This document shows positions 1 to 64,000 of a DNA stretch of 64,000 bases, in pieces (position 1 is the first letter of the stretch; each line of letters opens with the position of its first letter). The stretch lies in assembly GCF_009923995.1 (NCBI RefSeq), contig NZ_RFSK01000003.1:62001-126000 (forward strand), in the 5' to 3' direction. Origin of the DNA: Janthinobacterium sp. (GTDB lineage: Bacteria; Pseudomonadota; Gammaproteobacteria; Burkholderiales; Burkholderiaceae_D). A model generated the notes under the pieces. It did not search any database and had not been told where the DNA came from. It saw only the letters and a program-made list of their open reading frames with translations. The position numbers were made by a program, and so were the translations under genes.

Positions 1-260
1 AGGCTGCCACCGTGCGCCTGCGCCCCATCCTGATGACGACGGCCGCCATGGTGTTTGGCGTGCTGCCGCTCGTGATCGCCTCTGGCGCGGGCGCGGCCGG
101 GCGCCACGCGATGGGGCTGGTGATTTTCACGGGTTTGTCCATCGGCACCCTGTTTACCCTGTTCGTCGTGCCGGCCATGTACCTGTTCCTTGCCGCCGAT
201 CACCAGGCCCTGCGTGCCGGCGCGGCGGACAGCGCGACGGAGGAAGTGCTGGCGCACTGA
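1..260 (+). CDS. RND efflux transporter permease, C-terminal fragment (5' end outside window)
   Basis: The reading frame is open from the first bases, in phase with codons starting at position 3, and ends in TGA at 258-260, giving about 85 residues. It shows the last part of an AcrB/MexB-type (HAE1) permease: the RLRPILMTTAAMVFGVLPL segment that opens the late membrane helices, then a GAGAAGRHAMG loop and a final helix ending VVPAMYLFLA. These proteins export drugs or solvents from inner membrane and periplasm through a TolC-type channel by proton antiport. The short polar tail after the last helix is normal. The substrate cannot be told from this fragment. Confidence 0.93.
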   Translation, partial: AATVRLRPILMTTAAMVFGVLPLVIASGAGAAGRHAMGLVIFTGLSIGTLFTLFVVPAMYLFLAADHQALRAGAADSATEEVLAH

Positions 261-400
261 TCGCCGGCCGCCGCCGCGCGGGCGTCGCCGCGTGGAAGAC
301 GCCTCGTGCCTGAGGCATGCTCGGGACGCGGCCGAGACATGGCAGCGCCGTGGTGCGCGCGGGCGGAACGGTGAGGGTGAAGTGAGGTAGGTAAGGTAGG

Positions 401-490
401 TGAGGTGAGGTGAGGTGAGGTGAGGGTGAACTAAAGTGAGGTGAGGGGGGAATGAAGTGAAGTGAAGTGAAGTGAAGTGAAATGAAGTGG
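401..490. repeat. Pentanucleotide tandem repeats (TGAGG, then TGAAG)
   Basis: Five TGAGG units run from 401 to 425. After a short irregular stretch, TGAAG units run from 453 to 487 (five perfect, one TGAAA, one more TGAAG). Similar degenerate units begin near 371. The tract lies in the 387-base space between two convergent genes, the RND permease (ends 260) and a lipoprotein (ends 648 on the minus strand), so it is not in a promoter or reading frame that I can support. I see no gene elsewhere in 261-647. Confidence 0.9.
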
Positions 491-647
491 GATGCGGGAG
501 GTGCGGGCAGATGCGAAGGCCGGGCGCGCGGGCGCTGCGGCTGGGTACAGCGGAAAGCCTCCGCGGGAAGGCTTTCCGTGGTCGATGCCTTGCAGGCCTT
601 CCGCCATGGCGGCGGGCCGCTGCAGGGGCGCTGCTTCAGCGGCAGTG

Positions 648-1001
648 TCAGCTGCTGCGGGGCGGCGGCGTGGTGGTGCCGGTGCCGGTACCTGGCGTGG
701 TGCTGCTGGCGGGCGGCACGGCGGGGGGCGTGGTCGTGCCGTCGGGATTGGTGGTGCTGCCCGGTACGGTGCCCGATGGCGTGGCGGGCGGGGTACTGTC
801 GGGTGTCATGCCGCCGCCCGTGCCCGAGGTGCCGGAAGTGCCGCTGGTGCCGGGCGTCGTGGCCGGCGTGGCATCGGGCGTGGCGGCAGGGGTGGCCGGC
901 GCGGTACTGGTGTCATTGTGCTTGTTGCAGCCGCCCAGCAGCGCGCACACGATGGCGCTGCCGAGGACAAGCCTGCTGGTGTTCAGGAATGGGGCCGTCA
1001 T
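648..1001 (-). CDS. Small Thr/Pro/Gly-rich lipoprotein
   Basis: A 117-residue protein. It starts with a typical lipoprotein signal peptide: a short charged part, a hydrophobic stretch, and the lipobox LLGGC with the lipidated cysteine at residue 25. The mature part is almost wholly Thr, Pro, Ser, Gly and Ala, including TSG repeats, so it is probably an extended, unstructured surface or periplasmic chain. I chose the ATG at 1001 because an AAAGGA ribosome site lies just upstream; an in-frame start at 1058 would put 19 residues before the signal peptide. No enzymatic motif is present and I do not recognise a family. Confidence 0.75.
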   Translation of the reverse strand: MTAPFLNTSRLVLGSAIVCALLGGCNKHNDTSTAPATPAATPDATPATTPGTSGTSGTSGTGGGMTPDSTPPATPSGTVPGSTTNPDGTTTPPAVPPASSTTPGTGTGTTTPPPRSS

Positions 1002-1502
1002 GATGGATCCTTTCTCGTTGGAAAGCTGTCGTGAAAGTTCGGATGAGAGTCCGGGCATCGCCGGGCCGCCCGCCCGGATGGCATGACGGGCAGCCGTAGC
1101 AATGCTGGCATCGCTTGCAAAAATTAGAGTAGGCAGGCGCGCGCAGGTTCACCGGATTTACAAATCAGCAGAGGAGGATGAGGGGAGCGACCATCCCCTT
1201 TGACCTGGCGCAAGCGCACCCCGCGAACGACAAGCGCCGCCGGGGAAAGCGCCCGGACGACACGCCATGCCCATCGCGGAATGCCTCCGCTGGCTGCCCC
1301 GTCCGCGTCCGCTCCGACGGCGCTGCCTGGCGACCAGGTTTTCCTCGGGGAGGGCGTCAGCTAGGCGTGGCGGCCCGGCCTACACCGGCCAGGTGTGGCG
1401 CGGCCTGGCCCGGCCTGGCGCGGCGCGGCCCGGTATGGCCACACCACGCCTGGCGTGGCGAGGCGAGGCGCAGGCCGGCACGCGGCCAGGCTGCCAGCGG
1501 GG
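1002..1502. other. Non-coding stretch with GC-rich repetitive sequence
   Basis: About 500 bases between the 5' end of the lipoprotein gene and the 3' end of the phosphatase gene, both on the minus strand. From about 1385 to 1500 it consists of irregular repeats of GGCCTGGC and GGCGTGGC, with GGTGTGGC near 1391 matched by GCCACACC near 1436 as a possible large hairpin. Open frames here are Arg/Ala/Pro-rich and look like GC-driven artefacts. I see no convincing gene. Confidence 0.6.
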
Positions 1503-2267
1503 CTAGGACTTGGGCGCGGCCGGCATGTCGGGCTGGGCGGTGACGGGCGTGCCGGCCGCTTCCAGCGGCGCAACGAAGTTGCACAGGTCCAGCTGCAGCT
1601 TGCCCTGCCTGCCCAGGGCCGGGTTGAAGGCGTACGAGGTGATGCCGCAGTTGGGCACGTCGGCGGCCCGGTCGATGGCGAGGATGGCTTGCTCGTCGCA
1701 GCGCTCCAGCAGGTAGCGGAAGCAGTTGACGATGACCTGGTGGCCGACGACCAGCACCCGTTCTCCCCGGTATTCGCGCGTGATGGTGTCGAGCACGCTG
1801 CGTAGGCGCAGGATGACGTCGCACCAGCTTTCGCCACCGGGCGGGCGAAAATAGAACTTGCCCACGTGCTGGCGCTGTTCGTACAGTTCCGGGTATTTGC
1901 TGGCGATGCCATGCACGGTCAGGCGGTCGAGGATGCCGAATTCCTTTTCGCGCAGGCGCTCGTCGGCCACGACGGCGGTCAGGCTGTCCCCGTCCAGCCG
2001 CGCCAGCACGGCCTGCGCCGTCTGGCGCGCGCGCACGTAGGGCGAATACAGCACGACGGTCGGTCGTTGTTCAGGGGGGAGGGTGGCGAACCAGTCGCCC
2101 AGCGCCTGCGCCTGGCGCGCACCGAGGCTGGAGAGGGGGACATCGACATCGCGCTCGGCGATGGCGATGGATAACTGTTTTTCCGCTTCGGCGGCGTCGC
2201 GCGCCACGTTGCCGGCACTCTGGCCGTGACGCACGATCCAGATCTGCTGCGGCCATTTCTGTTCCAT
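1503..2267 (-). CDS. Histidine phosphatase superfamily protein (phosphoglycerate mutase-like)
   Basis: A 254-residue cytoplasmic phosphatase of the branch-1 histidine phosphatase family. The RHGQ motif with the phosphorylated histidine is at residues 13-16, the YVRARQTA motif at about 78-85 supplies the second phosphate-binding arginine, the acid/base glutamate is in REKEFG at about 106-111, and the second catalytic histidine is in VVGHQV at residue 176. All catalytic residues are therefore present. The substrate is unknown; members act on phosphosugars, phospho-proteins or cofactors. The ATG at 2267 has AGGAAGG upstream and puts RHGQ at the usual place; an upstream in-frame start at 2303 adds 12 residues of poor character. 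The C-terminal tail is Ala/Pro-rich. Confidence 0.87.
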   Translation of the reverse strand: MEQKWPQQIWIVRHGQSAGNVARDAAEAEKQLSIAIAERDVDVPLSSLGARQAQALGDWFATLPPEQRPTVVLYSPYVRARQTAQAVLARLDGDSLTAVVADERLREKEFGILDRLTVHGIASKYPELYEQRQHVGKFYFRPPGGESWCDVILRLRSVLDTITREYRGERVLVVGHQVIVNCFRYLLERCDEQAILAIDRAADVPNCGITSYAFNPALGRQGKLQLDLCNFVAPLEAAGTPVTAQPDMPAAPKS

Positions 2268-2353
2268 CGTCTCGCGCCTTCCTCTGTATTTGTTGTGAAT
2301 CAATATAGAGGAAAGCGGCCAGGCGCGGCGCGCCGCTGCCTAGCGTGCGGCGG

Positions 2354-3754
2354 TCAGGCCGTGTGTTCCGCCTCGTCCAGGTCGGGCGCGTCGTCGCTGT
2401 TGTAGACGGCCAGGTCGGTCTCGCCCATGACGCGGCTGGCGACGGTGCCGGCCGTGATGGAGCCGCTCACGTTCAGGGCCGTGCGGCCCATGTCGATCAG
2501 CGGTTCGACGGAGATCAGCAAGCCGGCCAGGGCGACGGGCAGATCCATCGCCGACAGCACGATCAGGGCGGCGAACGTGGCGCCGCCGCCCACGCCGGCC
2601 ACGCCGACGGAACCGATGGTGATGATGGCCAGCAAGGGCAGCAGGAAGCTGATGGTGAACGGGTCGACGCCGACGGTGGGGGCGATCATCACGGCCAGCA
2701 TGGCGGGATAGATGCCGGCGCAGCCGTTCTGGCCGATGGTCGAGCCGAACGAGGCGGCGAAGTTGGCGATGCCTTCCGGCGTGCCCAGGCGCTGGGTCTG
2801 CGTCTGCACGCTCATCGGGATGGAACCGGCACTGGTGCGCGACGTGAAGGCGAAGGCCAGCACGGGGAAGACTTTCTTGACGAAGCGCAGCGGGTTCAGG
2901 CCCGTGCCGGCGATGATGGCCAGGTGCACGAGGAACATCAGGATCAGGGCGCTGTAGGAGGCCACGACGAAGTTGATCAATTTCAGAATGTCCGTGTAGC
3001 TCGACGAGGCCACCACTTCAAACATCAGCGCGAAGACGCCATACGGCGTCAGGCGCAGCACCAGGGTGACCATGCGCATGACGATGGCGTGTGCGACTTT
3101 CATGAAGCTTTCGAAAGAAGCGAAGATTTCCGGCTTCTTGGCGGCGATGCCCGTGGCCGAGATGCCGATGAAGATGGAGAACACGACCACGGCGATGGTC
3201 GACGTCTTGCGCGCACCCGTCATGTCGAGGAAGGGGTTGGTCGGCACGAAACTGACCAGCAGTTTCGGCAGGGACAGGGCTTTCGCCGTTTCCAGCGAGC
3301 CTTGCAGCTGCACGCCGCGCGCCACTTCGGCGGCGCTCGACGTCAGGCCCACGGCCGTCAGGCCGAACAGCTTGGCCATCAGGATGCCCAGCGCGGCGGC
3401 GATGGTGGTGGTGATGAGCAGGGTGCCGATGGTCAGCGCGCTGATCTTGCCCAGCGAACTCGCATCCTTGAGTTTCAGGATGGCGGAGATGATGGAGACC
3501 ATGATCAGCGGCATGATGATCATCTGCAGCAGCTTCACGTAGCCGCTGCCGACGATGTCGATGTACTCATTGGTGCCGGCGATGACGGGCGAGCCGGCGC
3601 CGTAGAAGGCCTGCACGGCCGCGCCCAGCAGCACGCCCAGGCCCAGGCCCGTGAACACGCGCACGGTGAACGTGGCGTGATGTCGTTGCTGGCGGAACAT
3701 GAAGGCGAAGACGATCAGCGCAACGAGCAGGTTCAGAATGATGTTAATTGCCAT
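2354..3754 (-). CDS. tcyP: L-cystine transporter TcyP (sodium/dicarboxylate symporter family)
   Basis: A 466-residue inner-membrane symporter of the DAACS family. It matches the E. coli YdjN/TcyP type closely along its length as I remember that protein: NIVGNGYVQLLQMIIMPL-like early segment (here IDIVGSGYVKLLQMIIMPL), LTPYGVFALM, the serine-rich re-entrant loop TSRTSAGSIP, the SFGSTIGQNGCAG segment and the C-terminal EPLIDMGRTALNVSGS substrate/cation site. It should import cystine for sulfur supply and thiol balance. It is monocistronic; the 267 bases upstream hold a 10-base palindrome ACTGTACAGT at 3850-3859 of unknown meaning. No strong ribosome site is visible before the ATG at 3754. Confidence 0.92.
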   Translation of the reverse strand: MAINIILNLLVALIVFAFMFRQQRHHATFTVRVFTGLGLGVLLGAAVQAFYGAGSPVIAGTNEYIDIVGSGYVKLLQMIIMPLIMVSIISAILKLKDASSLGKISALTIGTLLITTTIAAALGILMAKLFGLTAVGLTSSAAEVARGVQLQGSLETAKALSLPKLLVSFVPTNPFLDMTGARKTSTIAVVVFSIFIGISATGIAAKKPEIFASFESFMKVAHAIVMRMVTLVLRLTPYGVFALMFEVVASSSYTDILKLINFVVASYSALILMFLVHLAIIAGTGLNPLRFVKKVFPVLAFAFTSRTSAGSIPMSVQTQTQRLGTPEGIANFAASFGSTIGQNGCAGIYPAMLAVMIAPTVGVDPFTISFLLPLLAIITIGSVGVAGVGGGATFAALIVLSAMDLPVALAGLLISVEPLIDMGRTALNVSGSITAGTVASRVMGETDLAVYNSDDAPDLDEAEHTA

Positions 3755-4021
3755 GAGAGGGCCTTATCTTGGTTTTATTCGAGACTGCAGTGAGCATTCC
3801 AACATTGCTACAGGTGACAGCTGCCCCAGCCCGGGGCGGAAGGGCAAGCACTGTACAGTACTATGCTGGCGTTCTGCACAATACCGCTGCGAATATTACG
3901 CTATATGAATATGCTCCACAGGCATAAGTCTTCCGGATGATTGTGAAACGGGCGATTTCATGCCAGCATGCCAGCTTTGCCCGTTTGACCACGCCGTGCC
4001 AGACGACCGATAAGGAAGACC

Positions 4022-4399
4022 ATGAATGCATTAACTGAAGTACAAGTACTGGACGCGGAAGAGCGCCTGCGCCTGGCCATGATGGCCTCCGACGTGGCCG
4101 CGCTGGCGCTCCTGCTGGCCGATGACCTGCTGTTTACGAATCACCTGGGCCACTTGCTGAGCAAGCATGCGGACCTGGCCGCGCACGAGCAGCGCCTGCT
4201 CACCATCACCGAGCTGCGCGCGTCCGAGCGCCATGTGCGCATCACGGGCAGCGTGGCCGTGGTCTCCGTGCGCATGCACCTGACGGGCAGCTACCATGAC
4301 GTGGAAACGCAGGGCGACTTCCGTTTTACGCGCGTGTGGGCGCAGGATGGGGCCGGCGCGCTGCAGGTGGTCGCCGCCCATTCCGGCGTCGTGGCATAG
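4022..4399 (+). CDS. SnoaL/DUF4440-like protein of the NTF2 fold
   Basis: A 125-residue protein with the cone-shaped NTF2-like fold pattern: an N-terminal helix pair (LDAEERLRLAMMASDVAALALLLADDLLFTNHLG in outline), then strands ending in FRFTRVWAQD and VVAAHSG. Such proteins are small hydrolases, isomerases or ligand binders; the specific activity cannot be read from sequence. A good ribosome site, AAGGAAG, precedes the ATG. The next gene follows 12 bases after the stop, so the two are probably cotranscribed. Confidence 0.8.
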   Translation: MNALTEVQVLDAEERLRLAMMASDVAALALLLADDLLFTNHLGHLLSKHADLAAHEQRLLTITELRASERHVRITGSVAVVSVRMHLTGSYHDVETQGDFRFTRVWAQDGAGALQVVAAHSGVVA

Positions 4400-4411
4400 G
4401 GGGCAGAGCGA

Positions 4412-4801
4412 GTGGATCATCGTTCCAAAGGACAGCTGGTCGAAGCTGTCATCGCCGCCGGCCCCGCCACCCTGGCCATCGCGGCCGGCTATCCCGTGCT
4501 GCTGTACAACCTGATGCGCACCTGGGCCGACGCGCCCGGCGCCAACGGGCTGGCCGCCGTGCTGCTGACGGGCGGCCTGTGGGCCTTGCTGGAATTCTGG
4601 CGCATCGCCCTGGCCACCGTGGCGCGCAAGGCGTATGCGTTCACCTGGCGTTTCTGGCTGGCCATCGCCGCCTTCCTTGCCTGCTTCGCGCGTTTCGCGC
4701 CGGACATGCCGGCGGGCCTGGTCCTGCTGTTACTGGTGCTGCCGGCGCTGGCCTGGACCCATTTCATTTTGTTGCAGCTCAAACGCCCGCGCGGCGTCTG
4801 A
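4412..4801 (+). CDS. Small integral membrane protein, function unknown
   Basis: A 129-residue protein with about four hydrophobic segments (roughly residues 12-35, 45-65, 73-93 and 99-119) and a short basic tail. It starts at GTG 4412, 12 bases after the preceding NTF2-like gene, with a purine-rich GGGGCAGAG before it. No family motif is recognised. The tight spacing suggests that it shares a transcript with the upstream gene. Confidence 0.7.
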   Translation: MDHRSKGQLVEAVIAAGPATLAIAAGYPVLLYNLMRTWADAPGANGLAAVLLTGGLWALLEFWRIALATVARKAYAFTWRFWLAIAAFLACFARFAPDMPAGLVLLLLVLPALAWTHFILLQLKRPRGV

Positions 4802-4931
4802 GTTTCGCACAAGCAATGCCAGCCGTGGCAAGATCGTCATGCCACGGCCGCCCGCTATCGATATAATCATTTCCCACATGCATGGCAAACGGCATGCCTG
4901 GCGTAACTTCTCTTATTTTGAAAGAATTTCG

Positions 4932-5405
4932 ATGAAAGCTCTCTTTTTGCTGCTGTTCGTATCGGGTGCGGCCCTGGCCGATGACGCTGCCATGTTGCAA
5001 TGCCGTTCGCTGGCCGATGTGCCCAGCCGCGTGAAATGCTATGACGCCATCCCACTGGGTGCCGCCGCGCCTGTCGCCGCTGCCGTGGCCGCTCCCGCCG
5101 CCGTGCCGACGGCGCAGCAGCGCGAGCAGAGTTTTGGCATGGAAATGGTGAAGGTGCCCAAGGCCGCCGAGCCGGAAGAAGGCAAATCGATCAGCAGCAC
5201 CATCGCCGGCAAGTTCGATGGCTGGAGCGGCAATGAATTGATCAAATTGAGCAATGGCCAGGTGTGGCGCATCGTCGACGGCAGCTCCGCCGTGCTGGCG
5301 CCGCTGACCAATCCCAAGGTGACGGTCGAACGCAATTTCATCGGCACCTTCTTCCTGAAGATCGAAGGGACGAACAATTCGCCCAAAGTGCGCCGCGTGC
5401 AGTAA
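4932..5405 (+). CDS. Secreted periplasmic protein, function unknown
   Basis: A 157-residue protein starting with a clear signal peptide (MKALFLLLFVSGAALA, cleavage after ALA). The mature part opens with a conserved-looking cysteine pair in CRSLADVPSRVKCYDAI, which could form a disulfide, then an Ala/Val/Pro linker, then a beta-rich domain that includes GKFDGWSGNELIKLSNGQVW. Short proteins with this CR...CYDAI start and a C-terminal SH3- or OB-like domain are common in Burkholderiales, but I know no assigned function. The in-frame region upstream of 4932 (from 4635) overlaps the previous gene and is rejected as an extension. Confidence 0.8.
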   Translation: MKALFLLLFVSGAALADDAAMLQCRSLADVPSRVKCYDAIPLGAAAPVAAAVAAPAAVPTAQQREQSFGMEMVKVPKAAEPEEGKSISSTIAGKFDGWSGNELIKLSNGQVWRIVDGSSAVLAPLTNPKVTVERNFIGTFFLKIEGTNNSPKVRRVQ

Positions 5406-5406
5406 A

Positions 5407-5434
5407 TGCCTGCCGCACGGGGCGCGGGCAGGCA
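5407..5434. terminator. Hairpin between two convergent genes
   Basis: TGCCTGCC at 5407-5414 pairs with GGCAGGCA at 5427-5434 around a GC-rich loop. The hairpin fills exactly the space between the stop of the secreted protein (5405) and the stop of the LysR gene on the other strand (5435). There is no T-run on either side, so it may only weaken read-through in both directions. Confidence 0.4.
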
Positions 5435-6343
5435 TCAGTGCTGCGCGTCCATATTGCGCAGCAGCTCGCTTATCCAGTCGATGAAGGAGCGCACGGCCGG
5501 CGACAGGTGCCGGTTTTGCGGATACAGGACCGACAGCGGCACGACCGGCCCCCGGTACTGCTGCAGCACGGGCACCAGCTGCCCGGCGCGCACATGCGGC
5601 GCCGCCAGGAAGCTGGCGATGCGTATCAGCCCCAGTCCTTCCAGGCCGCAAGTGATATAGGCATCCGTATCGTTGACGGCCAGGCTGCCGCGCAAGGTGA
5701 TGGCGCGCTCCTCGCCGTCGACGATGAAATGCCAGGCCAGCGGCCGCCCCGTATGTCCTGAATGAAATTCCACCGCCTGGTGCTGTGCCAGCTCCTCCAG
5801 CGAGCGGGGCGCGCCATGCCGTTCCAGGTAGGCGGGCGAGGCGCACGTCACCCATGCGAAGCCGCCGATGCGGCGCGCCACCAGCAAGGCCGACAATTCC
5901 GGCACGCCCGCGCGCACCACGCAGTCGACGCCTGCCTGCAGCAGGTCGACGGGGCGGTCGCCCAGGGTCAGCACGAGATCGATGTCCGGGTAGCGGGCCT
6001 GGAAGGTCTGGATGGCGGGCAAGACTACCTGCCGCGCGAACGAGGACGTCATGTCCACGCGCAAGATGCCCCGCGGCGTGGCCGTGCCGTTCGACAAGGC
6101 GCTGTCGACGCGTTTGAGCTCGCTCAATATGCGCTGGCAATGGTCGTAATACACGTCGCCGTCCTGGGTCAGGCTCAGCTGTCGCGTCGTGCGCTGCAGC
6201 AGCCGCACGCCCAGCAAGGCTTCCAGGTCCTGGATCGAGCGGCTGACGGTGGAGCGCGGGATCGACAGATTCCTGGCCGCGCCGGCAAAGCTGCGCGCTT
6301 CCACGACGCGCGAGAAAATCTGCATGCCCCGTATCCTGTCCAC
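5435..6343 (-). CDS. LysR-family transcriptional regulator
   Basis: A 302-residue regulator. The N-terminal winged helix-turn-helix spans about residues 1-60 with the typical SFAGAARNLSIPRSTVSRSI recognition region, followed by RTTRQLSLTQDG, and the remainder is a periplasmic-binding-protein-like effector domain of the CrgA/AaeR kind. It starts at GTG 6343 behind GGGAGCGG. It is divergent from the NmrA-like gene at 6529, with 185 bases between them, so that gene is its most likely target. The inducer is unknown. Confidence 0.9.
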   Translation of the reverse strand: MDRIRGMQIFSRVVEARSFAGAARNLSIPRSTVSRSIQDLEALLGVRLLQRTTRQLSLTQDGDVYYDHCQRILSELKRVDSALSNGTATPRGILRVDMTSSFARQVVLPAIQTFQARYPDIDLVLTLGDRPVDLLQAGVDCVVRAGVPELSALLVARRIGGFAWVTCASPAYLERHGAPRSLEELAQHQAVEFHSGHTGRPLAWHFIVDGEERAITLRGSLAVNDTDAYITCGLEGLGLIRIASFLAAPHVRAGQLVPVLQQYRGPVVPLSVLYPQNRHLSPAVRSFIDWISELLRNMDAQH

Positions 6344-6528
6344 CGCCGCTCCCGTGTCTGCTGTTGAGAATCGATTATCCCATTTTTCGCAATTCTGAAG
6401 GCAAGCCGCGCCCGCTTATGGGGGAGGCGTCTCCTGCCTATACTGCCCTGCATCCCGGCATTCCTGTGCATACCCGCTGGCTGTGCCGAAAAATGGATCA
6501 ATCCCCCACTGAACGGAAGGAAGCAAGC

Positions 6529-7497
6529 ATGTCCCCTCATTCCCATGAATTGCCTCACGGCGCCATCCTCGTGCTCGGTGCCGGCGAACTCGGCATGGCG
6601 GTGCTGCGCCACCTGGCGCCGCGCTGCCAGGCACTGGCCAGGCCGCTCGCCGTGCTGGTGTCGCCCCGCTCGCTGCAGGCGCCGGACTCCGCGCAGGCGC
6701 GCAGGCAGGCGGAACTGCGCGCCATGGGCGTGCGCCTGCTGCCCTTCGACCTGCAGGGCGGCAGCGAGGCGGCACTGGCCGCGCTGCTGCAGCCCTTCGA
6801 CACGGTACTCAACTGCACGGGTTTCGTGGCGGGGCCGGGCACCCAGACGAGGATCACGGGCGCCGTGCTGGCCGCCGGCGTGCGCCGCTATTTTCCCTGG
6901 CAGTTCGGCGTCGATTACGACGTCGTCGGCACGGGCAGCGGGCAGCCCGTGTTCGACGAACAATATGCCGTGCGCCAGCAGCTGCGCGCGCAGTCGGCCA
7001 CCGCATGGGTGATCGTCTCGACGGGCATGTTTACCAGTTTCCTGTTCGAGCCGCTATTCTGCCTGGTGGATTTCGGCGGCGACGTGGTGCGCGCACTGGG
7101 CAGCTGGGAGACGCGGCTGACGGTGACCACGCCGGACGATATCGGCCGCCTCACCAGCGCCATCGTGCTGGAAACGCCCGCCATCCGCGACCGGGTGGTG
7201 TACGTGGCCGGCGACACGCTCTCGTATGGCCGGCTGGCGGAGATCGTGGAAGAGGTGACGGGACGCCCTTTCCGCCGCGAACTGCTGACGCCGGAGCGGC
7301 TGGCCGCCGACCTTGCCGGACAGCCCGGCGATGGCATGGCGCGCTACCGCATCGCCTTTGCGCGCGGCGACGGCATGTGGTGGGACAAGGAAAATACCTA
7401 CAACGCGCAGCGCGGCATCGCCACGGTGGACGTGCGGACCTGGCTGCATGCGCACGGCGGCCTCTGGCATTCCCGCGGCACGCCGCCGGGCGCGTGA
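6529..7497 (+). CDS. NmrA-like NAD(P)-binding oxidoreductase
   Basis: A 322-residue Rossmann protein of the atypical short-chain dehydrogenase type (NmrA / isoflavone-reductase-like). The nucleotide-binding loop GAGELG is at residues 17-22; LNCTGFVAGPG and the later YFPWQFGVDYD segment follow the pattern of aromatic-alcohol and isoflavone reductases. Some members reduce small aromatics, others only sense NADP(H). The ATG at 6529 is preceded by GGAAGGAAG; an in-frame start at 6364 would run into the divergent promoter region. It is divergent from the LysR gene at 5435-6343, which probably controls it. Confidence 0.83.
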   Translation: MSPHSHELPHGAILVLGAGELGMAVLRHLAPRCQALARPLAVLVSPRSLQAPDSAQARRQAELRAMGVRLLPFDLQGGSEAALAALLQPFDTVLNCTGFVAGPGTQTRITGAVLAAGVRRYFPWQFGVDYDVVGTGSGQPVFDEQYAVRQQLRAQSATAWVIVSTGMFTSFLFEPLFCLVDFGGDVVRALGSWETRLTVTTPDDIGRLTSAIVLETPAIRDRVVYVAGDTLSYGRLAEIVEEVTGRPFRRELLTPERLAADLAGQPGDGMARYRIAFARGDGMWWDKENTYNAQRGIATVDVRTWLHAHGGLWHSRGTPPGA

Positions 7498-7540
7498 AGG
7501 GTGCGTGATGGGCGCGTGAAGGGTGCGATGCAGGGCGCCT

Positions 7541-8146
7541 TCAGTCCTGCGTTTCTTCTTCCGCCTTCAGCCAGGCGATGCGCCCGTTGCCCGCCTCGTC
7601 CAGGTGGGACAGCAGGGCGGTGGCCGCCGTTTCCGGCAGGCTGAAGTCGAACAGCACGGCGTCGCCGTGCGCCACGTTCAGCAGGGTGGCGCCGGCCCCG
7701 TCGAGCTCGCGGCGCAGCATGCCTTCCATCGCATACGGCACCGTGCAGCGCAGGGACCGTTGGCGTACGATGGCCGTCTTTTCCGCCTGCAGCAGCGCCT
7801 GCGCCACGCTGTCCGTGTAGGCGCGCACGAGGCCGCCCGCGCCCAGCTTGATGCCGCCAAAGTAGCGCACGACGGTGGCCAGCACGCCTTCGAGGTCCTG
7901 GTGGCGCAGCACGTCGAGCATGGGCCGCCCGGCCGTGCCGCTCGGCTCGCCATCATCGACGGCAGCCGACTGCCCGCCCGCCAGCAGCGCCCAGCACACG
8001 TGACAGGCACCCGGATGCTGCGCCTTCAAGTCATTGACCACCTGCTGCGCGCTGGCGCGGTCCGTCATCGGCTGCACGCAGCCGATGAAACGGCTTTTCT
8101 TGATGATCAGTTCGCTGTGGACGGGGGCGGCAATGGTAAACGGCAT
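7541..8146 (-). CDS. YigZ/IMPACT family protein
   Basis: A 201-residue cytoplasmic protein. The N-terminal UPF0029/IMPACT domain carries the family signature DDGEPSGTAGRPMLDVL and VRYFGGIKLGAGGLVRAY; the C-terminal half corresponds to the DUF1949 domain. Eukaryotic IMPACT interferes with GCN1-GCN2 signalling; the role of the bacterial proteins is poorly defined, though binding to translation components has been suggested. The ATG at 8146 gives the usual MPF...IKKSRFIG start; an in-frame TTG at 8167 adds seven residues and is less likely. Confidence 0.88.
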   Translation of the reverse strand: MPFTIAAPVHSELIIKKSRFIGCVQPMTDRASAQQVVNDLKAQHPGACHVCWALLAGGQSAAVDDGEPSGTAGRPMLDVLRHQDLEGVLATVVRYFGGIKLGAGGLVRAYTDSVAQALLQAEKTAIVRQRSLRCTVPYAMEGMLRRELDGAGATLLNVAHGDAVLFDFSLPETAATALLSHLDEAGNGRIAWLKAEEETQD

Positions 8147-8282
8147 GGCGGGGATGAAAGCGGGCAAAGCAGCATGATAGAGGAAATGCGCCCGGCCGCG
8201 ACCGTCGAGGGGGAGATTGCGTATCTCAGGGATATAATTGACTCACCTGATTTTCAATCATTCCCTCTATTTCATAATTCCT

Positions 8283-9209
8283 ATGCACAATGACGACCGC
8301 TTCGATGGCATCCATGACTTCGTGATGACGGTGAAACTGGGCAGCTTTGCCGCCGCCGCGGCCGCGCAAGGCGTGACGGCGTCGGGCGTGGGCAAGAGCG
8401 TGTCGCGGCTGGAAGCGCGCCTGGGCACCAAGCTGCTGCACCGTACCACGCGCCGCCTGACCCTCACCCCCGAGGGGCGCACGTATTACGACATGTGCGT
8501 GCAGATGCTGGAAGACCTGGAGGCAACGGAACACGGCCTGATCGTCGGCCAGCAAGTGCCCACGGGACGCCTGCGCGTGGACGTGCCGGCCGCGTTTGGC
8601 CGCCGCCACATCCTGCCCACCTTGCTGGAACTGGCCGCGCGCCACGCGGGCATCGAGCTGGCCGTGACCTTCACGGACCGCACCGTCAACCTGGTCGAGG
8701 AGGGCATCGACCTGGCCGTGCGCATCGGCGCGCTGAACAACGACGCCGACCTGGTGGCACGCCAGCTGGGCACGCAGCGGCTGCTGATCTGCGCCGCCCC
8801 GTCCTACCTGGCGCAGCACGGCACGCCGCAGGTGCGCGGCGAGTTGAGCCAGCACGACTGCATCGTGGGCTGGCGCCGGCAAGGGCCGGCCACCTGGCTG
8901 CTGCGCGAGGAAGACGGCACCTCCACCGAGCAGACGATCCGCGTGCGCCATGCCTTGCGCGATGGCGAGGCGATGCTGGCGGCCACCGTAGCGGGCGCCG
9001 GCCTGTGCCAGCTGCCCACCTGGCTGATCGATGCGCACCTGGCGTCGGGCCAGCTGCTGCCCGTGCTGCAGCAGCATGCGGGCGGCGAAATGCCCATCCA
9101 CGCCGTGTGGCCGGCCACGCGCTATGTCAAGCCCCGTTTGCGCGTGGCCATCGATGCGCTGGTGGCGCTGGCCGCCGCGCCGAATCCCGTGTTTCATCCG
9201 GCGGCTTGA
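8283..9209 (+). CDS. LysR-family transcriptional regulator
   Basis: A 308-residue regulator with a helix-turn-helix in the first 60 residues (GSFAAAAAAQGVTASGVGKS, then HRTTRRLTLTPEG) and an effector domain with the usual GRLRVDVP start and LVEEGIDLAVRIG motif. It is divergent from the YigZ gene and convergent with the LLM oxidoreductase operon. A TATAAT box lies at 8233-8238. I start it at the ATG at 8283; the upstream in-frame extension to 8238 would overlap this -10 element. The target is unknown; the convergent flavoenzyme operon is possible but its promoter is 2.7 kb away. Confidence 0.9.
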   Translation: MHNDDRFDGIHDFVMTVKLGSFAAAAAAQGVTASGVGKSVSRLEARLGTKLLHRTTRRLTLTPEGRTYYDMCVQMLEDLEATEHGLIVGQQVPTGRLRVDVPAAFGRRHILPTLLELAARHAGIELAVTFTDRTVNLVEEGIDLAVRIGALNNDADLVARQLGTQRLLICAAPSYLAQHGTPQVRGELSQHDCIVGWRRQGPATWLLREEDGTSTEQTIRVRHALRDGEAMLAATVAGAGLCQLPTWLIDAHLASGQLLPVLQQHAGGEMPIHAVWPATRYVKPRLRVAIDALVALAAAPNPVFHPAA

Positions 9210-9245
9210 CCTGGCTCAATCCGCGTCCATCGGCCGCTATCCGCG

Positions 9246-10235
9246 TCAATCGGCATTAAATAGGGGCAGCACATGCTCGGCCATCTCCGCGATGACCTCT
9301 TCGGCGGGGCGCTGCGACGGCTTCATGTTCAGCGCCACGTGGCTCACGCCCAGCGCGCGCTGCGCCTGCCAGCGTTCGATCAGGGCATGGCGGCCGATGC
9401 GCACCACATTGTAGTAGCGCCGCGGCGGCGCGTCCGGGTCCTTGTCCAGGTCGAAGAAGGTGGCGTAGCCATAGGGCGGCGGCGTCCTGTCGCCCGCATG
9501 CAGGCGCAGGCTGGCCAGGATGTCGCCGATCGCCTGGGCATCGTCGACGGACCAGATCCACGCGTCGACGTTGCGCGCCAGCCAGTCGATGGGCTGGCGC
9601 GAGCGGCCCACGGCCAGCATGGGCAGGTGGCGGCGCACGGGTTTCGGTACCAGGTCCAGGCTGCCGTCCAGGGTGCCGTAATGCCGCGTCGTGGCGGCCG
9701 GGAATGACTGTCCGCCCAGCTGGCGCAGCAGGGCGAAGGCTTCGCGGTAGCGCTCGTCGCGGTTGTCGAAATCGGCGCCGAAGGCCGGATATTCGCCGGG
9801 CCGGTCGCCCGTCGACAGGCCGAGCAGGAAGCGCCCGCCGCTCAGCTGATCCACCGAGGCCGCCTGCTTGGCGACGATGACGGGATCGCGCAAGGGCAGC
9901 ACGATGCCGGCCGTGCCGATGCTGATGCGTTTCGTGACGGAGGCCAGGAAGCCTGCATACACGAAGGGATCGAAGACCTGCCCCGCGTCGCCGAATGCCG
10001 GATCGAGGAAGGGCACGTCGCGCAGCCAGATGCTGGCAAAGCCCGCGTCGTCGACGAGCCTGGCCATGCGCTCGTGGTCCCGCATGGTGGGCAGCGGTGA
10101 GCCGGGGTAGGCTTCCAGCGGCGCGATCAGGCCGAAGGTCAGCTTGCCCGGACTGAACACGCGCCGGAACGGGGCGTGCTGCGCCAGGCTGGCCGGCGCG
10201 GGCGCCGGGGTCTCGTGGTGCTGTCGCAAATCCAT
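9246..10235 (-). CDS. LLM-class flavin-dependent oxidoreductase (luciferase-like)
   Basis: A 329-residue TIM-barrel enzyme of the bacterial luciferase/alkanal monooxygenase-like group, which uses FMN or F420 to oxidise organic substrates. Visible features include ERMARLVDDAGFASIWLRDV near residues 55-75, the GTAGIVLPLRDPVIVAKQ strand-helix segment, SGGRFLLGLSTGDRPGEYPAFG, and PMLAVGRSRQPIDW. Its start at 10235 has AAAGGA upstream and lies 17 bases after the stop of the SnoaL-like gene, so it is the last gene of a three-gene operon with that protein and an old yellow enzyme. The substrate is unknown. Confidence 0.87.
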   Translation of the reverse strand: MDLRQHHETPAPAPASLAQHAPFRRVFSPGKLTFGLIAPLEAYPGSPLPTMRDHERMARLVDDAGFASIWLRDVPFLDPAFGDAGQVFDPFVYAGFLASVTKRISIGTAGIVLPLRDPVIVAKQAASVDQLSGGRFLLGLSTGDRPGEYPAFGADFDNRDERYREAFALLRQLGGQSFPAATTRHYGTLDGSLDLVPKPVRRHLPMLAVGRSRQPIDWLARNVDAWIWSVDDAQAIGDILASLRLHAGDRTPPPYGYATFFDLDKDPDAPPRRYYNVVRIGRHALIERWQAQRALGVSHVALNMKPSQRPAEEVIAEMAEHVLPLFNAD

Positions 10236-10252
10236 GATGTCGTTCCTTTCGC

Positions 10253-10741
10253 TTATGCGGCCGTCGTCGCCGGCAGTTCCAGCTTGTCGCCGGGCTGGCC
10301 GCCGCCGCCATTGCGCGCGGGCCAGACGATGTCGAGCTGCGAGCGGCTGATGTACCAGCGGCCGTCGATGCGGCGGTATTCGTCCGCATACGCGCCCAGC
10401 AAAATCCACGGGTCGCGCTGCTCCGGCTGGCGCGTGTGCAGGTCGATCAGGTAGCAGCGCCCCTGCGCCGTGTCCCCGTCGAGCAGCTCCACCCAGTGGT
10501 TCGTCACGGCGTGCAGGAAGGGATAGCTGCCATGGCGCTCGGTGTCGTAGTCGTCGAAGGCTTGCTGCAGGCCGGCGCGGATGGCTTCCCGTCCGCGCCA
10601 TTCGCCCAGCCCCGCGTTGCAGACGGCGTCCGGCGCGAACAGGTCGGCCAGTTCGCCGATGCGGTTGCTGTCCAATAAATGGCTGTAGCGGATGCGCAGG
10701 TTTTTGATCGCTTCCAGGTCCAGCAGTGTTTGCATATTCAT
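10253..10741 (-). CDS. SnoaL-like (NTF2 fold) protein
   Basis: A 162-residue protein. The opening LLDLEAIKNLRIRYSHLLDSN and LADLFAPDAVCN match the SnoaL_4 type, related to ring-hydroxylating dioxygenase beta subunits, scytalone dehydratase and limonene hydrolases. It probably acts as a small dehydratase, isomerase or binding protein in the same pathway as the two flavoenzymes flanking it. The ATG at 10741 has AAAGGA eight bases upstream; a longer frame to 10792 lacks such a site. Confidence 0.82.
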   Translation of the reverse strand: MNMQTLLDLEAIKNLRIRYSHLLDSNRIGELADLFAPDAVCNAGLGEWRGREAIRAGLQQAFDDYDTERHGSYPFLHAVTNHWVELLDGDTAQGRCYLIDLHTRQPEQRDPWILLGAYADEYRRIDGRWYISRSQLDIVWPARNGGGGQPGDKLELPATTAA

Positions 10742-10804
10742 CGTGTGTCCTTTCAAATGGTTGGCGGAAGTGCGGGCCAAAGAGCGGGCCAAAGAACGGG
10801 CCGC

Positions 10805-11911
10805 TTACTGCGGCGCCGCCGCAAAGGCGGGGTAGTCCGTATAGCCCTTGGCGCCGTGCGGGCCGTAGAAGGTGGCGCGCTCGGCCTGTGCCAGCGGCCA
10901 GCCGTGGCGCAGGCGCTCGACCAGGTCCGGGTTGGCGATGAACGGACGGCCGAAGGCGGCCAGGTCGATGCGCCCCTCCTGCAATGCCGCTTCCGCGCTG
11001 TCCCCGTCGAAGCCGCCCGCCGAGATCAGGGTGCCCCGGTAGGCGCGGCGGAACTCGGCCGCGAAGCCGGCGGGTATCGGCGTCTGCCCCAGGGTCAGCT
11101 GGTCGCTCGTGTGCACGTAGGCGAGGCCGCGTGCATTCAAGGCTTCGGCCAGGGCCAGCCAGGTGGCCGCTTCGTCGTCGAAGGGCGGCATGTCGTACAG
11201 GCGGCCGAATGGCGAGATGCGCACGCCGACGCGCTGCGCGCCCACTTCCGCACTCAGGGCGTCGATGGTGTCGAGGATCAGCCGCAGACGCTTGGCGATC
11301 GTGCCGCCATACGCGTCGTCGCGCGTGTTGAGGGCGCCGTTGATGAATTGTTCGAACAGGTAGCCGTTGGCGCCATGCAGCTCGATGCCGTCGAAGCCGG
11401 CCGCCATGGCGCGCCGCGCGGCCAGCACGAAGTCCTGAATGACGCGGGGGATTTCAGCGGCGTCCAGGGCGCGCGGCGCGCTGGCGGGCACTTGCCCGGC
11501 CACGCCCGGCGACACCCAGGCAAAGGCGGGCGAATTGTCCGCGCGGCGGGCCACGGACGACACGGGCGCGGCGCCACCGGCCTGCAGCGAGGTGTGCGAC
11601 AGGCGGCCCACATGCCACAGCTGGGCAAAGATACGCCCGCCCCGTGCATGCACGGCGTCGCACACCTGGCGCCAGCCTTCCTGCTGCGCATCCGTGTACA
11701 GGCCGGGCACGAACAGGAAGCCCGTGCCTTCGCGGCTGACGGGGATGCCTTCGCTGATGATCAGCCCGGCAGACGCGCGCTGGGCGTAGTACAGGGCCGT
11801 CTGCGCGTCCGGCACGCCATCGGTGGCGCGCGAGCGCGTCATGGGCGCCATGACGATGCGGTTGGGCAGGGTCAGTCCCGCCAGGTCATACGGAGTGTAG
11901 AGTTTTTTCAT
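10805..11911 (-). CDS. Alkene reductase, old yellow enzyme family (NemA-like)
   Basis: A 368-residue FMN-dependent ene-reductase. It shows the classical OYE features: PNRIVMAPMTRSRA at the N-terminus, the substrate-binding pair in HGANGYLFEQF, the NTRDDAYGG motif with the proton-donor tyrosine region, and the C-terminal LAAFGRPFIANPDLV phosphate-binding segment. This class reduces activated double bonds, nitro-esters and maleimides with NAD(P)H. It is the first gene of the minus-strand operon OYE, SnoaL-like, LLM oxidoreductase. A second, different OYE-type enzyme (XenA) lies 2.5 kb away. Confidence 0.92.
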   Translation of the reverse strand: MKKLYTPYDLAGLTLPNRIVMAPMTRSRATDGVPDAQTALYYAQRASAGLIISEGIPVSREGTGFLFVPGLYTDAQQEGWRQVCDAVHARGGRIFAQLWHVGRLSHTSLQAGGAAPVSSVARRADNSPAFAWVSPGVAGQVPASAPRALDAAEIPRVIQDFVLAARRAMAAGFDGIELHGANGYLFEQFINGALNTRDDAYGGTIAKRLRLILDTIDALSAEVGAQRVGVRISPFGRLYDMPPFDDEAATWLALAEALNARGLAYVHTSDQLTLGQTPIPAGFAAEFRRAYRGTLISAGGFDGDSAEAALQEGRIDLAAFGRPFIANPDLVERLRHGWPLAQAERATFYGPHGAKGYTDYPAFAAAPQ

Positions 11912-12085
11912 AGCCAGTCCTTTCGGTCAAATACGGTGCGTGATGCGGGCGCAGGCATTGCCCGTGCCGCCATGCCGCCCATTGTATTTATGAACTGGAA
12001 AAAGATAATCTGGCTTTTGTTCCATGGACTCGATCCTGTGAGGATTGAATCAGGGAGGAGTGCGAAGGGAAGGGGCTGGAAAACA

Positions 12086-12118
12086 AAAAAGCCCACGAAC
12101 CGGAATTCGTGGGCTTCT
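12086..12118 (-). terminator. Intrinsic terminator downstream of first tRNA-Lys pair
   Basis: Read on the minus strand, GCCCACGAA pairs with TTCGTGGGC around a TTCCGG loop and is followed by six T residues. It stands 11 bases past the 3' end of the tRNA-Lys gene at 12129, so it should end that tRNA transcript. Confidence 0.88.
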
Positions 12119-12128
12119 CTGATGTATT

Positions 12129-12204
12129 TGGTAGGCCGTGCGGGATTCGAACCTGCGACCAACGGATTAAAAGTCCGCTGCTCTACCAGCTGAGCTAACG
12201 ACCC
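12129..12204 (-). tRNA. tRNA-Lys (anticodon UUU)
   Basis: 76 nt on the minus strand from GGGTCGTTAGCTC to CCA. The D arm (AGCTCAGCTGGTAGAGC), anticodon arm with ACTTTTAATC, T arm GGTTCGAATCC and an encoded CCA end are all present. The acceptor stem has a G-U pair at position 1-72. Second gene of its pair; it reads the same as the copies at 12274, 19063 and 19228. Confidence 0.97.
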
Positions 12205-12273
12205 AAAAACTTTACAACAACTGCGGTAACGCTGTGCCGTATCAACATGCTTGCCATGCCGACGGCTGAATCT

Positions 12274-12349
12274 TGGTAGGCCGTGCGGGATTCGAACCTG
12301 CGACCAACGGATTAAAAGTCCGCTGCTCTACCAGCTGAGCTAACGACCC
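12274..12349 (-). tRNA. tRNA-Lys (anticodon UUU)
   Basis: 76 nt, same sequence as the other three tRNA-Lys genes in the window, CCA encoded. First gene of its pair, with a candidate promoter directly upstream (12360-12388). The 69-base spacer to the next copy is related to the spacer of the pair at 19 kb. Confidence 0.97.
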
Positions 12350-12359
12350 AAGGGCGGCT

Positions 12360-12388
12360 ATTATGACGGCCAACGGCGGTTTTGGGAA
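12360..12388 (-). promoter_or_regulatory. Candidate promoter of the first tRNA-Lys pair
   Basis: On the minus strand TTCCCA and CATAAT are separated by 17 bases, and the tRNA 5' end is ten bases downstream of the -10 box. The GC-rich sequence between the -10 box and the tRNA resembles a discriminator of a growth-rate-controlled promoter. It is weaker than the promoter of the 19-kb pair. Confidence 0.55.
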
Positions 12389-12444
12389 GGGCTGGACGGC
12401 GCATGCATGGAAAAAAGCCTTGCGCAGGCCCCGCATCGGGTCTA

Positions 12445-12469
12445 ATATAGGTAGATAGCCTACCTATAT
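12445..12469. promoter_or_regulatory. Perfect palindromic operator candidate at the MarR gene start
   Basis: ATATAGGTAG and CTACCTATAT form exact 10-base inverted arms around a 5-base centre. The right arm ends inside the first possible ATG (12468) of the MarR gene. Size and symmetry fit a MarR dimer site, which would give autoregulation of the regulator-exporter pair. Confidence 0.75.
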
Positions 12470-12938
12470 GGATGATGCCATGCCCCTTGACGAAGACCTT
12501 CCCATCCCCGAACGCGCGCTGGCGCTGTCCGATGAATTGCGCACGGCATTCAAGCGCCTGCTGCGCTCCATGCAGCGCGAAGGGGGCGAACTCGATGCCC
12601 GCGTGTCGATGATGCAGTACATGCTGCTGGCCCTGATCCACGAGCAGCCCGGCATCGGCGTGGCCGCGCTGGCGCGCCTGCAGAACGTGCGCGGCCCCAC
12701 CGTCAGCGCCCAGGTCAAGTCGCTGGAAGAGGCGGGGCTGGTCGAGCGCAGCGCGCCCGATCCGCAGGACCGGCGCCGCTCGGGCCTGCAGCTGTCCGCC
12801 GAGGGCCTGGCCGTCCTCGACACCCTGCGCGCGCGCCGCCGCGATGCGCTGGCGCGGCGCATCGCCCGCCTGTCGCCGCAGCAGATGGACGCGCTGGCCG
12901 CCGCCATGCAGCCCCTGCTCGAGATTGGACAGGCATGA
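12468..12938 (+). CDS. MarR-family transcriptional regulator
   Basis: A 156-residue (or 152 from the second ATG) winged-helix regulator. The core MMQYMLLALIHEQPGIGVAA, the recognition helix region GPTVSAQVKSLEEAGLVERS and the wing PDPQDRRRSGLQLSAEG are typical. It overlaps the DHA2 exporter by four bases (ATGA), so the two form one operon and the exporter is the likely target. The first ATG lies inside the palindrome and has no ribosome site; ATG 12480, four codons later, follows GGATG and may be the true start. MarR proteins usually release DNA on binding phenolic or drug-like ligands. Confidence 0.9.
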   Translation: MDDAMPLDEDLPIPERALALSDELRTAFKRLLRSMQREGGELDARVSMMQYMLLALIHEQPGIGVAALARLQNVRGPTVSAQVKSLEEAGLVERSAPDPQDRRRSGLQLSAEGLAVLDTLRARRRDALARRIARLSPQQMDALAAAMQPLLEIGQA

Positions 12939-14425
12939 ATACCCTGGACAAAACCGCGGCCGCGCAAGCGCCCCTGACGGAGCGCGAAGTGCGCGCCACC
13001 TACCTGGGCCTGATGGCCGTGCTGGGCCTGGGCGCGCTGGACCAGAGCATCGTCGCCACGGCCTTGCCGCGCATCGTCGCCGACCTGGGCGGCATGGCGC
13101 ACCTGTCGTGGGTGGTGACGGCCTATGTGCTGGCCTCGACGGCCACCATGCCCCTGTACGGCAAGCTGGCCGACCAGTACGGCCGCCGCCCCATGATCTT
13201 CACGGCCCTGCTGACCTTTTTGCTCGGCTCCGTGCTGTGCGGGCTGGCGCAGAACATGACGGAACTCATCCTCTTCCGCGCCATCCAGGGCCTGGGCGCG
13301 GGCGGCTTCATGCCGCTGGCGCAGATCATCATCGGCGACATCGTGCCGCCCGCCGAGCGGGGCAAGCGCCAGGGCATGGTGCCCATCGTGTTTGCCGTCA
13401 CCAGCGTGCTGGGTCCCGTCTTGGGCGGCGTCATCACGGATGCGCTGTCGTGGCACTGGATCTTCTATGTGAACCTGCCCGTGGGCGCCGTGGCCTTCTA
13501 CATCATTGCGCGGGCCATGCGCAAGCCCGTGCGCACGCATGCGCACAAGATCGACTACCTGGGTTCCTTCCTGCTGACGGGCGCCATCACGGCGGCCCTG
13601 CTGGTGCTGGCGCTGGGCGGCACGGAGTGGCCGTGGGACTCGCTGGCCATCAAGGTGAGCGGCGGGATCGCCGTGCTGCTGGGTGTCTGGCTGGCCTTCC
13701 ACGTGGGCAAGGTGGACGAGCCCGTGCTGCCGCCGGACCTGTTCGAGAACCGCACCTTCAATATCGCCAGCCTGGTGATGGCCGTGACCTTCATGGGCCT
13801 GATGGGCGCCAGCGTCTTCTTCCCCCTGTTCTTCCAGCTGGTGATGGGCACCAGTCCGGCGGAATCGGGCGTGATGACGGTGGCCATGATGGTGGGGCTG
13901 GTGGCGTCGTCGATGTTCAACGGGCGCGTGCTGTCGCGCTCGGGCAAGTACAAGATGGTGCAGGTGGCGGGGCTGGGCGTGGCGGTCGTGGCCTTTGCCG
14001 TGCTGGCCTGGGCCATGGAAACGTCGCGCGGCTACTGGATCATCGAGCCGGCCATCTTCTTCCTCGGCACGGGACTGGGCCTGGTGATGCCGAACATGAC
14101 GATCGCCGTGCAGAATGCCTTGCCGCTGGCGCGGCGCGGCGTGGGCACGGCCATGCTGGCCTTCTTCCGCTCGCTGGGCGGCTTGCTGGGCGTGACGGCA
14201 TCCGGTGCCATCCTCGCGGGCCAGCTGCACCAGCATGGCGTGGAAGCCGTCTCGGCGCTGGGCGCGCACGCGGCCGTGCAGACGGTGGAAGTCTACCGCC
14301 ATGCGATCGCCAGCGTGTTCGGTGCCGGCGCCGTGCTGCTGTTACTGGGACTGCTCGCCTTGCTGTTCCTGCCGGAACTGCCCCTGGCGGGGCATCCGGC
14401 CACGGCGAAGGCGAAAGCTGATTAG
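12935..14425 (+). CDS. DHA2-family multidrug MFS transporter (14 transmembrane segments)
   Basis: A 496-residue drug:proton antiporter of the EmrB/QacA group in the inner membrane. The family's helix-1 motif LDQSIVATALPRI, the loop motif GKLADQYGRRPMI and the antiporter motif GPVLGGVITD are all visible, and length and hydrophobicity fit 14 helices. No EmrA-type membrane-fusion partner is nearby. Its start overlaps the MarR stop by four bases, so expression is probably tied to release of that repressor. Its stop overlaps the stop of xenA on the other strand (bases 14422-14425). Confidence 0.93.
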   Translation: MNTLDKTAAAQAPLTEREVRATYLGLMAVLGLGALDQSIVATALPRIVADLGGMAHLSWVVTAYVLASTATMPLYGKLADQYGRRPMIFTALLTFLLGSVLCGLAQNMTELILFRAIQGLGAGGFMPLAQIIIGDIVPPAERGKRQGMVPIVFAVTSVLGPVLGGVITDALSWHWIFYVNLPVGAVAFYIIARAMRKPVRTHAHKIDYLGSFLLTGAITAALLVLALGGTEWPWDSLAIKVSGGIAVLLGVWLAFHVGKVDEPVLPPDLFENRTFNIASLVMAVTFMGLMGASVFFPLFFQLVMGTSPAESGVMTVAMMVGLVASSMFNGRVLSRSGKYKMVQVAGLGVAVVAFAVLAWAMETSRGYWIIEPAIFFLGTGLGLVMPNMTIAVQNALPLARRGVGTAMLAFFRSLGGLLGVTASGAILAGQLHQHGVEAVSALGAHAAVQTVEVYRHAIASVFGAGAVLLLLGLLALLFLPELPLAGHPATAKAKAD

Positions 14426-15510
14426 TAGCGTTCCAGCCAGTGCGCGTACGGCGCCGGCATGACCCACGAGGCGCGCTCGACGCCGAGTTCCTTGGCGGCA
14501 AAATAGGCCCAGTGCGGGTTGGCCAGGTGCGCCTTGCCGACCATCACCACGTCCAGCTGTTCTTCCTTCACGACGCGCTCGGCGATGGCCGGCGTGCCGA
14601 AGCCCCAGGCGGACGAGACGGGCACGCCCGCTTCGCGCCGCACGCGCTCGGCGATGGGACCCATGAAGGCCGGGCCCCAGGGAATGGCCACGTCGGGAAT
14701 CGTGAAGCCCATGCTGACGCTGATCATGTCCATGCCGGCCTCCTTGAACTGGCGCACGAGGGCGATCGATTCGAGCAGGGTCTGTTCGTCGCGGCCGTCG
14801 AATTCCAGCACGCCGAAGCGGATGGTCAGCGGCAGGTGCTCGGGCCACACGGCGCGCACGGCTTGCAAGGTTTCCAGCAGGAAGCGGCTACGGTTTTCCA
14901 GGCTGCCGCCGTAGATGTCGTCGCGCTGGTTGGCATGGGGCGAGAAGAAGCTTTGCGCCAGGTAGCCGTGGGCAAAGTGCAGTTCCAGCCATTCGAAGCC
15001 CGCTTCGCGGGCGCGCACGGCCGCGTCGACGAAGTTCTGTTTCACGCGGGCAATATCGTCGAGGTCCATGGCGCGCGGCACTTTCGGCAGGCCGCCGCCA
15101 AAGGCGATGGCGGACGGGGCGATGGTTTGCCAGCCGCGCGCGTCGCCGTCGGCAATGTGGTCGTCGCCTTCCCACGGGCGGTTGGCGCTGGCCTTGCGGC
15201 CCGCGTGGGCGATCTGGATGCCGGGCACGGCACCGGCCGCCTTGATGGCTTTTACCACCGGCACGAAGGCTTGCGCCAGATCATCGTTCCAGATGCCCGT
15301 GCAGCCGGGCGTGATGCGGCCTTCGGGCGCCACGGCCGTCGCTTCCATGATCACCAGGCCCGCGCCGCCGCGCGCCATGCCCGCATAGTGCGACAGGTGC
15401 CAGTCGTTGGGTGCGCCGTCGACGGCCATGTACTGGCACATGGGCGGCACGGCGATGCGGTTGCGCAGGGTGATGCCTTTGAGGGTGTAGGGCTGGAAGA
15501 GGGCGGACAT
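14422..15510 (-). CDS. xenA: Xenobiotic reductase XenA-like NADH:flavin oxidoreductase
   Basis: A 362-residue FMN ene-reductase of the thermophilic-like OYE class. It follows Pseudomonas putida XenA closely in length and sequence as I recall it: Cys25 in PPMCQYMA, which tunes the flavin, is at residue 25, and the substrate-binding histidines in HFAHGYL fall at 178 and 181. The end APYAHWLERY is also the same. XenA reduces enones, nitroglycerin, TNT-type nitro groups and 8-hydroxycoumarin-like compounds. It is divergent from an ArsR-like regulator with a palindrome between them, so induction by an electrophile or quinone is plausible. Confidence 0.94.
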   Translation of the reverse strand: MSALFQPYTLKGITLRNRIAVPPMCQYMAVDGAPNDWHLSHYAGMARGGAGLVIMEATAVAPEGRITPGCTGIWNDDLAQAFVPVVKAIKAAGAVPGIQIAHAGRKASANRPWEGDDHIADGDARGWQTIAPSAIAFGGGLPKVPRAMDLDDIARVKQNFVDAAVRAREAGFEWLELHFAHGYLAQSFFSPHANQRDDIYGGSLENRSRFLLETLQAVRAVWPEHLPLTIRFGVLEFDGRDEQTLLESIALVRQFKEAGMDMISVSMGFTIPDVAIPWGPAFMGPIAERVRREAGVPVSSAWGFGTPAIAERVVKEEQLDVVMVGKAHLANPHWAYFAAKELGVERASWVMPAPYAHWLERY

Positions 15511-15561
15511 GGTGGCCTTTGCGGTTGGTGGATGAATGGACTGCGGCTACAGATTCGGTAG

Positions 15562-15577
15562 TTCGTATATATTCGAA
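15562..15577. promoter_or_regulatory. Near-perfect 16-base palindrome between xenA and its regulator
   Basis: TTCG-T-ATATAT-T-CGAA is symmetric except at two positions. It lies in the 94-base divergent space between xenA and the ArsR-like gene, 28 bases before the regulator start, in a locally AT-rich stretch. This is where an operator controlling both genes would be expected. Confidence 0.6.
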
Positions 15578-15604
15578 GAATGGAAATAGTATAGCCGATG
15601 CGGT

Positions 15605-15961
15605 ATGATCCTGCTCATGCGTCCACACAAACATCCCCCCGCCAGCGAATTCGTCCTCGAGCGCGTGCTGTACGCCCTCAGCGATTCCATCCGCCTCGAC
15701 ATCGTGCGCCACCTGGCCTGCGTGGAGGCGGCCGCGTGCGGCGACCTGGACGGCGGAAGGCCGAAATCCACCGTTTCCCACCATTTCAAGGTCTTGCGCG
15801 AGGCGGGCCTCGTCTACACGGAAAACGCGGGCACGACGCATATGAACCGCTTGCGGCGGGCCGAGATCGACAGCCGCTTCCCCGGCTTGCTGGGCGCCAT
15901 CCTGGCCCAGCCGCCGCAGCCGGCCGAGGCGCCAGGCACGGGCGGTCAGGGCGGCGCCTAG
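15605..15961 (+). CDS. ArsR-like winged-helix transcriptional regulator
   Basis: A 118-residue (114 from the second ATG at 15617) regulator of the HTH ArsR fold: LYALSDSIRLDIVRHLA, then PKSTVSHHFKVLREAGLVYTE as recognition helix and wing. It has a single cysteine pair-like CVEAAACGD region before the recognition helix that might be redox- or electrophile-sensitive, but there is no classical metal-binding ELCVCDL box, so a metal ligand is unlikely. It is divergent from xenA, its probable target. The C-terminus is a Pro/Gly-rich tail. Confidence 0.87.
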   Translation: MILLMRPHKHPPASEFVLERVLYALSDSIRLDIVRHLACVEAAACGDLDGGRPKSTVSHHFKVLREAGLVYTENAGTTHMNRLRRAEIDSRFPGLLGAILAQPPQPAEAPGTGGQGGA

Positions 15962-16075
15962 CCTGGCGTGCCACGCCATTTGCCAGGCTCGGCTATCATA
16001 TCGGCCTTTTGGTAGATCCCCAGCCGCGCACGCCCCGCGCGACGGGCTGGCGACGGCTACCTGGCAAGGCAAGGG

Positions 16076-17206
16076 ATGGGAATGACGGCAGCAGCAGTGG
16101 TATCACGGACGGACCTGGCACATCGTCCGCAGTTTGGCTGGATTAATCTGTTGAAGGCAGGCGCGGCGCAGCTGATCGTGCTGCACCACCTGGCGTTCTA
16201 CGGCCCCATGTCCGACTATGTGCAGCCCCTGTGGCCCGAGGTGCTGGACTGGCTGGGCGGCAACGCGCGCATCGCCGTGCAAGTGTTCCTCGTCATCGGC
16301 GGCTTCCTCGTCGCCAAATCGCTGGCGCCCGCGGGCCGCCCCGGCATTGCCCGCCCCGTGCAGGCCGTCTGGCGCCGCTATGCCAAGCTGGCGCCGCCTT
16401 TCTTCGCCGCCACCCTGCTCGCCGCCGTGCTGACGCCCGTGGCCGGCATCTGGATGCTGCACGATTCCATGTCGGCCGCCGTCACCCTGGGCCAGCTGAG
16501 TGCCCATGCCCTGCTGCTGCACGGCGTGCTGGGCTATGAATCGCTGTCGGCCGGCGCCTGGTACGTGGCCATCGATTTCCAGCTGTACCTGCTGACGGTG
16601 CTGCTGCTGTGGCTGGGCGGCTGCCTGGCGGGCCGGCGCGCGCTGGCCTGGCTGATGCCGCTGGCCGTCACCGTGGGCATCGTCCTGTCCCTGCTGTACT
16701 TCAACCTCGATTCTGGCTGGGACAACTGGGCGCCGTATTTCTTCGGCAGCTATGGCTTGGGGCTCATGGCCTGGTGGGCCAGCGACCCGGTCCGCAAGCC
16801 CGGCGCCATGACCGCGCTCATGGCCATGGCCGCCGTGCCCGTCCTGCTGGCCCTGGCCATCGACTACCGCAGCCGCATCGCCCTGGCGCTGGTCGTCGCC
16901 TGCGCCCTGTTCCTGTTCGGCCGCGCCAAGACGCCCGCGCAGGGCCGCGCCTGGAATGTCATCAACGCCCTGGGCCGCATCTCCTACGCCGTCTTCCTCG
17001 TGCATTTCCCCGTCAGCCTGCTGGTCAATGCCTGGTTTACCGCCTATGCGCCCCTCGTGCCCGCCTGGCAGGCGCTGGGCATGCTGACGGCCTGGAGCGC
17101 CAGCCTGCTGGCCGGGGCCGCGTTTTACCGCTGGGTGGAGGTGCCGCTGGGGCATTTCGTACCGCTCGCCGTGGCGCACTTGCGCATGCGCCCCGTGCCG
17201 GGCTGA
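16076..17206 (+). CDS. Acyltransferase family 3 membrane protein (OafA/OpgC type)
   Basis: A 376-residue protein with about ten membrane helices. The N-terminal IVLHHLAFYG carries the conserved histidine region, VFLVIGGFLVAKSL the second family motif, and LGRISYAVFLVHFPV the late conserved segment. Such enzymes transfer acetyl or succinyl groups to surface polysaccharides or other extracytoplasmic acceptors. The acceptor here is unknown and no polysaccharide genes are adjacent. Two in-frame ATGs (16076 and 16082) follow AAGGCAAGGG; the second has the better spacing. Confidence 0.87.
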   Translation: MGMTAAAVVSRTDLAHRPQFGWINLLKAGAAQLIVLHHLAFYGPMSDYVQPLWPEVLDWLGGNARIAVQVFLVIGGFLVAKSLAPAGRPGIARPVQAVWRRYAKLAPPFFAATLLAAVLTPVAGIWMLHDSMSAAVTLGQLSAHALLLHGVLGYESLSAGAWYVAIDFQLYLLTVLLLWLGGCLAGRRALAWLMPLAVTVGIVLSLLYFNLDSGWDNWAPYFFGSYGLGLMAWWASDPVRKPGAMTALMAMAAVPVLLALAIDYRSRIALALVVACALFLFGRAKTPAQGRAWNVINALGRISYAVFLVHFPVSLLVNAWFTAYAPLVPAWQALGMLTAWSASLLAGAAFYRWVEVPLGHFVPLAVAHLRMRPVPG

Positions 17207-17344
17207 GCGCGGGGCCTGGCCCGATGCGCCGGGGCGCCGCCGGTGGCCGGCGTGTTGCCTGACGGTACATAAATAGTGATCAAGATGCTATGCTATCGGG
17301 ATTGACAACAGTCAAGCTCCGTTCAATCACGCCCGTATCTAAAA

Positions 17345-18967
17345 ATGATCACAAGAAGCCACGCCTCATACCGCCGTCCCTTGCGCATCGCCGGCCTGGT
17401 ACTCTCTCTTTTGCTGCTGCTGGCGCTGGGCTATTTCCAGGCCCCGACGCTGGCATTCGATTTCGCCGGCATCTATGTCGTTGCCTTGATCGCGGCCTTG
17501 CCGGCCGTTGCGCTGGCGGGCCGCAAGGGACTGGCCGCAGCCTACGTGGTCCTGGCTGCGTTCTTTGGCGCCATTGTTTTCTTCACCAGCGCGCCATTGC
17601 TGCACGCGAACGCGTACTACAAGATGCTGGGGGCGGAAGCGCCGGCGAACTTCCACGATGCATTGCCGCCCATTGATATCGAACAAGCGCCGCTCGTGTC
17701 GCAGGACATGGCCTTGCAGGCCATGCAAAAGCGCCTGTCGGAAATTGCCTCGCTCGGCTCCCAGGTCGCCGTCGGCACGCCCGTGAAGCAACTGGTGAAC
17801 GGCAAGCTCGTCTGGGTGGCCTTCCTCGAGCACAGCGGCTTCTTCAAATGGTTCGCAGACGGCGCCACGCCCGGCTACCTGGTGGTGTCGGCGCATGACC
17901 CGGCCGATGTGCGGCTGGTCATGGAACTCGAGGGCAAGCCCCTGAAGATGCGCTATCTGCAGTCGGGCTATTTCGGCGACTACGTGGAGCGGCACGCTTA
18001 TCTGTCGGGCAACACCAGGGTCGGCCTGACGGATTTCGAGCCGGAAATCGATGACAACGGCGTGCCGTACTACGTCGGCACGGTGTACGAGCACAAGGTG
18101 GGCTTCTCGGGCAGCGAGTCGAGCGGCATCATCACCGTCAATGCCGTCACGGGCGAAGTGCGGCGCTACAAGATGGGCGCGGAACCGGCCTGGGTGGACC
18201 GTATCCAGGCCGAGGAATTCATCCTCGAGCAAATGCAGGACCGCGGCGAGTACGTGCACGGCTTTATCAACCTGAACAATGAAGGGCGCCTGCGCGTGGA
18301 CGGCATGCTCGACCTGGTCTACGGTTCCGACCAGCGTCCGTACTGGGTGGGCGGCATGACGTCGAAAGGCAAGAACAACGGCCTGTCCGGCTTTTACTTT
18401 GTCGATTCCCGCACCAAGGCCGTGCGCTGGTTCAAGGTGCCGTCCGTGTCGCAGGCCACCGCGGCCCATGCGGTGGAAAATGTGAATCCCGAAAAGCACT
18501 ACAAGGCAACCAATCCGCTGCCCTTCCTCGTCAATGGCGCGCCCACCTATGTGATGGCGCTGCGCGACGTGCAGGGCGTGTCGCGCGCCTTCGGCATGGT
18601 CGACATGCGCAACAACCAGGTCATCGGCGTGGCCGACACGCTGAACGCCACCTTGCGCAGCTATCAATCGAAACGCTCGAGCAACCGCGTGGCGGCCGAC
18701 ATCGGCACCGAGGCGCGCGAGGTGGCGCTCAAGGGCACGGTCGTGCGCATCGCCGCCGAATTCAGGAACAGCCAGACCATGTATTACATCACCATCGCCG
18801 TAGGCGACAAGACGCTGGGCACCATCTTCACGGGCAGTTCGGACCTGTCCGAGGAACTGGTGCTGACCCGGCCCGGCGACACGGTCGAGCTGAGCTACGC
18901 CGACAGCGACACGCGCGTGGTGGGCATGAGCAAGTTCCATAACGCCGATATTCCCGGCAGGGAGTAG
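17345..18967 (+). CDS. Membrane-anchored protein with fourfold internal repeat, function unknown
   Basis: A 540-residue protein I do not recognise. Residues about 13-32, 38-58 and 63-82 are hydrophobic and should be three membrane helices; the other ~450 residues are probably outside the cytoplasm. By eye I see four related units, each a P-x-Y/W-V strand, a variable part, and a 'VDxxTxxV' hairpin: near 150-195 (LVWVAFLEHSG...), 233-280 (VPYYVGTVYEH...VNAVTGEVRRY), 332-370 (RPYWVGGMTSK...VDSRTKAVRWF) and 398-440 (APTYVMALRDV...VDMRNNQVIG). The pattern recalls PepSY domains. Residues ~455-535 look like an OB-fold barrel (ALKGTVVRIAAEF, DTVELSYAD). It stands alone, 95 bases from a tRNA-Lys gene. 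Confidence 0.8.
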   Translation: MITRSHASYRRPLRIAGLVLSLLLLLALGYFQAPTLAFDFAGIYVVALIAALPAVALAGRKGLAAAYVVLAAFFGAIVFFTSAPLLHANAYYKMLGAEAPANFHDALPPIDIEQAPLVSQDMALQAMQKRLSEIASLGSQVAVGTPVKQLVNGKLVWVAFLEHSGFFKWFADGATPGYLVVSAHDPADVRLVMELEGKPLKMRYLQSGYFGDYVERHAYLSGNTRVGLTDFEPEIDDNGVPYYVGTVYEHKVGFSGSESSGIITVNAVTGEVRRYKMGAEPAWVDRIQAEEFILEQMQDRGEYVHGFINLNNEGRLRVDGMLDLVYGSDQRPYWVGGMTSKGKNNGLSGFYFVDSRTKAVRWFKVPSVSQATAAHAVENVNPEKHYKATNPLPFLVNGAPTYVMALRDVQGVSRAFGMVDMRNNQVIGVADTLNATLRSYQSKRSSNRVAADIGTEAREVALKGTVVRIAAEFRNSQTMYYITIAVGDKTLGTIFTGSSDLSEELVLTRPGDTVELSYADSDTRVVGMSKFHNADIPGRE

Positions 18968-19022
18968 GCGTGACGGCCTTTGCCGGCGCAAGCTGGCAGA
19001 GGCCGAAATGCGGCCGCAAAAC

Positions 19023-19054
19023 AAAAAAGCCAACCGCGAACGGTTGGCTTCTTC
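19023..19054 (-). terminator. Intrinsic terminator downstream of second tRNA-Lys pair
   Basis: On the minus strand AGCCAACCG pairs with CGGTTGGCT around a TTCG tetraloop, followed by a T-run. It lies nine bases past the tRNA-Lys gene at 19063. Its position mirrors the terminator at 12086, although the stem sequence differs. It also lies 56 bases past the stop of the 540-residue protein gene and may slow read-through from that side. Confidence 0.88.
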
Positions 19055-19062
19055 ATAGTATT

Positions 19063-19138
19063 TGGTAGGCCGTGCGGGATTCGAACCTGCGACCAACGGA
19101 TTAAAAGTCCGCTGCTCTACCAGCTGAGCTAACGACCC
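19063..19138 (-). tRNA. tRNA-Lys (anticodon UUU)
   Basis: 76 nt, CCA encoded, same sequence as the other copies. Second gene of the pair that follows the Tol-Pal operon. Confidence 0.97.
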
Positions 19139-19227
19139 AAAAACTTTTTACAACAACTTCGGTAACACTGTGCCGTAAAAAAATGCTTGCTATAACAACT
19201 CGCAAGCAGATCAGTACTGCGTATTCG

Positions 19228-19303
19228 TGGTAGGCCGTGCGGGATTCGAACCTGCGACCAACGGATTAAAAGTCCGCTGCTCTACCAGCTGAGCTAACGA
19301 CCC
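19228..19303 (-). tRNA. tRNA-Lys (anticodon UUU)
   Basis: 76 nt, CCA encoded. First gene of the pair directly downstream of cpoB, with a consensus promoter immediately before it. tRNA-Lys genes after cpoB (ybgF) are also found in E. coli (lysT), so this pair is probably the ancestral location. Confidence 0.97.
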
Positions 19304-19314
19304 GAAGAAGAAAG

Positions 19315-19343
19315 ATTATAGGGGGTGCCCGGGATTCTGTCAA
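19315..19343 (-). promoter_or_regulatory. Consensus sigma-70 promoter of the tRNA-Lys pair
   Basis: Minus strand TTGACA, 17 bases, TATAAT: both boxes are the exact consensus with ideal spacing. The tRNA 5' end is 12 bases downstream of the -10 box. It lies in the 67-base gap after cpoB, so the tRNAs need not depend on read-through from the Tol-Pal operon. Confidence 0.92.
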
Positions 19344-19370
19344 ACCTAACGGGCAACTTTTTCCCCGCTT

Positions 19371-20129
19371 TTACTTTTTGCCGGCCCGTTCCTTGGCCGT
19401 CTGGGCGGCGCTGGAGTCCGGATAGCGCGAGATCAGGGCGTTCAGGGTCTTGGTGGTGTTGGCCTTGTCCTTCATCTCCGTGTAGCAGCTGGCGATGTTG
19501 AGCATGGCGTCGGCCGCCTTCGGGCTGTCCGGGTAGTTCTTCACGACGGCTTGCTGGGCGCTGATGGCGCTCTTGCAGTCGCGCTGGGCGTAATACGCGT
19601 TGCCCAGCCAGTATTGCGCGTTGGCCGCGTAGGCCGACTCCGGGTAGCGTTTCACGAAGGCGTCCAGCGCCGTGGCGGCGCCCTTGTAGTCGCCCGACTT
19701 GAACAGGGCCAGCGCCGCTTCGTACGAGCTTTGCTCGGACACGCCCACGGCCGCTTCCTGGCCGTCGATGGTGACCTGGCGCGGTTCGAGCTTGCGCAGG
19801 CGCGCGTCGAGGTCGGTGTAGAAATCCTTCTGGCGCTTTTGCGCATTCGCCAGGTCATTGCCCAGCACTTCGATCTGGCCCCGCAGGCGCGCGATCTCCT
19901 GCATGGTCTGGTCGTGCTGGTTGAGCAGGCTCAAGGTGCTCGTCTTGTCCGCCTTGGTGTCGATGCGGCTGTTCATGTCGCGTGCCAGTGCGTCGACTTT
20001 CGAGCGCAGCTCCAGGATGGCCTTGCGTGCTTCGTCGTCGTCGAACAGGGCTGCGTTGGCGTGCAGGGGCAGGGCGGCAAAAGCGGCCAGCAGGGCGGCG
20101 GCGACGCCGGCTTTCGAGAATGTCATCAT
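19371..20129 (-). CDS. cpoB: Cell division coordinator CpoB (YbgF)
   Basis: A 252-residue periplasmic protein: signal peptide ending AALPLHANA, a coiled coil (about residues 30-110, trimerisation region), a linker, and C-terminal TPR repeats (AYWLGNAYYAQRDCKSAI-like units). CpoB binds TolA and PBP1B and links outer-membrane constriction to septal peptidoglycan synthesis. It is the last gene of the Tol-Pal operon. The frame extends to a TTG at 20144, but the ATG pair at 20129/20126 begins the signal peptide and is the better start. Confidence 0.93.
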   Translation of the reverse strand: MMTFSKAGVAAALLAAFAALPLHANAALFDDDEARKAILELRSKVDALARDMNSRIDTKADKTSTLSLLNQHDQTMQEIARLRGQIEVLGNDLANAQKRQKDFYTDLDARLRKLEPRQVTIDGQEAAVGVSEQSSYEAALALFKSGDYKGAATALDAFVKRYPESAYAANAQYWLGNAYYAQRDCKSAISAQQAVVKNYPDSPKAADAMLNIASCYTEMKDKANTTKTLNALISRYPDSSAAQTAKERAGKK

Positions 20130-20260
20130 GGGTCGGGCTTTCAAAAGTTACGCATACATGCAAACGGGGCGCCGGGCGGTAATCCGCGCAGCGCCCCATT
20201 ATTATGCCTATGACTGGCCAGTTAGGTAAGCGCCTATCTTGCTGCGCCTACCGCTGTACA

Positions 20261-20785
20261 TCAATAAACGATGTCAGCGCGGCGGTTTTCTGCCCATGCT
20301 GCTTCGTTGTTGCCTTGAGCCTTAGGCTTTTCTTTGCCGAAGGACACAGCTTCCATCTGGCTGTCGGACACGCCCAGGGCGGCCATCGACTTGCGCACGG
20401 CTTCGGCACGTTTCTGGCCCAGGGCCAGGTTGTACTCGGCGCCGCCGCGATCATCGGTGTTGCCTTGGATGATGACTTTGCGCGCTGGGGTCTTCACCAG
20501 GTAAGCGGCGTGGTTTTGCACCACTGGCGTTTCCGATTCACGCACGACGTATTTGTCGAAATCGAAGTACACGCTGCGGTTGGCCAGCACGCCTTTTGGA
20601 TCGTTCAGCGGATCGACGACTTCAGCGACGACGGTGTTGACTTCGCGCGTGTCGGCGACTGGTGGCGCGGTTTTTTCAGGAGCGCGCTCGACGACTGGGG
20701 TTTCTGCCAGTTTGACAGGGGTGCTGCAAGCCGACAACAGGGCTGCAGTAGCTGCGATGAAAGCTAAACTTTTAAAGTTACTCAT
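20261..20785 (-). CDS. pal: Peptidoglycan-associated lipoprotein Pal
   Basis: A 174-residue outer-membrane lipoprotein. The lipobox LLSAC places the lipidated cysteine at residue 20; a Pro/Thr/Ala linker leads to the OmpA-like domain (VYFDFDKYVV, then NTDDRGGAEYNLALGQKRAE), which binds meso-diaminopimelate of peptidoglycan. Pal is held by TolB and released by energised TolA, anchoring the outer membrane at the division site. The gene lies 40 bases after tolB and 131 before cpoB. Confidence 0.97.
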   Translation of the reverse strand: MSNFKSLAFIAATAALLSACSTPVKLAETPVVERAPEKTAPPVADTREVNTVVAEVVDPLNDPKGVLANRSVYFDFDKYVVRESETPVVQNHAAYLVKTPARKVIIQGNTDDRGGAEYNLALGQKRAEAVRKSMAALGVSDSQMEAVSFGKEKPKAQGNNEAAWAENRRADIVY

Positions 20786-20825
20786 TTTTATTCTCCGGGT
20801 CGTGGTTAAGGTAAAACGTACTGCA

Positions 20826-22103
20826 TTACTTCATGAAAGGACCCCAGGTGGGCTCCTTGATATTGCCAGCTTGCGTGGTCAGACGCTGCTTGACGCGGCC
20901 ATCCACCGAAACTACCGCCAACGACTTGCGTCGTCCGGATTCGGTCGCGTACATGATATATTTCCCGTTGGGCGAAAAGCTCGGTGATTCGTCGTTGGCG
21001 GTGTCCGACAGGCGCAGGTCCTGGCCACTAGCCAGGTCAAGCGCGTAGAGCTGGAAATTGCCGTCGCGACGGGAGATATAAGCGAGTGTCTTCCCGTCGG
21101 GTGAAATCCGCGGGCTGGTGTTGTAGGAGCCGCCAAACGTCACGCGCTTGGCTTCGCCGCCATTGAGGGGCATGCGGTAGATTTGTGGTCCGCCGCTGCG
21201 GTCGCTGGTGAAGTAGATGCTTTGGCCATCGGCCGAGAATTGCGGTTCCGTATCGATGCCGCTGCTGGTGGACAGGCGGCGCAGGCCGCTGCCATCGGCG
21301 TTCATGATGTAGACCTGGGTATGGCCGTCGCGCGACAGGGCCACGGCCAGGCGCGTGCCGTCCGGGCTCCAGCTGGGCGCCGAGTTGCTGCCTTTTTCGT
21401 TCGACACGATGGTGCGCTGGCGCGTCACCAGGTTTTGCACGTAGACGATGGGCTTGCGTTTTTCAAATGACACGTAGGCCACCTTGGTGCCGTCCGGCGA
21501 CCAGGCGGGCGAAATGATCGGCTCGTGCGAGCGCAGGGCGACCTGGATGCCTTCGCCATCGGCGTCGGCCACTTCCAGGCGGTATTCGCGCCCCGATTGC
21601 GTGACGTAGGCGATGCGCGTGGAAAACGCGCCCTTGGTGCCCGTCAGTTTCTCATAGATATCATCAGCGATCTTGTGCGCGAGCAAACGGTTGAACTGCG
21701 GCGCGGCCGCATTGTTCATGCTCGACAGTTGCGTACCCTTGATGGTGTCGAACAGCTTGTAGCGCACGTCCAGGCGGCCGTCGGCCATGGTCTGCACGCT
21801 GCCGGCGGCCAGCGCGTCGGCGCCGCGCGCTTTCCACTGGTCGTAGCTGACGGGGGCCGTTTCCGCGATGGCCGTATCGGCATCGATCAGCTTGAACACG
21901 CCGCTGCGCGTCAAATCGGCCTTGATGATGGACGACAGCGGCTGCGGCGCCGCCGATTCATTGACGAAATTGGCGATGGCGACAGGGATCTGGTTGCTGC
22001 CGATACCGGTAATTTCCACGCGCAGCTGCGCCTGGGCGCCGGTGGCGCCGAGCAGCAGGCCGGCGCAGAGCACGACATAGCTCATTTTTTTCATGGTCAT
22101 CAT
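20826..22103 (-). CDS. tolB: Tol-Pal system periplasmic protein TolB
   Basis: A 425-residue periplasmic protein: signal peptide to about residue 26, an N-terminal alpha/beta domain (to ~160), and a six-bladed beta-propeller with repeated WSPDGTKVAYVSFE-like and FSPNGKYIMYAT-like WD40/TolB units. It binds Pal and TolA. Three in-frame ATGs (22103, 22100, 22094) are available; the first overlaps the tolA stop as ATGA, suggesting translational coupling, and AAGGATT lies upstream. Confidence 0.97.
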   Translation of the reverse strand: MMTMKKMSYVVLCAGLLLGATGAQAQLRVEITGIGSNQIPVAIANFVNESAAPQPLSSIIKADLTRSGVFKLIDADTAIAETAPVSYDQWKARGADALAAGSVQTMADGRLDVRYKLFDTIKGTQLSSMNNAAAPQFNRLLAHKIADDIYEKLTGTKGAFSTRIAYVTQSGREYRLEVADADGEGIQVALRSHEPIISPAWSPDGTKVAYVSFEKRKPIVYVQNLVTRQRTIVSNEKGSNSAPSWSPDGTRLAVALSRDGHTQVYIMNADGSGLRRLSTSSGIDTEPQFSADGQSIYFTSDRSGGPQIYRMPLNGGEAKRVTFGGSYNTSPRISPDGKTLAYISRRDGNFQLYALDLASGQDLRLSDTANDESPSFSPNGKYIMYATESGRRKSLAVVSVDGRVKQRLTTQAGNIKEPTWGPFMK

Positions 22104-23116
22104 TTAGGCAAATCCTTCATCTCGAATATGAGTTCAATCTCGCGTTCCACGGTGCCGTCTTTTTTCTTCGGCAGTGGCGACGATTTATTAATGGCGTTTT
22201 CCACCGCGCTGTCATACGCCGGCAGTCCGCTACTTTTTATCTTTCGGACCGAAATAATTTCCCCAGTTGGCAATTGCTCGATCTTGAACACGGCGCGCGG
22301 GTTGCCCGGCACGTCCGTGCTGCCGCTATACGCGAGGTTGCCCTTGATCTTGCTCGTCAGGGCAGCGACATAGCCGCTGTCCTTGCGTGGCGCGGTCGCT
22401 TTCGCGGCCGTGCCCGTCGTACCCGTGCCGACGGCGCCCGTGATGCGGCTCATCTCGGCGGCGCGTGCCTTGTCGGCGGCTTTTTTCTCTTCCGCCGCTT
22501 TTTTCGCCTTGGCGGCTTTCTCCGCCGCGGCTTTCTTGTCCGCCAGTTCCTTCTCGGCTTTTTCTTGCGCTTTTTCTTTCTCTTTTTCGAGCTTGGCTTT
22601 TTCCAGCTTGTCAGCCTTCTCTTTTTCCAGCTTCTCGGCTTTTTCTTTCTCTTTCTGCTTCTGTTTCTCCAGTTCGCGCTTTTCTTCCTCGCGTTCCTTC
22701 TGTTCCTGCTTGCGGCGCTCTTCCGCTGCTGCTTTCTCTTTTTCTTCCTTCAGCTTGGCCTTCTTGCGTTCGAGGGCGATTTCCGCCTCGCGCAGGTCGA
22801 CCTTCGGCTCGGGCGCGGCCACGGGCGGCGGTGGCGGCGGGGCGGGCTGCTCCACTTCCGGCTCCGGCGGCGGGGCCGGCGTCGGTTCCGGCTCGGTAGT
22901 CACTTCGGGTGCCGGCGCGGCCGTCTGCACCTGCATGTCCCACACTTCCGCTTCCACGGCGACCGGCTCCGTGCTTTGCCAGTGTACGCCTACCCACAGG
23001 AAAAACAGCAGGCCAAGGTGCATCGCCAGCGCCAGGCCCAGCGAGGGCCAGCGGCTGCGTTCGCGCGGCACGCTGTAGGGCTTGCCGAGTACATGGTCGA
23101 TTGGTTTGGTCTGCAA
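22100..23116 (-). CDS. tolA: Cell envelope integrity protein TolA
   Basis: A 338-residue inner-membrane protein. One membrane helix at about residues 26-42, a Pro/Glu-rich segment, a long Lys/Glu/Ala coiled coil (about 105-225) spanning the periplasm, and the C-terminal domain (about 240-338, GYVAALTSKIKGNLAYSG start) that contacts TolB, Pal and outer-membrane porins. It is energised by TolQ-TolR. The only start upstream of the membrane helix is a TTG at 23116: a stop codon lies two codons further up and the next in-frame Met is inside the helix. Such a weak start may lower TolA output relative to TolQ and TolR. Confidence 0.94.
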   Translation of the reverse strand: MQTKPIDHVLGKPYSVPRERSRWPSLGLALAMHLGLLFFLWVGVHWQSTEPVAVEAEVWDMQVQTAAPAPEVTTEPEPTPAPPPEPEVEQPAPPPPPPVAAPEPKVDLREAEIALERKKAKLKEEKEKAAAEERRKQEQKEREEEKRELEKQKQKEKEKAEKLEKEKADKLEKAKLEKEKEKAQEKAEKELADKKAAAEKAAKAKKAAEEKKAADKARAAEMSRITGAVGTGTTGTAAKATAPRKDSGYVAALTSKIKGNLAYSGSTDVPGNPRAVFKIEQLPTGEIISVRKIKSSGLPAYDSAVENAINKSSPLPKKKDGTVEREIELIFEMKDLPK

Positions 23117-23164
23117 AGTCTAGTCTATCTAAAAACGGTCAAGTCCGGATATACGGTGGTGCGC

Positions 23165-23605
23165 CTACTTGGTGGCCAGGCCGACGCGGGTAATGCCCAT
23201 CTTCTTCGCTTCCGAAATGAGCTGGATCACGTCGTCGTACTTGCTGTCCTTGTCGCCCGCGATCATCACGGGATACTCGGGATTACTTTCGTGCAAGCCG
23301 CGCAGCTTGCGCAGCAGGGCATCGCGGTTCGGTTCCGTTTCCGGCGCCAGCTGGTCCTTGCCGATCAGGCCGATCGACAGCGAACCATTCGGTTTGAGCA
23401 CGATCTGGATATAGTCATCGGGCGGTTTCGCCGTCTTTTCCGCGTTGGGCAGGTTCACCACGCTGGGGTTGTTCGACGACGGCATCACCATGAAAATGAT
23501 CAGCAGCACCAGCATCACGTCGATGTACGGCACGACGTTGATTTCCGACTTGAACTTGCGACCGCGGCCACCGCGCATGCCGCCGCTATTGAATGAGGAA
23601 CCCAT
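23165..23605 (-). CDS. tolR: Tol-Pal system protein TolR (ExbD family)
   Basis: A 146-residue protein with one membrane helix near residues 25-42. The helix carries the essential aspartate in VPYIDVMLVLLIIFMV, part of the proton path shared with TolQ, and the rest is a periplasmic domain. With TolQ it converts proton motive force into movement of TolA. It lies 15 bases downstream of tolQ. Confidence 0.96.
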   Translation of the reverse strand: MGSSFNSGGMRGGRGRKFKSEINVVPYIDVMLVLLIIFMVMPSSNNPSVVNLPNAEKTAKPPDDYIQIVLKPNGSLSIGLIGKDQLAPETEPNRDALLRKLRGLHESNPEYPVMIAGDKDSKYDDVIQLISEAKKMGITRVGLATK

Positions 23606-23620
23606 GGGCAGTGCTCCCCC

Positions 23621-24310
23621 TTAGCGCGACTGGCGCTGCAAGATGTTCGAGAATTCCTCGACGAAGCTTTCGAAGCGGATCGCCAGGCGGTCGATGTCGT
23701 GCGAGAAACGGTTGTAGGCGACGACGGCGGGAATCGCCGCGAACAGGCCGATGGCGGTGGCGATCAGCGCTTCGGCAATGCCGGGCGCGACGGCGGCCAG
23801 GGTGGCTTGCTGCACGTTGGCCAGGCCGCGGAAGGCGTTCATGATGCCCCATACGGTGCCCAGCAGGCCGATGTAGGGCGAGACGGAGCCGACGGAGGCG
23901 AGGAAGGCCAGGTGCGATTCGAGCGCATCCATTTCACGCTGGAAGGCGGCGCGCATGGCGCGGCGGGCACCGTCGAGCACGGCGCCGACGTCCAGCGCTT
24001 CGCGCGAACCGTAGGATGCCTTGCCCTTGATGAACTCGCCCATGCCGGCGTCGAAGATGCGGGCCAGCGCGCCGCTCTGGTCGCGGTTGCCGCTGGCGTT
24101 TTGATGCAGCGCATGCAGGTTGCCGCCGGCCCAGAAGCTGCGTTCGAATTCGATGGTCTGCTTGCGTGCCTGGCGCACGGCAAACATCTTGCGGAAAATA
24201 TAGGTCCAGCTGGTCAGGGAGATCAGCAACAGCAGGGCCATGATCAGTTGCACGATCAAATGGGCATTGGTGATGAGCGCGAGGAAAGAAAGATCTTGTG
24301 TAACGTTCAT
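23621..24310 (-). CDS. tolQ: Tol-Pal system protein TolQ (ExbB/MotA family)
   Basis: A 229-residue membrane protein with three helices (about 14-38, 133-157 and 168-192). The central SVSPYIGLLGTVWGIMNAF and the ALIATAIGLFAAIPAVVAYN segments are the family signatures of the proton channel lining. It forms the pentameric stator around TolR. The ATG at 24310 gives MNVTQDLSFLAL; the longer frame to 24418 overlaps ybgC and is rejected. Confidence 0.96.
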   Translation of the reverse strand: MNVTQDLSFLALITNAHLIVQLIMALLLLISLTSWTYIFRKMFAVRQARKQTIEFERSFWAGGNLHALHQNASGNRDQSGALARIFDAGMGEFIKGKASYGSREALDVGAVLDGARRAMRAAFQREMDALESHLAFLASVGSVSPYIGLLGTVWGIMNAFRGLANVQQATLAAVAPGIAEALIATAIGLFAAIPAVVAYNRFSHDIDRLAIRFESFVEEFSNILQRQSR

Positions 24311-24356
24311 TGGCTGGCAGTCTGTTGGGTGAATTGTCCGGGGTGGCGGGTGGGGC

Positions 24357-24758
24357 TCAGGCGGCGCGCATGCGGGCCGCCACGGCATCGGGCACGGCGC
24401 GCGGGCGCAGTGCCGCATCGACGCAGCCGATCTTGACGCGGGCCGTGTTGAGCAGGCTGTCGCCGCACCAGGCTTGTTGCAGGAAAACGATGGAGGCGCG
24501 CCCCATCTTTTCTATGCTCAGGGTTAATCTTAACGTGTCATCGAGCCTGGCTGGCGCATGATAGTCGGCGTTGACGCTTTTGACAACGAACATCGCGTCG
24601 TGCGTTTGCAGCAATTCCTGCTGGCCCACGTCGATGGCGCGCAGCCATTCGGTGCGTGCGCGCTCGAAGAATTTCAGGTAGTTCGCGTAATAGACGATGC
24701 CGCCGGCGTCGGTGTCTTCATAGTAGACACGTACGTTCCAGGTAAAGACTGAAGGCAT
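24357..24758 (-). CDS. ybgC: Acyl-CoA thioesterase YbgC, Tol-Pal operon
   Basis: A 133-residue hot-dog-fold thioesterase. The catalytic aspartate lies in YEDTDAGGIVYYANYLKFFE near residue 17, the 4-hydroxybenzoyl-CoA thioesterase-like pattern. It hydrolyses short-chain acyl-CoA and has been linked to acyl carrier protein and phospholipid metabolism. It is the first gene of the Tol-Pal operon, as in most proteobacteria. I use the ATG at 24758 (MPSVFTWNVR); the frame reaches 24872 but that extension is not family-like. Confidence 0.94.
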   Translation of the reverse strand: MPSVFTWNVRVYYEDTDAGGIVYYANYLKFFERARTEWLRAIDVGQQELLQTHDAMFVVKSVNADYHAPARLDDTLRLTLSIEKMGRASIVFLQQAWCGDSLLNTARVKIGCVDAALRPRAVPDAVAARMRAA

Positions 24759-25035
24759 GTTTATTGCGCCAGTAGTGAGATTGAGCAACATTTTACGCGA
24801 TTTTTCTTGTTGTGACTGTAGGCGCTTGCTGGAAAGCCATGTAAAAGCAGCATGCAAGTTGCACCGCAGCATTGTAGATCCGGGGTGCGCGATGGCAAGC
24901 TTCGTAACATACGCTTACATGCCCTGGCCAGGTTTAAGTTCAGCTTAAGAACGGGCGTCCTCACCCCGGGCATGGCCCGTGGCGCGCCCGGGCGGGCTGC
25001 AGCGCGCGGCGATTATAGCCGCAGCGTTGCATTCC

Positions 25036-25064
25036 TTGCTCAATTTGGGCACTTAACTTACAAT
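25036..25064 (+). promoter_or_regulatory. Promoter of the glyA transcript
   Basis: TTGCTC and TACAAT are separated by 17 bases. The expected start of transcription near 25071 falls just before the first stem of the ZTP riboswitch, which supports the assignment. Confidence 0.7.
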
Positions 25065-25075
25065 TTGATTTCCAT

Positions 25076-25200
25076 TACGTCTCACGTGACTGGCGAAAAG
25101 TCGGAGTGATCCCCACGATGTGGCGATCGTCTTGCCGGCGAAAGGTGGGCACCCACCGGGAAACGTGAGATTTTTCATCAGCCGTTCGCCTGGGTAGCCA
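25076..25200 (+). promoter_or_regulatory. ZTP riboswitch (pfl RNA motif) upstream of glyA
   Basis: The outer stem pairs TCTCACG (25080-25086) with CGTGAGA (25164-25170). Inside are the conserved segments CGTGACTGGCG at the 5' side and ACCGGGAAACG at the 3' side of the first domain, followed after a linker by the second-domain core CGCCTGGGTAGCC at 25187-25199. This arrangement and the location before glyA match the pfl motif, which binds ZTP/ZMP (AICAR phosphates) that accumulate when 10-formyl-THF is short. Ligand binding would raise GlyA, hence one-carbon folate. I see no strong terminator between the motif and the start at 25314, so control could act on translation. Confidence 0.85.
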
Positions 25201-25313
25201 CTATGGAAAAGCACGAAGAGGCTGCCCGTCCAATGTTGTTATTCACTTAACGCCGGCTCCCCTCATTCGATCCAACCTGCCAGTACAAGCACCCTCATAC
25301 TTGGAGTTTTTAC

Positions 25314-26561
25314 ATGTTTGCAAAAGATCACACCCTCGCCAACGTCGATCCTGAATTGTTCGCCGTCATCCAGAAAGAAAATACGCGCCAGCACGACCAC
25401 ATCGAACTGATCGCGTCGGAAAACTACACGTCGCCAGCCGTAATGGAAGCGCAAGGCTCGCAGCTGACGAACAAGTATGCGGAAGGCTATCCAGGCAAGC
25501 GCTACTACGGCGGCTGCGAATACGTCGACGTGGCCGAACAGCTGGCCATCGACCGCGTGAAACAGCTGTTCGGCGCCGAATGCGCCAACGTACAGCCGAA
25601 CTCGGGTTCGCAGGCGAACCAGGGCGTGTTCTTCGCCATGCTGAAACCGGGCGACCTGATCATGGGCATGTCGCTGGCCGAAGGCGGCCACCTGACCCAC
25701 GGCATGCCGCTGAACATGTCCGGCAAGTGGTTCGACGTCGTCTCCTACGGCCTGACGGCGGAAGAGGACATCGACTACGAAGCCATGGAACGCCTGGCCC
25801 GCGAACGCAAGCCCAAGCTGATCATCGCCGGCGCGTCGGCCTTCTCGAAAAAGATCGACTTCGAGCGTTTCAGCAAGATCGCCAAGGAAGTGGGCGCCTA
25901 CTTCATGGTCGACATGGCCCACTACGCGGGCCTGATCGCCGCCGGCCTGTACCCGAACCCGGTGCCGTTCGCCGACTTCGTCACTTCGACCACGCACAAA
26001 TCGCTGCGCGGCCCGCGCGGCGGCATCATCCTGATGAAGGCCGAACACGAAAAAGCCATCAACTCGGCCATCTTCCCCGGCATCCAGGGCGGCCCGCTGA
26101 TGCACGTGATCGCCGGCAAGGCCGTCGCCTTCAAGGAAGCGCTGAGCCCTGAATTCGTCGAATACCAGAAGCAAGTGGTCAAGAACGCCGACGTGCTGGC
26201 AAAAACCCTGATCAAGCGCGGCCTGCGCATCGTCTCGGGCGGCACGGAATCGCACGTCATGCTGGTCGACCTGCGCGCCAAGAACCTGACGGGCAAGGAA
26301 GCCGAAGCCATCCTCGGTTCCGCGCACATCACCTGCAACAAGAACGGCATCCCGAACGACCCGCAAAAACCATTCGTCACCTCGGGCATCCGCCTGGGCA
26401 GCCCGGCGATGACGACGCGCGGCTTCAAGGAAGCGCAAGCGGAAGAAGTGGGCAACCTGATCGCCGACGTGCTGGACAATCCGCATGACGCCGCCACCAT
26501 CGAGCGCGTGAAAGCGGCCGTGAAAGTGCTGGCCGACGCGCACCCTGTGTACGCTGCTTAA
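25314..26561 (+). CDS. glyA: Serine hydroxymethyltransferase
   Basis: A 415-residue PLP enzyme that converts serine and THF to glycine and methylene-THF. The PLP lysine is in [47 protein letters not shown] and [12 protein letters not shown] are standard signatures. Length is normal. GGAG lies eight bases before the ATG. It is monocistronic as far as visible, controlled by the ZTP riboswitch in its leader. Codon choice is strongly biased toward C/G third positions, as expected for a highly expressed gene. Confidence 0.98.
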
Positions 26562-26716
26562 GAGCCTGTTCCGGTAAAGGAATACATCCGCAGCAGACAG
26601 CCCCTCGGAAGCGGGTACTGCGTTGCTCGTCGTAGCCTGGCCCGCCATGCGTCCTCCTCGCGCCTTGTCCGCGCGACCGATGAGCAATCTGCTGCAGACG
26701 CTCCTGATCGGAATAG
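26562..26716. repeat. Long imperfect inverted repeat after glyA
   Basis: Starting at the glyA stop, the stretch folds back on itself: TTCCGGT near 26571 with ATCGGAA near 26706, GCAGCAGA near 26591 with TCTGCTGC near 26690, and TTGCTCGTCG near 26623 with CGATGAGCAA near 26680. The structure is about 155 bases with several mismatched bulges. It has no T-run. It may be a degenerate member of a dispersed repeat family or the 3' structure of the glyA mRNA. Confidence 0.55.
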
Positions 26717-26734
26717 TCGCTAATTATTTGTCCA

Positions 26735-26774
26735 GAATGTGTCATACGGAGTAAGATTCTGTATGACACATTCC
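26735..26774. repeat. 13-base perfect inverted repeat
   Basis: GAATGTGTCATAC (26735-26747) and GTATGACACATTC (26762-26774) are exact reverse complements around a 14-base loop. The symmetry could mark an operator or an RNA hairpin. It does not match the NrdR box (ACACTATATATAGTGT-like), although nrdR follows 230 bases downstream. Confidence 0.8.
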
Positions 26775-26788
26775 AGTCGTGCCCAAGG

Positions 26789-26820
26789 GCGCCCGGAGTG
26801 ATTCGGGCGCCTTTTATTTA
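26789..26820 (+). terminator. Intrinsic terminator between glyA and nrdR
   Basis: GGCGCCCG (26789-26796) pairs with CGGGCGCC (26805-26812), followed by TTTTATTT on the plus strand. It probably ends the glyA transcript or a transcript from between the two genes. Confidence 0.85.
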
Positions 26821-26822
26821 AC

Positions 26823-26950
26823 AACACCCGACCGTACCGTCGCCAGCGGAAGGGGCGGTGGCCAGGAAGCGCAACCGCACGAAGGTGCGGACGCCGAGCC
26901 GGTGCGCATCGCAGGCCGCCTGTGCCGACGCGCAGCAGGTGTTGACTGGC
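26823..26950 (+). repeat. Dispersed ~120-nt palindromic element, copy A
   Basis: Ends CAACACC...GGTGTTG are inverted. Inside are CCGTCGCCAGCGGAAGG, GGAAGCGCAA, the small hairpin CCGCAC-GAAG-GTGCGG, GTGCGCATCGCAGGCCGCC and GACGCGCAGCAGG. These blocks recur in the same order in the copies at 36659, 39963, 41208 (inverted) and 42538. The element ends 52 bases before the nrdR start. The 441 bases between glyA and nrdR (26562-27002) hold this and the other repeats listed, and no gene. Confidence 0.8.
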
Positions 26951-27002
26951 GCTCCGAGGCGGCGATTTTCCGTAATTACTACTATAAAGTTCTATCCAGC
27001 CC

Positions 27003-27464
27003 ATGAAATGTCCATTCTGCCAGCACGGCGATACCCAGGTTCTCGATACGCGCGTATCGGAGGAAGGGGATGCCATCCGGCGCCGGCGCCGCTGCAGCAA
27101 ATGCGACAAGCGTTTCACGACCTACGAGCGCATTGAACTTATCATGCCCGCCGTCGTCAAAAAGAATGGCAGCCGGACGGAGTTCGCTGCGGATAAGTTG
27201 CGCGGCAGTTTGATGCTGGCCTTGCGCAAGCGCCCCGTCGCGGCCGCCTCCGTGGATACCGCCATCGCCTCCATCCAGGAAAAACTGCTGACGAGCGGTT
27301 TGCGCGAAGTCGATTCCGGCTATATCGGCGAACTCGTCATGCAGGAACTCAAGCGCCTGGACAAGATCGCGTATATCCGCTTCGCCTCCGTGTACAAGAA
27401 TTTCGAAGACCTGGCCGAATTCCAGGATGCGATCGCCGAAGTGGGGCAGGCGCGCAAGCCCTGA
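27003..27464 (+). CDS. nrdR: Transcriptional repressor NrdR
   Basis: A 153-residue repressor of ribonucleotide reductase genes. A zinc ribbon with Cys3, Cys6, Cys31 and Cys34 is followed by the ATP-cone domain (about 49-139) that senses ATP versus dATP. The MKCPFC start and RRRRRCSKC segment are invariant in the family. In many proteobacteria nrdR is next to ribD and follows glyA; here that order is kept but a 7.5-kb pilus cluster sits between nrdR and ribD. Confidence 0.97.
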
Positions 27465-27695
27465 AGCTCCCCGCCGTTGCCTGCCGCCAGCGGGACTGAT
27501 GGACCGTCCCGCACCACCACGCCAGCGCTTGCCTGGCAAGCCGCCTGAGCAATCCCGGCGCGTTTTTTTCTCCGCTTTTTCCTGATTTCCGCCTTTTCGC
27601 CGCGACGTTTGCGCTGCCTCATGCCCGCGTTTCGGCGCGCGCCTATCGTGTAGCTGGGCCGTGCTTCCGCGCGGCGCAATTTGCAGGAGGACGTC

Positions 27696-28286
27696 ATGCA
27701 CGGCAGTGCGCGTGGACCCATGGATGGCAGTTCCCTCGTCGAGGTGCTGGTGTCGCTGCTGCTACTGGCGCTGGGTCTGCTCGGCGCCAGCATTTTGCAG
27801 CTGACCTCCCTGCGCGCGCGCCATGAATCGGCGCTGCTGTCGGCCGCCGCGCAGCTGGCCGCCGGCATGGCCGAACGCATGCGCGCCAACAGCGCGCTCA
27901 TGGCCGGTCCCGACGCCGGCAATCCCTACCTGGGCGTGGCCTACGAAGCGGCGCCGGACGGTAGCCCTGCGCAGGATGGCGGCGCGCCCGCCTGCTTCGG
28001 TGCCGGCGCCTGCGGCGCGGCGCAGCTGGCGCAATACGATATCGCCGAATGGAAGCAGCAACTGCAGGCGGGCTTGCCCGGCGCCCGCCTGCACATCTGC
28101 CGCGACATGGCGGCGTGGAATGCCGCCGCCCAGGGGCCGGACTGGGCTTGCAGCGGCGGCAAGGGGGCGCCCGTCGTCATCAAGCTGGGCTGGCGCGGCC
28201 GCCAGCCCGACGGCCAGGCCGCCTCGAACGGGGCGGGCGAAGCACCTCCCAAACTGCTGCTGCAGCTGGGCGGAGGCGGTCCATGA
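27696..28286 (+). CDS. pilV: Type IV pilus minor pilin PilV
   Basis: A 196-residue pseudopilin. After a short leader ending GPMDG, the hydrophobic helix SSLVEVLVSLLLLALGLLG begins with Glu at +5, the signal for prepilin peptidase cleavage and methylation. LQLTSLRARHESALLSAAAQLA is the usual PilV continuation. With PilW, PilX and PilE it forms the priming tip complex that carries PilY1. AGGAGG lies seven bases before the ATG at 27696; an in-frame TTG at 27681 precedes that site. The last codons overlap pilW (ATGA). Confidence 0.9.
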   Translation: MHGSARGPMDGSSLVEVLVSLLLLALGLLGASILQLTSLRARHESALLSAAAQLAAGMAERMRANSALMAGPDAGNPYLGVAYEAAPDGSPAQDGGAPACFGAGACGAAQLAQYDIAEWKQQLQAGLPGARLHICRDMAAWNAAAQGPDWACSGGKGAPVVIKLGWRGRQPDGQAASNGAGEAPPKLLLQLGGGGP

Positions 28287-29263
28287 ACGGCATGCGGGGC
28301 GGGGGAGCCAGCAGGCGCCGGGGCATGGGTCTGGTTGAATTGCTGGTGGCCATGGCGCTTGGCGCCTTGCTGCTGCTCGCCGCCAGCGCCGTGCTGCTGG
28401 CGGCGAGCAGCAGTTATGCGGAGCAGTCGGCCGGCGCGCGCCTGGACGACAACGGCCGCTATGCGCTCGACGCCATCGCCCGCGCCGTGCGCCAGACGGC
28501 ATACGTGAACTGGGACGGCGATGCCGCGCCGCTGTTTCACGCCAGCGAAGACAGCGCCAATATCGCCGGGCTCGACGCGCATGGCCTGGGCAAGAACAGC
28601 GAGGGCATCAGCCAGGCCTTGCCCGACGTCATGCATGGCAGCGACGTGCTGGCCTTGCGCTATGACGGTGCCGGCGCGGACGAGGGCGGCGACGGTTCCG
28701 TCCTCAATTGCGCCGGCTTCGGCGTGGGCGCCGCGCACACCGAGGCGCAGCGGGGCTGGAGCATCTTCTACGTGGCGCAGGGGGCCGATGGCGAGGGCGA
28801 ATTGCGCTGCAAATACCGTGGCGCGAACGGCTGGGGCGCGGATGCCATCATCCGCGGCGTCGACGGCTTCCAGGTGCTGTATGGCCTCGATACGGATACG
28901 CCGCCCGATGGCGTGGCCAACCGGTACGTCAACGCCAGCTGGCTCGATGCCGCCGACGCGGCGCTGCTGCTGGCGGGCGAGACGGCGGCCGAACGGCAGC
29001 GCGACTTTCACCGCCGCACGCACTGGAAGCGCATCGCCGGCGTGCGCGTGGCGCTGCTGCTGCATGGAGAAGCGGGCGCGGCGGGCAAGCTTGAGGACAT
29101 GGGGCCGGCGCAGTTCGACCTGTTCGGCAAGGCGTATGCCGAGGCGCAGGGCGCCGGCGACCCGGGCGCGCGCGTGCTGCGGACGGCATTTCCGCCCGCC
29201 CTGCAGGGACGGCGGCGGCAGATCGTGCAAACGAGCATCATGCTGCGCAACGGGCCGGAATAG
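28283..29263 (+). CDS. pilW: Type IV pilus minor pilin PilW
   Basis: A 326-residue pseudopilin. The cleavage context RRRG before MGLVELLVAMALGALLLLA places Glu at +5. The remainder is a large globular domain with ARLDDNGRYALDAIARAVRQ, the usual PilW segment after the helix. The ATG overlaps the pilV stop and has GGAGGCGG upstream, indicating translational coupling. The frame is open for 234 bases upstream but that part overlaps pilV and is not counted. Confidence 0.9.
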   Translation: MNGMRGGGASRRRGMGLVELLVAMALGALLLLAASAVLLAASSSYAEQSAGARLDDNGRYALDAIARAVRQTAYVNWDGDAAPLFHASEDSANIAGLDAHGLGKNSEGISQALPDVMHGSDVLALRYDGAGADEGGDGSVLNCAGFGVGAAHTEAQRGWSIFYVAQGADGEGELRCKYRGANGWGADAIIRGVDGFQVLYGLDTDTPPDGVANRYVNASWLDAADAALLLAGETAAERQRDFHRRTHWKRIAGVRVALLLHGEAGAAGKLEDMGPAQFDLFGKAYAEAQGAGDPGARVLRTAFPPALQGRRRQIVQTSIMLRNGPE

Positions 29264-29266
29264 GCG

Positions 29267-29917
29267 ATGCGTGCCCCTGTCCGCCGACGGGCCGTGTCCG
29301 TGTACATGTGTGGCGCGACCCTCGTGTACGTGCTGTGCCTGCTGGTCGTGATCCTGCTGCTGGGCGTGTCGGCGGCGCGGATGGCCTTGCAGGCAGAGAA
29401 GGCGGCGCGCGGCGCGCGTGACCGGCATGTCGCCTTCCAGGCGGCGGAGGAGGCATTGATGGATGCGCAGAACGATATCGAAGGCTTGCCCGGCGCACCC
29501 GGACGCAGCGGCCTGTTCGCGCCGGGCAGTGCGGCGGGCTTCGCGCAGGCTTGCGGCCAGGGGGATGAACTGGGCTTGTGCCTGCCTGCGGCCAAGGGCG
29601 CGCCGGCCCTGTGGCTGACCATGGAGTTGGATGCGGCCGAATCGGCCGGCGGCGCCAGCCGCTCGGTGCCATATGGCCAGTTTACGGGCGCGGCCATGCA
29701 GACGGGGCAGGGCTTGCTGCCCGCGCGCCGGCCCCGCTACATCATCGAATTGCTGCCATTTCATGCGCCGGGCGAAGAGGCGGGGACGGCGGCCGGCAGT
29801 CTCGCCACGGAAAACTATGTGTACCGCATCACGGCCATCGGTTTCGGCGCGCAGGACGGCACGCAGGTGGTGCTGCAAAGCTACTACCGCAAGCAGGCGG
29901 CCGGGGCGGTGCCATGA
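29267..29917 (+). CDS. pilX: Type IV pilus assembly protein PilX
   Basis: A 216-residue minor pilin. A basic start is followed by the hydrophobic helix LVYVLCLLVVILLLGVSAAR and the PilX-type continuation ALQAEKAARGARDRHVAFQAAEEAL. As is common in PilX, there is no Glu at +5 after the presumed cleavage glycine. It starts three bases after pilW and its stop overlaps pilY1, so it belongs to the same operon. Confidence 0.86.
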   Translation: MRAPVRRRAVSVYMCGATLVYVLCLLVVILLLGVSAARMALQAEKAARGARDRHVAFQAAEEALMDAQNDIEGLPGAPGRSGLFAPGSAAGFAQACGQGDELGLCLPAAKGAPALWLTMELDAAESAGGASRSVPYGQFTGAAMQTGQGLLPARRPRYIIELLPFHAPGEEAGTAAGSLATENYVYRITAIGFGAQDGTQVVLQSYYRKQAAGAVP

Positions 29918-32900
29918 GGGTGCCGCCCTCCGCCGTGCGGCGCGCCGGCCGGGCCTGGCTGGCGCTGCCGCTGTTGTGCCTGGGCTGCCTGGCCGGCCCC
30001 GCGCTGCCGGCCGCCACGCCCACCGTGGCCCTGGAGCGTGCCGACGTGGGTTTGCGCGGCGCGCGCGTGCCGCCGAACCTGCTGCTCAACCTGTCGCTCA
30101 CGCATGCGGCGGCCGCGGCGGCCCATGGCGGCGACTATGCGCCGCAGCGCGAGTACGCGGGCTACTTTCATGCGCGCATGTGCTACAGCTATCCCTATCT
30201 CGGCAAGGGCGGTGCCCTGCAGCCCGACTTGCGCGCAGCGACCGCTTACTTCTCCGTGCTGAAGCAGGCCGACGCCCTGCATGGCTGTGGCGGGGATAGT
30301 TTCAGCGGCAACTTTCTCAACTGGGCCAGCACCAGCATGCTCGACCTCGTCCGTTATGCCTTGACGGGCGGCGACCGCGTCATCGACGAAGTGCGCAGGA
30401 CGGTGCTGCAGCGCGCCTATCTGCCCGACGGCGGCGCCGGACCCGATTTTTTCGCCCATCCCGTGTTTTTCCCGCGCAAGGTGCTGCGCGAGGGCGTCGC
30501 GGCCGCGACGCCATTTGCGCTGGCGCAATTGTCCATCGTTTCCTGCCGTAACCGCCTGCTGTTCGGCGATGGCAGCTTGCCTCCGGGCGGCAGCTGTGAT
30601 GACCCCGGCGCCGCCGGCGCGCACGGCGTGTTCCTGGCGCGCGTGCGGGTATGCGACGCGGACGAGGGACCGCTGCGCGACGACTTGTGCCTGGCGTATG
30701 GCAAGAACTACAAGCCGGCGGGCGCCATCCAGCGCCATGGCGGCAGGGTGCGCGTGGGCGTGTTTGGGCACTTGAACGGCAAGCCGGCCGGCACGGCCCA
30801 GGCATATGGCGGCGTGCTGCGCACCCCGCTGCACCACGCGGGAGCGCAGCGCTGGATGGCGCCCGACTTTGTGCCGCAAGACAATGCCGATGCCGAATGG
30901 AATCCCGTCAATGGCGTGTATGCGGCGCATGGCGGCGGGGTGACCGCTTACATCAATGGCCTGGGCCGCGGCAATGCCGGGCGTCCCGGCGCCTATGCGG
31001 GGGCGGCGCCGCTGGCCGAACTGCTGTACGAATCGCTGCGCTACCTGCAGGGACGGCAGGCCAGCCCCGTGGTGCCGCCGGCGACGTCCCCGCCTGCCAT
31101 GGACGAGGGCTTGCCAGTCGTCACACTGTGGAGCGACCCGCAGGCGGCCAGCTGCCAGCGCCAGGTGGTCGTCAGCCTCGGCGATGCGGGCCTGGCGGGC
31201 GACCGCTACGTGCCCGGCAACGTGCCCGTCCGCCCCGCGCCTGGCGGCGGCAACGACCGTGCGCGCGCCGTGGACGGATTTGTGCCGCCGCCGCTGGACG
31301 CGATGGCCTGGACGCGGGCCGTGGGCAAGCTGGAAAGCGACGGCGGCCAGGGCAATCCAGCACCGCTTCCCGCCCTGGCCGGACTGGAACTGCAGGCCGA
31401 AGCCACGGGCGGCGCCAGCTACCATGCGGCCGGGCTGGCGTACTGGTCGCACGTGCAAGCCCTGCGTCCCGGCCGGAGCACCGGCGCGCCGACGGTCGAC
31501 CATTACGCGGGCGACTTGCGCCAGGGCGATCCGGCGGCCGGGCCGGACGTCACGCCCTTGCTGCTGGCAGCCAAGTATGGCGGTTTCCAGGATGCCAATG
31601 GCGACGCCAATCCCTTCCGGAGCGCCACCGGCAGCGCGCTGGCGGAATGGAGCATGGACGGGCGCCGCCCCGCCCATTACTTGCCCGGCAGCGATCCGCC
31701 CGCCCTCGTCGCGGGCTTGCGTGCCGCCTTCGCGGCGGCGGACCAGGGCACGGATCCGCTGGCGCTGCCGGGTCCTGCGCTGGTGGCGCTGGCCAGCGGC
31801 ACGGAAGAGGCGTACTGGTTCCACACGCAGCTGCGCCTGGCCGACGGCGGCATGAGCCTGTCGCGCAGCGGGCTGGCCGTCGGCGGCGAGGGCGGCCTGG
31901 CCATCGGCAAGACGTGGTGGCAAACGGGGGAAGTGGCGGCAGCGGCGCCTGCGGTCCTGCGTCCCGTGTACACGCCCGGCGCCGGGGGCGCCCTGGTGCC
32001 GTTGGCGTGGCAAGCCCTGTCGGCGACGCAGCGGGTAGCGTTCGACGGCGGCGATGGCCAGGGCGAGCGGCGGCTGGCGTATCTGCTGGGCAAGCGGACG
32101 GACGAAGCGGGCCAGCCGGGCGGCGTCCTGCGGCGCCGCTCGGGCAGCCTGGGCGCGGCCCCGTATGGCAACCTCGTCTACGTGGGCGCGCCCGCGCCAG
32201 GCATGCCCGGCGTCGGCTATGGCGCGCACCGCAAGGCCCTGCAACAGCGGCGAAAAATGCTGTACCTGGGCGCCAATGACGGCTTGCTGCACGCCTTCGA
32301 TGCGCGCACGGGGAATGAACTGTTTGGCTATCTGCCGCAAGCCCTGCTGCACGGCGCGGCGGCGGCTGCAAGCACTCACTACAGCCCCGGGCCCTTGCTG
32401 GACGGGGCCGCCGCCACGGCGGAAGTCCTGGCCGCAGGGCGCTGGAAGACGGTGCTGGCATCCGGCATGGGCGGCGGGGCGCAGGGCGTGTTTGCGCTCG
32501 ACATCACCGACCCGGCCCGCTTTGCGCAGGATGGGGCACTGTGGGAGTTTACGGACCGCGACGACAAGCTCATGGGTAACGTGCGCGCGCCGCCCGGCTT
32601 TGCCCGCATCAATATGGGCGGCAAGGATGGCGCCGTGGCCTATCGCGACTTTGCCGTGGTCAGCAGCGGCTACAACAACTACGCTGACGATGGCAAGGAA
32701 ACGACGGCCCCCGCATCGGCCGCCGCCATCTTCCTGCTGGCGCTGGACAAGCCGCCCGGCGCGCCCTGGCTGCTGGGCAGCAATTATTTCCGCCTGAAAG
32801 TGCCCGTGGCCAACAGTGGCACCAACAGCGGCGCAGGCGATGGTGGCCATGACACCGATGCCGCGCCGCTTGCCCACGCGCTGGGGCCGCCCGCGCCGGT

Positions 32901-33783
32901 GCCGGGAACGGATGGCGCGCTGGCCTGGATGTATGCGGGCGACTTGCAGGGCAATCTCTGGCGCTTCGAGATGGCTGGCGGTCCGCCGTGGAAGGATGGC
33001 GTGGGACGCAAGCTGATTTTCGTCGCGCGCGACGGGCAGGGACGGCGCCAGCCTATCACGCAGCAGGTCAAGGTGGCTTACGCGCCGGGCGGCGGTTATC
33101 TGCTGCTGTTCGGCACGGGCAAGCTGGTCGAGGCGGCCGATGCCTGGCCCGGCGCCTTCCTGTCGCAGGCGTTTTATGCCGTGCATGACGATGGGCAGGA
33201 CGGGTCGCCCACGCTGGGCAGGGCCGACCTGGCGCCGCGCCGGCTGGATGCGGCGGACGGGGGCGTGCGCGTCGATGGCGCCGAGGTGCGCTACACGGGT
33301 AGCGGGGCCATGCGCGGCTGGTATGTCGATTTCCTTGATGTGGCGCAAACGGGCGAACGCAGCATCACCAGCCCCGTGCTGGCGGCGGGACGGGTGATCT
33401 TCAATACCGTCCTGCCTGGGCGCGATGCTTGCGCCAGGCCGGCCACGCGCCTGTATGCGCTCGACGTGCTGAGCGGCTTTGCCGCCGACGATGGCGGCCT
33501 CGTGCAGGCTGGAGCCGTGACGGGGCGCTTGCTCGATGGCCTGGCGCGGGCGCCGCCCCAGGTGCTGGAATTGGGCAGCAGCGTGGGTGCCGTCGCGCCG
33601 ACGGGCCGCGCCGGGGAGCGCAAGACGCTGGCCGTAGTGCAGCCCGGTCTGCCTGGCGCGGCGGCCGGGCCGCTGCCCGGCTTCAAGTTCGTCAGTGCGC
33701 CGCTGCCCGCCCGGCGCCTCAGCTGGCGGGAAGTGGCGAACTGGCGCGAACTGCATGAAGCGGCGCAGAAGAAAGCGCCGTGA
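29914..33783 (+). CDS. pilY1: Type IV pilus tip adhesin/assembly factor PilY1
   Basis: A 1289-residue secreted protein with a signal peptide (about residues 1-33, ending LPAAT). The N-terminal part is variable and has PPNLLLNLSLTHAA and YAGYFHARMCYSYPY typical of this family; the C-terminal part (about 770-1200) is the PilY1 beta-propeller, marked by KMLYLGANDGLLHAFDARTG, AGDLQGNLWRFEM and FGTGKLVEA. PilY1 sits at the pilus tip, promotes extension, and can act in adhesion and surface sensing. I could not identify a clear EF-hand-like calcium loop by eye. The start overlaps the pilX stop by four bases. Confidence 0.93.
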   Translation: MRVPPSAVRRAGRAWLALPLLCLGCLAGPALPAATPTVALERADVGLRGARVPPNLLLNLSLTHAAAAAAHGGDYAPQREYAGYFHARMCYSYPYLGKGGALQPDLRAATAYFSVLKQADALHGCGGDSFSGNFLNWASTSMLDLVRYALTGGDRVIDEVRRTVLQRAYLPDGGAGPDFFAHPVFFPRKVLREGVAAATPFALAQLSIVSCRNRLLFGDGSLPPGGSCDDPGAAGAHGVFLARVRVCDADEGPLRDDLCLAYGKNYKPAGAIQRHGGRVRVGVFGHLNGKPAGTAQAYGGVLRTPLHHAGAQRWMAPDFVPQDNADAEWNPVNGVYAAHGGGVTAYINGLGRGNAGRPGAYAGAAPLAELLYESLRYLQGRQASPVVPPATSPPAMDEGLPVVTLWSDPQAASCQRQVVVSLGDAGLAGDRYVPGNVPVRPAPGGGNDRARAVDGFVPPPLDAMAWTRAVGKLESDGGQGNPAPLPALAGLELQAEATGGASYHAAGLAYWSHVQALRPGRSTGAPTVDHYAGDLRQGDPAAGPDVTPLLLAAKYGGFQDANGDANPFRSATGSALAEWSMDGRRPAHYLPGSDPPALVAGLRAAFAAADQGTDPLALPGPALVALASGTEEAYWFHTQLRLADGGMSLSRSGLAVGGEGGLAIGKTWWQTGEVAAAAPAVLRPVYTPGAGGALVPLAWQALSATQRVAFDGGDGQGERRLAYLLGKRTDEAGQPGGVLRRRSGSLGAAPYGNLVYVGAPAPGMPGVGYGAHRKALQQRRKMLYLGANDGLLHAFDARTGNELFGYLPQALLHGAAAAASTHYSPGPLLDGAAATAEVLAAGRWKTVLASGMGGGAQGVFALDITDPARFAQDGALWEFTDRDDKLMGNVRAPPGFARINMGGKDGAVAYRDFAVVSSGYNNYADDGKETTAPASAAAIFLLALDKPPGAPWLLGSNYFRLKVPVANSGTNSGAGDGGHDTDAAPLAHALGPPAPVPGTDGALAWMYAGDLQGNLWRFEMAGGPPWKDGVGRKLIFVARDGQGRRQPITQQVKVAYAPGGGYLLLFGTGKLVEAADAWPGAFLSQAFYAVHDDGQDGSPTLGRADLAPRRLDAADGGVRVDGAEVRYTGSGAMRGWYVDFLDVAQTGERSITSPVLAAGRVIFNTVLPGRDACARPATRLYALDVLSGFAADDGGLVQAGAVTGRLLDGLARAPPQVLELGSSVGAVAPTGRAGERKTLAVVQPGLPGAAAGPLPGFKFVSAPLPARRLSWREVANWRELHEAAQKKAP

Positions 33784-34143
33784 AAGTACCGTGGACCGCT
33801 GCGGCTGCATGAGGGTACGCAAGGGGCACAGGTGCGCAGGCGCGTGGCCGAGGGGCGCAGCGTGCCGCTGCGGGTGAAGCGGGCAGCAGGCGTCCCGCGC
33901 GGCAAACGGATGGGAGGGCGGTATATGCGCACGACATGGCGGAGGATGATGGCATGCTGGTGCGGCCGCGCGTGGCAGTCCCGGCCGGCGCGCGGGCAGG
34001 CGCATGCGCTGGCGTACAGGCAGGTGCGCAGGCCGCCGTACCGGCGGCCCGGGCAATGCTGGCAATGCCGGCAACCCCGGCGGCAGCTTGCGTTGCCGCG
34101 CCCGACCAGTCGCGCCGGCCCGCCCGCCGGTGGCGCTTCCGCC
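33784..34143 (+). other. Low-complexity stretch between pilY1 and the pilE core
   Basis: About 360 bases that are GC-rich and contain tandem-like units, including GCAATGCTG, GCAATGCCG, GCAACCCCG near 34054-34082. The pilE frame is open through it, which would give a Cys/Arg/Pro-rich leader from an ATG at 33925 (behind GGAGGGCGG) if used. Another frame gives an Ala-rich peptide. I cannot support a separate gene. Confidence 0.45.
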
Positions 34144-34584
34144 ATGCCGGGCTTCAGCCTGATCGAACTGCTGGTCGCGCTGGCCATCGCGGGTCTGCTG
34201 CTGGCGCTGGCCGTGCCCGCCTATCATGGCCATGTCGTGCGGGCCAAGCGGGTGCAGGGCCAGGCAAGCCTGCTGCGGCTGATGCAGCAGCAGGAGCGCT
34301 ATTACTCGCAAAACAACCGGTATCTGGCGTTTTCCGCCGCGTCGGCCCCGCTGCAGGCGCAGCTGTTTCCCTGGTGGTCCGGCGACGGGCCGGCCGCCAG
34401 CGCCTATGAAATCGAGGCGCTGGCCTGTCCGGCGTCGACGATCGGGCAATGCGTGCTGCTGCGCGCCTTGCCGGGCACGCCGAAGGTGGACGTCCGCTTT
34501 CACGATCCCGAGTGCGGCGTCCTGTCCCTGGACAGCACGGGCCAGCGCGGCAGCAGTGGCCCGGCCAGTCATTGCTGGCCCTAG
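34144..34584 (+). CDS. pilE: Type IV minor pilin PilE
   Basis: A pilin whose helix starts MPG then FSLIELLVALAIAGLLLALA, with Phe +1 and Glu +5 after the cleavage glycine, followed by PAYHGHVVRAKRVQGQASLL and QQQERYYSQNNRYLAF, typical of PilE-type minor pilins. The C-terminal half has two cysteine pairs that could form the D-loop. From ATG 34144 it has 146 residues, a normal length, but the leader would be only three residues. From ATG 33925, which has a good ribosome site, the leader would be 76 residues and unlike any standard one. The start is therefore unresolved. Confidence 0.82.
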   Translation: MPGFSLIELLVALAIAGLLLALAVPAYHGHVVRAKRVQGQASLLRLMQQQERYYSQNNRYLAFSAASAPLQAQLFPWWSGDGPAASAYEIEALACPASTIGQCVLLRALPGTPKVDVRFHDPECGVLSLDSTGQRGSSGPASHCWP

Positions 34585-34586
34585 CC

Positions 34587-35237
34587 ATGGACGGCCTGCC
34601 TCCCATCACCAGCGCTGGCATGGGCGCACACGGTGCCGGGTGGCGGCGTGCAAGCGTCCCCTGCCGCGCCCGGCCGCCCCGCCGGCAGCCATGGGGGACG
34701 GGGCTGACCTTGCTGGAAATGCTGGCGGTCCTGGCGATCGCGGCGCTGCTGGTGGCCGCTGCCTTGCCCAGCCTGCAGCAGGTGCTGGCGCGCCAGCAGG
34801 TGCGCGCGGCGGCCACGGACCTGTTTTCCGCCATTGAATTGACGCGGGCGCAGGCGATGGCGCGGGGCCGGCGCGTGCTGCTGGTGCCGGCCGGCCCCGG
34901 CGGCACGGACTGGCGCATGGGCTGGCTGGTCTTCATCGACCGGAATGCCAACCTGGCCTACGATGGCGACGACGAGCTGCTGTTCCGCCAGGGACCGCTG
35001 CCCGCCGGCATCACGGTCCAGTTCGCGTTTTCGTCCGCCACGGCACCGTTGTATATCGCCTACAATGGCGCAGGACGCAGTTGCAGCGCCACCAACAGCC
35101 TGGCGGCGCGCTGGGGCACCTTGAGCCTCGCTTTGGGAAAACAGGTGCGCCATATTAAAATCAATATGCTGGGCAGGGTGCGCGTATGCGACCCGCAGCT
35201 GCAGGCAGCCAATTGCAGCGGCGTGGCCGACGGCTAG
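34587..35237 (+). CDS. fimT: GspH/FimT family pseudopilin
   Basis: A pseudopilin with the helix LTLLEMLAVLAIAALLVAAA after a glycine (Glu at +5), followed by LPSLQQVLARQQVRAAATDL and the family segment AIELTRAQAMARGRRVLL. The C-terminal domain ends with a cysteine pair region near VCDPQLQAANCSG. From ATG 34587, two bases after the pilE stop, the protein has 216 residues and an unusually long 39-residue leader; shorter starts inside this leader are possible. It is the last gene of the minor-pilin cluster. Confidence 0.85.
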   Translation: MDGLPPITSAGMGAHGAGWRRASVPCRARPPRRQPWGTGLTLLEMLAVLAIAALLVAAALPSLQQVLARQQVRAAATDLFSAIELTRAQAMARGRRVLLVPAGPGGTDWRMGWLVFIDRNANLAYDGDDELLFRQGPLPAGITVQFAFSSATAPLYIAYNGAGRSCSATNSLAARWGTLSLALGKQVRHIKINMLGRVRVCDPQLQAANCSGVADG

Positions 35238-35529
35238 GGTGGCCCCGGTGAACCCTGCGTGGCGCTTCGTGCGGGTTGATGTGCATCAAACTGATATGCA
35301 TCAAACCTGTGGCGATGGCGATGGCGATGGCCGCTGCCGCTGCCATGCCGTCCCGGCGCAGGCAGCCGGGCTTTTTTGACGGGCGTCCTGGCCGCACCGG
35401 GCAAGGCCATGGCTTGCCGAGGCGGTGGCCGGCGGCGTCCGCGCGCCGGTTGCGGCGACGCCGGCAGGGATGCGGGACCGGTTGACAGAGCGCGCCGCGC
35501 GAGCCGTGGCGCTGCGCCCGCCATTTTTA

Positions 35530-36657
35530 ATGACTCACCTTCAAGCGATAAAGCCTGTGGAAATACTCAATGATATCGATGGCATGCGCCTGGCGCTGGA
35601 ATGGGCGGCGCGGGGCTTGTACACGACCTCGCCCAATCCCCGCATCGGCTGCGTGATCGTCAGGGATGGCCAGGTGATCGGCGCCGGCGTGACGCAGGCG
35701 GCGGGGCAGGATCATGCCGAAGTGCAGGCGCTGGCGAATGCGGCCGCGCGCGGCAACGACGTGCGCGGCGCCACGGCCTACGTCACCCTGGAGCCGTGCA
35801 ATCACCATGGCCGCACGCCGCCGTGCTCGGATGCGCTCGTGCGCGCGGGGCTGGGCCGCGTCGTGGCCGCCATGACGGACCCGAACCCGCTGGTGGCGGG
35901 GCAGGGGCTGGCCAAGCTGGAAGCGGCCGGCATCGCCGTCACGACGGGCGTGCTGGCGGACGAGGCATATGAAATGAATATCGGCTTCTTTTCGCGCATG
36001 CAGCGCGGCAAGCCGTGGGTGCGCATGAAAACGGCGGCCAGCCTGGACGGCATGACGGCCCTGCACAATGGCCAGAGCCAGTGGATCACGGGGCCGCAGG
36101 CGCGCGCCGACGGCCACGCCTGGCGCGCGCGCGCCTGCGCCATCCTGACGGGCATCGGCACGGTCAAGGCGGACGATCCGCAACTGAACGTGCGCGCCGT
36201 CGAGACACCGCGCCAGCCGCACCGCATCGTCATCGACAGCCGCCTCGACATCAGCCCCGATGCGCGCATCCTGCAAGGGGGCGGCACGTGGATCGTGGCG
36301 GCCGTCGCCAACCCGGAGAAGCAGGCGCAGCTGCAGGCGCTGGGCGCGGAAGTCATCCTGTTGCCGAACGCGGCCGGTAAGGTGGACCTGGCCGCGCTGA
36401 TGCTGGAACTGGGACGCCGGCAAATCAATGAAGTCCACGTCGAGGCCGGCTCCAAGCTGAACGGCTCGCTGATCCGCGAAGGCTGCGTCGATGAATTGCT
36501 CGTGTACCTGGCGCCTACCTTGCTGGGCGACGCGCAAGGCATGTTTGCCTTGCCGGCATTGACGGATCTCAAGCAGCAGCGGACTTTGCAATTTCACCAG
36601 GTTCAGCAAGTGGGCGAAGATTTGCGTATCCTTGCAAGATTCGCCCAGCGCAATTAA
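35530..36657 (+). CDS. ribD: Bifunctional riboflavin biosynthesis protein RibD
   Basis: A 375-residue enzyme for the second and third steps of riboflavin synthesis. The N-terminal deaminase domain has the zinc motif HAE at 62-64 with Cys90 and Cys99 in PCNHHGRTPPC; the C-terminal reductase domain (about 155-370) has MKTAASLDGMTAL and HVEAGSKLNGSLI. The ATG at 35530 lacks a clear ribosome site and a later ATG at 35584 (MRLALEWAARG) is also possible. The 292 bases after fimT contain only a TTGATG/CATCAA palindrome and low-complexity GCGATG repeats; no FMN riboswitch is seen. Confidence 0.95.
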   Translation: MTHLQAIKPVEILNDIDGMRLALEWAARGLYTTSPNPRIGCVIVRDGQVIGAGVTQAAGQDHAEVQALANAAARGNDVRGATAYVTLEPCNHHGRTPPCSDALVRAGLGRVVAAMTDPNPLVAGQGLAKLEAAGIAVTTGVLADEAYEMNIGFFSRMQRGKPWVRMKTAASLDGMTALHNGQSQWITGPQARADGHAWRARACAILTGIGTVKADDPQLNVRAVETPRQPHRIVIDSRLDISPDARILQGGGTWIVAAVANPEKQAQLQALGAEVILLPNAAGKVDLAALMLELGRRQINEVHVEAGSKLNGSLIREGCVDELLVYLAPTLLGDAQGMFALPALTDLKQQRTLQFHQVQQVGEDLRILARFAQRN

Positions 36658-36658
36658 A

Positions 36659-36802
36659 ACGCCTAACAAAACCGTAGCGAGCGGAAGGAAGGCCCGGCGC
36701 CCCCCTTGGCCCGAGCAGCGCAGCAGTACGGAGTACGGGGTCGCCGCGGCAGTGAGCATCGCCGGCCGCAAATGACGGCGCACAGCAGGTTTTGACAGGC
36801 GT
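36659..36802 (+). repeat. Dispersed ~120-nt palindromic element, copy B
   Basis: Terminal inverted repeats of 15 bases (ACGCCTAACAAAACC and GGTTTTGACAGGCGT, 13 of 15 pairing). Inside are CGTAGCGAGCGGAAGG, the small GTAC-GGA-GTAC palindrome and GCGCACAGCAGG. It lies between ribD and ribE, ending 36 bases before the ribE start. It is longer and more diverged than copies A, C and D. Confidence 0.8.
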
Positions 36803-36838
36803 TTTTACTACTTTCATAATTTTTATAAGGTTAGCTCC

Positions 36839-37477
36839 ATGTTTACAGGAATTGTTGCCGCCATTGGCAAAATTGAAACCGTGCAGCCGCTCGACGGCGG
36901 CCTCGACGCAGGCGTGCGCCTGACCATCCATGCGGGCGGCTTGCCGCTGGCCGATGTGGCCCTGGGCGATTCGATCGCCATCAATGGCGCCTGCATGACG
37001 GTGGTGGAAAAGTCGGACACGGGCTTTGCCGTCGATGTCTCGCGCGAAAGCCTCAATTGCACCGTGGGCCTCGACACGCCCACGGAAGTGAACCTGGAAA
37101 AAGCCCTGACCCTGGCCGAGCGCCTGGGCGGCCACCTCGTGTCGGGCCACGTCGACGGCCTGGGCATCGTGCGCAAGTTCGAAGCCGTGGGCGAATCGTG
37201 GGAACTGGTCATCGAAGCGCCGCACGCGCTGGCGAAATACCTGGCCTTCAAGGGTTCCGTCGTCGTCAATGGCGTGTCGCTGACCGTCAACCGCGTGGAA
37301 GACCTGGGTGCGGGCGCCATCGATGGCTGCCGCTTCTCGATCAACCTGATCCCGCACACGATCGCCATGACGACCCTGAAGCACCTGACGGTCGGTGGCA
37401 AGGTCAACCTGGAGATCGACCTGATCGCCCGCTATGTCGAGCGCATGCTGTCGCTCGACAGCAAGGCTGCCGCCTAA
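36839..37477 (+). CDS. ribE: Riboflavin synthase, alpha chain
   Basis: A 212-residue enzyme that dismutates two 6,7-dimethyl-8-ribityllumazine molecules to riboflavin. It has the invariant N-terminus MFTGIV and two tandem lumazine-binding domains (about 1-96 and 97-195), each with a GDSIAINGACMTV-like or GSVVVNGVSLTVN-like strand pattern. It is in the classical order after ribD. A palindromic element fills most of the space upstream. Confidence 0.97.
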   Translation: MFTGIVAAIGKIETVQPLDGGLDAGVRLTIHAGGLPLADVALGDSIAINGACMTVVEKSDTGFAVDVSRESLNCTVGLDTPTEVNLEKALTLAERLGGHLVSGHVDGLGIVRKFEAVGESWELVIEAPHALAKYLAFKGSVVVNGVSLTVNRVEDLGAGAIDGCRFSINLIPHTIAMTTLKHLTVGGKVNLEIDLIARYVERMLSLDSKAAA

Positions 37478-37634
37478 GACGCGCTTGCCGCACCCCGCCG
37501 GACCGCCCCGCATGCGCATGCGGCGGGCGCTCCGGCGCATTCCGTCCCGATCGTGACGAGTCGCCAGATTCCAAGCGTGTGTTGCTTTTCCCCGGGACGC
37601 GCATACTATGAGTTTTCCGCAGTGGAGGAAAACC

Positions 37635-39029
37635 ATGGAGCCGATTTCGCGCGCCACCTTGCCCAATGTCATACCGGCCACGCCCCGCGTGGGCGAAACG
37701 GCGCCGCTGTCGCCAGCCGCGCCCGTACCCGCTGCCGGTGCCGCGGCTGCCATTCCCCTGCTGTCGTCGACCCAGGTCGACCTCTCCCCGCTGGGCCAGT
37801 TTTTGTCCGGCGTGGCCCTGTCGCGCCGGCAACTGCTCGCCTTGCAGGGCGCCACGGAGCAGGCTGGCGCGGCCGCTGTCCCCGTGAATGTCCATGACGA
37901 CTTGCTGGCGCTGGCGCGGCAGCTGACGGCATCGTTCGCCCAGCTGCAAACGAGCGGCATCGATGCCAGCCAGCTGGCGTCGGCGGGCGACACGCCGGGC
38001 AGCCTGGCGCAGCGCTACGACCTGTTGTCGGGCGACGGCACGACGGGCGCGGCGGCCGCACTGGCGCAGGACGGCAGCCTGCTGACGCAGGCGGGACTGG
38101 CCCGCATCGGCGTCGACTTGCGCAACGAGGACGTGGATGCCGCCACCTTGCAGGCGGCATATGCGGCCGACAGCGCTGCTACCCTGGATGCCTTGCAGCA
38201 GGGAACGGACGTGCTGGTGCAGGTGGGGGCCGTGCTGGCCCGGCAGCAAGGCGTGCCGGTGGCGGCCGCTGTCGAAGCGGACCTGGCCGGCGGGACTGTC
38301 CCTGCTGCTGCCGCGCTGGCAGGGCAGGTGGCGGCCGTGGCGCAAGGGGAGCCGCCGCAAACGGCGGCTATTGCACAGAGGCAACTCGAACTGCAGCAGC
38401 AACTGGAAGCGGAAGAGCTGAACCTGGACTTGCAGGGGCTGCGGCCCCAGGCGCCGGCACGGCAGGCGGCCGATGCGCCGGAGTCGCTGCAGGCGCAGCA
38501 GGCGGACAGCCAGCGCGCGGATGCCCTGCGCCAGGGCAGTGCCGCCCTCGATGCGGACCTGCAGGCCCGGCAGCAGGAAGCGGCGCGGGTGGAAGAGTTG
38601 CGGCAAGGACAAGTGCAGCAGATGAGCTTGCAGCAGCAGGCGCAGGCGGCCGCAGATGATGCGGCACGGGCGCAACTGGCGGCCAGCGACGCGCAACTGG
38701 CGGCCCAGGCGGCGGCCGACCGGGCGCAATCCTTGGCACGCGCAGCGCAGGTGCAGGCCGATGCGGGCGTGGCGGACACTGCGCAAGCCCAGCTGGCGCA
38801 GCAAAATGCGCAGGCGCAAGAACTGGCCGCGCAAAACGCGGGCCAGGCCGTGCCGCCGCCGTCGTCGCAAGACCCGTCCGTGGCGGCCGCCATCGCCGCC
38901 TATAACCTGAACAATGCAGCCCTGAATCCCGGCCTGATGAACCGCCCCCTGCCGGCCAGCGCCTCGCAAGCGCCCCTGGTGGCGCCCGTCGCGCCGGTGG
39001 AACCCGTCAAGCCCGTGCCGAAGATCTAG
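37635..39029 (+). CDS. Ala/Gln-rich coiled-coil protein, function unknown
   Basis: A 464-residue protein with GGAGGAAAA six bases before the ATG at 37635, which argues that it is expressed. No signal peptide or membrane helix is seen. Residues about 90-230 form Ala/Leu-rich helices; about 250-410 is a long Gln/Ala/Leu/Arg coiled coil (units such as QLELQQQLEAEELNLDLQGL and ARAQLAASDAQLAAQAAADR); the ends are Pro/Ala/Val-rich and disordered-looking. I find no cysteine or tryptophan. I recognise no family. It interrupts the riboflavin genes but shares no obvious function with them. Confidence 0.75.
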   Translation: MEPISRATLPNVIPATPRVGETAPLSPAAPVPAAGAAAAIPLLSSTQVDLSPLGQFLSGVALSRRQLLALQGATEQAGAAAVPVNVHDDLLALARQLTASFAQLQTSGIDASQLASAGDTPGSLAQRYDLLSGDGTTGAAAALAQDGSLLTQAGLARIGVDLRNEDVDAATLQAAYAADSAATLDALQQGTDVLVQVGAVLARQQGVPVAAAVEADLAGGTVPAAAALAGQVAAVAQGEPPQTAAIAQRQLELQQQLEAEELNLDLQGLRPQAPARQAADAPESLQAQQADSQRADALRQGSAALDADLQARQQEAARVEELRQGQVQQMSLQQQAQAAADDAARAQLAASDAQLAAQAAADRAQSLARAAQVQADAGVADTAQAQLAQQNAQAQELAAQNAGQAVPPPSSQDPSVAAAIAAYNLNNAALNPGLMNRPLPASASQAPLVAPVAPVEPVKPVPKI

Positions 39030-39208
39030 AACGCTGGGCATAAGCTGCCGCGCGCCGCCACGGGCTGCCAGCCATCGTCACTGCCCCGGCATGCCTTGGC
39101 GTGCCTGTGCCAGGTCCGGTTTCCCGGCCAGCGGCGGTGCCGGGCCCGCCAGGGCCGGCCCTGCCACGGGCGGCATGCCCGCCGGCACAGGCCGGTGGCG
39201 GGGGACCG

Positions 39209-39634
39209 TCACGGCAGCAGGGTGGCGTCCAGCGTGATATTTGCTTTCAGTAATTTCGACACGGGGCAGCCGGCCTTGGCCTTGCCCGTGAGTTCCTCGA
39301 ACTTCGCCTGGTCGGCGCCGGGAATCTTCGCCTTCAGGGTCAGGTGGACGGCCGTGATGGCGAAACCGTCATCGACCTTGTCGAGGGTCACGTCGGCCGT
39401 CGTTTCCATCTTTTCCGCCGTCAGGCCCGCTTCGCCGAGGATCAGCGACAGGGCCATGGTGAAGCAGCCCGCGTGGGCAGCGCCGATCAGTTCCTCGGGA
39501 TTGGTGCCCGGCTTGCCTTCGAAGCGGCTGGCAAAGCCGTAGGGATACTCCTGCAAGGCGCCGCTGCGCGTGCTGATGGCGCCCTTGCCATCCTTGATGC
39601 CGCCTGACCAGATGGCCGATCCGTTGGTTTTCAT
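39209..39634 (-). CDS. osmC: OsmC-family peroxiredoxin
   Basis: A 141-residue protein with the two reactive cysteines of the family, Cys57 in GAAHAGCFTM and Cys123 in KAGCPVSKLL. The GSAIWSGGIKDGKG start is that of OsmC rather than Ohr. OsmC proteins reduce organic hydroperoxides in the cytoplasm and are often induced by osmotic or stationary-phase stress. It is on the opposite strand from the rib genes and probably has its own promoter in the 463 bases upstream. Confidence 0.92.
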   Translation of the reverse strand: MKTNGSAIWSGGIKDGKGAISTRSGALQEYPYGFASRFEGKPGTNPEELIGAAHAGCFTMALSLILGEAGLTAEKMETTADVTLDKVDDGFAITAVHLTLKAKIPGADQAKFEELTGKAKAGCPVSKLLKANITLDATLLP

Positions 39635-39962
39635 GCTGCCGCTCCTGTATGGGGATAGTGCGAAACATAAGAAAACGCCCGCTGCGGCGGGAACCGCGGG
39701 GCGCGGAGAATGACTCTGTGTGCTGCCCCGCCCATCTTATGCTCTTCGCAAGGCGGGCGGCGCGCGTTTTGCCGCTGCCGTTTGCGCTGGATCGAGGAAT
39801 CGGCGTTTTGTGGCCCGGGGGCGGTGTCTGTGTGGCGGCGCTGTCTTATTTCAGGTCTGCAAGCGCTAAATCCTTTAAAATAGCAGGTTATAAGAAAATT
39901 CCCGGAAATTCGCGGAATATTCGCACGCGATGTTTCAGTTTCAGTTTTTAGTTTCATTAACA
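39635..39962. other. Intergenic region between osmC and ribB
   Basis: No gene seen. It holds the promoter side of osmC (minus strand) and, from about 39840 to 39960, an AT-richer stretch likely to carry the ribB promoter, followed by palindromic element copy C. I looked for the conserved segments of an FMN riboswitch, which often precedes ribB in proteobacteria, and do not find them. Confidence 0.5.
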
Positions 39963-40081
39963 ACGCCCGGCAACACCGTCGCGAGCGGCAGGGGGGAGGT
40001 GGCTGAGAAGCGCAAGCGTACGCAGGTACGGTGCGCATCGCACGCCGCCTGTCCCGACGCGCAGCAGCTTGTGCCAGGCGT
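39963..40081 (+). repeat. Dispersed ~120-nt palindromic element, copy C
   Basis: Ends ACGCCCGGCA and TGCCAGGCGT are inverted (9 of 10 pairing). Inside: CCGTCGCGAGCGGCAGG, GAGAAGCGCAAGCGTACG-CAGGTACGGTGCGCATCGCA, and GACGCGCAGCAG, in the same order as copies A and D. The element ends 16 bases before the ribB start codon, so it must be in the ribB leader or overlap its promoter. Confidence 0.85.
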
Positions 40082-40097
40082 CCTCAGAGGATGAATA

Positions 40098-41219
40098 ATG
40101 TCAATATCCAGCACCGAAGAGATCGTCGCTGAACTGCGCGCCGGCCGCATGGTGATACTGGTCGATGAAGAAGACCGGGAAAATGAAGGCGATCTGGTGC
40201 TTGCCGCCGATTTCGTGACGCCGGAAGCCATCAATTTCATGATCACGCATGCGCGTGGCCTGGTCTGCCTGACCCTGACGGAAGAGCGTTGCGACGAGCT
40301 GAACCTGTCGATGATGACGTCGCGCAACGGCACGGCCTATGGCACCAACTTCACCGTCTCCATCGAAGCGGCCGAAGGCGTGACGACGGGCATTTCCGCC
40401 GCCGACCGCGCCAAGACCATCCAGGTGGCCGTGGCCAAGGGCACGCAGCCCAGCGATATCGTCCAGCCCGGCCATATCTTCCCCCTGAAAGCGCAAAAGG
40501 GCGGCGTGCTGATGCGCGCAGGCCATACGGAAGCCGGCTGCGACCTGACGGCCATGGCCGGCTTGACGCCCGCGTCCGTGATTTGCGAAATCATGAAGGA
40601 TGACGGCACCATGGCGCGCCTGCCGGACTTGCTGGTGTTTGCTGAGCAGCATGGACTGAAGATCGGCACGATTGCCGACCTGATCCATTACCGCAGCCAG
40701 ACGGAGTCCCTGGTCGAGCGCGTTGCAGAACGTACCCTGCACACGGCGCACGGCGAATTCCGCCTGATCGCCTTCCGCGACAAGCCCAGTGCGTCGGCCC
40801 ACCTGGCCCTCGTGCATGGCGACCTGGCTCCCGGCCTGGAAGCGCTGGTGCGCGTGCACCAGCCCGTTTCCCTGCTGGACGTGCTGGAAAGCGAAGCGAC
40901 CACCCACTCGTGGACGGTGGCCGCCTCGATGGCCGCCATCAAGCAGGCCGAGCGCGGCGTGATGGTCTTGCTGAACTGTGGCGAGACGTCGAGCGAGCTG
41001 TTTGCCCAGTTCGCCGCGCTGGACACGCCGCAAGCCAAGCCGAAAGGCCGCGCCGCCAGCATGGACCTGCGCAGCTACGGCATCGGCGCGCAAATCCTGC
41101 GCGACCTGGGCGTAAGCAAGATGCAATTGCTGGCCAGCCCGCGCAAGATGCCGTCGATGGTCGGTTTCGACCTGGAAGTCACGGGTTTTCAGTGCCATCC
41201 GGGCCAGACGCCTGACTAA
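40098..41219 (+). CDS. ribB: 3,4-dihydroxy-2-butanone-4-phosphate synthase with degenerate GTP cyclohydrolase II domain
   Basis: A 373-residue RibBA-like protein. The N-terminal domain (about 1-205) has the full DHBP synthase signature: [29 protein letters not shown], and [16 protein letters not shown]. The C-terminal domain (about 210-373) is related to GTP cyclohydrolase II but lacks the zinc-binding cysteine cluster (normally C-x10-C-x-C in a CLTGD...RCDCG context); the equivalent region reads [20 protein letters not shown]. Proteins of this RibBX kind are known to make only DHBP, so a separate RibA is expected. AGAGGATGAATA precedes the ATG. Its final codons lie inside palindromic element D. 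Confidence 0.94.
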
Positions 41220-41325
41220 ATCTACTGCGCGTCGCGATTTGCGGCCTGTGATGCTCACTGTACCTTCGTACAGTTGCGCTTCTCGACCACAACTCACTGC
41301 CGCTCGCTACGATTTTGTCAGGCGT
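41208..41325 (-). repeat. Dispersed ~120-nt palindromic element, copy D (inverted)
   Basis: Terminal inverted repeats ACGCCTGACTAAATC and GATTTTGTCAGGCGT pair at 14 of 15 positions. Read on the minus strand it contains CGTAGCGAGCGGCAG, GAGAAGCGCAACTGTACG-AAGGTACAGTGAGCATCACAGGCCGC, and GACGCGCAGTAG. The central CTGTAC-CTTC-GTACAG is a hairpin. Its left end overlaps the last four codons of ribB, including the TAA, and its right end is 66 bases before ribH. Confidence 0.88.
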
Positions 41326-41391
41326 CAACGTAGAGTAAACGATGGCGGCATGTGCGTGCCGCCCTGAACCACCAGATTAAAGAGGCATATG

Positions 41392-41874
41392 ATGAGCGTA
41401 GGAACGTATGAAACCAATTTTGCCGGCGAAGGTTTGCGCGTCGGTATCGTCCAGGCACGATTCAATGAAATCGTCGGTGGTGGCTTGCTGTCGGCATGCC
41501 TGGAAGAGTTGAGCAAGCTGGGCGTGGCCGATGAAGATATCCTGCACGTGACCGTGCCGGGCGCCCTGGAAATCCCACTGATTCTGCAAAAAATGGCGGA
41601 AACCGAGCAATTCGACGCCCTGATCGCACTGGGCGCCGTGATTCGCGGTGAAACCTACCACTTCGAGCTGGTATCGAACGAATCGGGCGCGGGCATCACG
41701 CGCGTCGGTCTCGATTACGGCATCCCCGTCGCCAACGCCGTGTTGACGACTGAAAACGACGAGCAGGCGGAAGTGCGCATGCTCGTCAAGGGAGCCGAAG
41801 CGGCACGCGTGGCAGTGGAAATGGCCAATCTGGCGCAAGCGCTGGAAGAGTTGCAAGACACAGACGAGGATTGA
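41392..41874 (+). CDS. ribH: 6,7-dimethyl-8-ribityllumazine synthase
   Basis: A 160-residue enzyme that condenses DHBP with 5-amino-6-ribitylaminouracil. Motifs: [13 protein letters not shown] at the N-terminus, [12 protein letters not shown] and [14 protein letters not shown], with the catalytic histidine in YHFE. An Asp/Glu-rich tail follows. Two ATGs (41389, 41392) are available; the second has better spacing from AGAGG. It is followed after 91 bases by nusB. Confidence 0.96.
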
Positions 41875-41965
41875 TCGTGCTTGCGCCGCAGTGTGCTGCC
41901 TGGCAGCGCGCCGCGGTATTCGTCACTATTTGCAGTAAATACGTATTTAAGAACAGGTAACAATC

Positions 41966-42436
41966 ATGACTGAGAAAAATTTGCTCGCCAATCCCAGCAA
42001 GAACCGCACGCCGCGTCACCGCGCGCGCGAGTTTGCGCTGCAGGGCTTGTACCAGTGGCTGCTGAACAATGAAGACGCGACCACCGTCGTGAACAATATT
42101 CGCGCCGCGCATGGCTTCGACAAGGCCGATGGCGATCATTTCACGGTGCTGCTGTACGGCGCCATCAAGGACTCGCTGGCGCTGCGCGACAGCATGGCTC
42201 CCTTGATCGACCGCAATATCGCGGAACTGTCGCCCATCGAACACGGCATCCTGCTGATCGGCGCATTCGAGCTGAAGAACAACATGGAAATCCCGTACCG
42301 CGTCGTCATCAACGAAGCGGTCGAGCTGGCCAAGTCGTTCGGCGGCATCGATGGCCACAAGTACGTGAATGGCGTGCTGGACAAGCTGGCAGTGAAATTC
42401 CGCGAGGAAGAAGTCAACGCCAGCAAGCGCAAGTAA
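41966..42436 (+). CDS. nusB: Transcription antitermination protein NusB
   Basis: A 156-residue all-helical RNA-binding protein that works with NusE (S10) at boxA in rRNA antitermination. The RHRAREFALQGLYQW start, IDRNIAELSPIEHGILLIGA and EIPYRVVINEAVELAKSFGG segments are family hallmarks. ribH-nusB is a widely conserved pair. An intrinsic terminator follows 44 bases after the stop. Confidence 0.97.
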   Translation: MTEKNLLANPSKNRTPRHRAREFALQGLYQWLLNNEDATTVVNNIRAAHGFDKADGDHFTVLLYGAIKDSLALRDSMAPLIDRNIAELSPIEHGILLIGAFELKNNMEIPYRVVINEAVELAKSFGGIDGHKYVNGVLDKLAVKFREEEVNASKRK

Positions 42437-42479
42437 GATAGCAGCTTATCCTGCGGCGCAGGCCGCAATGGATGTAAAA

Positions 42480-42509
42480 AGGGCAGACTGAAAAGTCTGC
42501 CCTTTTTGC
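42480..42509. terminator. Intrinsic terminator after nusB (works in both directions)
   Basis: GGGCAGACT pairs with AGTCTGCCC around a GAAA loop, with A-rich sequence before and TTTTT after, so a U-run would be made on either strand. It separates nusB from the convergent lytic transglycosylase gene. Confidence 0.93.
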
Positions 42510-42537
42510 TGTCGGAGTGATGTGCATTAATGCATCG

Positions 42538-42655
42538 GCGCCTGTTCAAACCGTAGCGAGCAAGCTCGATATCGGGTTGAGTAACGCAGCTGTACTGGAG
42601 TACAGCGAGTAACGCCGACCCGAGAGCGGGCTGCGCAGCAGGTTTGAAGAGCGCG
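42538..42655 (+). repeat. Dispersed ~120-nt palindromic element, copy E
   Basis: Starts GCGCCTGTTCAAACC and ends GGTTTGAAGAGCGC, pairing best over the inner eight bases. Contains CCGTAGCGAGC, a perfect 16-base hairpin CTGTACT-GG-AGTACAG at 42590-42605, and GCGCAGCAGG. It lies between the nusB terminator and the end of the transglycosylase gene, touching the latter's stop. Its middle differs from A, C and D but the end blocks are the same. Confidence 0.75.
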
Positions 42656-42658
42656 CTA

Positions 42659-43576
42659 CTACAGGCCGGCGATCTCGTTGTGTGGGAGTACTTTGATGGT
42701 GATACCGCTTTCCGCGGCAGGGGCCTTGGCTGGCGCCGGCGTGTTCGAGGCCATCACCGGGGTGCTGGTCGGCACGCGCTGGCCGGCGGACACTTGCTTC
42801 AGGCGGCGGTATTCGGCCAGCACGCGCGAGCCGTAGCCCGAGTCGGTGGCGAAGTTGGCGGCGCCCACGTAGGTTTTCAAGCCCGCTTCGACGGAACCGC
42901 CGCGCGTGACGTAGTCCTTCAGGATCAGGGAGCCGACGCGGATGTTGGCGACCGGATTCAGGGCCGCTTGCACGCCGCCCATTTCCTGGAAGCGCTCATG
43001 GTGCACTTTCGACATGACCTGCATCAAGCCCTGTGCGCCGACGGGGCTTTCCGCGAACGGGTTCAGGCCCGATTCGATGGCCATCACGGCCAGGATCAGC
43101 AGGGGGTCGAGCTTGATTTCACGGGCCGTCAGGTAAGCCGTCGAGACGAGCATATTGGTCGCGTCGTTGGCCACGCGGTAACGCTTGGAGAGCCAGTCCG
43201 TCACCCATTGCTGCTGCTTTTTCGTGCCCAGCAGGGCTTTTTCTTCCTTCGTCAGCGGTGCTTCGTTGACAACGGCCGTCTGCACGGAAGCAGGCGCTTC
43301 CATCAGTGCCGACAGGGCCGGTGCTTCGACGGCTTGTGCCTCTGCCATCGGCAGCGGGAACAGGCTGTGCGTCAGTTGCTTGCCCAGCTCAGGGCGGAAC
43401 ATCAGCAGGGCGATCAGTGCCAGGGCGGAAATGCCGAAGACTGTCAGGGTGTGTTGTGCGGTGGTCAAGACACCACGTGCCGAAATGGCTTGTGCGCGGG
43501 CGCGCAAACGCGCCAGTGCTGGCTGGCCAGCCACGGTTGAAGCAGGTAATGCTGCTTCGGTGCTACGATGAGTCAT
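42659..43576 (-). CDS. SLT-domain lytic transglycosylase, membrane-anchored
   Basis: A 305-residue protein with one membrane helix at about residues 43-62 and a periplasmic SLT domain (about 135-265). The catalytic glutamate is in VMAIESGLNPFAESP, and GAQGLMQVM is the second family motif. Such enzymes cleave the MurNAc-GlcNAc bond of peptidoglycan with formation of 1,6-anhydroMurNAc. The flanks of the domain are Ala/Pro-rich linkers. It is convergent with nusB and divergent from ubiD. Confidence 0.9.
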   Translation of the reverse strand: MTHRSTEAALPASTVAGQPALARLRARAQAISARGVLTTAQHTLTVFGISALALIALLMFRPELGKQLTHSLFPLPMAEAQAVEAPALSALMEAPASVQTAVVNEAPLTKEEKALLGTKKQQQWVTDWLSKRYRVANDATNMLVSTAYLTAREIKLDPLLILAVMAIESGLNPFAESPVGAQGLMQVMSKVHHERFQEMGGVQAALNPVANIRVGSLILKDYVTRGGSVEAGLKTYVGAANFATDSGYGSRVLAEYRRLKQVSAGQRVPTSTPVMASNTPAPAKAPAAESGITIKVLPHNEIAGL

Positions 43577-44053
43577 AGAGTTCCCCGAAATGTCGCGTCA
43601 ACAGGCAGTCCCTCCGCGGTCTCGCGGTGTTGTGGGTACTGCCAATGCCGTGCATCAGAAATATCATCGTTTCCGCCGCGTATGGATGCGTGCGAGAAAC
43701 GCCGTCATTGCTTGCTTGAGCTGATCGGTCCGCATTGGTATTGGATCAGTCGCAATACAACTTTTACCGGGGGTAAGGCAGACGCCTTTTGAAAACACTC
43801 CTTAAAATGTCATGTGGAGCCCCGACTCCGTGAATGAGAGAGAGACGCTAAAATCAAGCCCTGGGCCGGCGTCCTCTTTCAAGTTGGGCGAATTGTAGAA
43901 GCCGTTTTATATCAAGTCAATACTAACGAATCGATTCTTTATTACTTTTATGTCTTACTTTTTGACTTGCATTGTGCCAAAAGCCAATAAAATCAATTAC
44001 TTGGCATAGATCCTTCAGCAACGGCGTCCGACGTCAAAAAAAATTAAAAACAC
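43577..44053. other. Intergenic region between the transglycosylase gene and ubiD
   Basis: 477 bases with no gene I can support. The part from about 43895 to 44050 is clearly richer in A+T than the surroundings and probably carries the ubiD promoter; a TTGACT at 43962-43967 is a candidate -35 box without a convincing -10 partner. Confidence 0.5.
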
Positions 44054-45538
44054 ATGAAATATTCAGATTTGCGAGATTTTATTTCTCAACTGCAACAAAT
44101 GGGTGAACTTAAGCCCATTTCGACGCCCATTTCGCCGTATTTGGAGATGACGGAGGTATGCGACCGCACCTTGCGCGCGGGCGGACCGGCCTTGCTGTTC
44201 AACAATCCGACGGGGCACACGATGCCCGTGCTGGGCAATCTGTTCGGTACGACGCGCCGCGTGGCGCTGGGCATGGGCGCGGAAGATGTCGGCGAACTGC
44301 GCAAGATCGGCCACGTGCTGGCGCGCCTGAAGGAGCCGGAGCCGCCGAAGGATTTCAAGGACTTGCTGGGCCTGGGCTCGCTGGTGAAATCCGTGTGGGA
44401 CATGTCGCCGAAGGAACTGCGCGGCGCCAAGTGCCAGGAAATCGTCTGGGAAGGCAATGACGTCGACCTGGCGCGCCTGCCCATCCAGCATTGCTGGCCC
44501 GGCGACGTCGCGCCCCTGATCACCTGGGGCCTGGTGATCACCAAGGGCCCGAACAAGAAGCGGCAAAACCTGGGCATCTACCGCCAGCAGGTACTGGGGC
44601 GCAACAAGGTCATCATGCGCTGGCTGGCGCACCGGGGCGGGGCGCTGGATTTCCGCGAACACGCCATCCAGAGCAAGGGCAAGCCGTATCCGATCGCCGT
44701 CGCGCTCGGTGCCGATCCCGCTACTATATTAGGCGCCGTCACGCCGGTGCCGGACAGCCTGTCCGAATACCAGTTCGCCGGCTTGCTGCGCGGCAGCCGC
44801 ACGGAGCTGGTGAAAGCCATCGGCAGCGAGCTGCGCGTGCCCGCGTCCGCTGAAATCGTGCTCGAAGGCCATATCTACCCGGATGAAAACCATCCGAGCG
44901 GCTATGAACACGCACTGGAAGGGCCGTATGGCGACCACACGGGCTACTATAATGAGCAGGACAGTTTCCCCGTGTTTACCATCGACCGCATCACCATGCG
45001 CCGCGACCCCATCTATCACTCCACGTACACGGGCAAGCCGCCCGACGAGCCGGCCGTGCTGGGCCTGGCCCTGAACGAAGTGTTCGTGCCCCTGCTGCAA
45101 AAGCAGTTCAGCGAAATCACGGACTTTTATCTGCCGCCCGAAGGCTGCAGCTACCGCATGGCCGTGGTGCAGATCAAGAAGCAGTACGCGGGCCACGCCA
45201 AGCGCGTGATGTTCGGCGTGTGGAGTTTCCTGCGCCAGTTCATGTATACCAAGTTCATCGTCGTCGTCGACGAGGACGTGAACATCCGCGACTGGAAAGA
45301 GGTCATCTGGGCCATCACCACGCGCGTCGATCCCCTGCGCGACACGACCCTGGTCGACAACACGCCCATCGACTACCTGGACTTCGCCTCGCCGATCAGC
45401 GGCCTGGGCAGCAAGATGGGCATCGATGCGACGAATAAGTGGCCGGGCGAAACGACGCGCGAGTGGGGTACGGTGATCGCCATGACGCCGGAAGTGAAGG
45501 CGAAGGTGGATGGCATCTGGCAGGAACTGGGGCTGTAG
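44054..45538 (+). CDS. ubiD: 4-hydroxy-3-polyprenylbenzoate decarboxylase UbiD
   Basis: A 494-residue prenylated-FMN-dependent decarboxylase of ubiquinone synthesis. The [19 protein letters not shown] start, [19 protein letters not shown] (prFMN/metal site with the key Arg), and [12 protein letters not shown] (conserved Glu) are all visible; length is normal. It needs the UbiX flavin prenyltransferase, which is not in this window. Flavin supply for this cofactor comes from the rib genes upstream. A hairpin without a T-run follows at 45548-45580. Confidence 0.97.
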
Positions 45539-45547
45539 GCACTGCGT

Positions 45548-45580
45548 AGCTCGGTTTGGCGCTTGCGCGCAAGCCGAGCT
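45548..45580 (+). terminator. Stable hairpin after ubiD
   Basis: AGCTCGGTTTG pairs with CAAGCCGAGCT (one G-U pair) around an 11-base loop, ten bases after the ubiD stop. No T-run follows, so it may protect the mRNA end or terminate only weakly. Confidence 0.5.
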
Positions 45581-45668
45581 TGCGGCGCTTGCATGCTCCT
45601 GGCCTGCATACTCAGCAGTGTCGGCTGACGGCCTGCGCCTGCTGTCAGTGCCAGGCAAGCGGAGAGCC

Positions 45669-45695
45669 GGGGTCAGACCCGCCGGGTCCGACCCC
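45669..45695. repeat. GGGGTC palindromic repeat, copy 1
   Basis: GGGGTCAGACCC and GGGTCCGACCCC form a near-perfect 27-base palindrome. Outer blocks CCAGGCAA (near 45651) and TTGCCTTGG (near 45702) are also inverted, so the whole element may be about 60 bases. Related copies are at 51362, 57684 and 57757. Confidence 0.85.
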
Positions 45696-45732
45696 GGATT
45701 TTGCCTTGGAGTTTGCATGTTCACGCAGCAAC

Positions 45733-45762
45733 TTCCCCAATCTTGCGCAGACCGGGTATAAT
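45733..45762 (+). promoter_or_regulatory. Promoter of the 4.5S RNA gene
   Basis: A perfect TATAAT at 45757-45762 ends seven bases before the RNA 5' end. The -35 region is weaker (TTCCCC at 45733-45738, 18-base spacing). Confidence 0.75.
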
Positions 45763-45769
45763 TGTCCCC

Positions 45770-45865
45770 GGCGGGCCCCTGCGCATCGTGGCATGGCTAA
45801 CCTGGTCAGGTCGGGAACGAAGCAGCCACGGCTATTAACCATGAGTGCCGCAGATCAGGCTCGCC
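45770..45865 (+). ncRNA. ffs: Signal recognition particle RNA (4.5S RNA, bacterial small type)
   Basis: About 96 nt. The conserved apical region is intact: GGTCAGGTCGGGAACGAAGC then AGCC, which holds the Ffh-binding symmetric and asymmetric loops. The ends GGCGGGCC and GGCTCGCC pair fully (one G-U) to close the rod-like hairpin. With Ffh it targets membrane proteins cotranslationally. Placement before dnaX-ybaB-recR is a conserved order in many bacteria. Confidence 0.96.
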
Positions 45866-45884
45866 TCCTTCGGGAAACAATATA

Positions 45885-45910
45885 AAAGCTGCCACGGGCA
45901 GCTTTTTTTG
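45885..45910 (+). terminator. Intrinsic terminator of the 4.5S RNA gene
   Basis: AAAGCTGCC pairs with GGCAGCTTT around ACG and runs into a T-tract. It lies 20 bases past the RNA end. The convergent gene at 45928 ends just beyond it. Confidence 0.92.
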
Positions 45911-45927
45911 TTTCCGCCCTGCGGCCA

Positions 45928-46581
45928 TTACTCGTCGCTCAGTTCCGCCTCGACGGGCCGCTCGCTGGCGAGCATGGCTGGATTGTCCTTCAGCAGGGTG
46001 GCGTCCGGTTTCAGCGCGATCTGGTGCTGCGCATCCGTCGTCCATACTTTGTTGCCTACCGTCAACTGCGCCGGCTTGCCGAACTTGAATACCACCGACT
46101 TGATCGTGGGCGCAAACATGCTCAGCGCGCCCGCCATCTTCTTGATGGCCTGGTTCATCTGCGCCACGCTGCCCATGACGGCCGCGTAGTTCCATTGCAG
46201 GCCATCGGGCAGGGCCGTGGTGGCCGTCAGGCTGACCTTGGACTTTTCACCCTTGGGCAGGCTCGTCATGATCTGCGTGTCGTCGCTGAGCCAGGCGGGA
46301 TTCGGTACCAGGGCCATGCGGTAGTCCGGCGACAGGGCCGGCAGGGGCAGGCGCTCCTTGCCTTTGACGGCCGTCAGGATCACGTCGGACGGCTTGTAGC
46401 TTTTGTTGTCCGGCTTGACGGTGATAAACAGGCGCAGCTTGTCGCGCTCGGCGGCAGGCAGGGCGTAGAATTTGTCGATGCGCAAGTCCTCGATCAGTTT
46501 CTTGTACGGCACCCATTCGCGCTCGTCGGCATGGGCGCACAGGGGCAGCAGGAGCAGGGGAAGCAGGACGAATTTTTTCAT
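45928..46581 (-). CDS. Periplasmic protein, function unknown
   Basis: A 217-residue protein with a signal peptide (MKKFVLLPLLLLPLCAHA). The mature part starts with DEREWVPYKKLIEDLRIDKFYALPAAERDKL and has a beta-rich middle (LRLFITVKPDNKSYKPSDVI). I do not recognise a family with a known role. The ATG at 46581 begins the signal peptide; an in-frame TTG three codons upstream is unlikely. It lies on the opposite strand between 4.5S RNA and dnaX, interrupting that conserved order. Confidence 0.82.
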   Translation of the reverse strand: MKKFVLLPLLLLPLCAHADEREWVPYKKLIEDLRIDKFYALPAAERDKLRLFITVKPDNKSYKPSDVILTAVKGKERLPLPALSPDYRMALVPNPAWLSDDTQIMTSLPKGEKSKVSLTATTALPDGLQWNYAAVMGSVAQMNQAIKKMAGALSMFAPTIKSVVFKFGKPAQLTVGNKVWTTDAQHQIALKPDATLLKDNPAMLASERPVEAELSDE

Positions 46582-46754
46582 TTTTATCAAGTTAAAGGAA
46601 AAGCAAATTCTATGCTGGCCGTGCGGATTTCGCCAATCCCGGCGCAGCTTGTTACAATTGTTCTTTTATTGCCTCTGTGCTGCACCTGACGCCGCTTTTC
46701 CGGGCCGGCGCAGGATAGGCCCTTCGCACCCGCTATCTACGGTAAAATCTCAGC

Positions 46755-49088
46755 ATGTCCTATCAAGTCCTCGCCCGTAAATACCGCCCCAAGAATTTCG
46801 AGACGCTCGTCGGCCAGGAGCACGTCGTGCGCGCGCTCACGCATGCCTTGCACAGTGGCCGATTGCATCACGCCTACCTGTTCACGGGCACGCGCGGCGT
46901 CGGCAAGACGACCCTGTCGCGCATCCTGGCCAAGTCGCTCAACTGCATCGGTCCCGATGGCACGGGCGGCATCACGGCCCAGCCTTGCGGCGTGTGCGAA
47001 GCGTGCACGGCGATCGATGCGGGACGTTTCGTCGACTATATCGAGATGGATGCGGCGTCGAACCGCGGCGTCGATGAAATGGCGCAGCTGCTGGAGCAGG
47101 CGGTCTACGCGCCCAGCAATGCGCGCTTCAAGGTCTACATGATCGACGAGGTGCACATGCTGACGAACCATGCGTTCAATTCCATGCTGAAAACGCTGGA
47201 AGAGCCGCCCGAGCACGTGAAATTCATCCTGGCCACGACGGACCCGCAAAAGATACCCGTGACCGTGCTGTCGCGCTGCCTGCAGTTCAACCTCAAGCAG
47301 ATGCCGCCCGGCCACATCATCAGCCACCTGGACAATATCCTGGGACAGGAAGGCATTACCTTCGAACAGCCGGCCTTGCGCCTGCTGGCCCAGGGCGCCC
47401 ACGGTTCCATGCGCGATGCGCTGTCCCTGACGGACCAGGCCATCGCCTATGCGGCCGGCGCCGTCACCCTGGATGCCGTGCAAGGCATGCTGGGCGCGCT
47501 CGACCAGTCGTACCTGGTGCGCCTGCTCGACGCGCTGGCGCAGCAGGACGGCGCCGACTTGCTGGCCGTGGCCGACGAGATGGCGTCGCGCAGCCTGTCG
47601 TATAACGGCGCCCTGCAGGACCTGGGCACGTTATTGCACCGCATTGCGCTGGCGCAAACCGTGCCCGCCGCCTTGCCGCAGGATCTGCCCGAGTACGCGG
47701 ACATCGTGCGCCTGGCAACCGCGTTCGACGCGGAAGAAGTGCAGCTGTTTTACCAGATCGCCGTACATGGCCGCAATGAACTGGGCCTGGCGCCCGACGA
47801 ATACGCGGGCTTTACCATGACCTTGCTGCGCATGCTGGCCTTTCGGCCAGGCATAGGCGGCGCCGATGGCGTGCCGGCCGCACCGGCCGCAGCCACGGGC
47901 AATCGTCCCGCTGCTGTCGCCGCCGCGCGCGCCGCGGCAGGAGCGTCCGTCCCGGCCGCCCGCGCCGCCACGAACAGCGTGGCCAGCCATGCTGCCGTGA
48001 CCCCGCCCGCCGTCGTGGCCGCCGCTGCCGCCAGCATGGCGCGCAGCGACGCGCCGCCGCCGCGTGCGGCGATGCCAGCGCCGGCACCTGTCTCATCGCC
48101 GGCGCCCGCACCAGCGGCGCCGCCGCCAGCCGCGGCTCCGACGGCTCCGGCCGCAGCGGCACCCGCTGCCCCGGCCGCATCGGGCGCGCCCATCAGTTCC
48201 GCCCGCGCCGCCATCAATGCGGCGCTGGAAGCGGCCCGCGCCGCCTCGAAAGGCCGTCCCGGCAGTGCGCCGTCGGCGCCATCGTCGGCACCGAAGCCGG
48301 CTGCTCCCGCGCCGGAACCGGTTGCCGCAGCGCCAGTCGCACCTGCCGCGCCAGTCCAGCCGGCACCGCCGCCGCCACCGGCTGCCGCGAAAGCACCGGC
48401 GCCGTGGGACGATGCGCCACCCGTGGCCGTGATGGAAGCTCCTGCGTCCGCGCCGGCACAGCAGGCGCGTCCTGTCGCGCCGCCGCCGCAAGCGCAGCAG
48501 CAGGATGACGATTTGCCGCCGTGGGTCACCGAATTTTCCGACGACAGCGCTTCGGCTGCCGTGTCGGCGCCCGCCAATGCGCCCGGCGAACAGCCCGCCG
48601 TCGTCATGCCGCAGCGTGCCGCCAAGCAAGCCGCGCCCAGCGGACCGTATGTGATCACGCCCGTGCCGGGCCTGGACTGGGACGGCAACTGGCCGGCCGT
48701 CGCCGCCGTGCTGCCCTTGCGCGGCGTGGCCCAGCAGCTGGCCGTGCAGGCCGAGCTGATCGAATGCCTGCACGACGGCCACAGCACGACGTTCCGCCTG
48801 CGCGTGCCCATCGATACGTGGCGCAGTCCCGCCAACGTGGAAAAACTGGCGGCCGCGCTGACCGAGCGCTTCGGCCGCAAGGTCAGTGTCGACACGGAAC
48901 TGGGCGCCGTCTGGTACACGGCCAGCGCGGAAGCGCAAGCCCACCGCGAGGCGTGCCAGCTGCAAGCGGAAGAAACCATCGCCAGCGACCCCTTTGTGCT
49001 CGACATGAAGCGCGCATTCGACGCTTTTGTCGTGCCGGGAACGATTACCCCTGCACCGGCCGGCTCCGCCGCGCCGACCCTGCATTGA
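46755..49088 (+). CDS. dnaX: DNA polymerase III subunits gamma and tau
   Basis: A 777-residue clamp-loader ATPase. Motifs: Walker A GTRGVGKTTL, zinc module with CGVCEAC, Walker B region MIDEVHML, sensor ATTDPQKIPVTVLSRC. The AAA+ and collar domains reach about residue 365. A very long Ala/Pro/Ser linker (about 370-620) leads to the tau-specific C-terminal domain that binds the polymerase alpha subunit. I do not see an A-AAA-AAG slippery heptamer near the domain III border, so a gamma product by the E. coli frameshift is not evident. First gene of dnaX-ybaB-recR. Confidence 0.97.
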   Translation: MSYQVLARKYRPKNFETLVGQEHVVRALTHALHSGRLHHAYLFTGTRGVGKTTLSRILAKSLNCIGPDGTGGITAQPCGVCEACTAIDAGRFVDYIEMDAASNRGVDEMAQLLEQAVYAPSNARFKVYMIDEVHMLTNHAFNSMLKTLEEPPEHVKFILATTDPQKIPVTVLSRCLQFNLKQMPPGHIISHLDNILGQEGITFEQPALRLLAQGAHGSMRDALSLTDQAIAYAAGAVTLDAVQGMLGALDQSYLVRLLDALAQQDGADLLAVADEMASRSLSYNGALQDLGTLLHRIALAQTVPAALPQDLPEYADIVRLATAFDAEEVQLFYQIAVHGRNELGLAPDEYAGFTMTLLRMLAFRPGIGGADGVPAAPAAATGNRPAAVAAARAAAGASVPAARAATNSVASHAAVTPPAVVAAAAASMARSDAPPPRAAMPAPAPVSSPAPAPAAPPPAAAPTAPAAAAPAAPAASGAPISSARAAINAALEAARAASKGRPGSAPSAPSSAPKPAAPAPEPVAAAPVAPAAPVQPAPPPPPAAAKAPAPWDDAPPVAVMEAPASAPAQQARPVAPPPQAQQQDDDLPPWVTEFSDDSASAAVSAPANAPGEQPAVVMPQRAAKQAAPSGPYVITPVPGLDWDGNWPAVAAVLPLRGVAQQLAVQAELIECLHDGHSTTFRLRVPIDTWRSPANVEKLAAALTERFGRKVSVDTELGAVWYTASAEAQAHREACQLQAEETIASDPFVLDMKRAFDAFVVPGTITPAPAGSAAPTLH

Positions 49089-49129
49089 TGATTAACACAC
49101 TCACAAACTGAATTGAACGGAGCATTCTC

Positions 49130-49456
49130 ATGATGAAAAATCAACTGGCTGGCCTGATGAAGCAGGCGCAAGCAATGCAAGACAACATGAAAAAGGCCCA
49201 GGAACAACTGGCGCTGGTGGAAGTGGAAGGCCAGTCCGGCGCCGGCTTGGTAAAAATCGTCATGACGTGCAAGAACGACGTCAAGCGCGTTTCCATCGAT
49301 CCATCCTTGCTGGCCGACGACAAGGACATGCTGGAAGACCTGGTGGCTGCCGCCTTCAACGACGCCGTGCGCAAGGCGGAAGCGACGTCCGCGGAAAAAA
49401 TGGCAGGTTTGACTGGCGGCATGAACTTGCCAGCCGGCTTCAAAATGCCATTCTGA
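49130..49456 (+). CDS. ybaB: YbaB/EbfC family nucleoid-associated protein
   Basis: A 108-residue DNA-binding protein. [20 protein letters not shown] is the standard first helix, followed by the three-stranded sheet with VVEVEG-like and [20 protein letters not shown] segments and a C-terminal helix with KMAGLTGGM. It acts as a dimeric tweezer on DNA and may help RecR or nucleoid structure. It starts 41 bases after dnaX and precedes recR by 47. Confidence 0.95.
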
Positions 49457-49503
49457 TGCAATACCGCATGCGCTCGATCTGTGGCACGGGGCAAGGTTGA
49501 TCC

Positions 49504-50094
49504 ATGTCCAAGTCGCTTGAATTCCTGACCGAGGCGCTGCGGCGCCTGCCCGGCGTCGGCCCCAAGTCGGCGCAGCGGATGGCATTTCATTTGTTGCAGC
49601 ACGATAGGGAAGGCGCGGCCATGCTGTCGCGCGCCCTGTTCCAGGCCGTCGATGCCGTGCATCACTGCGGCCTGTGCAATACCTTTACCGAACATGAAGT
49701 GTGCGAGACCTGTCTCGACGAGGAGCGCGACAAGCGCTTGCTGTGCGTGGTGGAAACGCCTGCCGACCAGCTGATGATCGAGCAGACCTTGACCTACAAG
49801 GGCCTGTATTTCGTGCTCATGGGACGGCTGTCGCCGCTCGACGGCATCGGCCCGAAAGATATCCACCTCGAAAAATTGCTGAACCGCGCCAACGATGGCG
49901 TGGTCGGTGAAGTGGTGCTGGCCACCAACTTCACGAATGAAGGCGAAGCGACGGCCCACTACATCAGCGAGATGCTGAAGGCGCGGGGCTTGCGCGTGAG
50001 CCGCCTGGCCCGCGGCGTGCCCGTGGGCGGCGAACTGGAATACGTCGACGCGGGCACCATCGCCCGCGCGATGCTCGATCGCAGGGCAACCTGA
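49504..50094 (+). CDS. recR: Recombination mediator protein RecR
   Basis: A 196-residue protein of the RecFOR pathway. It has the helix-hairpin-helix [20 protein letters not shown], the zinc finger [16 protein letters not shown], the TOPRIM domain ([16 protein letters not shown]) and a C-terminal Walker B-like part. It loads RecA at gaps with RecO. The next gene begins seven bases after its stop. Confidence 0.97.
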
Positions 50095-50101
50095 CTACAA
50101 C

Positions 50102-51322
50102 ATGACAGACGCTTCCGCATCTTCCGGCCCCCTCCAGGGCATCAAAGTCCTGGAGCTGGGCACCCTGATCGCGGGGCCGTTCTGCGCCCGCATGCTGGCC
50201 GAATTCGGCGCCGACGTGATCAAGATCGAGTCGCCCGATGGCGGCGACCCCATCCGAACCTGGCGCGTGCTGAAGGATGGCACCTCGCTGTGGTGGTCGG
50301 TGCAGGCGCGCAACAAAAAAAGTTTAACGCTGAACCTGAAGTCGCCGGAAGGCCGGGCCATCGCCCGCCAGCTGGCCCTGGAAGCGGACATCATCATCGA
50401 GAACTACCGTCCCGGCGTGCTGGAAAAGTGGGACCTCGGCTACGAGCAGCTCAAGCAGATCAAGCCTTCCCTCATCATGGTGCGCCTGTCGGGCTTTGGC
50501 CAGACGGGGCCGATGAAGGACTTGCCCGGCTTCGGCGCCATCGGCGAAGCTATGGGCGGCTTGCGCTATGTGTCCGGCTTTGCCGACCGCCCGCCCGTGC
50601 GCGTGGGCGTGTCCATCGGCGACTCCGTGGCGGCCCTGCACGGCGTGATCGGCGCCATGATGGCCTTGCGCCACCGCGACGTGACGGGCGGCGCGGCGAC
50701 CGGCGAAGGGCAGATGGTCGACGTGGCCCTGTACGAATCCGTGTTCAATCTGATGGAATCGCTGGTGCCCGAGTACGACCAGGCGGGCGTGGTGCGCGAG
50801 CGCACGGGCGGCTCCCTGCCCGGCATCGTGCCCTCGAATACCTACACGACGGGCGATGGCGAAAACATCGTGATTGCCGGTAATGGCGACGCCATCTTCA
50901 AGCGCTTGATGCTGGCCATGGGCCGCATCGACATGGCGGGCGACCCGCAGCTGGCGCGCAACGACGGCCGGGTGGCGCGCACGCAGGAAATCGACGACGC
51001 CATCGGCGCCTGGTGCGCCACGCACACGATAGACAGCGCGCTGGCCGTGCTGAAGGCGGCCGACGTACCCGCCGGCAAAATCTACTCCGTGCGCGACATG
51101 CTGAGCGATCCGCAATTTCTCGCCCGCGACATGTTCGAACAACACCATTTCGCCGACGGCACGCCCGTCAAGCTGCCCGCCATCAGCCCGAAACTGTCCG
51201 CCACGCCGGGCAAGACCCAGTGGCTGGGACCGGCCCTGGGCCAGCACAACGACGAGGTGCTCGCATCGCTGGGTTATGATGCCGCCGCCATCGCGCGGCT
51301 CAAGGCCGGCGGGGTGGTGTAG
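50102..51322 (+). CDS. CaiB/BaiF-family (type III) CoA-transferase
   Basis: A 406-residue enzyme of the family III CoA-transferases. The opening LQGIKVLELGTLIAGPFCA and LAEFGADVIKIESPDGGDPI segments, NLKSPEGRAIARQLALEADI and FGAIGEAMGGLRYVSGF are family landmarks; the aspartate nucleophile should be in the SIGDSVAALHGVIGAM region. It moves CoA between carboxylic acids; the acids are unknown. It starts only seven bases after recR, so the two are probably cotranscribed although unrelated in function. Confidence 0.92.
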   Translation: MTDASASSGPLQGIKVLELGTLIAGPFCARMLAEFGADVIKIESPDGGDPIRTWRVLKDGTSLWWSVQARNKKSLTLNLKSPEGRAIARQLALEADIIIENYRPGVLEKWDLGYEQLKQIKPSLIMVRLSGFGQTGPMKDLPGFGAIGEAMGGLRYVSGFADRPPVRVGVSIGDSVAALHGVIGAMMALRHRDVTGGAATGEGQMVDVALYESVFNLMESLVPEYDQAGVVRERTGGSLPGIVPSNTYTTGDGENIVIAGNGDAIFKRLMLAMGRIDMAGDPQLARNDGRVARTQEIDDAIGAWCATHTIDSALAVLKAADVPAGKIYSVRDMLSDPQFLARDMFEQHHFADGTPVKLPAISPKLSATPGKTQWLGPALGQHNDEVLASLGYDAAAIARLKAGGVV

Positions 51323-51361
51323 GTTTAGCTTGGTAAATCATTGTGCCCCCAGGCAAGGACT

Positions 51362-51388
51362 GGGGTCGGACCTTCAGGGTCCGACCCC
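51362..51388. repeat. GGGGTC palindromic repeat, copy 2
   Basis: GGGGTCGGACC-TTCA-GGGTCCGACCCC, 27 bases, in the 99-base space before the phytase-like lipoprotein gene. The preceding CCAGGCAAG and following TTTGGGTTTT resemble the flanks of copies 1 and 3. Confidence 0.88.
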
Positions 51389-51421
51389 GGACTCCGTCTT
51401 TGGGTTTTATTAAGGAATATC

Positions 51422-52570
51422 GTGAAGCAGTCGTCCCTCCGCGCCCCGCGTGCGTGCCTGATCCCCGCGCTGGCCATCTCCATCCTCCTCTCCGCCTGTG
51501 CCAGTATCCCCCGCGATGCGCCCGTCGCGGGCCTGCGCCTGATCGGCGAACAGCGCATCGCCCTGAAGCAGCCGTTCGACAGCACGACGGTGGGCGGCCT
51601 GTCCGGCATCGACTACGACGCGGCCAGCGGCAGCTGGGTGATGGAAAGCGATGACCGCTCGGAAATCAATCCGGCCCGCTTCTACCGCGCCACGCTCGAT
51701 TACGACAGCGAGAAATTCTCCGCCGTGACCTTGAAGAGCGTGCATTTCTTCACGCAGCCCGACGGCAGCCGCTATCCGAACCTGGCGCACGCGCGGCTGG
51801 ACAAGGGCGACGAAGTGGCCGACATCGAGAGCATCCGCGTCGATCCCCGTGACGGCAGCGTCTGGTATAGCAGCGAAGGCAACCGCAAGGTGGGCCTGCA
51901 CCCCTTCGTGCGCCACGCGGACCGCGATGGCAAGTTCCTCGCCACCTTGCCGACGCCGGCCATGTTCAATGTCTCCAAGGACGAAGTCGGCTCGCGCAAC
52001 AACATGAGTTTTGAAGGCTTGTCCTTCTCGCCCGATGGCCGGAGCCTGTGGCTGGGCATGGAAGCGGCCCTGTACCAGGATGGCCCCCTGGCCACGCCCG
52101 ATAACGGTTCCGTCGTGCGCATCACGCGCCTGGACCGGGCCGGCGCCGTGCTGGGCCAGTATGCGTATGCTATCGAGCCCGTGGCGTCGCGGCCCGCGCC
52201 GGGGCGCGAAGCGGACAATGGCGTGTCGGAAATTCTCGCCGTCAACGACCGCCAAGTGCTGGTGGTGGAGCGGGCGGGCGTGGAAAACGCGGATGGCATC
52301 TACACCAACCATGTGCGCGTGTACGCGATGGACACGGAGGGCGCCACCGACATCCAGGCCATGCCGGCCCTGGCAGGCGCGGCCTATGTGCCGGCGCGCA
52401 AGCGCCTGCTGCTGGACCTGGAAAAGATCGGTTTGCCCAGGGTCGACAATATCGAAGGCATCAGCTGGGGCCCGCGCCTGGAAAACGGCCGCCGCAGCCT
52501 CGTGATGATTTCCGACGATAATTTCAACGCCCAGCAAGTCACGCAAATCCTTGCCTTCGAAGTGCAATAG
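51422..52570 (+). CDS. Lipoprotein with phytase-like esterase domain
   Basis: A 382-residue protein. It begins at GTG 51422 behind TTAAGGAATATC. The signal peptide ends with the lipobox LLSAC. The rest fits the phytase-like / 'esterase-like activity of phytase' beta-propeller family: [60 protein letters not shown] and [20 protein letters not shown]. These proteins sit in the periplasm or on the outer membrane; the substrate is not known. The last 32 bases overlap the end of the GGDEF/EAL gene on the other strand. Confidence 0.87.
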
Positions 52571-54698
52571 CTTCCAGGCTGGCCGCCTGGCCGGCCTGCC
52601 TGGCCAGCATGGCCGTGATCGTGTCGTGCGGCGACGGGTGGCCCAGGAAGTATCCCTGGGCCATGTCGCAGCCGTATTCTTCCAGCATCAGCAGCTGCTC
52701 ATCCGTCTCCACGCCTTCGGCCACCACCACCATCTTCAAGCCATGCGCCATGGCGATGATGGCGCGCGTGATGGCCGCGTTTTCCGTATCCTGCGGCAAG
52801 CCGGCGATAAAACTCTTGTCGATTTTTAATGCCCGCACGTCGAAGCGCTTCAGGTAATTCATTGAAGAATATCCCGTGCCGAAGTCGTCGATGGACAGGT
52901 ACACGCCGATGCCGCGCAACTGCTCCAGGGTCACCATGGTGGCGCGCGCATCGTCCATCAGTGTGCCTTCCGTCAATTCCAGCTCCAGCAGGCGCGCGTC
53001 CAGGCCCGTGTCGGCCAGGGCCGACAGCACGATCTGCATCAGGTTTTCATCCTTGAACTGCTTGGCCGACAGGTTCACGGCCATGCGGATGGCCCGCCCG
53101 CCATCGCTCTGCCATGCCTTGGCCTGGTTGCACGCCGTGCGCAGCACCCATTCGCCGATGGGCACGATCAGGCCCGTCTCTTCGGCCAGGGGGATGAATT
53201 CCGTGGGCGAGATGATGCCCCGCTCCGGGTGGCGCCAGCGCACCAGCGCTTCCACGCCGACGATCTGGGTGCTGGGCACGTCGATCTGCGGCTGGTACAG
53301 CAAATACAGCTCGTTGTTCTGCAAGGCTTTCCTCAAGCCCACTTCCATCTTGACGTGGCTCATGATTTCCATCGTCAGCGAGGAACTGTACAGCTTGGCG
53401 TTGTTCTTGCCGCAGTTCTTCGCGTGGTACATGGCCGTGTCCGCATATTTCAAAAGCGAGTTGCAGTCCTCGCCATCTTCCGGGTACAGCGAGATGCCGA
53501 TGCTGGCCGTGACGAAAATCTCGTGCCCCTCGATCATGAAGGGCCGGCGCATGGCTTCCTTCACCCGGTGCGCCACGTTGAGGGCGTCTTCCACCCGTTC
53601 CAGGTCGGGGATGAGGATCGTGAATTCGTCGCCGCCCAGGCGCGCCAGGTTGCTGCCGCCCGCGCCGGCGTCCAGCTCATGTTCGGCGCGCAGCACCAGG
53701 TCGCTGGGGCGGATGGTTTCGCGCAGGCGCTCGGACACCACCTTGAGCAGATGGTCGCCCACGTCGTGGCCCAGGGTGTCGTTGATGCGCTTGAAGGCAT
53801 CGAGGTCCATGAACAGCACGGCGAATTTCTTGTCGTGCTCTTTCGAGCGCAGCAGTTCCCGTTCCAGGGTTTCCAGGAAGGCTTGCCGGTTGGGGATGCC
53901 CGTCAGGCTGTCGCAGTAGGCGAGGCGGCGGATCTGCTCTTCCGTGCGCTTGCGTTCGCTGATGTCGCGCACCAGGCCCAGCACTTCGTCGGCCCCTGTC
54001 GCCACGAGGCGCGCCTCGAAGTGGCGCGTGCTGTCGCCGTGGGTGAGCGTGTAGTCGACCGAGCCGATGTGCTGCGTGGCCAGCACGGCGCGGGCCTTGT
54101 CCAGCAGGCGCGCGGCGATCTCGGGCGGCAGCACGTCGCGGATATGGCTGCCCACGCAGTTGGCGATGGAAAAGCCCGCGCTCGCGTCGTGGCCCTGTTC
54201 GTAGTCCAGATAAAAGCCTTCGCGGTTGAGGCGGAAGAAGGTGTCGGGGATGGCGGCCAGCACGGCGCGGTTGTGCGCGTCGGCGATGCGCAGGCGGGCG
54301 ATGGCGTCGCTGGCGCGCAGCACGTACAGCACGCGGTGGCCCAGGATGGGCCAGTTGATGGGCTTGGAAATGAAATCCGTGGCGCCCACCTCGTAGGCGC
54401 GCGTGACGGCCTCCAGTTCGTCGCCGCCCGTGACCATGATGATGGGCACCGTGCCGCCCACCTCCTGGTGGCGGATTTCGCGGCACACGGCAAAGCCGTC
54501 CATGGCCGGCATGTCGACGTCGAGCATGACCAGGTCCGGGCCCTGGAGCTTGTAGCAGGCCAGCGCCTGCACGCCGTCCTCGGCCTCGATCACGTCCAGG
54601 CCCACCTGCGTGAGCATCTGCCGCATCAGCAGGCGCATGACGGGGTCGTCGTCGGCCACCAGCACCAGGCCGCGTGGGGGAGGGAGGGGCGCAGTCAT
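52539..54698 (-). CDS. Response regulator with PAS-like, GGDEF and EAL domains
   Basis: A 719-residue cyclic-di-GMP enzyme. A receiver domain (about 10-128) has Asp60 in [13 protein letters not shown] and the Lys in FISKPI. A PAS-like domain follows (about 140-255). The GGDEF domain (about 265-430) keeps [12 protein letters not shown], and the EAL domain (about 445-700) keeps [12 protein letters not shown], the DDFGTGYSS loop and KIDKSFI, so both synthesis and breakdown sites look intact. The RxxD inhibitory site is not evident to me. It starts one base after the stop of the hybrid kinase, which very likely phosphorylates it. Confidence 0.94.
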
Positions 54699-54699
54699 G

Positions 54700-57561
<2,862 letters not shown>

Positions 57562-57683
57562 GGTGGCGGCGCTTCTCCGGTCGACCCGTTGACTGTTTTT
57601 TAATTCCTACTGGAAAAATATAGACGCGAAGACACACCCCGATGTTGATGTGGGTCTAAGGGAGGAGAGGGGAGGGGAACTCC

Positions 57684-57711
57684 GGGGTCGGACCCTGTCG
57701 GGTCTGACCCC
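57684..57711. repeat. GGGGTC palindromic repeat, copy 3
   Basis: GGGGTCGGACCC-TGTC-GGGTCTGACCCC, 28 bases, in the space between the hybrid kinase gene and ybdD. It is followed 45 bases later by copy 4, giving a tandem pair. Confidence 0.9.
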
Positions 57712-57756
57712 AGTTGTTGCTTTTGGGGTTCATAAAATCAAACCCGGTGAAAAGCT

Positions 57757-57783
57757 GGGGTCAGACCCGAAGGGTCTGACCCC
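57757..57783. repeat. GGGGTC palindromic repeat, copy 4
   Basis: GGGGTCAGACCC-GAA-GGGTCTGACCCC, a perfect 12-base-arm palindrome ending four bases before the ybdD stop. As a hairpin just past ybdD it could end or stabilise the cstA-ybdD transcript. Confidence 0.92.
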
Positions 57784-57787
57784 GCTA

Positions 57788-57991
57788 TTAACAGCAGCCG
57801 CCGCGCTTGCCGGCCCCGCCATAACGGGCTTCCTGCCGCTCGCGGAAGAACTCTTCATACGTCATCATCGGCTCGCCGGGATGGGTCACTTCCCGGTGCG
57901 CCACGTAGGTGTCGTACTCGGGCAAGCCGCACATGAGCCGCATGCTTTGCCCCAGATAGCGTCCCGCCTTGATGATTTCGTCGAACATCAT
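57788..57991 (-). CDS. ybdD: YbdD/YjiX family small protein
   Basis: A 67-residue protein of the YbdD (DUF466) family, with GRYLGQSMRLMCGLPEYDTYVAHREVTHP in outline (GLPEYDTYVAH is the core) and a C-terminal Gly/Cys-rich tail. It overlaps the end of cstA by four bases. YbdD-type proteins accompany CstA/BtsT transporters in many proteobacteria and are needed for pyruvate uptake activity in some. Confidence 0.93.
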   Translation of the reverse strand: MMFDEIIKAGRYLGQSMRLMCGLPEYDTYVAHREVTHPGEPMMTYEEFFRERQEARYGGAGKRGGCC

Positions 57992-60048
57992 TGCACCGTG
58001 GGCATGGCCTGGAACGGCGTTTCCTTGGTGCTAGGCTTGCTGTCGGCGCGCGCCTTCAAAATGGTGCGGATGCCGAAGAACAGCACGCTGACGACGACCA
58101 CCACGAAGAAGGCGGCCAGGCCCGCGTCCAGGTAATCGTTGAAGATGATCTGCTGCATCTGCGCCACGGACTTGGCCGGTGCCAGCAGGGTGCCTTCATC
58201 GAGGGCCGCCGAGTATTTCTTCGCATGCGCGAGGAAGCCCACGCGCGGGTTGGCGTCGAAAATCTTTTGCCAGCCCGCCGTCAGGGTGCACAGCAGCAGC
58301 CAGATGGTGGGCAAGATCGTCACCCACGCATACTGGCCCCGCTTCATCTTGAACAGCACGCAGGTGCCGAGGATCAGCGCGATGGCGGCCAGCATCTGGT
58401 TGGCGATGCCGAACAGCGGCCACAGGGTGTTGATGCCGCCCAGCGGATCGACGACGCCCTGGTACAGGAAGTAGCCCCAGGCCGCCACGCACAGGCCCGT
58501 GGCCAGCAGGTTGGCGATGACGTTTTCCGTCTGTTTCAGGCTAGGCACGAAGCTGCCCAGCAAGTCCTGCAGCATGAAGCGGCCGGCACGCGTGCCCGCA
58601 TCGACGGCCGTCAGGATGAACAGCGCTTCGAACAGGATGGCGAAGTGGTACCAGAAGGCCATCATGGCCTTGCCGCCGATGGCGCCCGAGAGGATCTGCG
58701 CCATGCCGACGGCCAGGGTCGGCGCGCCGCCCGCGCGCGAGATGATGCTGTGCTCGCCCACGTCCTTGGCCGTCTGCGTCAGCATTTCCGGCGTGATGTA
58801 GAAGCCCCACTGCGAGATGGCCTGGGCGGCCGAGTCTGCCGTCGTGCCGATCAGGGCGGCCGGGCTGTTCATGGCGAAATAGATGCCCGGCTCGATGGTC
58901 GAGGCGGCCACCAGGGCCATGATGGCAACAAACGATTCCATCAGCATGGCGCCATAGCCGATGAAGCGGGCGTGGCTTTCGTTTTCAATCATCTTCGGCG
59001 TGGTGCCCGAGGAAATCAGGGCGTGGAAGCCGGACACGGCGCCGCAGGCGATCGTGATGAACAGGAAGGGGAACAGATTGCCCGACCAGACGGGGCCGGA
59101 GCCGTCGATGAACTTGGTCATGGCCGGCATTTTCAGGTAGGGCGCGACGACGATGATGCCGATAGCCAGGCCCAGGATGGTGCCGATCTTCAGGAACGTC
59201 GACAGGTAGTCGCGCGGCGCCAGCAGCAGCCACACGGGCAGCACGGACGCGATGAAGCCGTAGCCGATCAGCATCCACGTCAGTTCCGTGCCCGTGAAGG
59301 TGAACATCGGGCCCAGCACGGCGTGTTCCTGCACGTACTGGCCGCCGATGATGGCCAGCATCAGCAAGACGAAGCCGATGATGGAGATTTCGCCGATGCG
59401 GCCCACGCGGATGAAGCGCGAATACACGCCCATGAACAGGGCGATGGGGATCGTCGCCATCACGGTGAAGCTGCCCCATGGGGAACCCGTCAGCGCCTTG
59501 ACGACGATCAAGGCCAGCACGGCCAGGATGATGACCATGATCATGAAGCAGCCCAGCAGCGCAATCATGCCGGGAATTTCGCCCAGTTCGGCCTTGATCA
59601 GGTCGCCCAGGGAGCGGCCGTCGCGGCGCATGGAAATGAACAGCACGATGAAATCCTGCACGGCGCCCGCAAACACGACGCCCGCCAAAATCCACAGCAT
59701 GCCGGGCAGGTAGCCCATCTGTGCGGCCAGCACGGGGCCGACCAGGGGGCCGGCGCCGGCGATGGCGGCGAAATGGTGGCCGAACAGCACGTATTTATTC
59801 GTCGGCACGTGGTCCAGGCCATCGTTGTGCTTGAAGGCGGGCGTCATGCGGCGCGCATCGAGGCCCAGCACCTTGTCGGCGATGAACAGGCTGTAGAAGC
59901 GGTAGGCGATCAGGTAGACGCAGACGGCGGCGATGACGATCCAGATCGCGCTGATCGGTTCGCCGCGTTGCAGGGCGACCACGCCCAGGGAGCCGGCGCC
60001 GGCCAGCGCAAGCGCTGCCCAGCCCAGTTGTTTGAAAATGCGGTTCAT
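57988..60048 (-). CDS. cstA: Carbon starvation protein CstA, pyruvate/peptide transporter
   Basis: A 686-residue inner-membrane transporter with about 16-18 helices. Family landmarks: NKYVLFGHHFAAIAGAGPL, VGPVLAAQMGYLPGMLWIL, FHALISSGTTPKMIENES and the late LWPLFGIANQMLAAIAL. CstA and BtsT import pyruvate by proton symport and are induced on carbon limitation or in response to external pyruvate. The ATG at 60048 has GGAGGAAGC upstream; the open frame to 60129 is not family-like. It is followed by ybdD and is divergent from a Cache-domain two-component system. Confidence 0.96.
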   Translation of the reverse strand: MNRIFKQLGWAALALAGAGSLGVVALQRGEPISAIWIVIAAVCVYLIAYRFYSLFIADKVLGLDARRMTPAFKHNDGLDHVPTNKYVLFGHHFAAIAGAGPLVGPVLAAQMGYLPGMLWILAGVVFAGAVQDFIVLFISMRRDGRSLGDLIKAELGEIPGMIALLGCFMIMVIILAVLALIVVKALTGSPWGSFTVMATIPIALFMGVYSRFIRVGRIGEISIIGFVLLMLAIIGGQYVQEHAVLGPMFTFTGTELTWMLIGYGFIASVLPVWLLLAPRDYLSTFLKIGTILGLAIGIIVVAPYLKMPAMTKFIDGSGPVWSGNLFPFLFITIACGAVSGFHALISSGTTPKMIENESHARFIGYGAMLMESFVAIMALVAASTIEPGIYFAMNSPAALIGTTADSAAQAISQWGFYITPEMLTQTAKDVGEHSIISRAGGAPTLAVGMAQILSGAIGGKAMMAFWYHFAILFEALFILTAVDAGTRAGRFMLQDLLGSFVPSLKQTENVIANLLATGLCVAAWGYFLYQGVVDPLGGINTLWPLFGIANQMLAAIALILGTCVLFKMKRGQYAWVTILPTIWLLLCTLTAGWQKIFDANPRVGFLAHAKKYSAALDEGTLLAPAKSVAQMQQIIFNDYLDAGLAAFFVVVVVSVLFFGIRTILKARADSKPSTKETPFQAMPTVQ

Positions 60049-60145
60049 GCTTCCTCCAGAGATTGACGGGCGCTGTGCCGTGCGATGATGTGTGCCGCGG
60101 GTCCTGGTCGTCGCCAGTTTGGTGTGCATCGGGTGTATCCGCAGC

Positions 60146-60174
60146 TTATGGCTAGTATTCAGGAACCGTATAAT
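60146..60174 (+). promoter_or_regulatory. Promoter candidate for the Cache-kinase operon
   Basis: TTATGG, 17 bases, TATAAT (60169-60174) in the 246-base divergent region between cstA and the kinase. It points toward the kinase gene, with a leader of about 115 bases. Confidence 0.6.
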
Positions 60175-60294
60175 CGTGGCAAGCGCAGCACTACGCAGTA
60201 ACGCTCAGTAGTACTACGCAGGCCGATCGCCGCGCGGCGACGTAAAATCACCCCTTTCCACCCGCATCGATGCCACCGGAGTTCGCGCCAGGCC

Positions 60295-61665
60295 ATGAAA
60301 CTCAGACAGAAAGTCATTTTCCTGGCCATCACGCCGCTGATCCTGGCCCTGTGCGCCATCGCTTTTGCCGTGCGGCACCAGGCAAATACCCTGGCCGAGC
60401 AGCAGCGCGCCACCATCCAGCAAGCCTACCTGGCCAGCAAGGAAGCCGAACTCAAGCATTACGTGACCCTGGCCAGCCATTCCATCGCCTCCCTGTACCA
60501 GTCGGGGCGCAAGGATGCCGCCACGCAAGAGGAAGCCAAGCGCATCCTTGCCTCGCTCAGCTATGGCGACGACGGCTATTTCTTCATCTACGATTTGCAC
60601 GGCAAGTCGCTGATGCATCCGCGCCAGCCCGAACTGGTGGGGCAGAACCTGTGGGACTTGCGCGATGCCGAGGGCAATCTGACCATCCAGCGCCTGATGC
60701 AGCGGGCGCAAAGCGGCGGCGGCTTCGAGCGCTACAACTGGATCAAGCCGTCGACGAACAAGTCCGCGCCCAAGCTCGGCTATGTGATCCTGATGCCGGA
60801 ATGGGGCTGGATGATGGGCACGGGCATCTACATGGATGACGTGGACCAGGCGCTGGCCCAGGTCGATGCCCAGCAGTCGCGCAATATCCGCTCGACCATG
60901 GAACTGATCGCCGCCATCGCCATCCTCGGCTCGCTGCTCGTGGCCGCCTGCGGCCTCGTGCTGAACCTGCGCGAACTGCGCGTGGCCGACGCCAAGCTGA
61001 AGGTGCTGGCGCAGCGCGTGGTGGAGTCGCAGGAAGAGGAGCGGGCGCGGCTGTCGCGTGACTTGCATGACGGCATCAGCCAGTGGCTCGTGTCCATCAA
61101 GCTGCAGATCGAGGCGGGCATCGCGCGCCTGGCCGGCAATGCCGAGCAGCAAGACAAGGCGCCCGCCACCTTCGAGCGGGCCGCCGAGCAGCTCAACAAG
61201 GTGCTGGGCGAGGTGCGGCGCATTTCGCACAACCTGCGCCCGGCCATCCTCGACGACCTGGGCCTGGCCGCCGCGCTGGACCACCTCGTGCATGAATTCA
61301 ATGACAGCAGCAGCGCGCAAGCCAGTTTCACGGCCAGTCCGGCCACGGCGGGAGAAGGCTTGCCCGACATGGTGAATACCGTGCTGTTCCGCATCGCCCA
61401 GGAAGCGCTGACGAACAGCGAGCGCCACGCTCACGCCAGCGCCGTCGAGGTCAGCCTGCGCGAGGCGGGCAAGGCGGTCGAGCTGCGCATCGAGGATAAT
61501 GGCGGCGGCTTCGACTTCGACGGCATCGCCCTGCACCCGCAGCGCGGCATCGGCCTGCGCAACATGACGGAACGCATGGAAGCCATCGGCGGCAGCCTGC
61601 ACATCGCGTCCTCGCCGGCCGGCACCGTGGTGCTGGCGCGGTTCGGCCTTCCCCCCACACACTGA
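60295..61665 (+). CDS. Sensor histidine kinase with single Cache domain (NarX/UhpB-type HisKA_3)
   Basis: A 456-residue inner-membrane kinase. Helix about 7-27, periplasmic Cache domain about 33-195 (SYGDDGYFFIYDLHGKSLMH and EWGWMMGTGIYMDDVD are the sCache_2 hallmarks), helix about 202-224, HisKA_3 dimerisation domain with His258 in RARLSRDLHDGISQW, and a short HATPase with DNGGGFD and GIGLRNMTERM. sCache_2 domains commonly bind small carboxylates such as acetate, lactate or pyruvate. It is divergent from cstA and 13 bases upstream of its response regulator. Confidence 0.94.
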   Translation: MKLRQKVIFLAITPLILALCAIAFAVRHQANTLAEQQRATIQQAYLASKEAELKHYVTLASHSIASLYQSGRKDAATQEEAKRILASLSYGDDGYFFIYDLHGKSLMHPRQPELVGQNLWDLRDAEGNLTIQRLMQRAQSGGGFERYNWIKPSTNKSAPKLGYVILMPEWGWMMGTGIYMDDVDQALAQVDAQQSRNIRSTMELIAAIAILGSLLVAACGLVLNLRELRVADAKLKVLAQRVVESQEEERARLSRDLHDGISQWLVSIKLQIEAGIARLAGNAEQQDKAPATFERAAEQLNKVLGEVRRISHNLRPAILDDLGLAAALDHLVHEFNDSSSAQASFTASPATAGEGLPDMVNTVLFRIAQEALTNSERHAHASAVEVSLREAGKAVELRIEDNGGGFDFDGIALHPQRGIGLRNMTERMEAIGGSLHIASSPAGTVVLARFGLPPTH

Positions 61666-61678
61666 GATACAAAGAACC

Positions 61679-62305
61679 ATGACCGAGACGATCAGAATCC
61701 TGCTGGTGGACGACCATCCCCTCGTGCGCGACGGCTTGCGCGCGCGCCTGGAAGCGGTGGCGCATTTCGACGTGGTGGCCGAGGCGGGCGGCGCCGACGA
61801 GGCGCTGGCTCAGGCGCGGCTGCACCAGGTGGACCTGGTATTGATGGATATCAATATGCGCGGCACGAATGGCATCGAAGCGACGGCCCTGTTCAAGCAG
61901 GCATTCCCGCACATCGCCGTGCTGATCCTGTCCATGCACGACAAGCTGGAATACGTGTCGCAAGCCTTGCAGGCGGGCGCGCGCGGCTATGTGCTCAAGG
62001 ATGCGCCAGGGAAAGATATCGTCGTCGCCATCGAGACGGTGATGTCCGGCGGCATCTATTACAGCGCGGCCCTGGCGCGGCAGCTGTCGCGCCCCCAGGT
62101 GCACGATTCCTTCCTCACCACGCGCGAGCAGCAGGTGCTGCAGCACATCGCGGCGGGCCAGTCGAACAAGCAGATCGCCCGCGACCTGGACCTGAGCGTG
62201 CGCACGGTGGAAACGCACCGCCTGAACATCAAGCGCAAGCTGGGCATCGAGGGGCAGGCCGAACTGATCAAATATGCCGTCGAGCACGCGCACGGCAGCA
62301 GCTGA
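61679..62305 (+). CDS. NarL/FixJ-family response regulator
   Basis: A 208-residue regulator: receiver domain with DD at 11-12, Asp57 in LVLMDINM, and Lys in YVLKDAPGK, then a LuxR-type helix-turn-helix (about 140-205) with LTTREQQVLQHIAAGQSNKQ and SVRTVETHRLNIKRKLG. It should be phosphorylated by the preceding HisKA_3 kinase, the usual partner class. The divergent cstA promoter is the nearest candidate target. Confidence 0.95.
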   Translation: MTETIRILLVDDHPLVRDGLRARLEAVAHFDVVAEAGGADEALAQARLHQVDLVLMDINMRGTNGIEATALFKQAFPHIAVLILSMHDKLEYVSQALQAGARGYVLKDAPGKDIVVAIETVMSGGIYYSAALARQLSRPQVHDSFLTTREQQVLQHIAAGQSNKQIARDLDLSVRTVETHRLNIKRKLGIEGQAELIKYAVEHAHGSS

Positions 62306-62526
62306 ACGGTGCGCGGCCCTGGCCGTGTATTTTTCTCAAACCCGCATGGCAGGCTGGTCTCCCGGGGGAATGTTTTTTTTGAACATTTATTGCCAAAATT
62401 AAACTGTTTCGTGGGTGAGATTCGGATAGAATGATTCTCGCTGTCGAAATGGCATCCCTGCCGGGCCAGGGTTGCCAATGCTGGTCAGTTTATTTACTAT
62501 GGCGCCCTACCCACACTGAGATACCG

Positions 62527-63711
62527 ATGTCAGCGTCTGAATCAAACCTGTTTCCTTTGGTGGGATTACAAGCAGTTGCCAATGCTCATAACGAGTGGGT
62601 CGCTGTCACCTTGCATGTACCGCAGCCCTCGACGGCCCCGCTCATGACGGCGCTGACCGTGGCGCTGGCTGCCGCCGATGCCTACGCGTTCCTGGCGCCG
62701 CTCGACTGCATCATTCCCCTGGCCGACCCGCATGGCGTGGACGAGGCCGTACTGGCGCAACTGGCGCCGCAGCGCACCATCTTCCGCCTGCCGGCTCAGT
62801 TTGCCGGCGACAAGCAGATTCAAAAGAAATGCCAGCAGTGGCGCGACGCCGGCTACCGCATCGTCCTGGACGGCCCTGGCGCCGGTCCCGTGGCGGCGGC
62901 GCAGGTCGAGGCGCGCGCGCTGGCCATCGACGCGGCCGGCGAGCTGCCGGGCCTGCACCAGCTGCTGCCCCTGCCGGGGCCGCACCTGGCCTACAACATC
63001 GGCGACGCAGGCCGTCTCGCGGCCTTGCAGGAACTGGGCGCGAGCTGGTTTGCCGGCGATTATGCCCTGCACCATGCGCGCCAGCAAAGCGAACCGGAAG
63101 ACGCCACCTCGCGCCGCCGCGTGCTCGCGCTGCTGGGCCTGCTGGCCCGCGATGCGGATGCGCACGAACTGGAAGTGCCGCTCAAGCAGGACCCGTCGCT
63201 CAGCTATCATCTGTTAAAACTGGTCAATTCGGCCGCCTTCGGTTTCACGGCGCCGATCACCAGCTTCAGCCAGGCCATCACCCTGCTGGGCCGGCGCCAG
63301 CTGCAGCGCTGGCTGCAACTGCTGCTGTACGCGCGCCAGCAGGACGATGGCAAGATCCACGCGCTGCTGCCGCTGGCGGCCGTGCGCGCGGCGCAGATGG
63401 AAGCGCTGTGCCAGCTGCGCGGCGGCGACCGCGACGCGCAGGACCTGGCCTTCATGGCGGGCGTGTTTTCCCTGCTGGATATTTTGCTGGGCATGCCGAT
63501 GGGGGAGATCATCGCCACCCTGAACCTGGCGCCCGCCGTCAGCGCCGCCTTGCTGGAACGCAGCGGCGAACTGGGCACTCTGCTGGCGCTGGTGGAAAGC
63601 ACGGCGCCGCCGCCCGAGGGCTTGCGCCGCGCCGGCATCGATGGAGAAACCTATTGGCGCAGCCTGCTGCAGGCCTACCAGTGGGCCATCCAGGTCAGCC
63701 GGAACCTGTAG
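62527..63711 (+). CDS. HDOD-domain protein with degenerate EAL-like N-terminus
   Basis: A 394-residue cytoplasmic protein of the YuxH type. The N-terminal half (about 1-190) has the EAL fold pattern but lacks the ExLxR catalytic motif; the C-terminal half (about 195-390) is an HDOD domain with QDPSLSYHLLKLVNSAAFG and FSQAITLLGRRQLQRWLQLL. HDOD proteins lack the HD metal site and act in signalling and stress responses, some with c-di-GMP pathways. A GAGAT site lies before the ATG at 62527; upstream frame to 62431 lacks family-like sequence. The next gene follows after one base. Confidence 0.88.
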   Translation: MSASESNLFPLVGLQAVANAHNEWVAVTLHVPQPSTAPLMTALTVALAAADAYAFLAPLDCIIPLADPHGVDEAVLAQLAPQRTIFRLPAQFAGDKQIQKKCQQWRDAGYRIVLDGPGAGPVAAAQVEARALAIDAAGELPGLHQLLPLPGPHLAYNIGDAGRLAALQELGASWFAGDYALHHARQQSEPEDATSRRRVLALLGLLARDADAHELEVPLKQDPSLSYHLLKLVNSAAFGFTAPITSFSQAITLLGRRQLQRWLQLLLYARQQDDGKIHALLPLAAVRAAQMEALCQLRGGDRDAQDLAFMAGVFSLLDILLGMPMGEIIATLNLAPAVSAALLERSGELGTLLALVESTAPPPEGLRRAGIDGETYWRSLLQAYQWAIQVSRNL

Positions 63712-63712
63712 C

Positions 63713-64000
63713 ATGACCTTGCTGCCGGTGTCGGATTACCTCAGTGACAGCGCCGCCTTGTGCGACGCCGTCGTGCGCTTGCGTGGCCCGGCACTGATGG
63801 CCGAGCTGGGCCGCATCGCCGGCGCCGTGATGGCCAGCCCGTATTGCCAGTTCCTGCCCGCAATCAGCGCCGATACTGCCGCGCCGCCCGCGCCGTTTGC
63901 GCGCGACACGCCTGCCTTGCTGCAGGAAGTCAGCTTCGACGGCCATTGCTACGGCCACTATGCCGTGGCCGGCCGCAGCCTGTACAACGACGCCGACCGC
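63713..64000 (+). CDS. Start of a further gene, possibly GAF-domain signalling protein (3' end outside window)
   Basis: An open frame begins at ATG 63713, one base after the HDOD gene stop, and runs 96 codons to the window edge without a stop. The end visible here, VSFDGHCYGHYAVAGRSLYNDADR, has the glycine/tyrosine pattern of the late strands of a GAF domain. The tight spacing suggests translational coupling to the HDOD protein, so a signalling role such as a diguanylate cyclase or kinase is likely, but no catalytic domain is in view. Confidence 0.7.
   Translation, partial: MTLLPVSDYLSDSAALCDAVVRLRGPALMAELGRIAGAVMASPYCQFLPAISADTAAPPAPFARDTPALLQEVSFDGHCYGHYAVAGRSLYNDADR

Follow-up and report, generated by a model that had tools for sequence, protein, structure and literature searches.

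Small palindromic repeats are widespread in bacteria. Integron attC sites, which immediately follow stop codons and whose antisense strand acts in folded form, offer an analogy for the repeat described here. ERIC/IRU/RU-1, found in enterobacteria, is a mobile element of about 127 bp with inverted ends and a dispersed intergenic distribution; it duplicates its target and gives rise to a transcript that forms a stable stem-loop (PMC2229807, available text). The same text describes YPAL/RU-2 of Yersinia, a 168-bp palindromic repeat whose mobility was shown by filled and empty sites and whose targets lie at or beside dyad symmetry, as well as RUP and Correia/NEMIS, which are non-autonomous repeats of about 107-155 bp that have inverted ends and are accompanied by duplications. 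GTAG/CGTC REPs, and REPINs with RAYT, are also palindromic and lie near the 3' ends of upstream genes; in addition, the GTAG termini of REPs often supply a TAG stop codon (PMC3733652, available text).

The repeat that we have analyzed in Janthinobacterium differs from each of these systems, as far as they are described in the text available from those sources. ERIC has TA termini, whereas the flanks here are of the form TNA, that is, not an ERIC-like TA-type target. The hosts also differ, and the optional 13-nt arm inserts and the sharp spacing to stop codons belong to the Janthinobacterium repeat; the two are thus set apart by description, not by sequence. YPAL duplications span 3-26 bp and its inverted repeats are internal, as opposed to a 3-bp TNA and terminal repeats here. 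RUP and Correia/NEMIS have TA termini, and for RUP an IS630 partner has been proposed, whereas no partner was found here. REPs are units of 20-40 bp with an unpaired end tag, unlike the single 118-nt unit with a paired outer stem, absent at the 31 Y1 loci checked of 63. We conclude that the mode of working is like that of ERIC and MITEs, and that sequence, target and placement are new. The repeat family is not described in the literature searched by title and abstract opening, a scope with subscription journals mostly outside it. In their available portions, PMC3733652 does not mention Janthinobacterium, Herbaspirillum, Collimonas or Ralstonia, PMC12306157 does not mention Janthinobacterium, Massilia, Herbaspirillum or Collimonas, and PMC6337395 holds nothing bearing on the family.

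Results

Five copies of a structured palindrome

The window, that is, the whole 64-kb stretch of Janthinobacterium DNA under analysis, was searched with a covariance model (R1) whose training set included copies A-D, with copy E left out. All five copies that an earlier note had placed around riboflavin genes, nrdR and nusB were recovered (Table 1), with E-values from 2.7e-30 to 7e-13; copy E was recovered independently of the training, at E 7.7e-20. The only further match below 0.2 in the window was copy D, on the opposite strand.

Table 1. Repeat copies and neighboring genes in the window.
Feature	Position	Strand	Context or evidence
Copy A	26824..26952	+	between glyA and nrdR; R1 match
Copy B	36659..36802	+	between ribD and ribE; R1 match
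Copy C	39963..40081	+	upstream of ribBA; R1 match
Copy D	41208..41325	-	between ribBA and ribH; R1 match
Copy E	42538..42656	+	between nusB and convergent SLT-domain gene; R1 match
nrdR	27003..27464	+	Pfam NrdR zinc ribbon + ATP-cone
ribD	35425..36657	+	Pfam RibD_C
ribE	36839..37477	+	Pfam Lum_binding
ribBA	40098..41219	+	Pfam DHBP_synthase + GTP_cyclohydro2
ribH	41389..41874	+	Pfam DMRL_synthase
nusB	41966..42436	+	Pfam NusB
SLT-domain gene, stop facing copy E	42659..43576	-	Pfam SLT

The repeat is a 118-nt imperfect palindrome with optional 13-nt inserts; copy A carries an insert of about 12 nt in its 3' arm, and copy B has inserts in both arms. The shared order of motifs and the apical hairpin of variable yet paired sequence, both proposed from the window copies, are borne out on 33 copies. 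The outer helix comprises 13 pairs, with 92.5% of cells paired and two-sided changes at 10 pairs, and inverted terminal repeats are thus present. Most aligned copies carry a GTAG/GTCG motif, not invariant, in their left arm. Because this motif (GTAG, GTCG or ATAG) sits 15 nt inward of the end, behind a stem that is paired, it is not an unpaired end tag of the REP/REPIN type. When folded as RNA on the element strand, copies C, D and E are more stable than shuffled sequences (z-scores of -3.5, -7.9 and -6.2, respectively), and copies A and B, as whole copies, are no better (-0.13 and -0.80).

Between copies, the hairpin pairing covaries strongly, with 103 cells of two-sided change versus 27.9 in shuffles. 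The selection for structure that had been suggested on these grounds is therefore supported between copies, but not at resident sites. There, of the single changes, 24 disrupted a pair and 15 gave a wobble pair, a rate of pair breaking that by our estimate is about that expected without selection. Unpaired positions do change faster than paired ones (4.2% versus 2.5%), which could indicate a degree of constraint. Since pairs at resident sites are broken about as they would be without selection, the hairpin structure is probably maintained through mobility. On the forward strand, G-T cells outnumber A-C cells by 92 to 13. This asymmetry is a weak signal, because most of the excess comes from five columns (the outer helix contributes only 12 versus 8) and because the structure was chosen on the forward strand.

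Dispersal through the genome

A genome-wide search with R1 gave 127 matches at E<=0.01, which correspond to 115 sites after the removal of 8 second-strand duplicates and 4 weak matches; matches occur across the bacterial family too. Thus, confinement to a 16-kb interval, as initially perceived, holds for the window only and is rejected for the genome. The neighboring genes are diverse: of the 190 ORF fragments that passed the score, 141 were scanned, and each Pfam family turned up in at most 4. No plasmid or phage carriage was detected, and it is rejected on this basis, when copy D was compared by blastn (E<=1e-5) with 72,556 plasmid and 50,697 phage records. Nor did any of the five copies match an Rfam family at gathering score, which rejects a known Rfam RNA as the identity of the repeat; the best weak match, at copy D, was to sX9, with 18.6 bits against a gathering threshold of 44 (E=0.21).

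Gain, loss and target duplication

Comparison of orthologous loci, as the earlier note had proposed, revealed both filled and empty sites among congeners, that is, gain and loss of copies, and each of the five window sites is empty in some of them. The site of copy A is empty in 16 of 16 comparable congeners. The ribD-ribE gap that holds copy B measures 181 nt in the window, compared with 9-63 nt in 14 comparable congeners (26-33 nt in 12 of the 14). Copy C is intact in 7 congeners and persists as a remnant in L190. Orthologues of copy D are found in 4 congeners, with remnants of 36 or 44 nt in L182 and L190, and ACGTC in L180 and L191. Copy E has an orthologue in L190 and a partly deleted one in L181. 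Loss or trimming to remnants is thus seen at several sites, and some copies are reduced to mini-hairpins.

The excess of filled over empty sites, relative to the core, is 7 nt at copy B, at copy C, and at loci L136 and L269. Copy B is flanked by TTA on both sides (36654-36656 and 36805-36807). Copy C has TAA on the left (39958-39960) and TCA on the right (40084-40086) in the window, and TAA on both sides in its orthologues L178 and L182. L136 is flanked by TAA on both sides, with TGA in its empty orthologues, and L269 by TAA and TGA. At C111:77404 the flanks are TTA and TTA, with 6 nt over the core and spacers of 3 and 0 instead of 2 and 2. Equal TNA copies on both sides are thus seen at B, C, L136 and C111:77404. 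The corresponding positions of copy A hold TAA (26819-26821) and CGA (26955-26957), and several other filled/empty comparisons are unclean, with gaps from -12 to +17.

Across 193 copies, TNA occurs at -5..-3 in 78 and at +3..+5 in 63, as compared with 0-20 at other tested offsets; the motif was picked after inspection of the flanks, and the signal is visible only when counted by offset. The central base of paired TNA copies is identical in 13 of 27 cases versus 7.9 expected. A scan of all k-mers showed no clear target duplication, and trimers beside the stop codon matched in 4 of 80 cases versus 3.55 expected. The TNA counts by offset point to a 3-bp target duplication, two bases beyond each end, so that about 125 bp would be gained.

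Placement against gene 3' ends

Using gene ends from a home-made codon model and gene caller, not curated annotation, we found that 89 of 105 copies have the 3' side of the element turned toward a gene end, 80 of them at a distance of 0-8 nt. A literal stop codon is present in 57 of those 80 (28 at exactly 2 nt), and in the other 23 the frame is open to the element edge without one. For the opposite side the count is 8 of 107. In convergent gaps, the corresponding figures are 33 of 35 for the 3' side (25 with a literal stop) versus 5 of 35 for the other. Random placement yields 91 of 2380, and placement at TNA sites 6.4%, or 14.3% within convergent gaps; overall, the two null models give 4-6%. 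Placement is far above these models, and mere tolerance of intergenic insertion is therefore rejected as the cause of the spacing. For a REP-like repeat used as a comparison, a stop lies close by in 3 of 29 cases at one end and in 5 of 29 at the opposite end. Among named Janthinobacterium loci 46 of 71 fit the placement, and in other genera 8 of 15.

Misfits amount to 25 of the 105 copies and include copies A, B and C; at copy B the ribD stop codon (36655-36657) ends 1 nt before the element, on the left side and hence opposite to the usual orientation. The ribBA stop codon (TAA, 41217-41219) falls within copy D, and the stop of the SLT-domain gene (TAG; CTA on the + strand, 42659-42661) lies 2 nt from copy E. 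TAG accounts for 22 of the 57 stops beside the element, versus a fraction of 0.164 among genes called in the window and in segments of four relatives (P 5e-5, uncorrected). Conversion of host stops to TAG by insertion, for which this count and four sites inspected by eye (E, C107:36595, C120:9181 and G256 L225) speak, is not established.

Search for a mobilizing enzyme

In the host genome, all 61 left-end matches (<=1 mismatch) fall inside R1 matches, leaving none unpaired with the element, and no autonomous partner with the same ends was found. Of 41 exact right-end matches, two lie outside R1 matches, one being a 41-nt remnant and the other having no element around it. A hidden autonomous element with shared ends is thus rejected for the host genome, on 100 of 106 end-match places. 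Genes of the Y1_Tnp family are present in all 26 genomes searched, host included. The element was absent at each of the 31 Y1_Tnp loci searched with R1, of 63 listed (best E 0.024), and linkage to Y1 transposases is rejected on these 31.

Discussion

The copies are likely to be non-autonomous mobile palindromes placed next to gene 3' ends, a repeat family for which we found no name. The MITE-like character anticipated by the earlier note is seen in dispersed, polymorphic copies at filled and empty sites, in inverted-repeat ends and in the TNA target duplication. A shared mRNA leader or riboregulator that joins flavin, nucleotide-reductase and nusB genes, the other reading first considered, is extremely improbable. 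Copies A-D do lie about 16-66 nt upstream of a start codon, as described; across the family, however, it is the distance to gene stops that is regular, not that to start codons. The roughly 115 sites lie beside unrelated genes, copy D is inverted within the rib operon, each of the five sites varies in occupancy among congeners, and none of the copies reaches an Rfam gathering score; such a leader or regulon is rejected on the diversity of the neighbors, as seen in 141 of 190 fragments. Alternatively, copies might land widely and be retained only where they form a functional 3'-UTR hairpin, next to a stop and in the same orientation, through mRNA stability, termination or translation tuning. 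This would account for the tight spacing and orientation and for the slower change of paired sites. It would also agree with the ribosome stalling reported for E. coli REPs <=15 nt from a stop (cited in PMC12306157, available text) and with the orientation-dependent alteration of upstream mRNA by ERIC (PMC2229807, available text). Nevertheless, changes at resident sites are approximately neutral by our estimate, copies are lost or trimmed, the neighboring genes have no function in common, and the strand with the better score runs antisense to the upstream gene, so that we consider this explanation quite unlikely.

The nature of the mobilizing enzyme admits two further alternatives. TNA duplications of 3 bp are made by the IS1031 group of IS5, and the flanks, inverted-repeat ends and small size would all befit a classical MITE derived from an insertion sequence and moved by a DDE transposase. 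The ends, however, vary with compensatory changes, unlike a fixed transposase-binding repeat, and no larger element sharing the left end was found in the host genome; this origin is unlikely, though worth keeping in view. A REPIN-type element with a GTAG-like motif inside the outer stem, moved by a RAYT (HUH transposase), is a distinctly poor prospect. To our knowledge, a 3-bp target duplication is atypical of that class, the motif is variable and buried behind a paired stem, and the element was absent from every Y1 locus checked. In its favor are the occurrence of the motif in most aligned copies, a conservation based on structure and including mismatches, the ubiquity of Y1_Tnp genes in the genomes searched, and the gene 3' ends at which REPs are reported (PMC3733652, available text).

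The 118-nt core with about 2 nt per side folds as one long hairpin with conserved mismatches, and we envisage that it would be moved by an enzyme supplied in trans. Because the sequence of the end stems is variable whereas pairing and internal mismatches persist, this enzyme probably relies on the fold of the strand to a greater extent than on any fixed sequence at the ends, and insertion would probably be directed to gene 3' ends through some cue. We tentatively entertain, with considerable doubt, a more specific form, in which insertion is aimed at host stop codons, in a single orientation and to within about 2 nt, by an enzyme reading the folded antisense strand and perhaps cued by transcription or translation termination. 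Where a hairpin directly follows the terminating ribosome, any effect on the upstream mRNA would be incidental and imply no regulon.

The nearness of REPs to gene ends was already known (PMC3733652, available text). What the Janthinobacterium repeat adds is a sharp geometry, in orientation, 2-nt spacing and TNA flanks, together with filled and empty sites in relatives; with both in hand, aimed insertion versus survival of stop-adjacent copies becomes testable. The copies have the look of a genomic parasite that lands in an unusual place, not of a switch joining vitamin and nucleotide genes. The family may aid strain typing in Janthinobacterium, and it illustrates how palindromes shrink into mini-hairpins.

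Model building and anatomy of the element

The five copies of the element in the window (G000:C67:62001-126000, within a 6.18-Mb draft genome of 154 contigs) were aligned first, and further copies were then collected by BLAST, with 40 of 98 candidates scored. A covariance model, R1, was made from a 33-copy alignment that excluded copy E. R1 recovered all five copies in the window, with E-values from 2.7e-30 to 7e-13; copy D also matched on the opposite strand. The five are thus members of one element family, as the earlier note had proposed, and copy E was recovered although it lay outside the training alignment. The same note held that there are no copies outside a 16-kb interval. This stands for the window, where R1 found nothing further below E 0.2, but not for the genome, in which at least 127 matches were found at E ≤ 0.01 (150 candidates scored; the weak tail may be incomplete). 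Removal of eight opposite-strand matches on the same sites and four weak matches left 115 sites, some of them shortened, and 109 of these were extracted with flanks for later counts. The copies are clustered: seventeen neighbouring pairs lie within 3 kb of each other, versus a mean of 6.2 when sites are placed at random with no regard to genes or the ends of contigs.

Among sampled genomes of the bacterial family, 138 of 245, spanning 32 of 44 genera, contain an R1 match at E ≤ 1e-6; with 14 candidates scored per genome, per-genome copy counts saturate. The named genomes among the matches listed in a pattern scan are chiefly Janthinobacterium, along with Massilia, Pseudoduganella, Herbaspirillum, Collimonas and Ralstonia; metagenome bins labelled Zoogloea and Hylemonella are also listed.

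The element core is 118 nt (117-119 nt in 69 of 109 copies). Longer copies, of 129-132 nt (18 of 109) or 142-145 nt (6 of 109), have a left-arm insert of the GGCTCGGCGCCCC type, a right-arm insert that is nearly its reverse complement, or the two combined. These optional inserts are about 13 nt each and occur singly or together; copy B has both. The fold is a single long hairpin with conserved mismatches. In the 33-copy alignment 95.8% of cells are paired, with two-sided changes at 19 of 39 pairs. The earlier note had suggested building a covariance model from the copies, and the pairing does covary: two-sided changes occupy 103 cells, versus 27.9 in shuffles. Since the copies share descent and themselves supplied the structure, this control does not yield a probability.

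Coordinates of the element copies and neighbouring features
Feature	Position	Site or evidence
Copy A	26824-26952	glyA/nrdR
Copy B	36659-36802	ribD/ribE
Copy C	39963-40081	before ribBA
Copy D	41208-41325 (-)	ribBA/ribH
Copy E	42538-42656	nusB/SLT gene
ZMP/ZTP riboswitch	25076-25202	5' of glyA; Rfam RF01750, 55.8 bits
tRNA matches, four of equal score, two close pairs	12132-12349 (-) and 19066-19303 (-)	
Segment of about 160 nt	26562-26725	3' of glyA
ribH-nusB spacer, 91 nt	41875-41965	

The segment 3' of glyA is shared by the window and the congener loci L181 and L189; the spacer there is 124-143 nt in 14 other comparable congeners. In six congeners (L188-L193) the ribH-nusB spacer is 188-202 nt, and its sequence differs (GCCATGGCTGCGTTGCAAGGCCTCGCCGTAC... 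or CCCATAGCTGCGTTGC...); it resembles a further family of small repeats.

Filled and empty sites

Nineteen congener loci were collected for the window region, and their comparability differed from site to site. The window alone has copy A among 16 comparable congeners, and copy B among 14. Copy C is intact in seven further congeners and a remnant in L190, copy D is found in four further congeners, and copy E is also present in L190, the L181 copy being partly deleted. Element losses leave remnants of about 36-50 nt and an ACGTC scar. The gain over the core is 7 nt in the cleanest filled/empty pairs (copies B and C, L136 and L269); it is 6-7 nt for copy A and for the site C111:77404, and the remaining comparisons are less clean. 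The trimer TNA stands at exactly -5..-3 in 78 of 193 copies and at +3..+5 in 63 of 193, other tested offsets having 0-20 copies. We read these fixed offsets as a unit of 2+118+2 nt with a 3-bp TNA target duplication. The central bases of paired TNA flanks are equal in 13 of 27 cases (7.9 expected), a low agreement that may reflect the age of the copies.

Placement beside stop codons

Gene ends were called by a codon model whose training set was 219 long ORFs from two relatives. Of 109 cases examined, 105 could be determined; in 89 of these a gene runs toward the element on the side that ends in GGCGT, and in 80 the gap to the gene end is 0-8 nt. A literal stop codon is present in 57 of these 80 (TAG 22, TAA 21, TGA 14), at exactly 2 nt in 28 of the 57; in the other 23 there is only an open frame up to the element edge. 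The ribBA stop codon lies inside copy D. On the opposite side, 8 of 107 cases have a facing gene end no more than 8 nt away. In convergent gaps a stop is possible near either side; of 35 such gaps, 33 have one no more than 8 nt from the 3' side of the element (25 literal stops) and 5 have one that near to the opposite side. As null expectations, 91 of 2380 random intergenic placements fall near a gene end, and 6.4% of intergenic TNA site-orientation combinations lie no more than 6 nt away, a share that is 14.3% for convergent gaps. The placement is repeated at 46 of 71 named Janthinobacterium loci, 8 of 15 in other genera and, under a limit widened to -15 to 8, 16 of 24 in segments of four relatives. 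These sets are not fully independent, as they have some orthologous sites in common and were found with the same model or pattern. Our main reading, held as probable, is that these are mobile, non-autonomous palindromes, mostly set with their 3' side at gene 3' ends.

At C67:23334 of the own genome, where the element adjoins a stop, the relatives G048, G256, G254 and G257 carry instead a REP-like array, GTAGGTCGG...CCGACA, that is unrelated to it; the same 3'-end site thus accepts different hairpins.

Mobilization and function

A REPIN-type element would be moved by a RAYT, and the own genome does have two genes with the Y1_Tnp domain of that class; across 26 genomes of the genus, this one among them, 63 such genes are listed. 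At the 31 of these 63 loci that were checked, however, R1 found no convincing element (best E 0.024), and we regard this origin as quite improbable. Flanking ORF fragments above score (141 of 190) were scanned; ABC_tran was the top Pfam family, in four, and no transposase was among the best 25 of 153 families. All 61 left-end matches in the genome (≤1 mismatch) lie inside R1 matches, as do the exact right-end matches except 2 of 41, i.e., one 41-nt remnant and one place without an element. The compensatory changes seen in the stem at the ends suggest that a mobilising enzyme would recognise the folded strand in preference to a double-stranded end of fixed sequence. Template switching between arms occurs in palindromes, and such changes could arise in this way with no selection needed.

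Changes at resident sites were counted in 35 orthologous copies from 11 sites. Of the single changes, 24 break a pair, 15 lead to a wobble and 13 lead from a wobble to another standard pair; double changes kept the pair in two cases and broke it in one. By our own estimate from these small numbers, the share of kept pairs is near neutral. Departures from the site majority affect 2.5% of paired versus 4.2% of unpaired sites, and this slower change can be read as constraint. A 3'-UTR role appears unlikely to us, and we lean to a hairpin maintained by the needs of mobility.

The family resembles ERIC, RUP, NEMIS and YPAL, small mobile palindromes described in PMC2229807. According to PMC3733652, REPs lie close to the 3' ends of genes and often supply TAG with their GTAG termini; PMC12306157 discusses REPs of E. 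coli no more than 15 nt from a stop. No name for the family was found in the literature searched, and no Rfam match. From all of these the element differs in its target and in the sharpness of its placement. Small mobile palindromes were already known; it is this target and sharp placement that we call new here.
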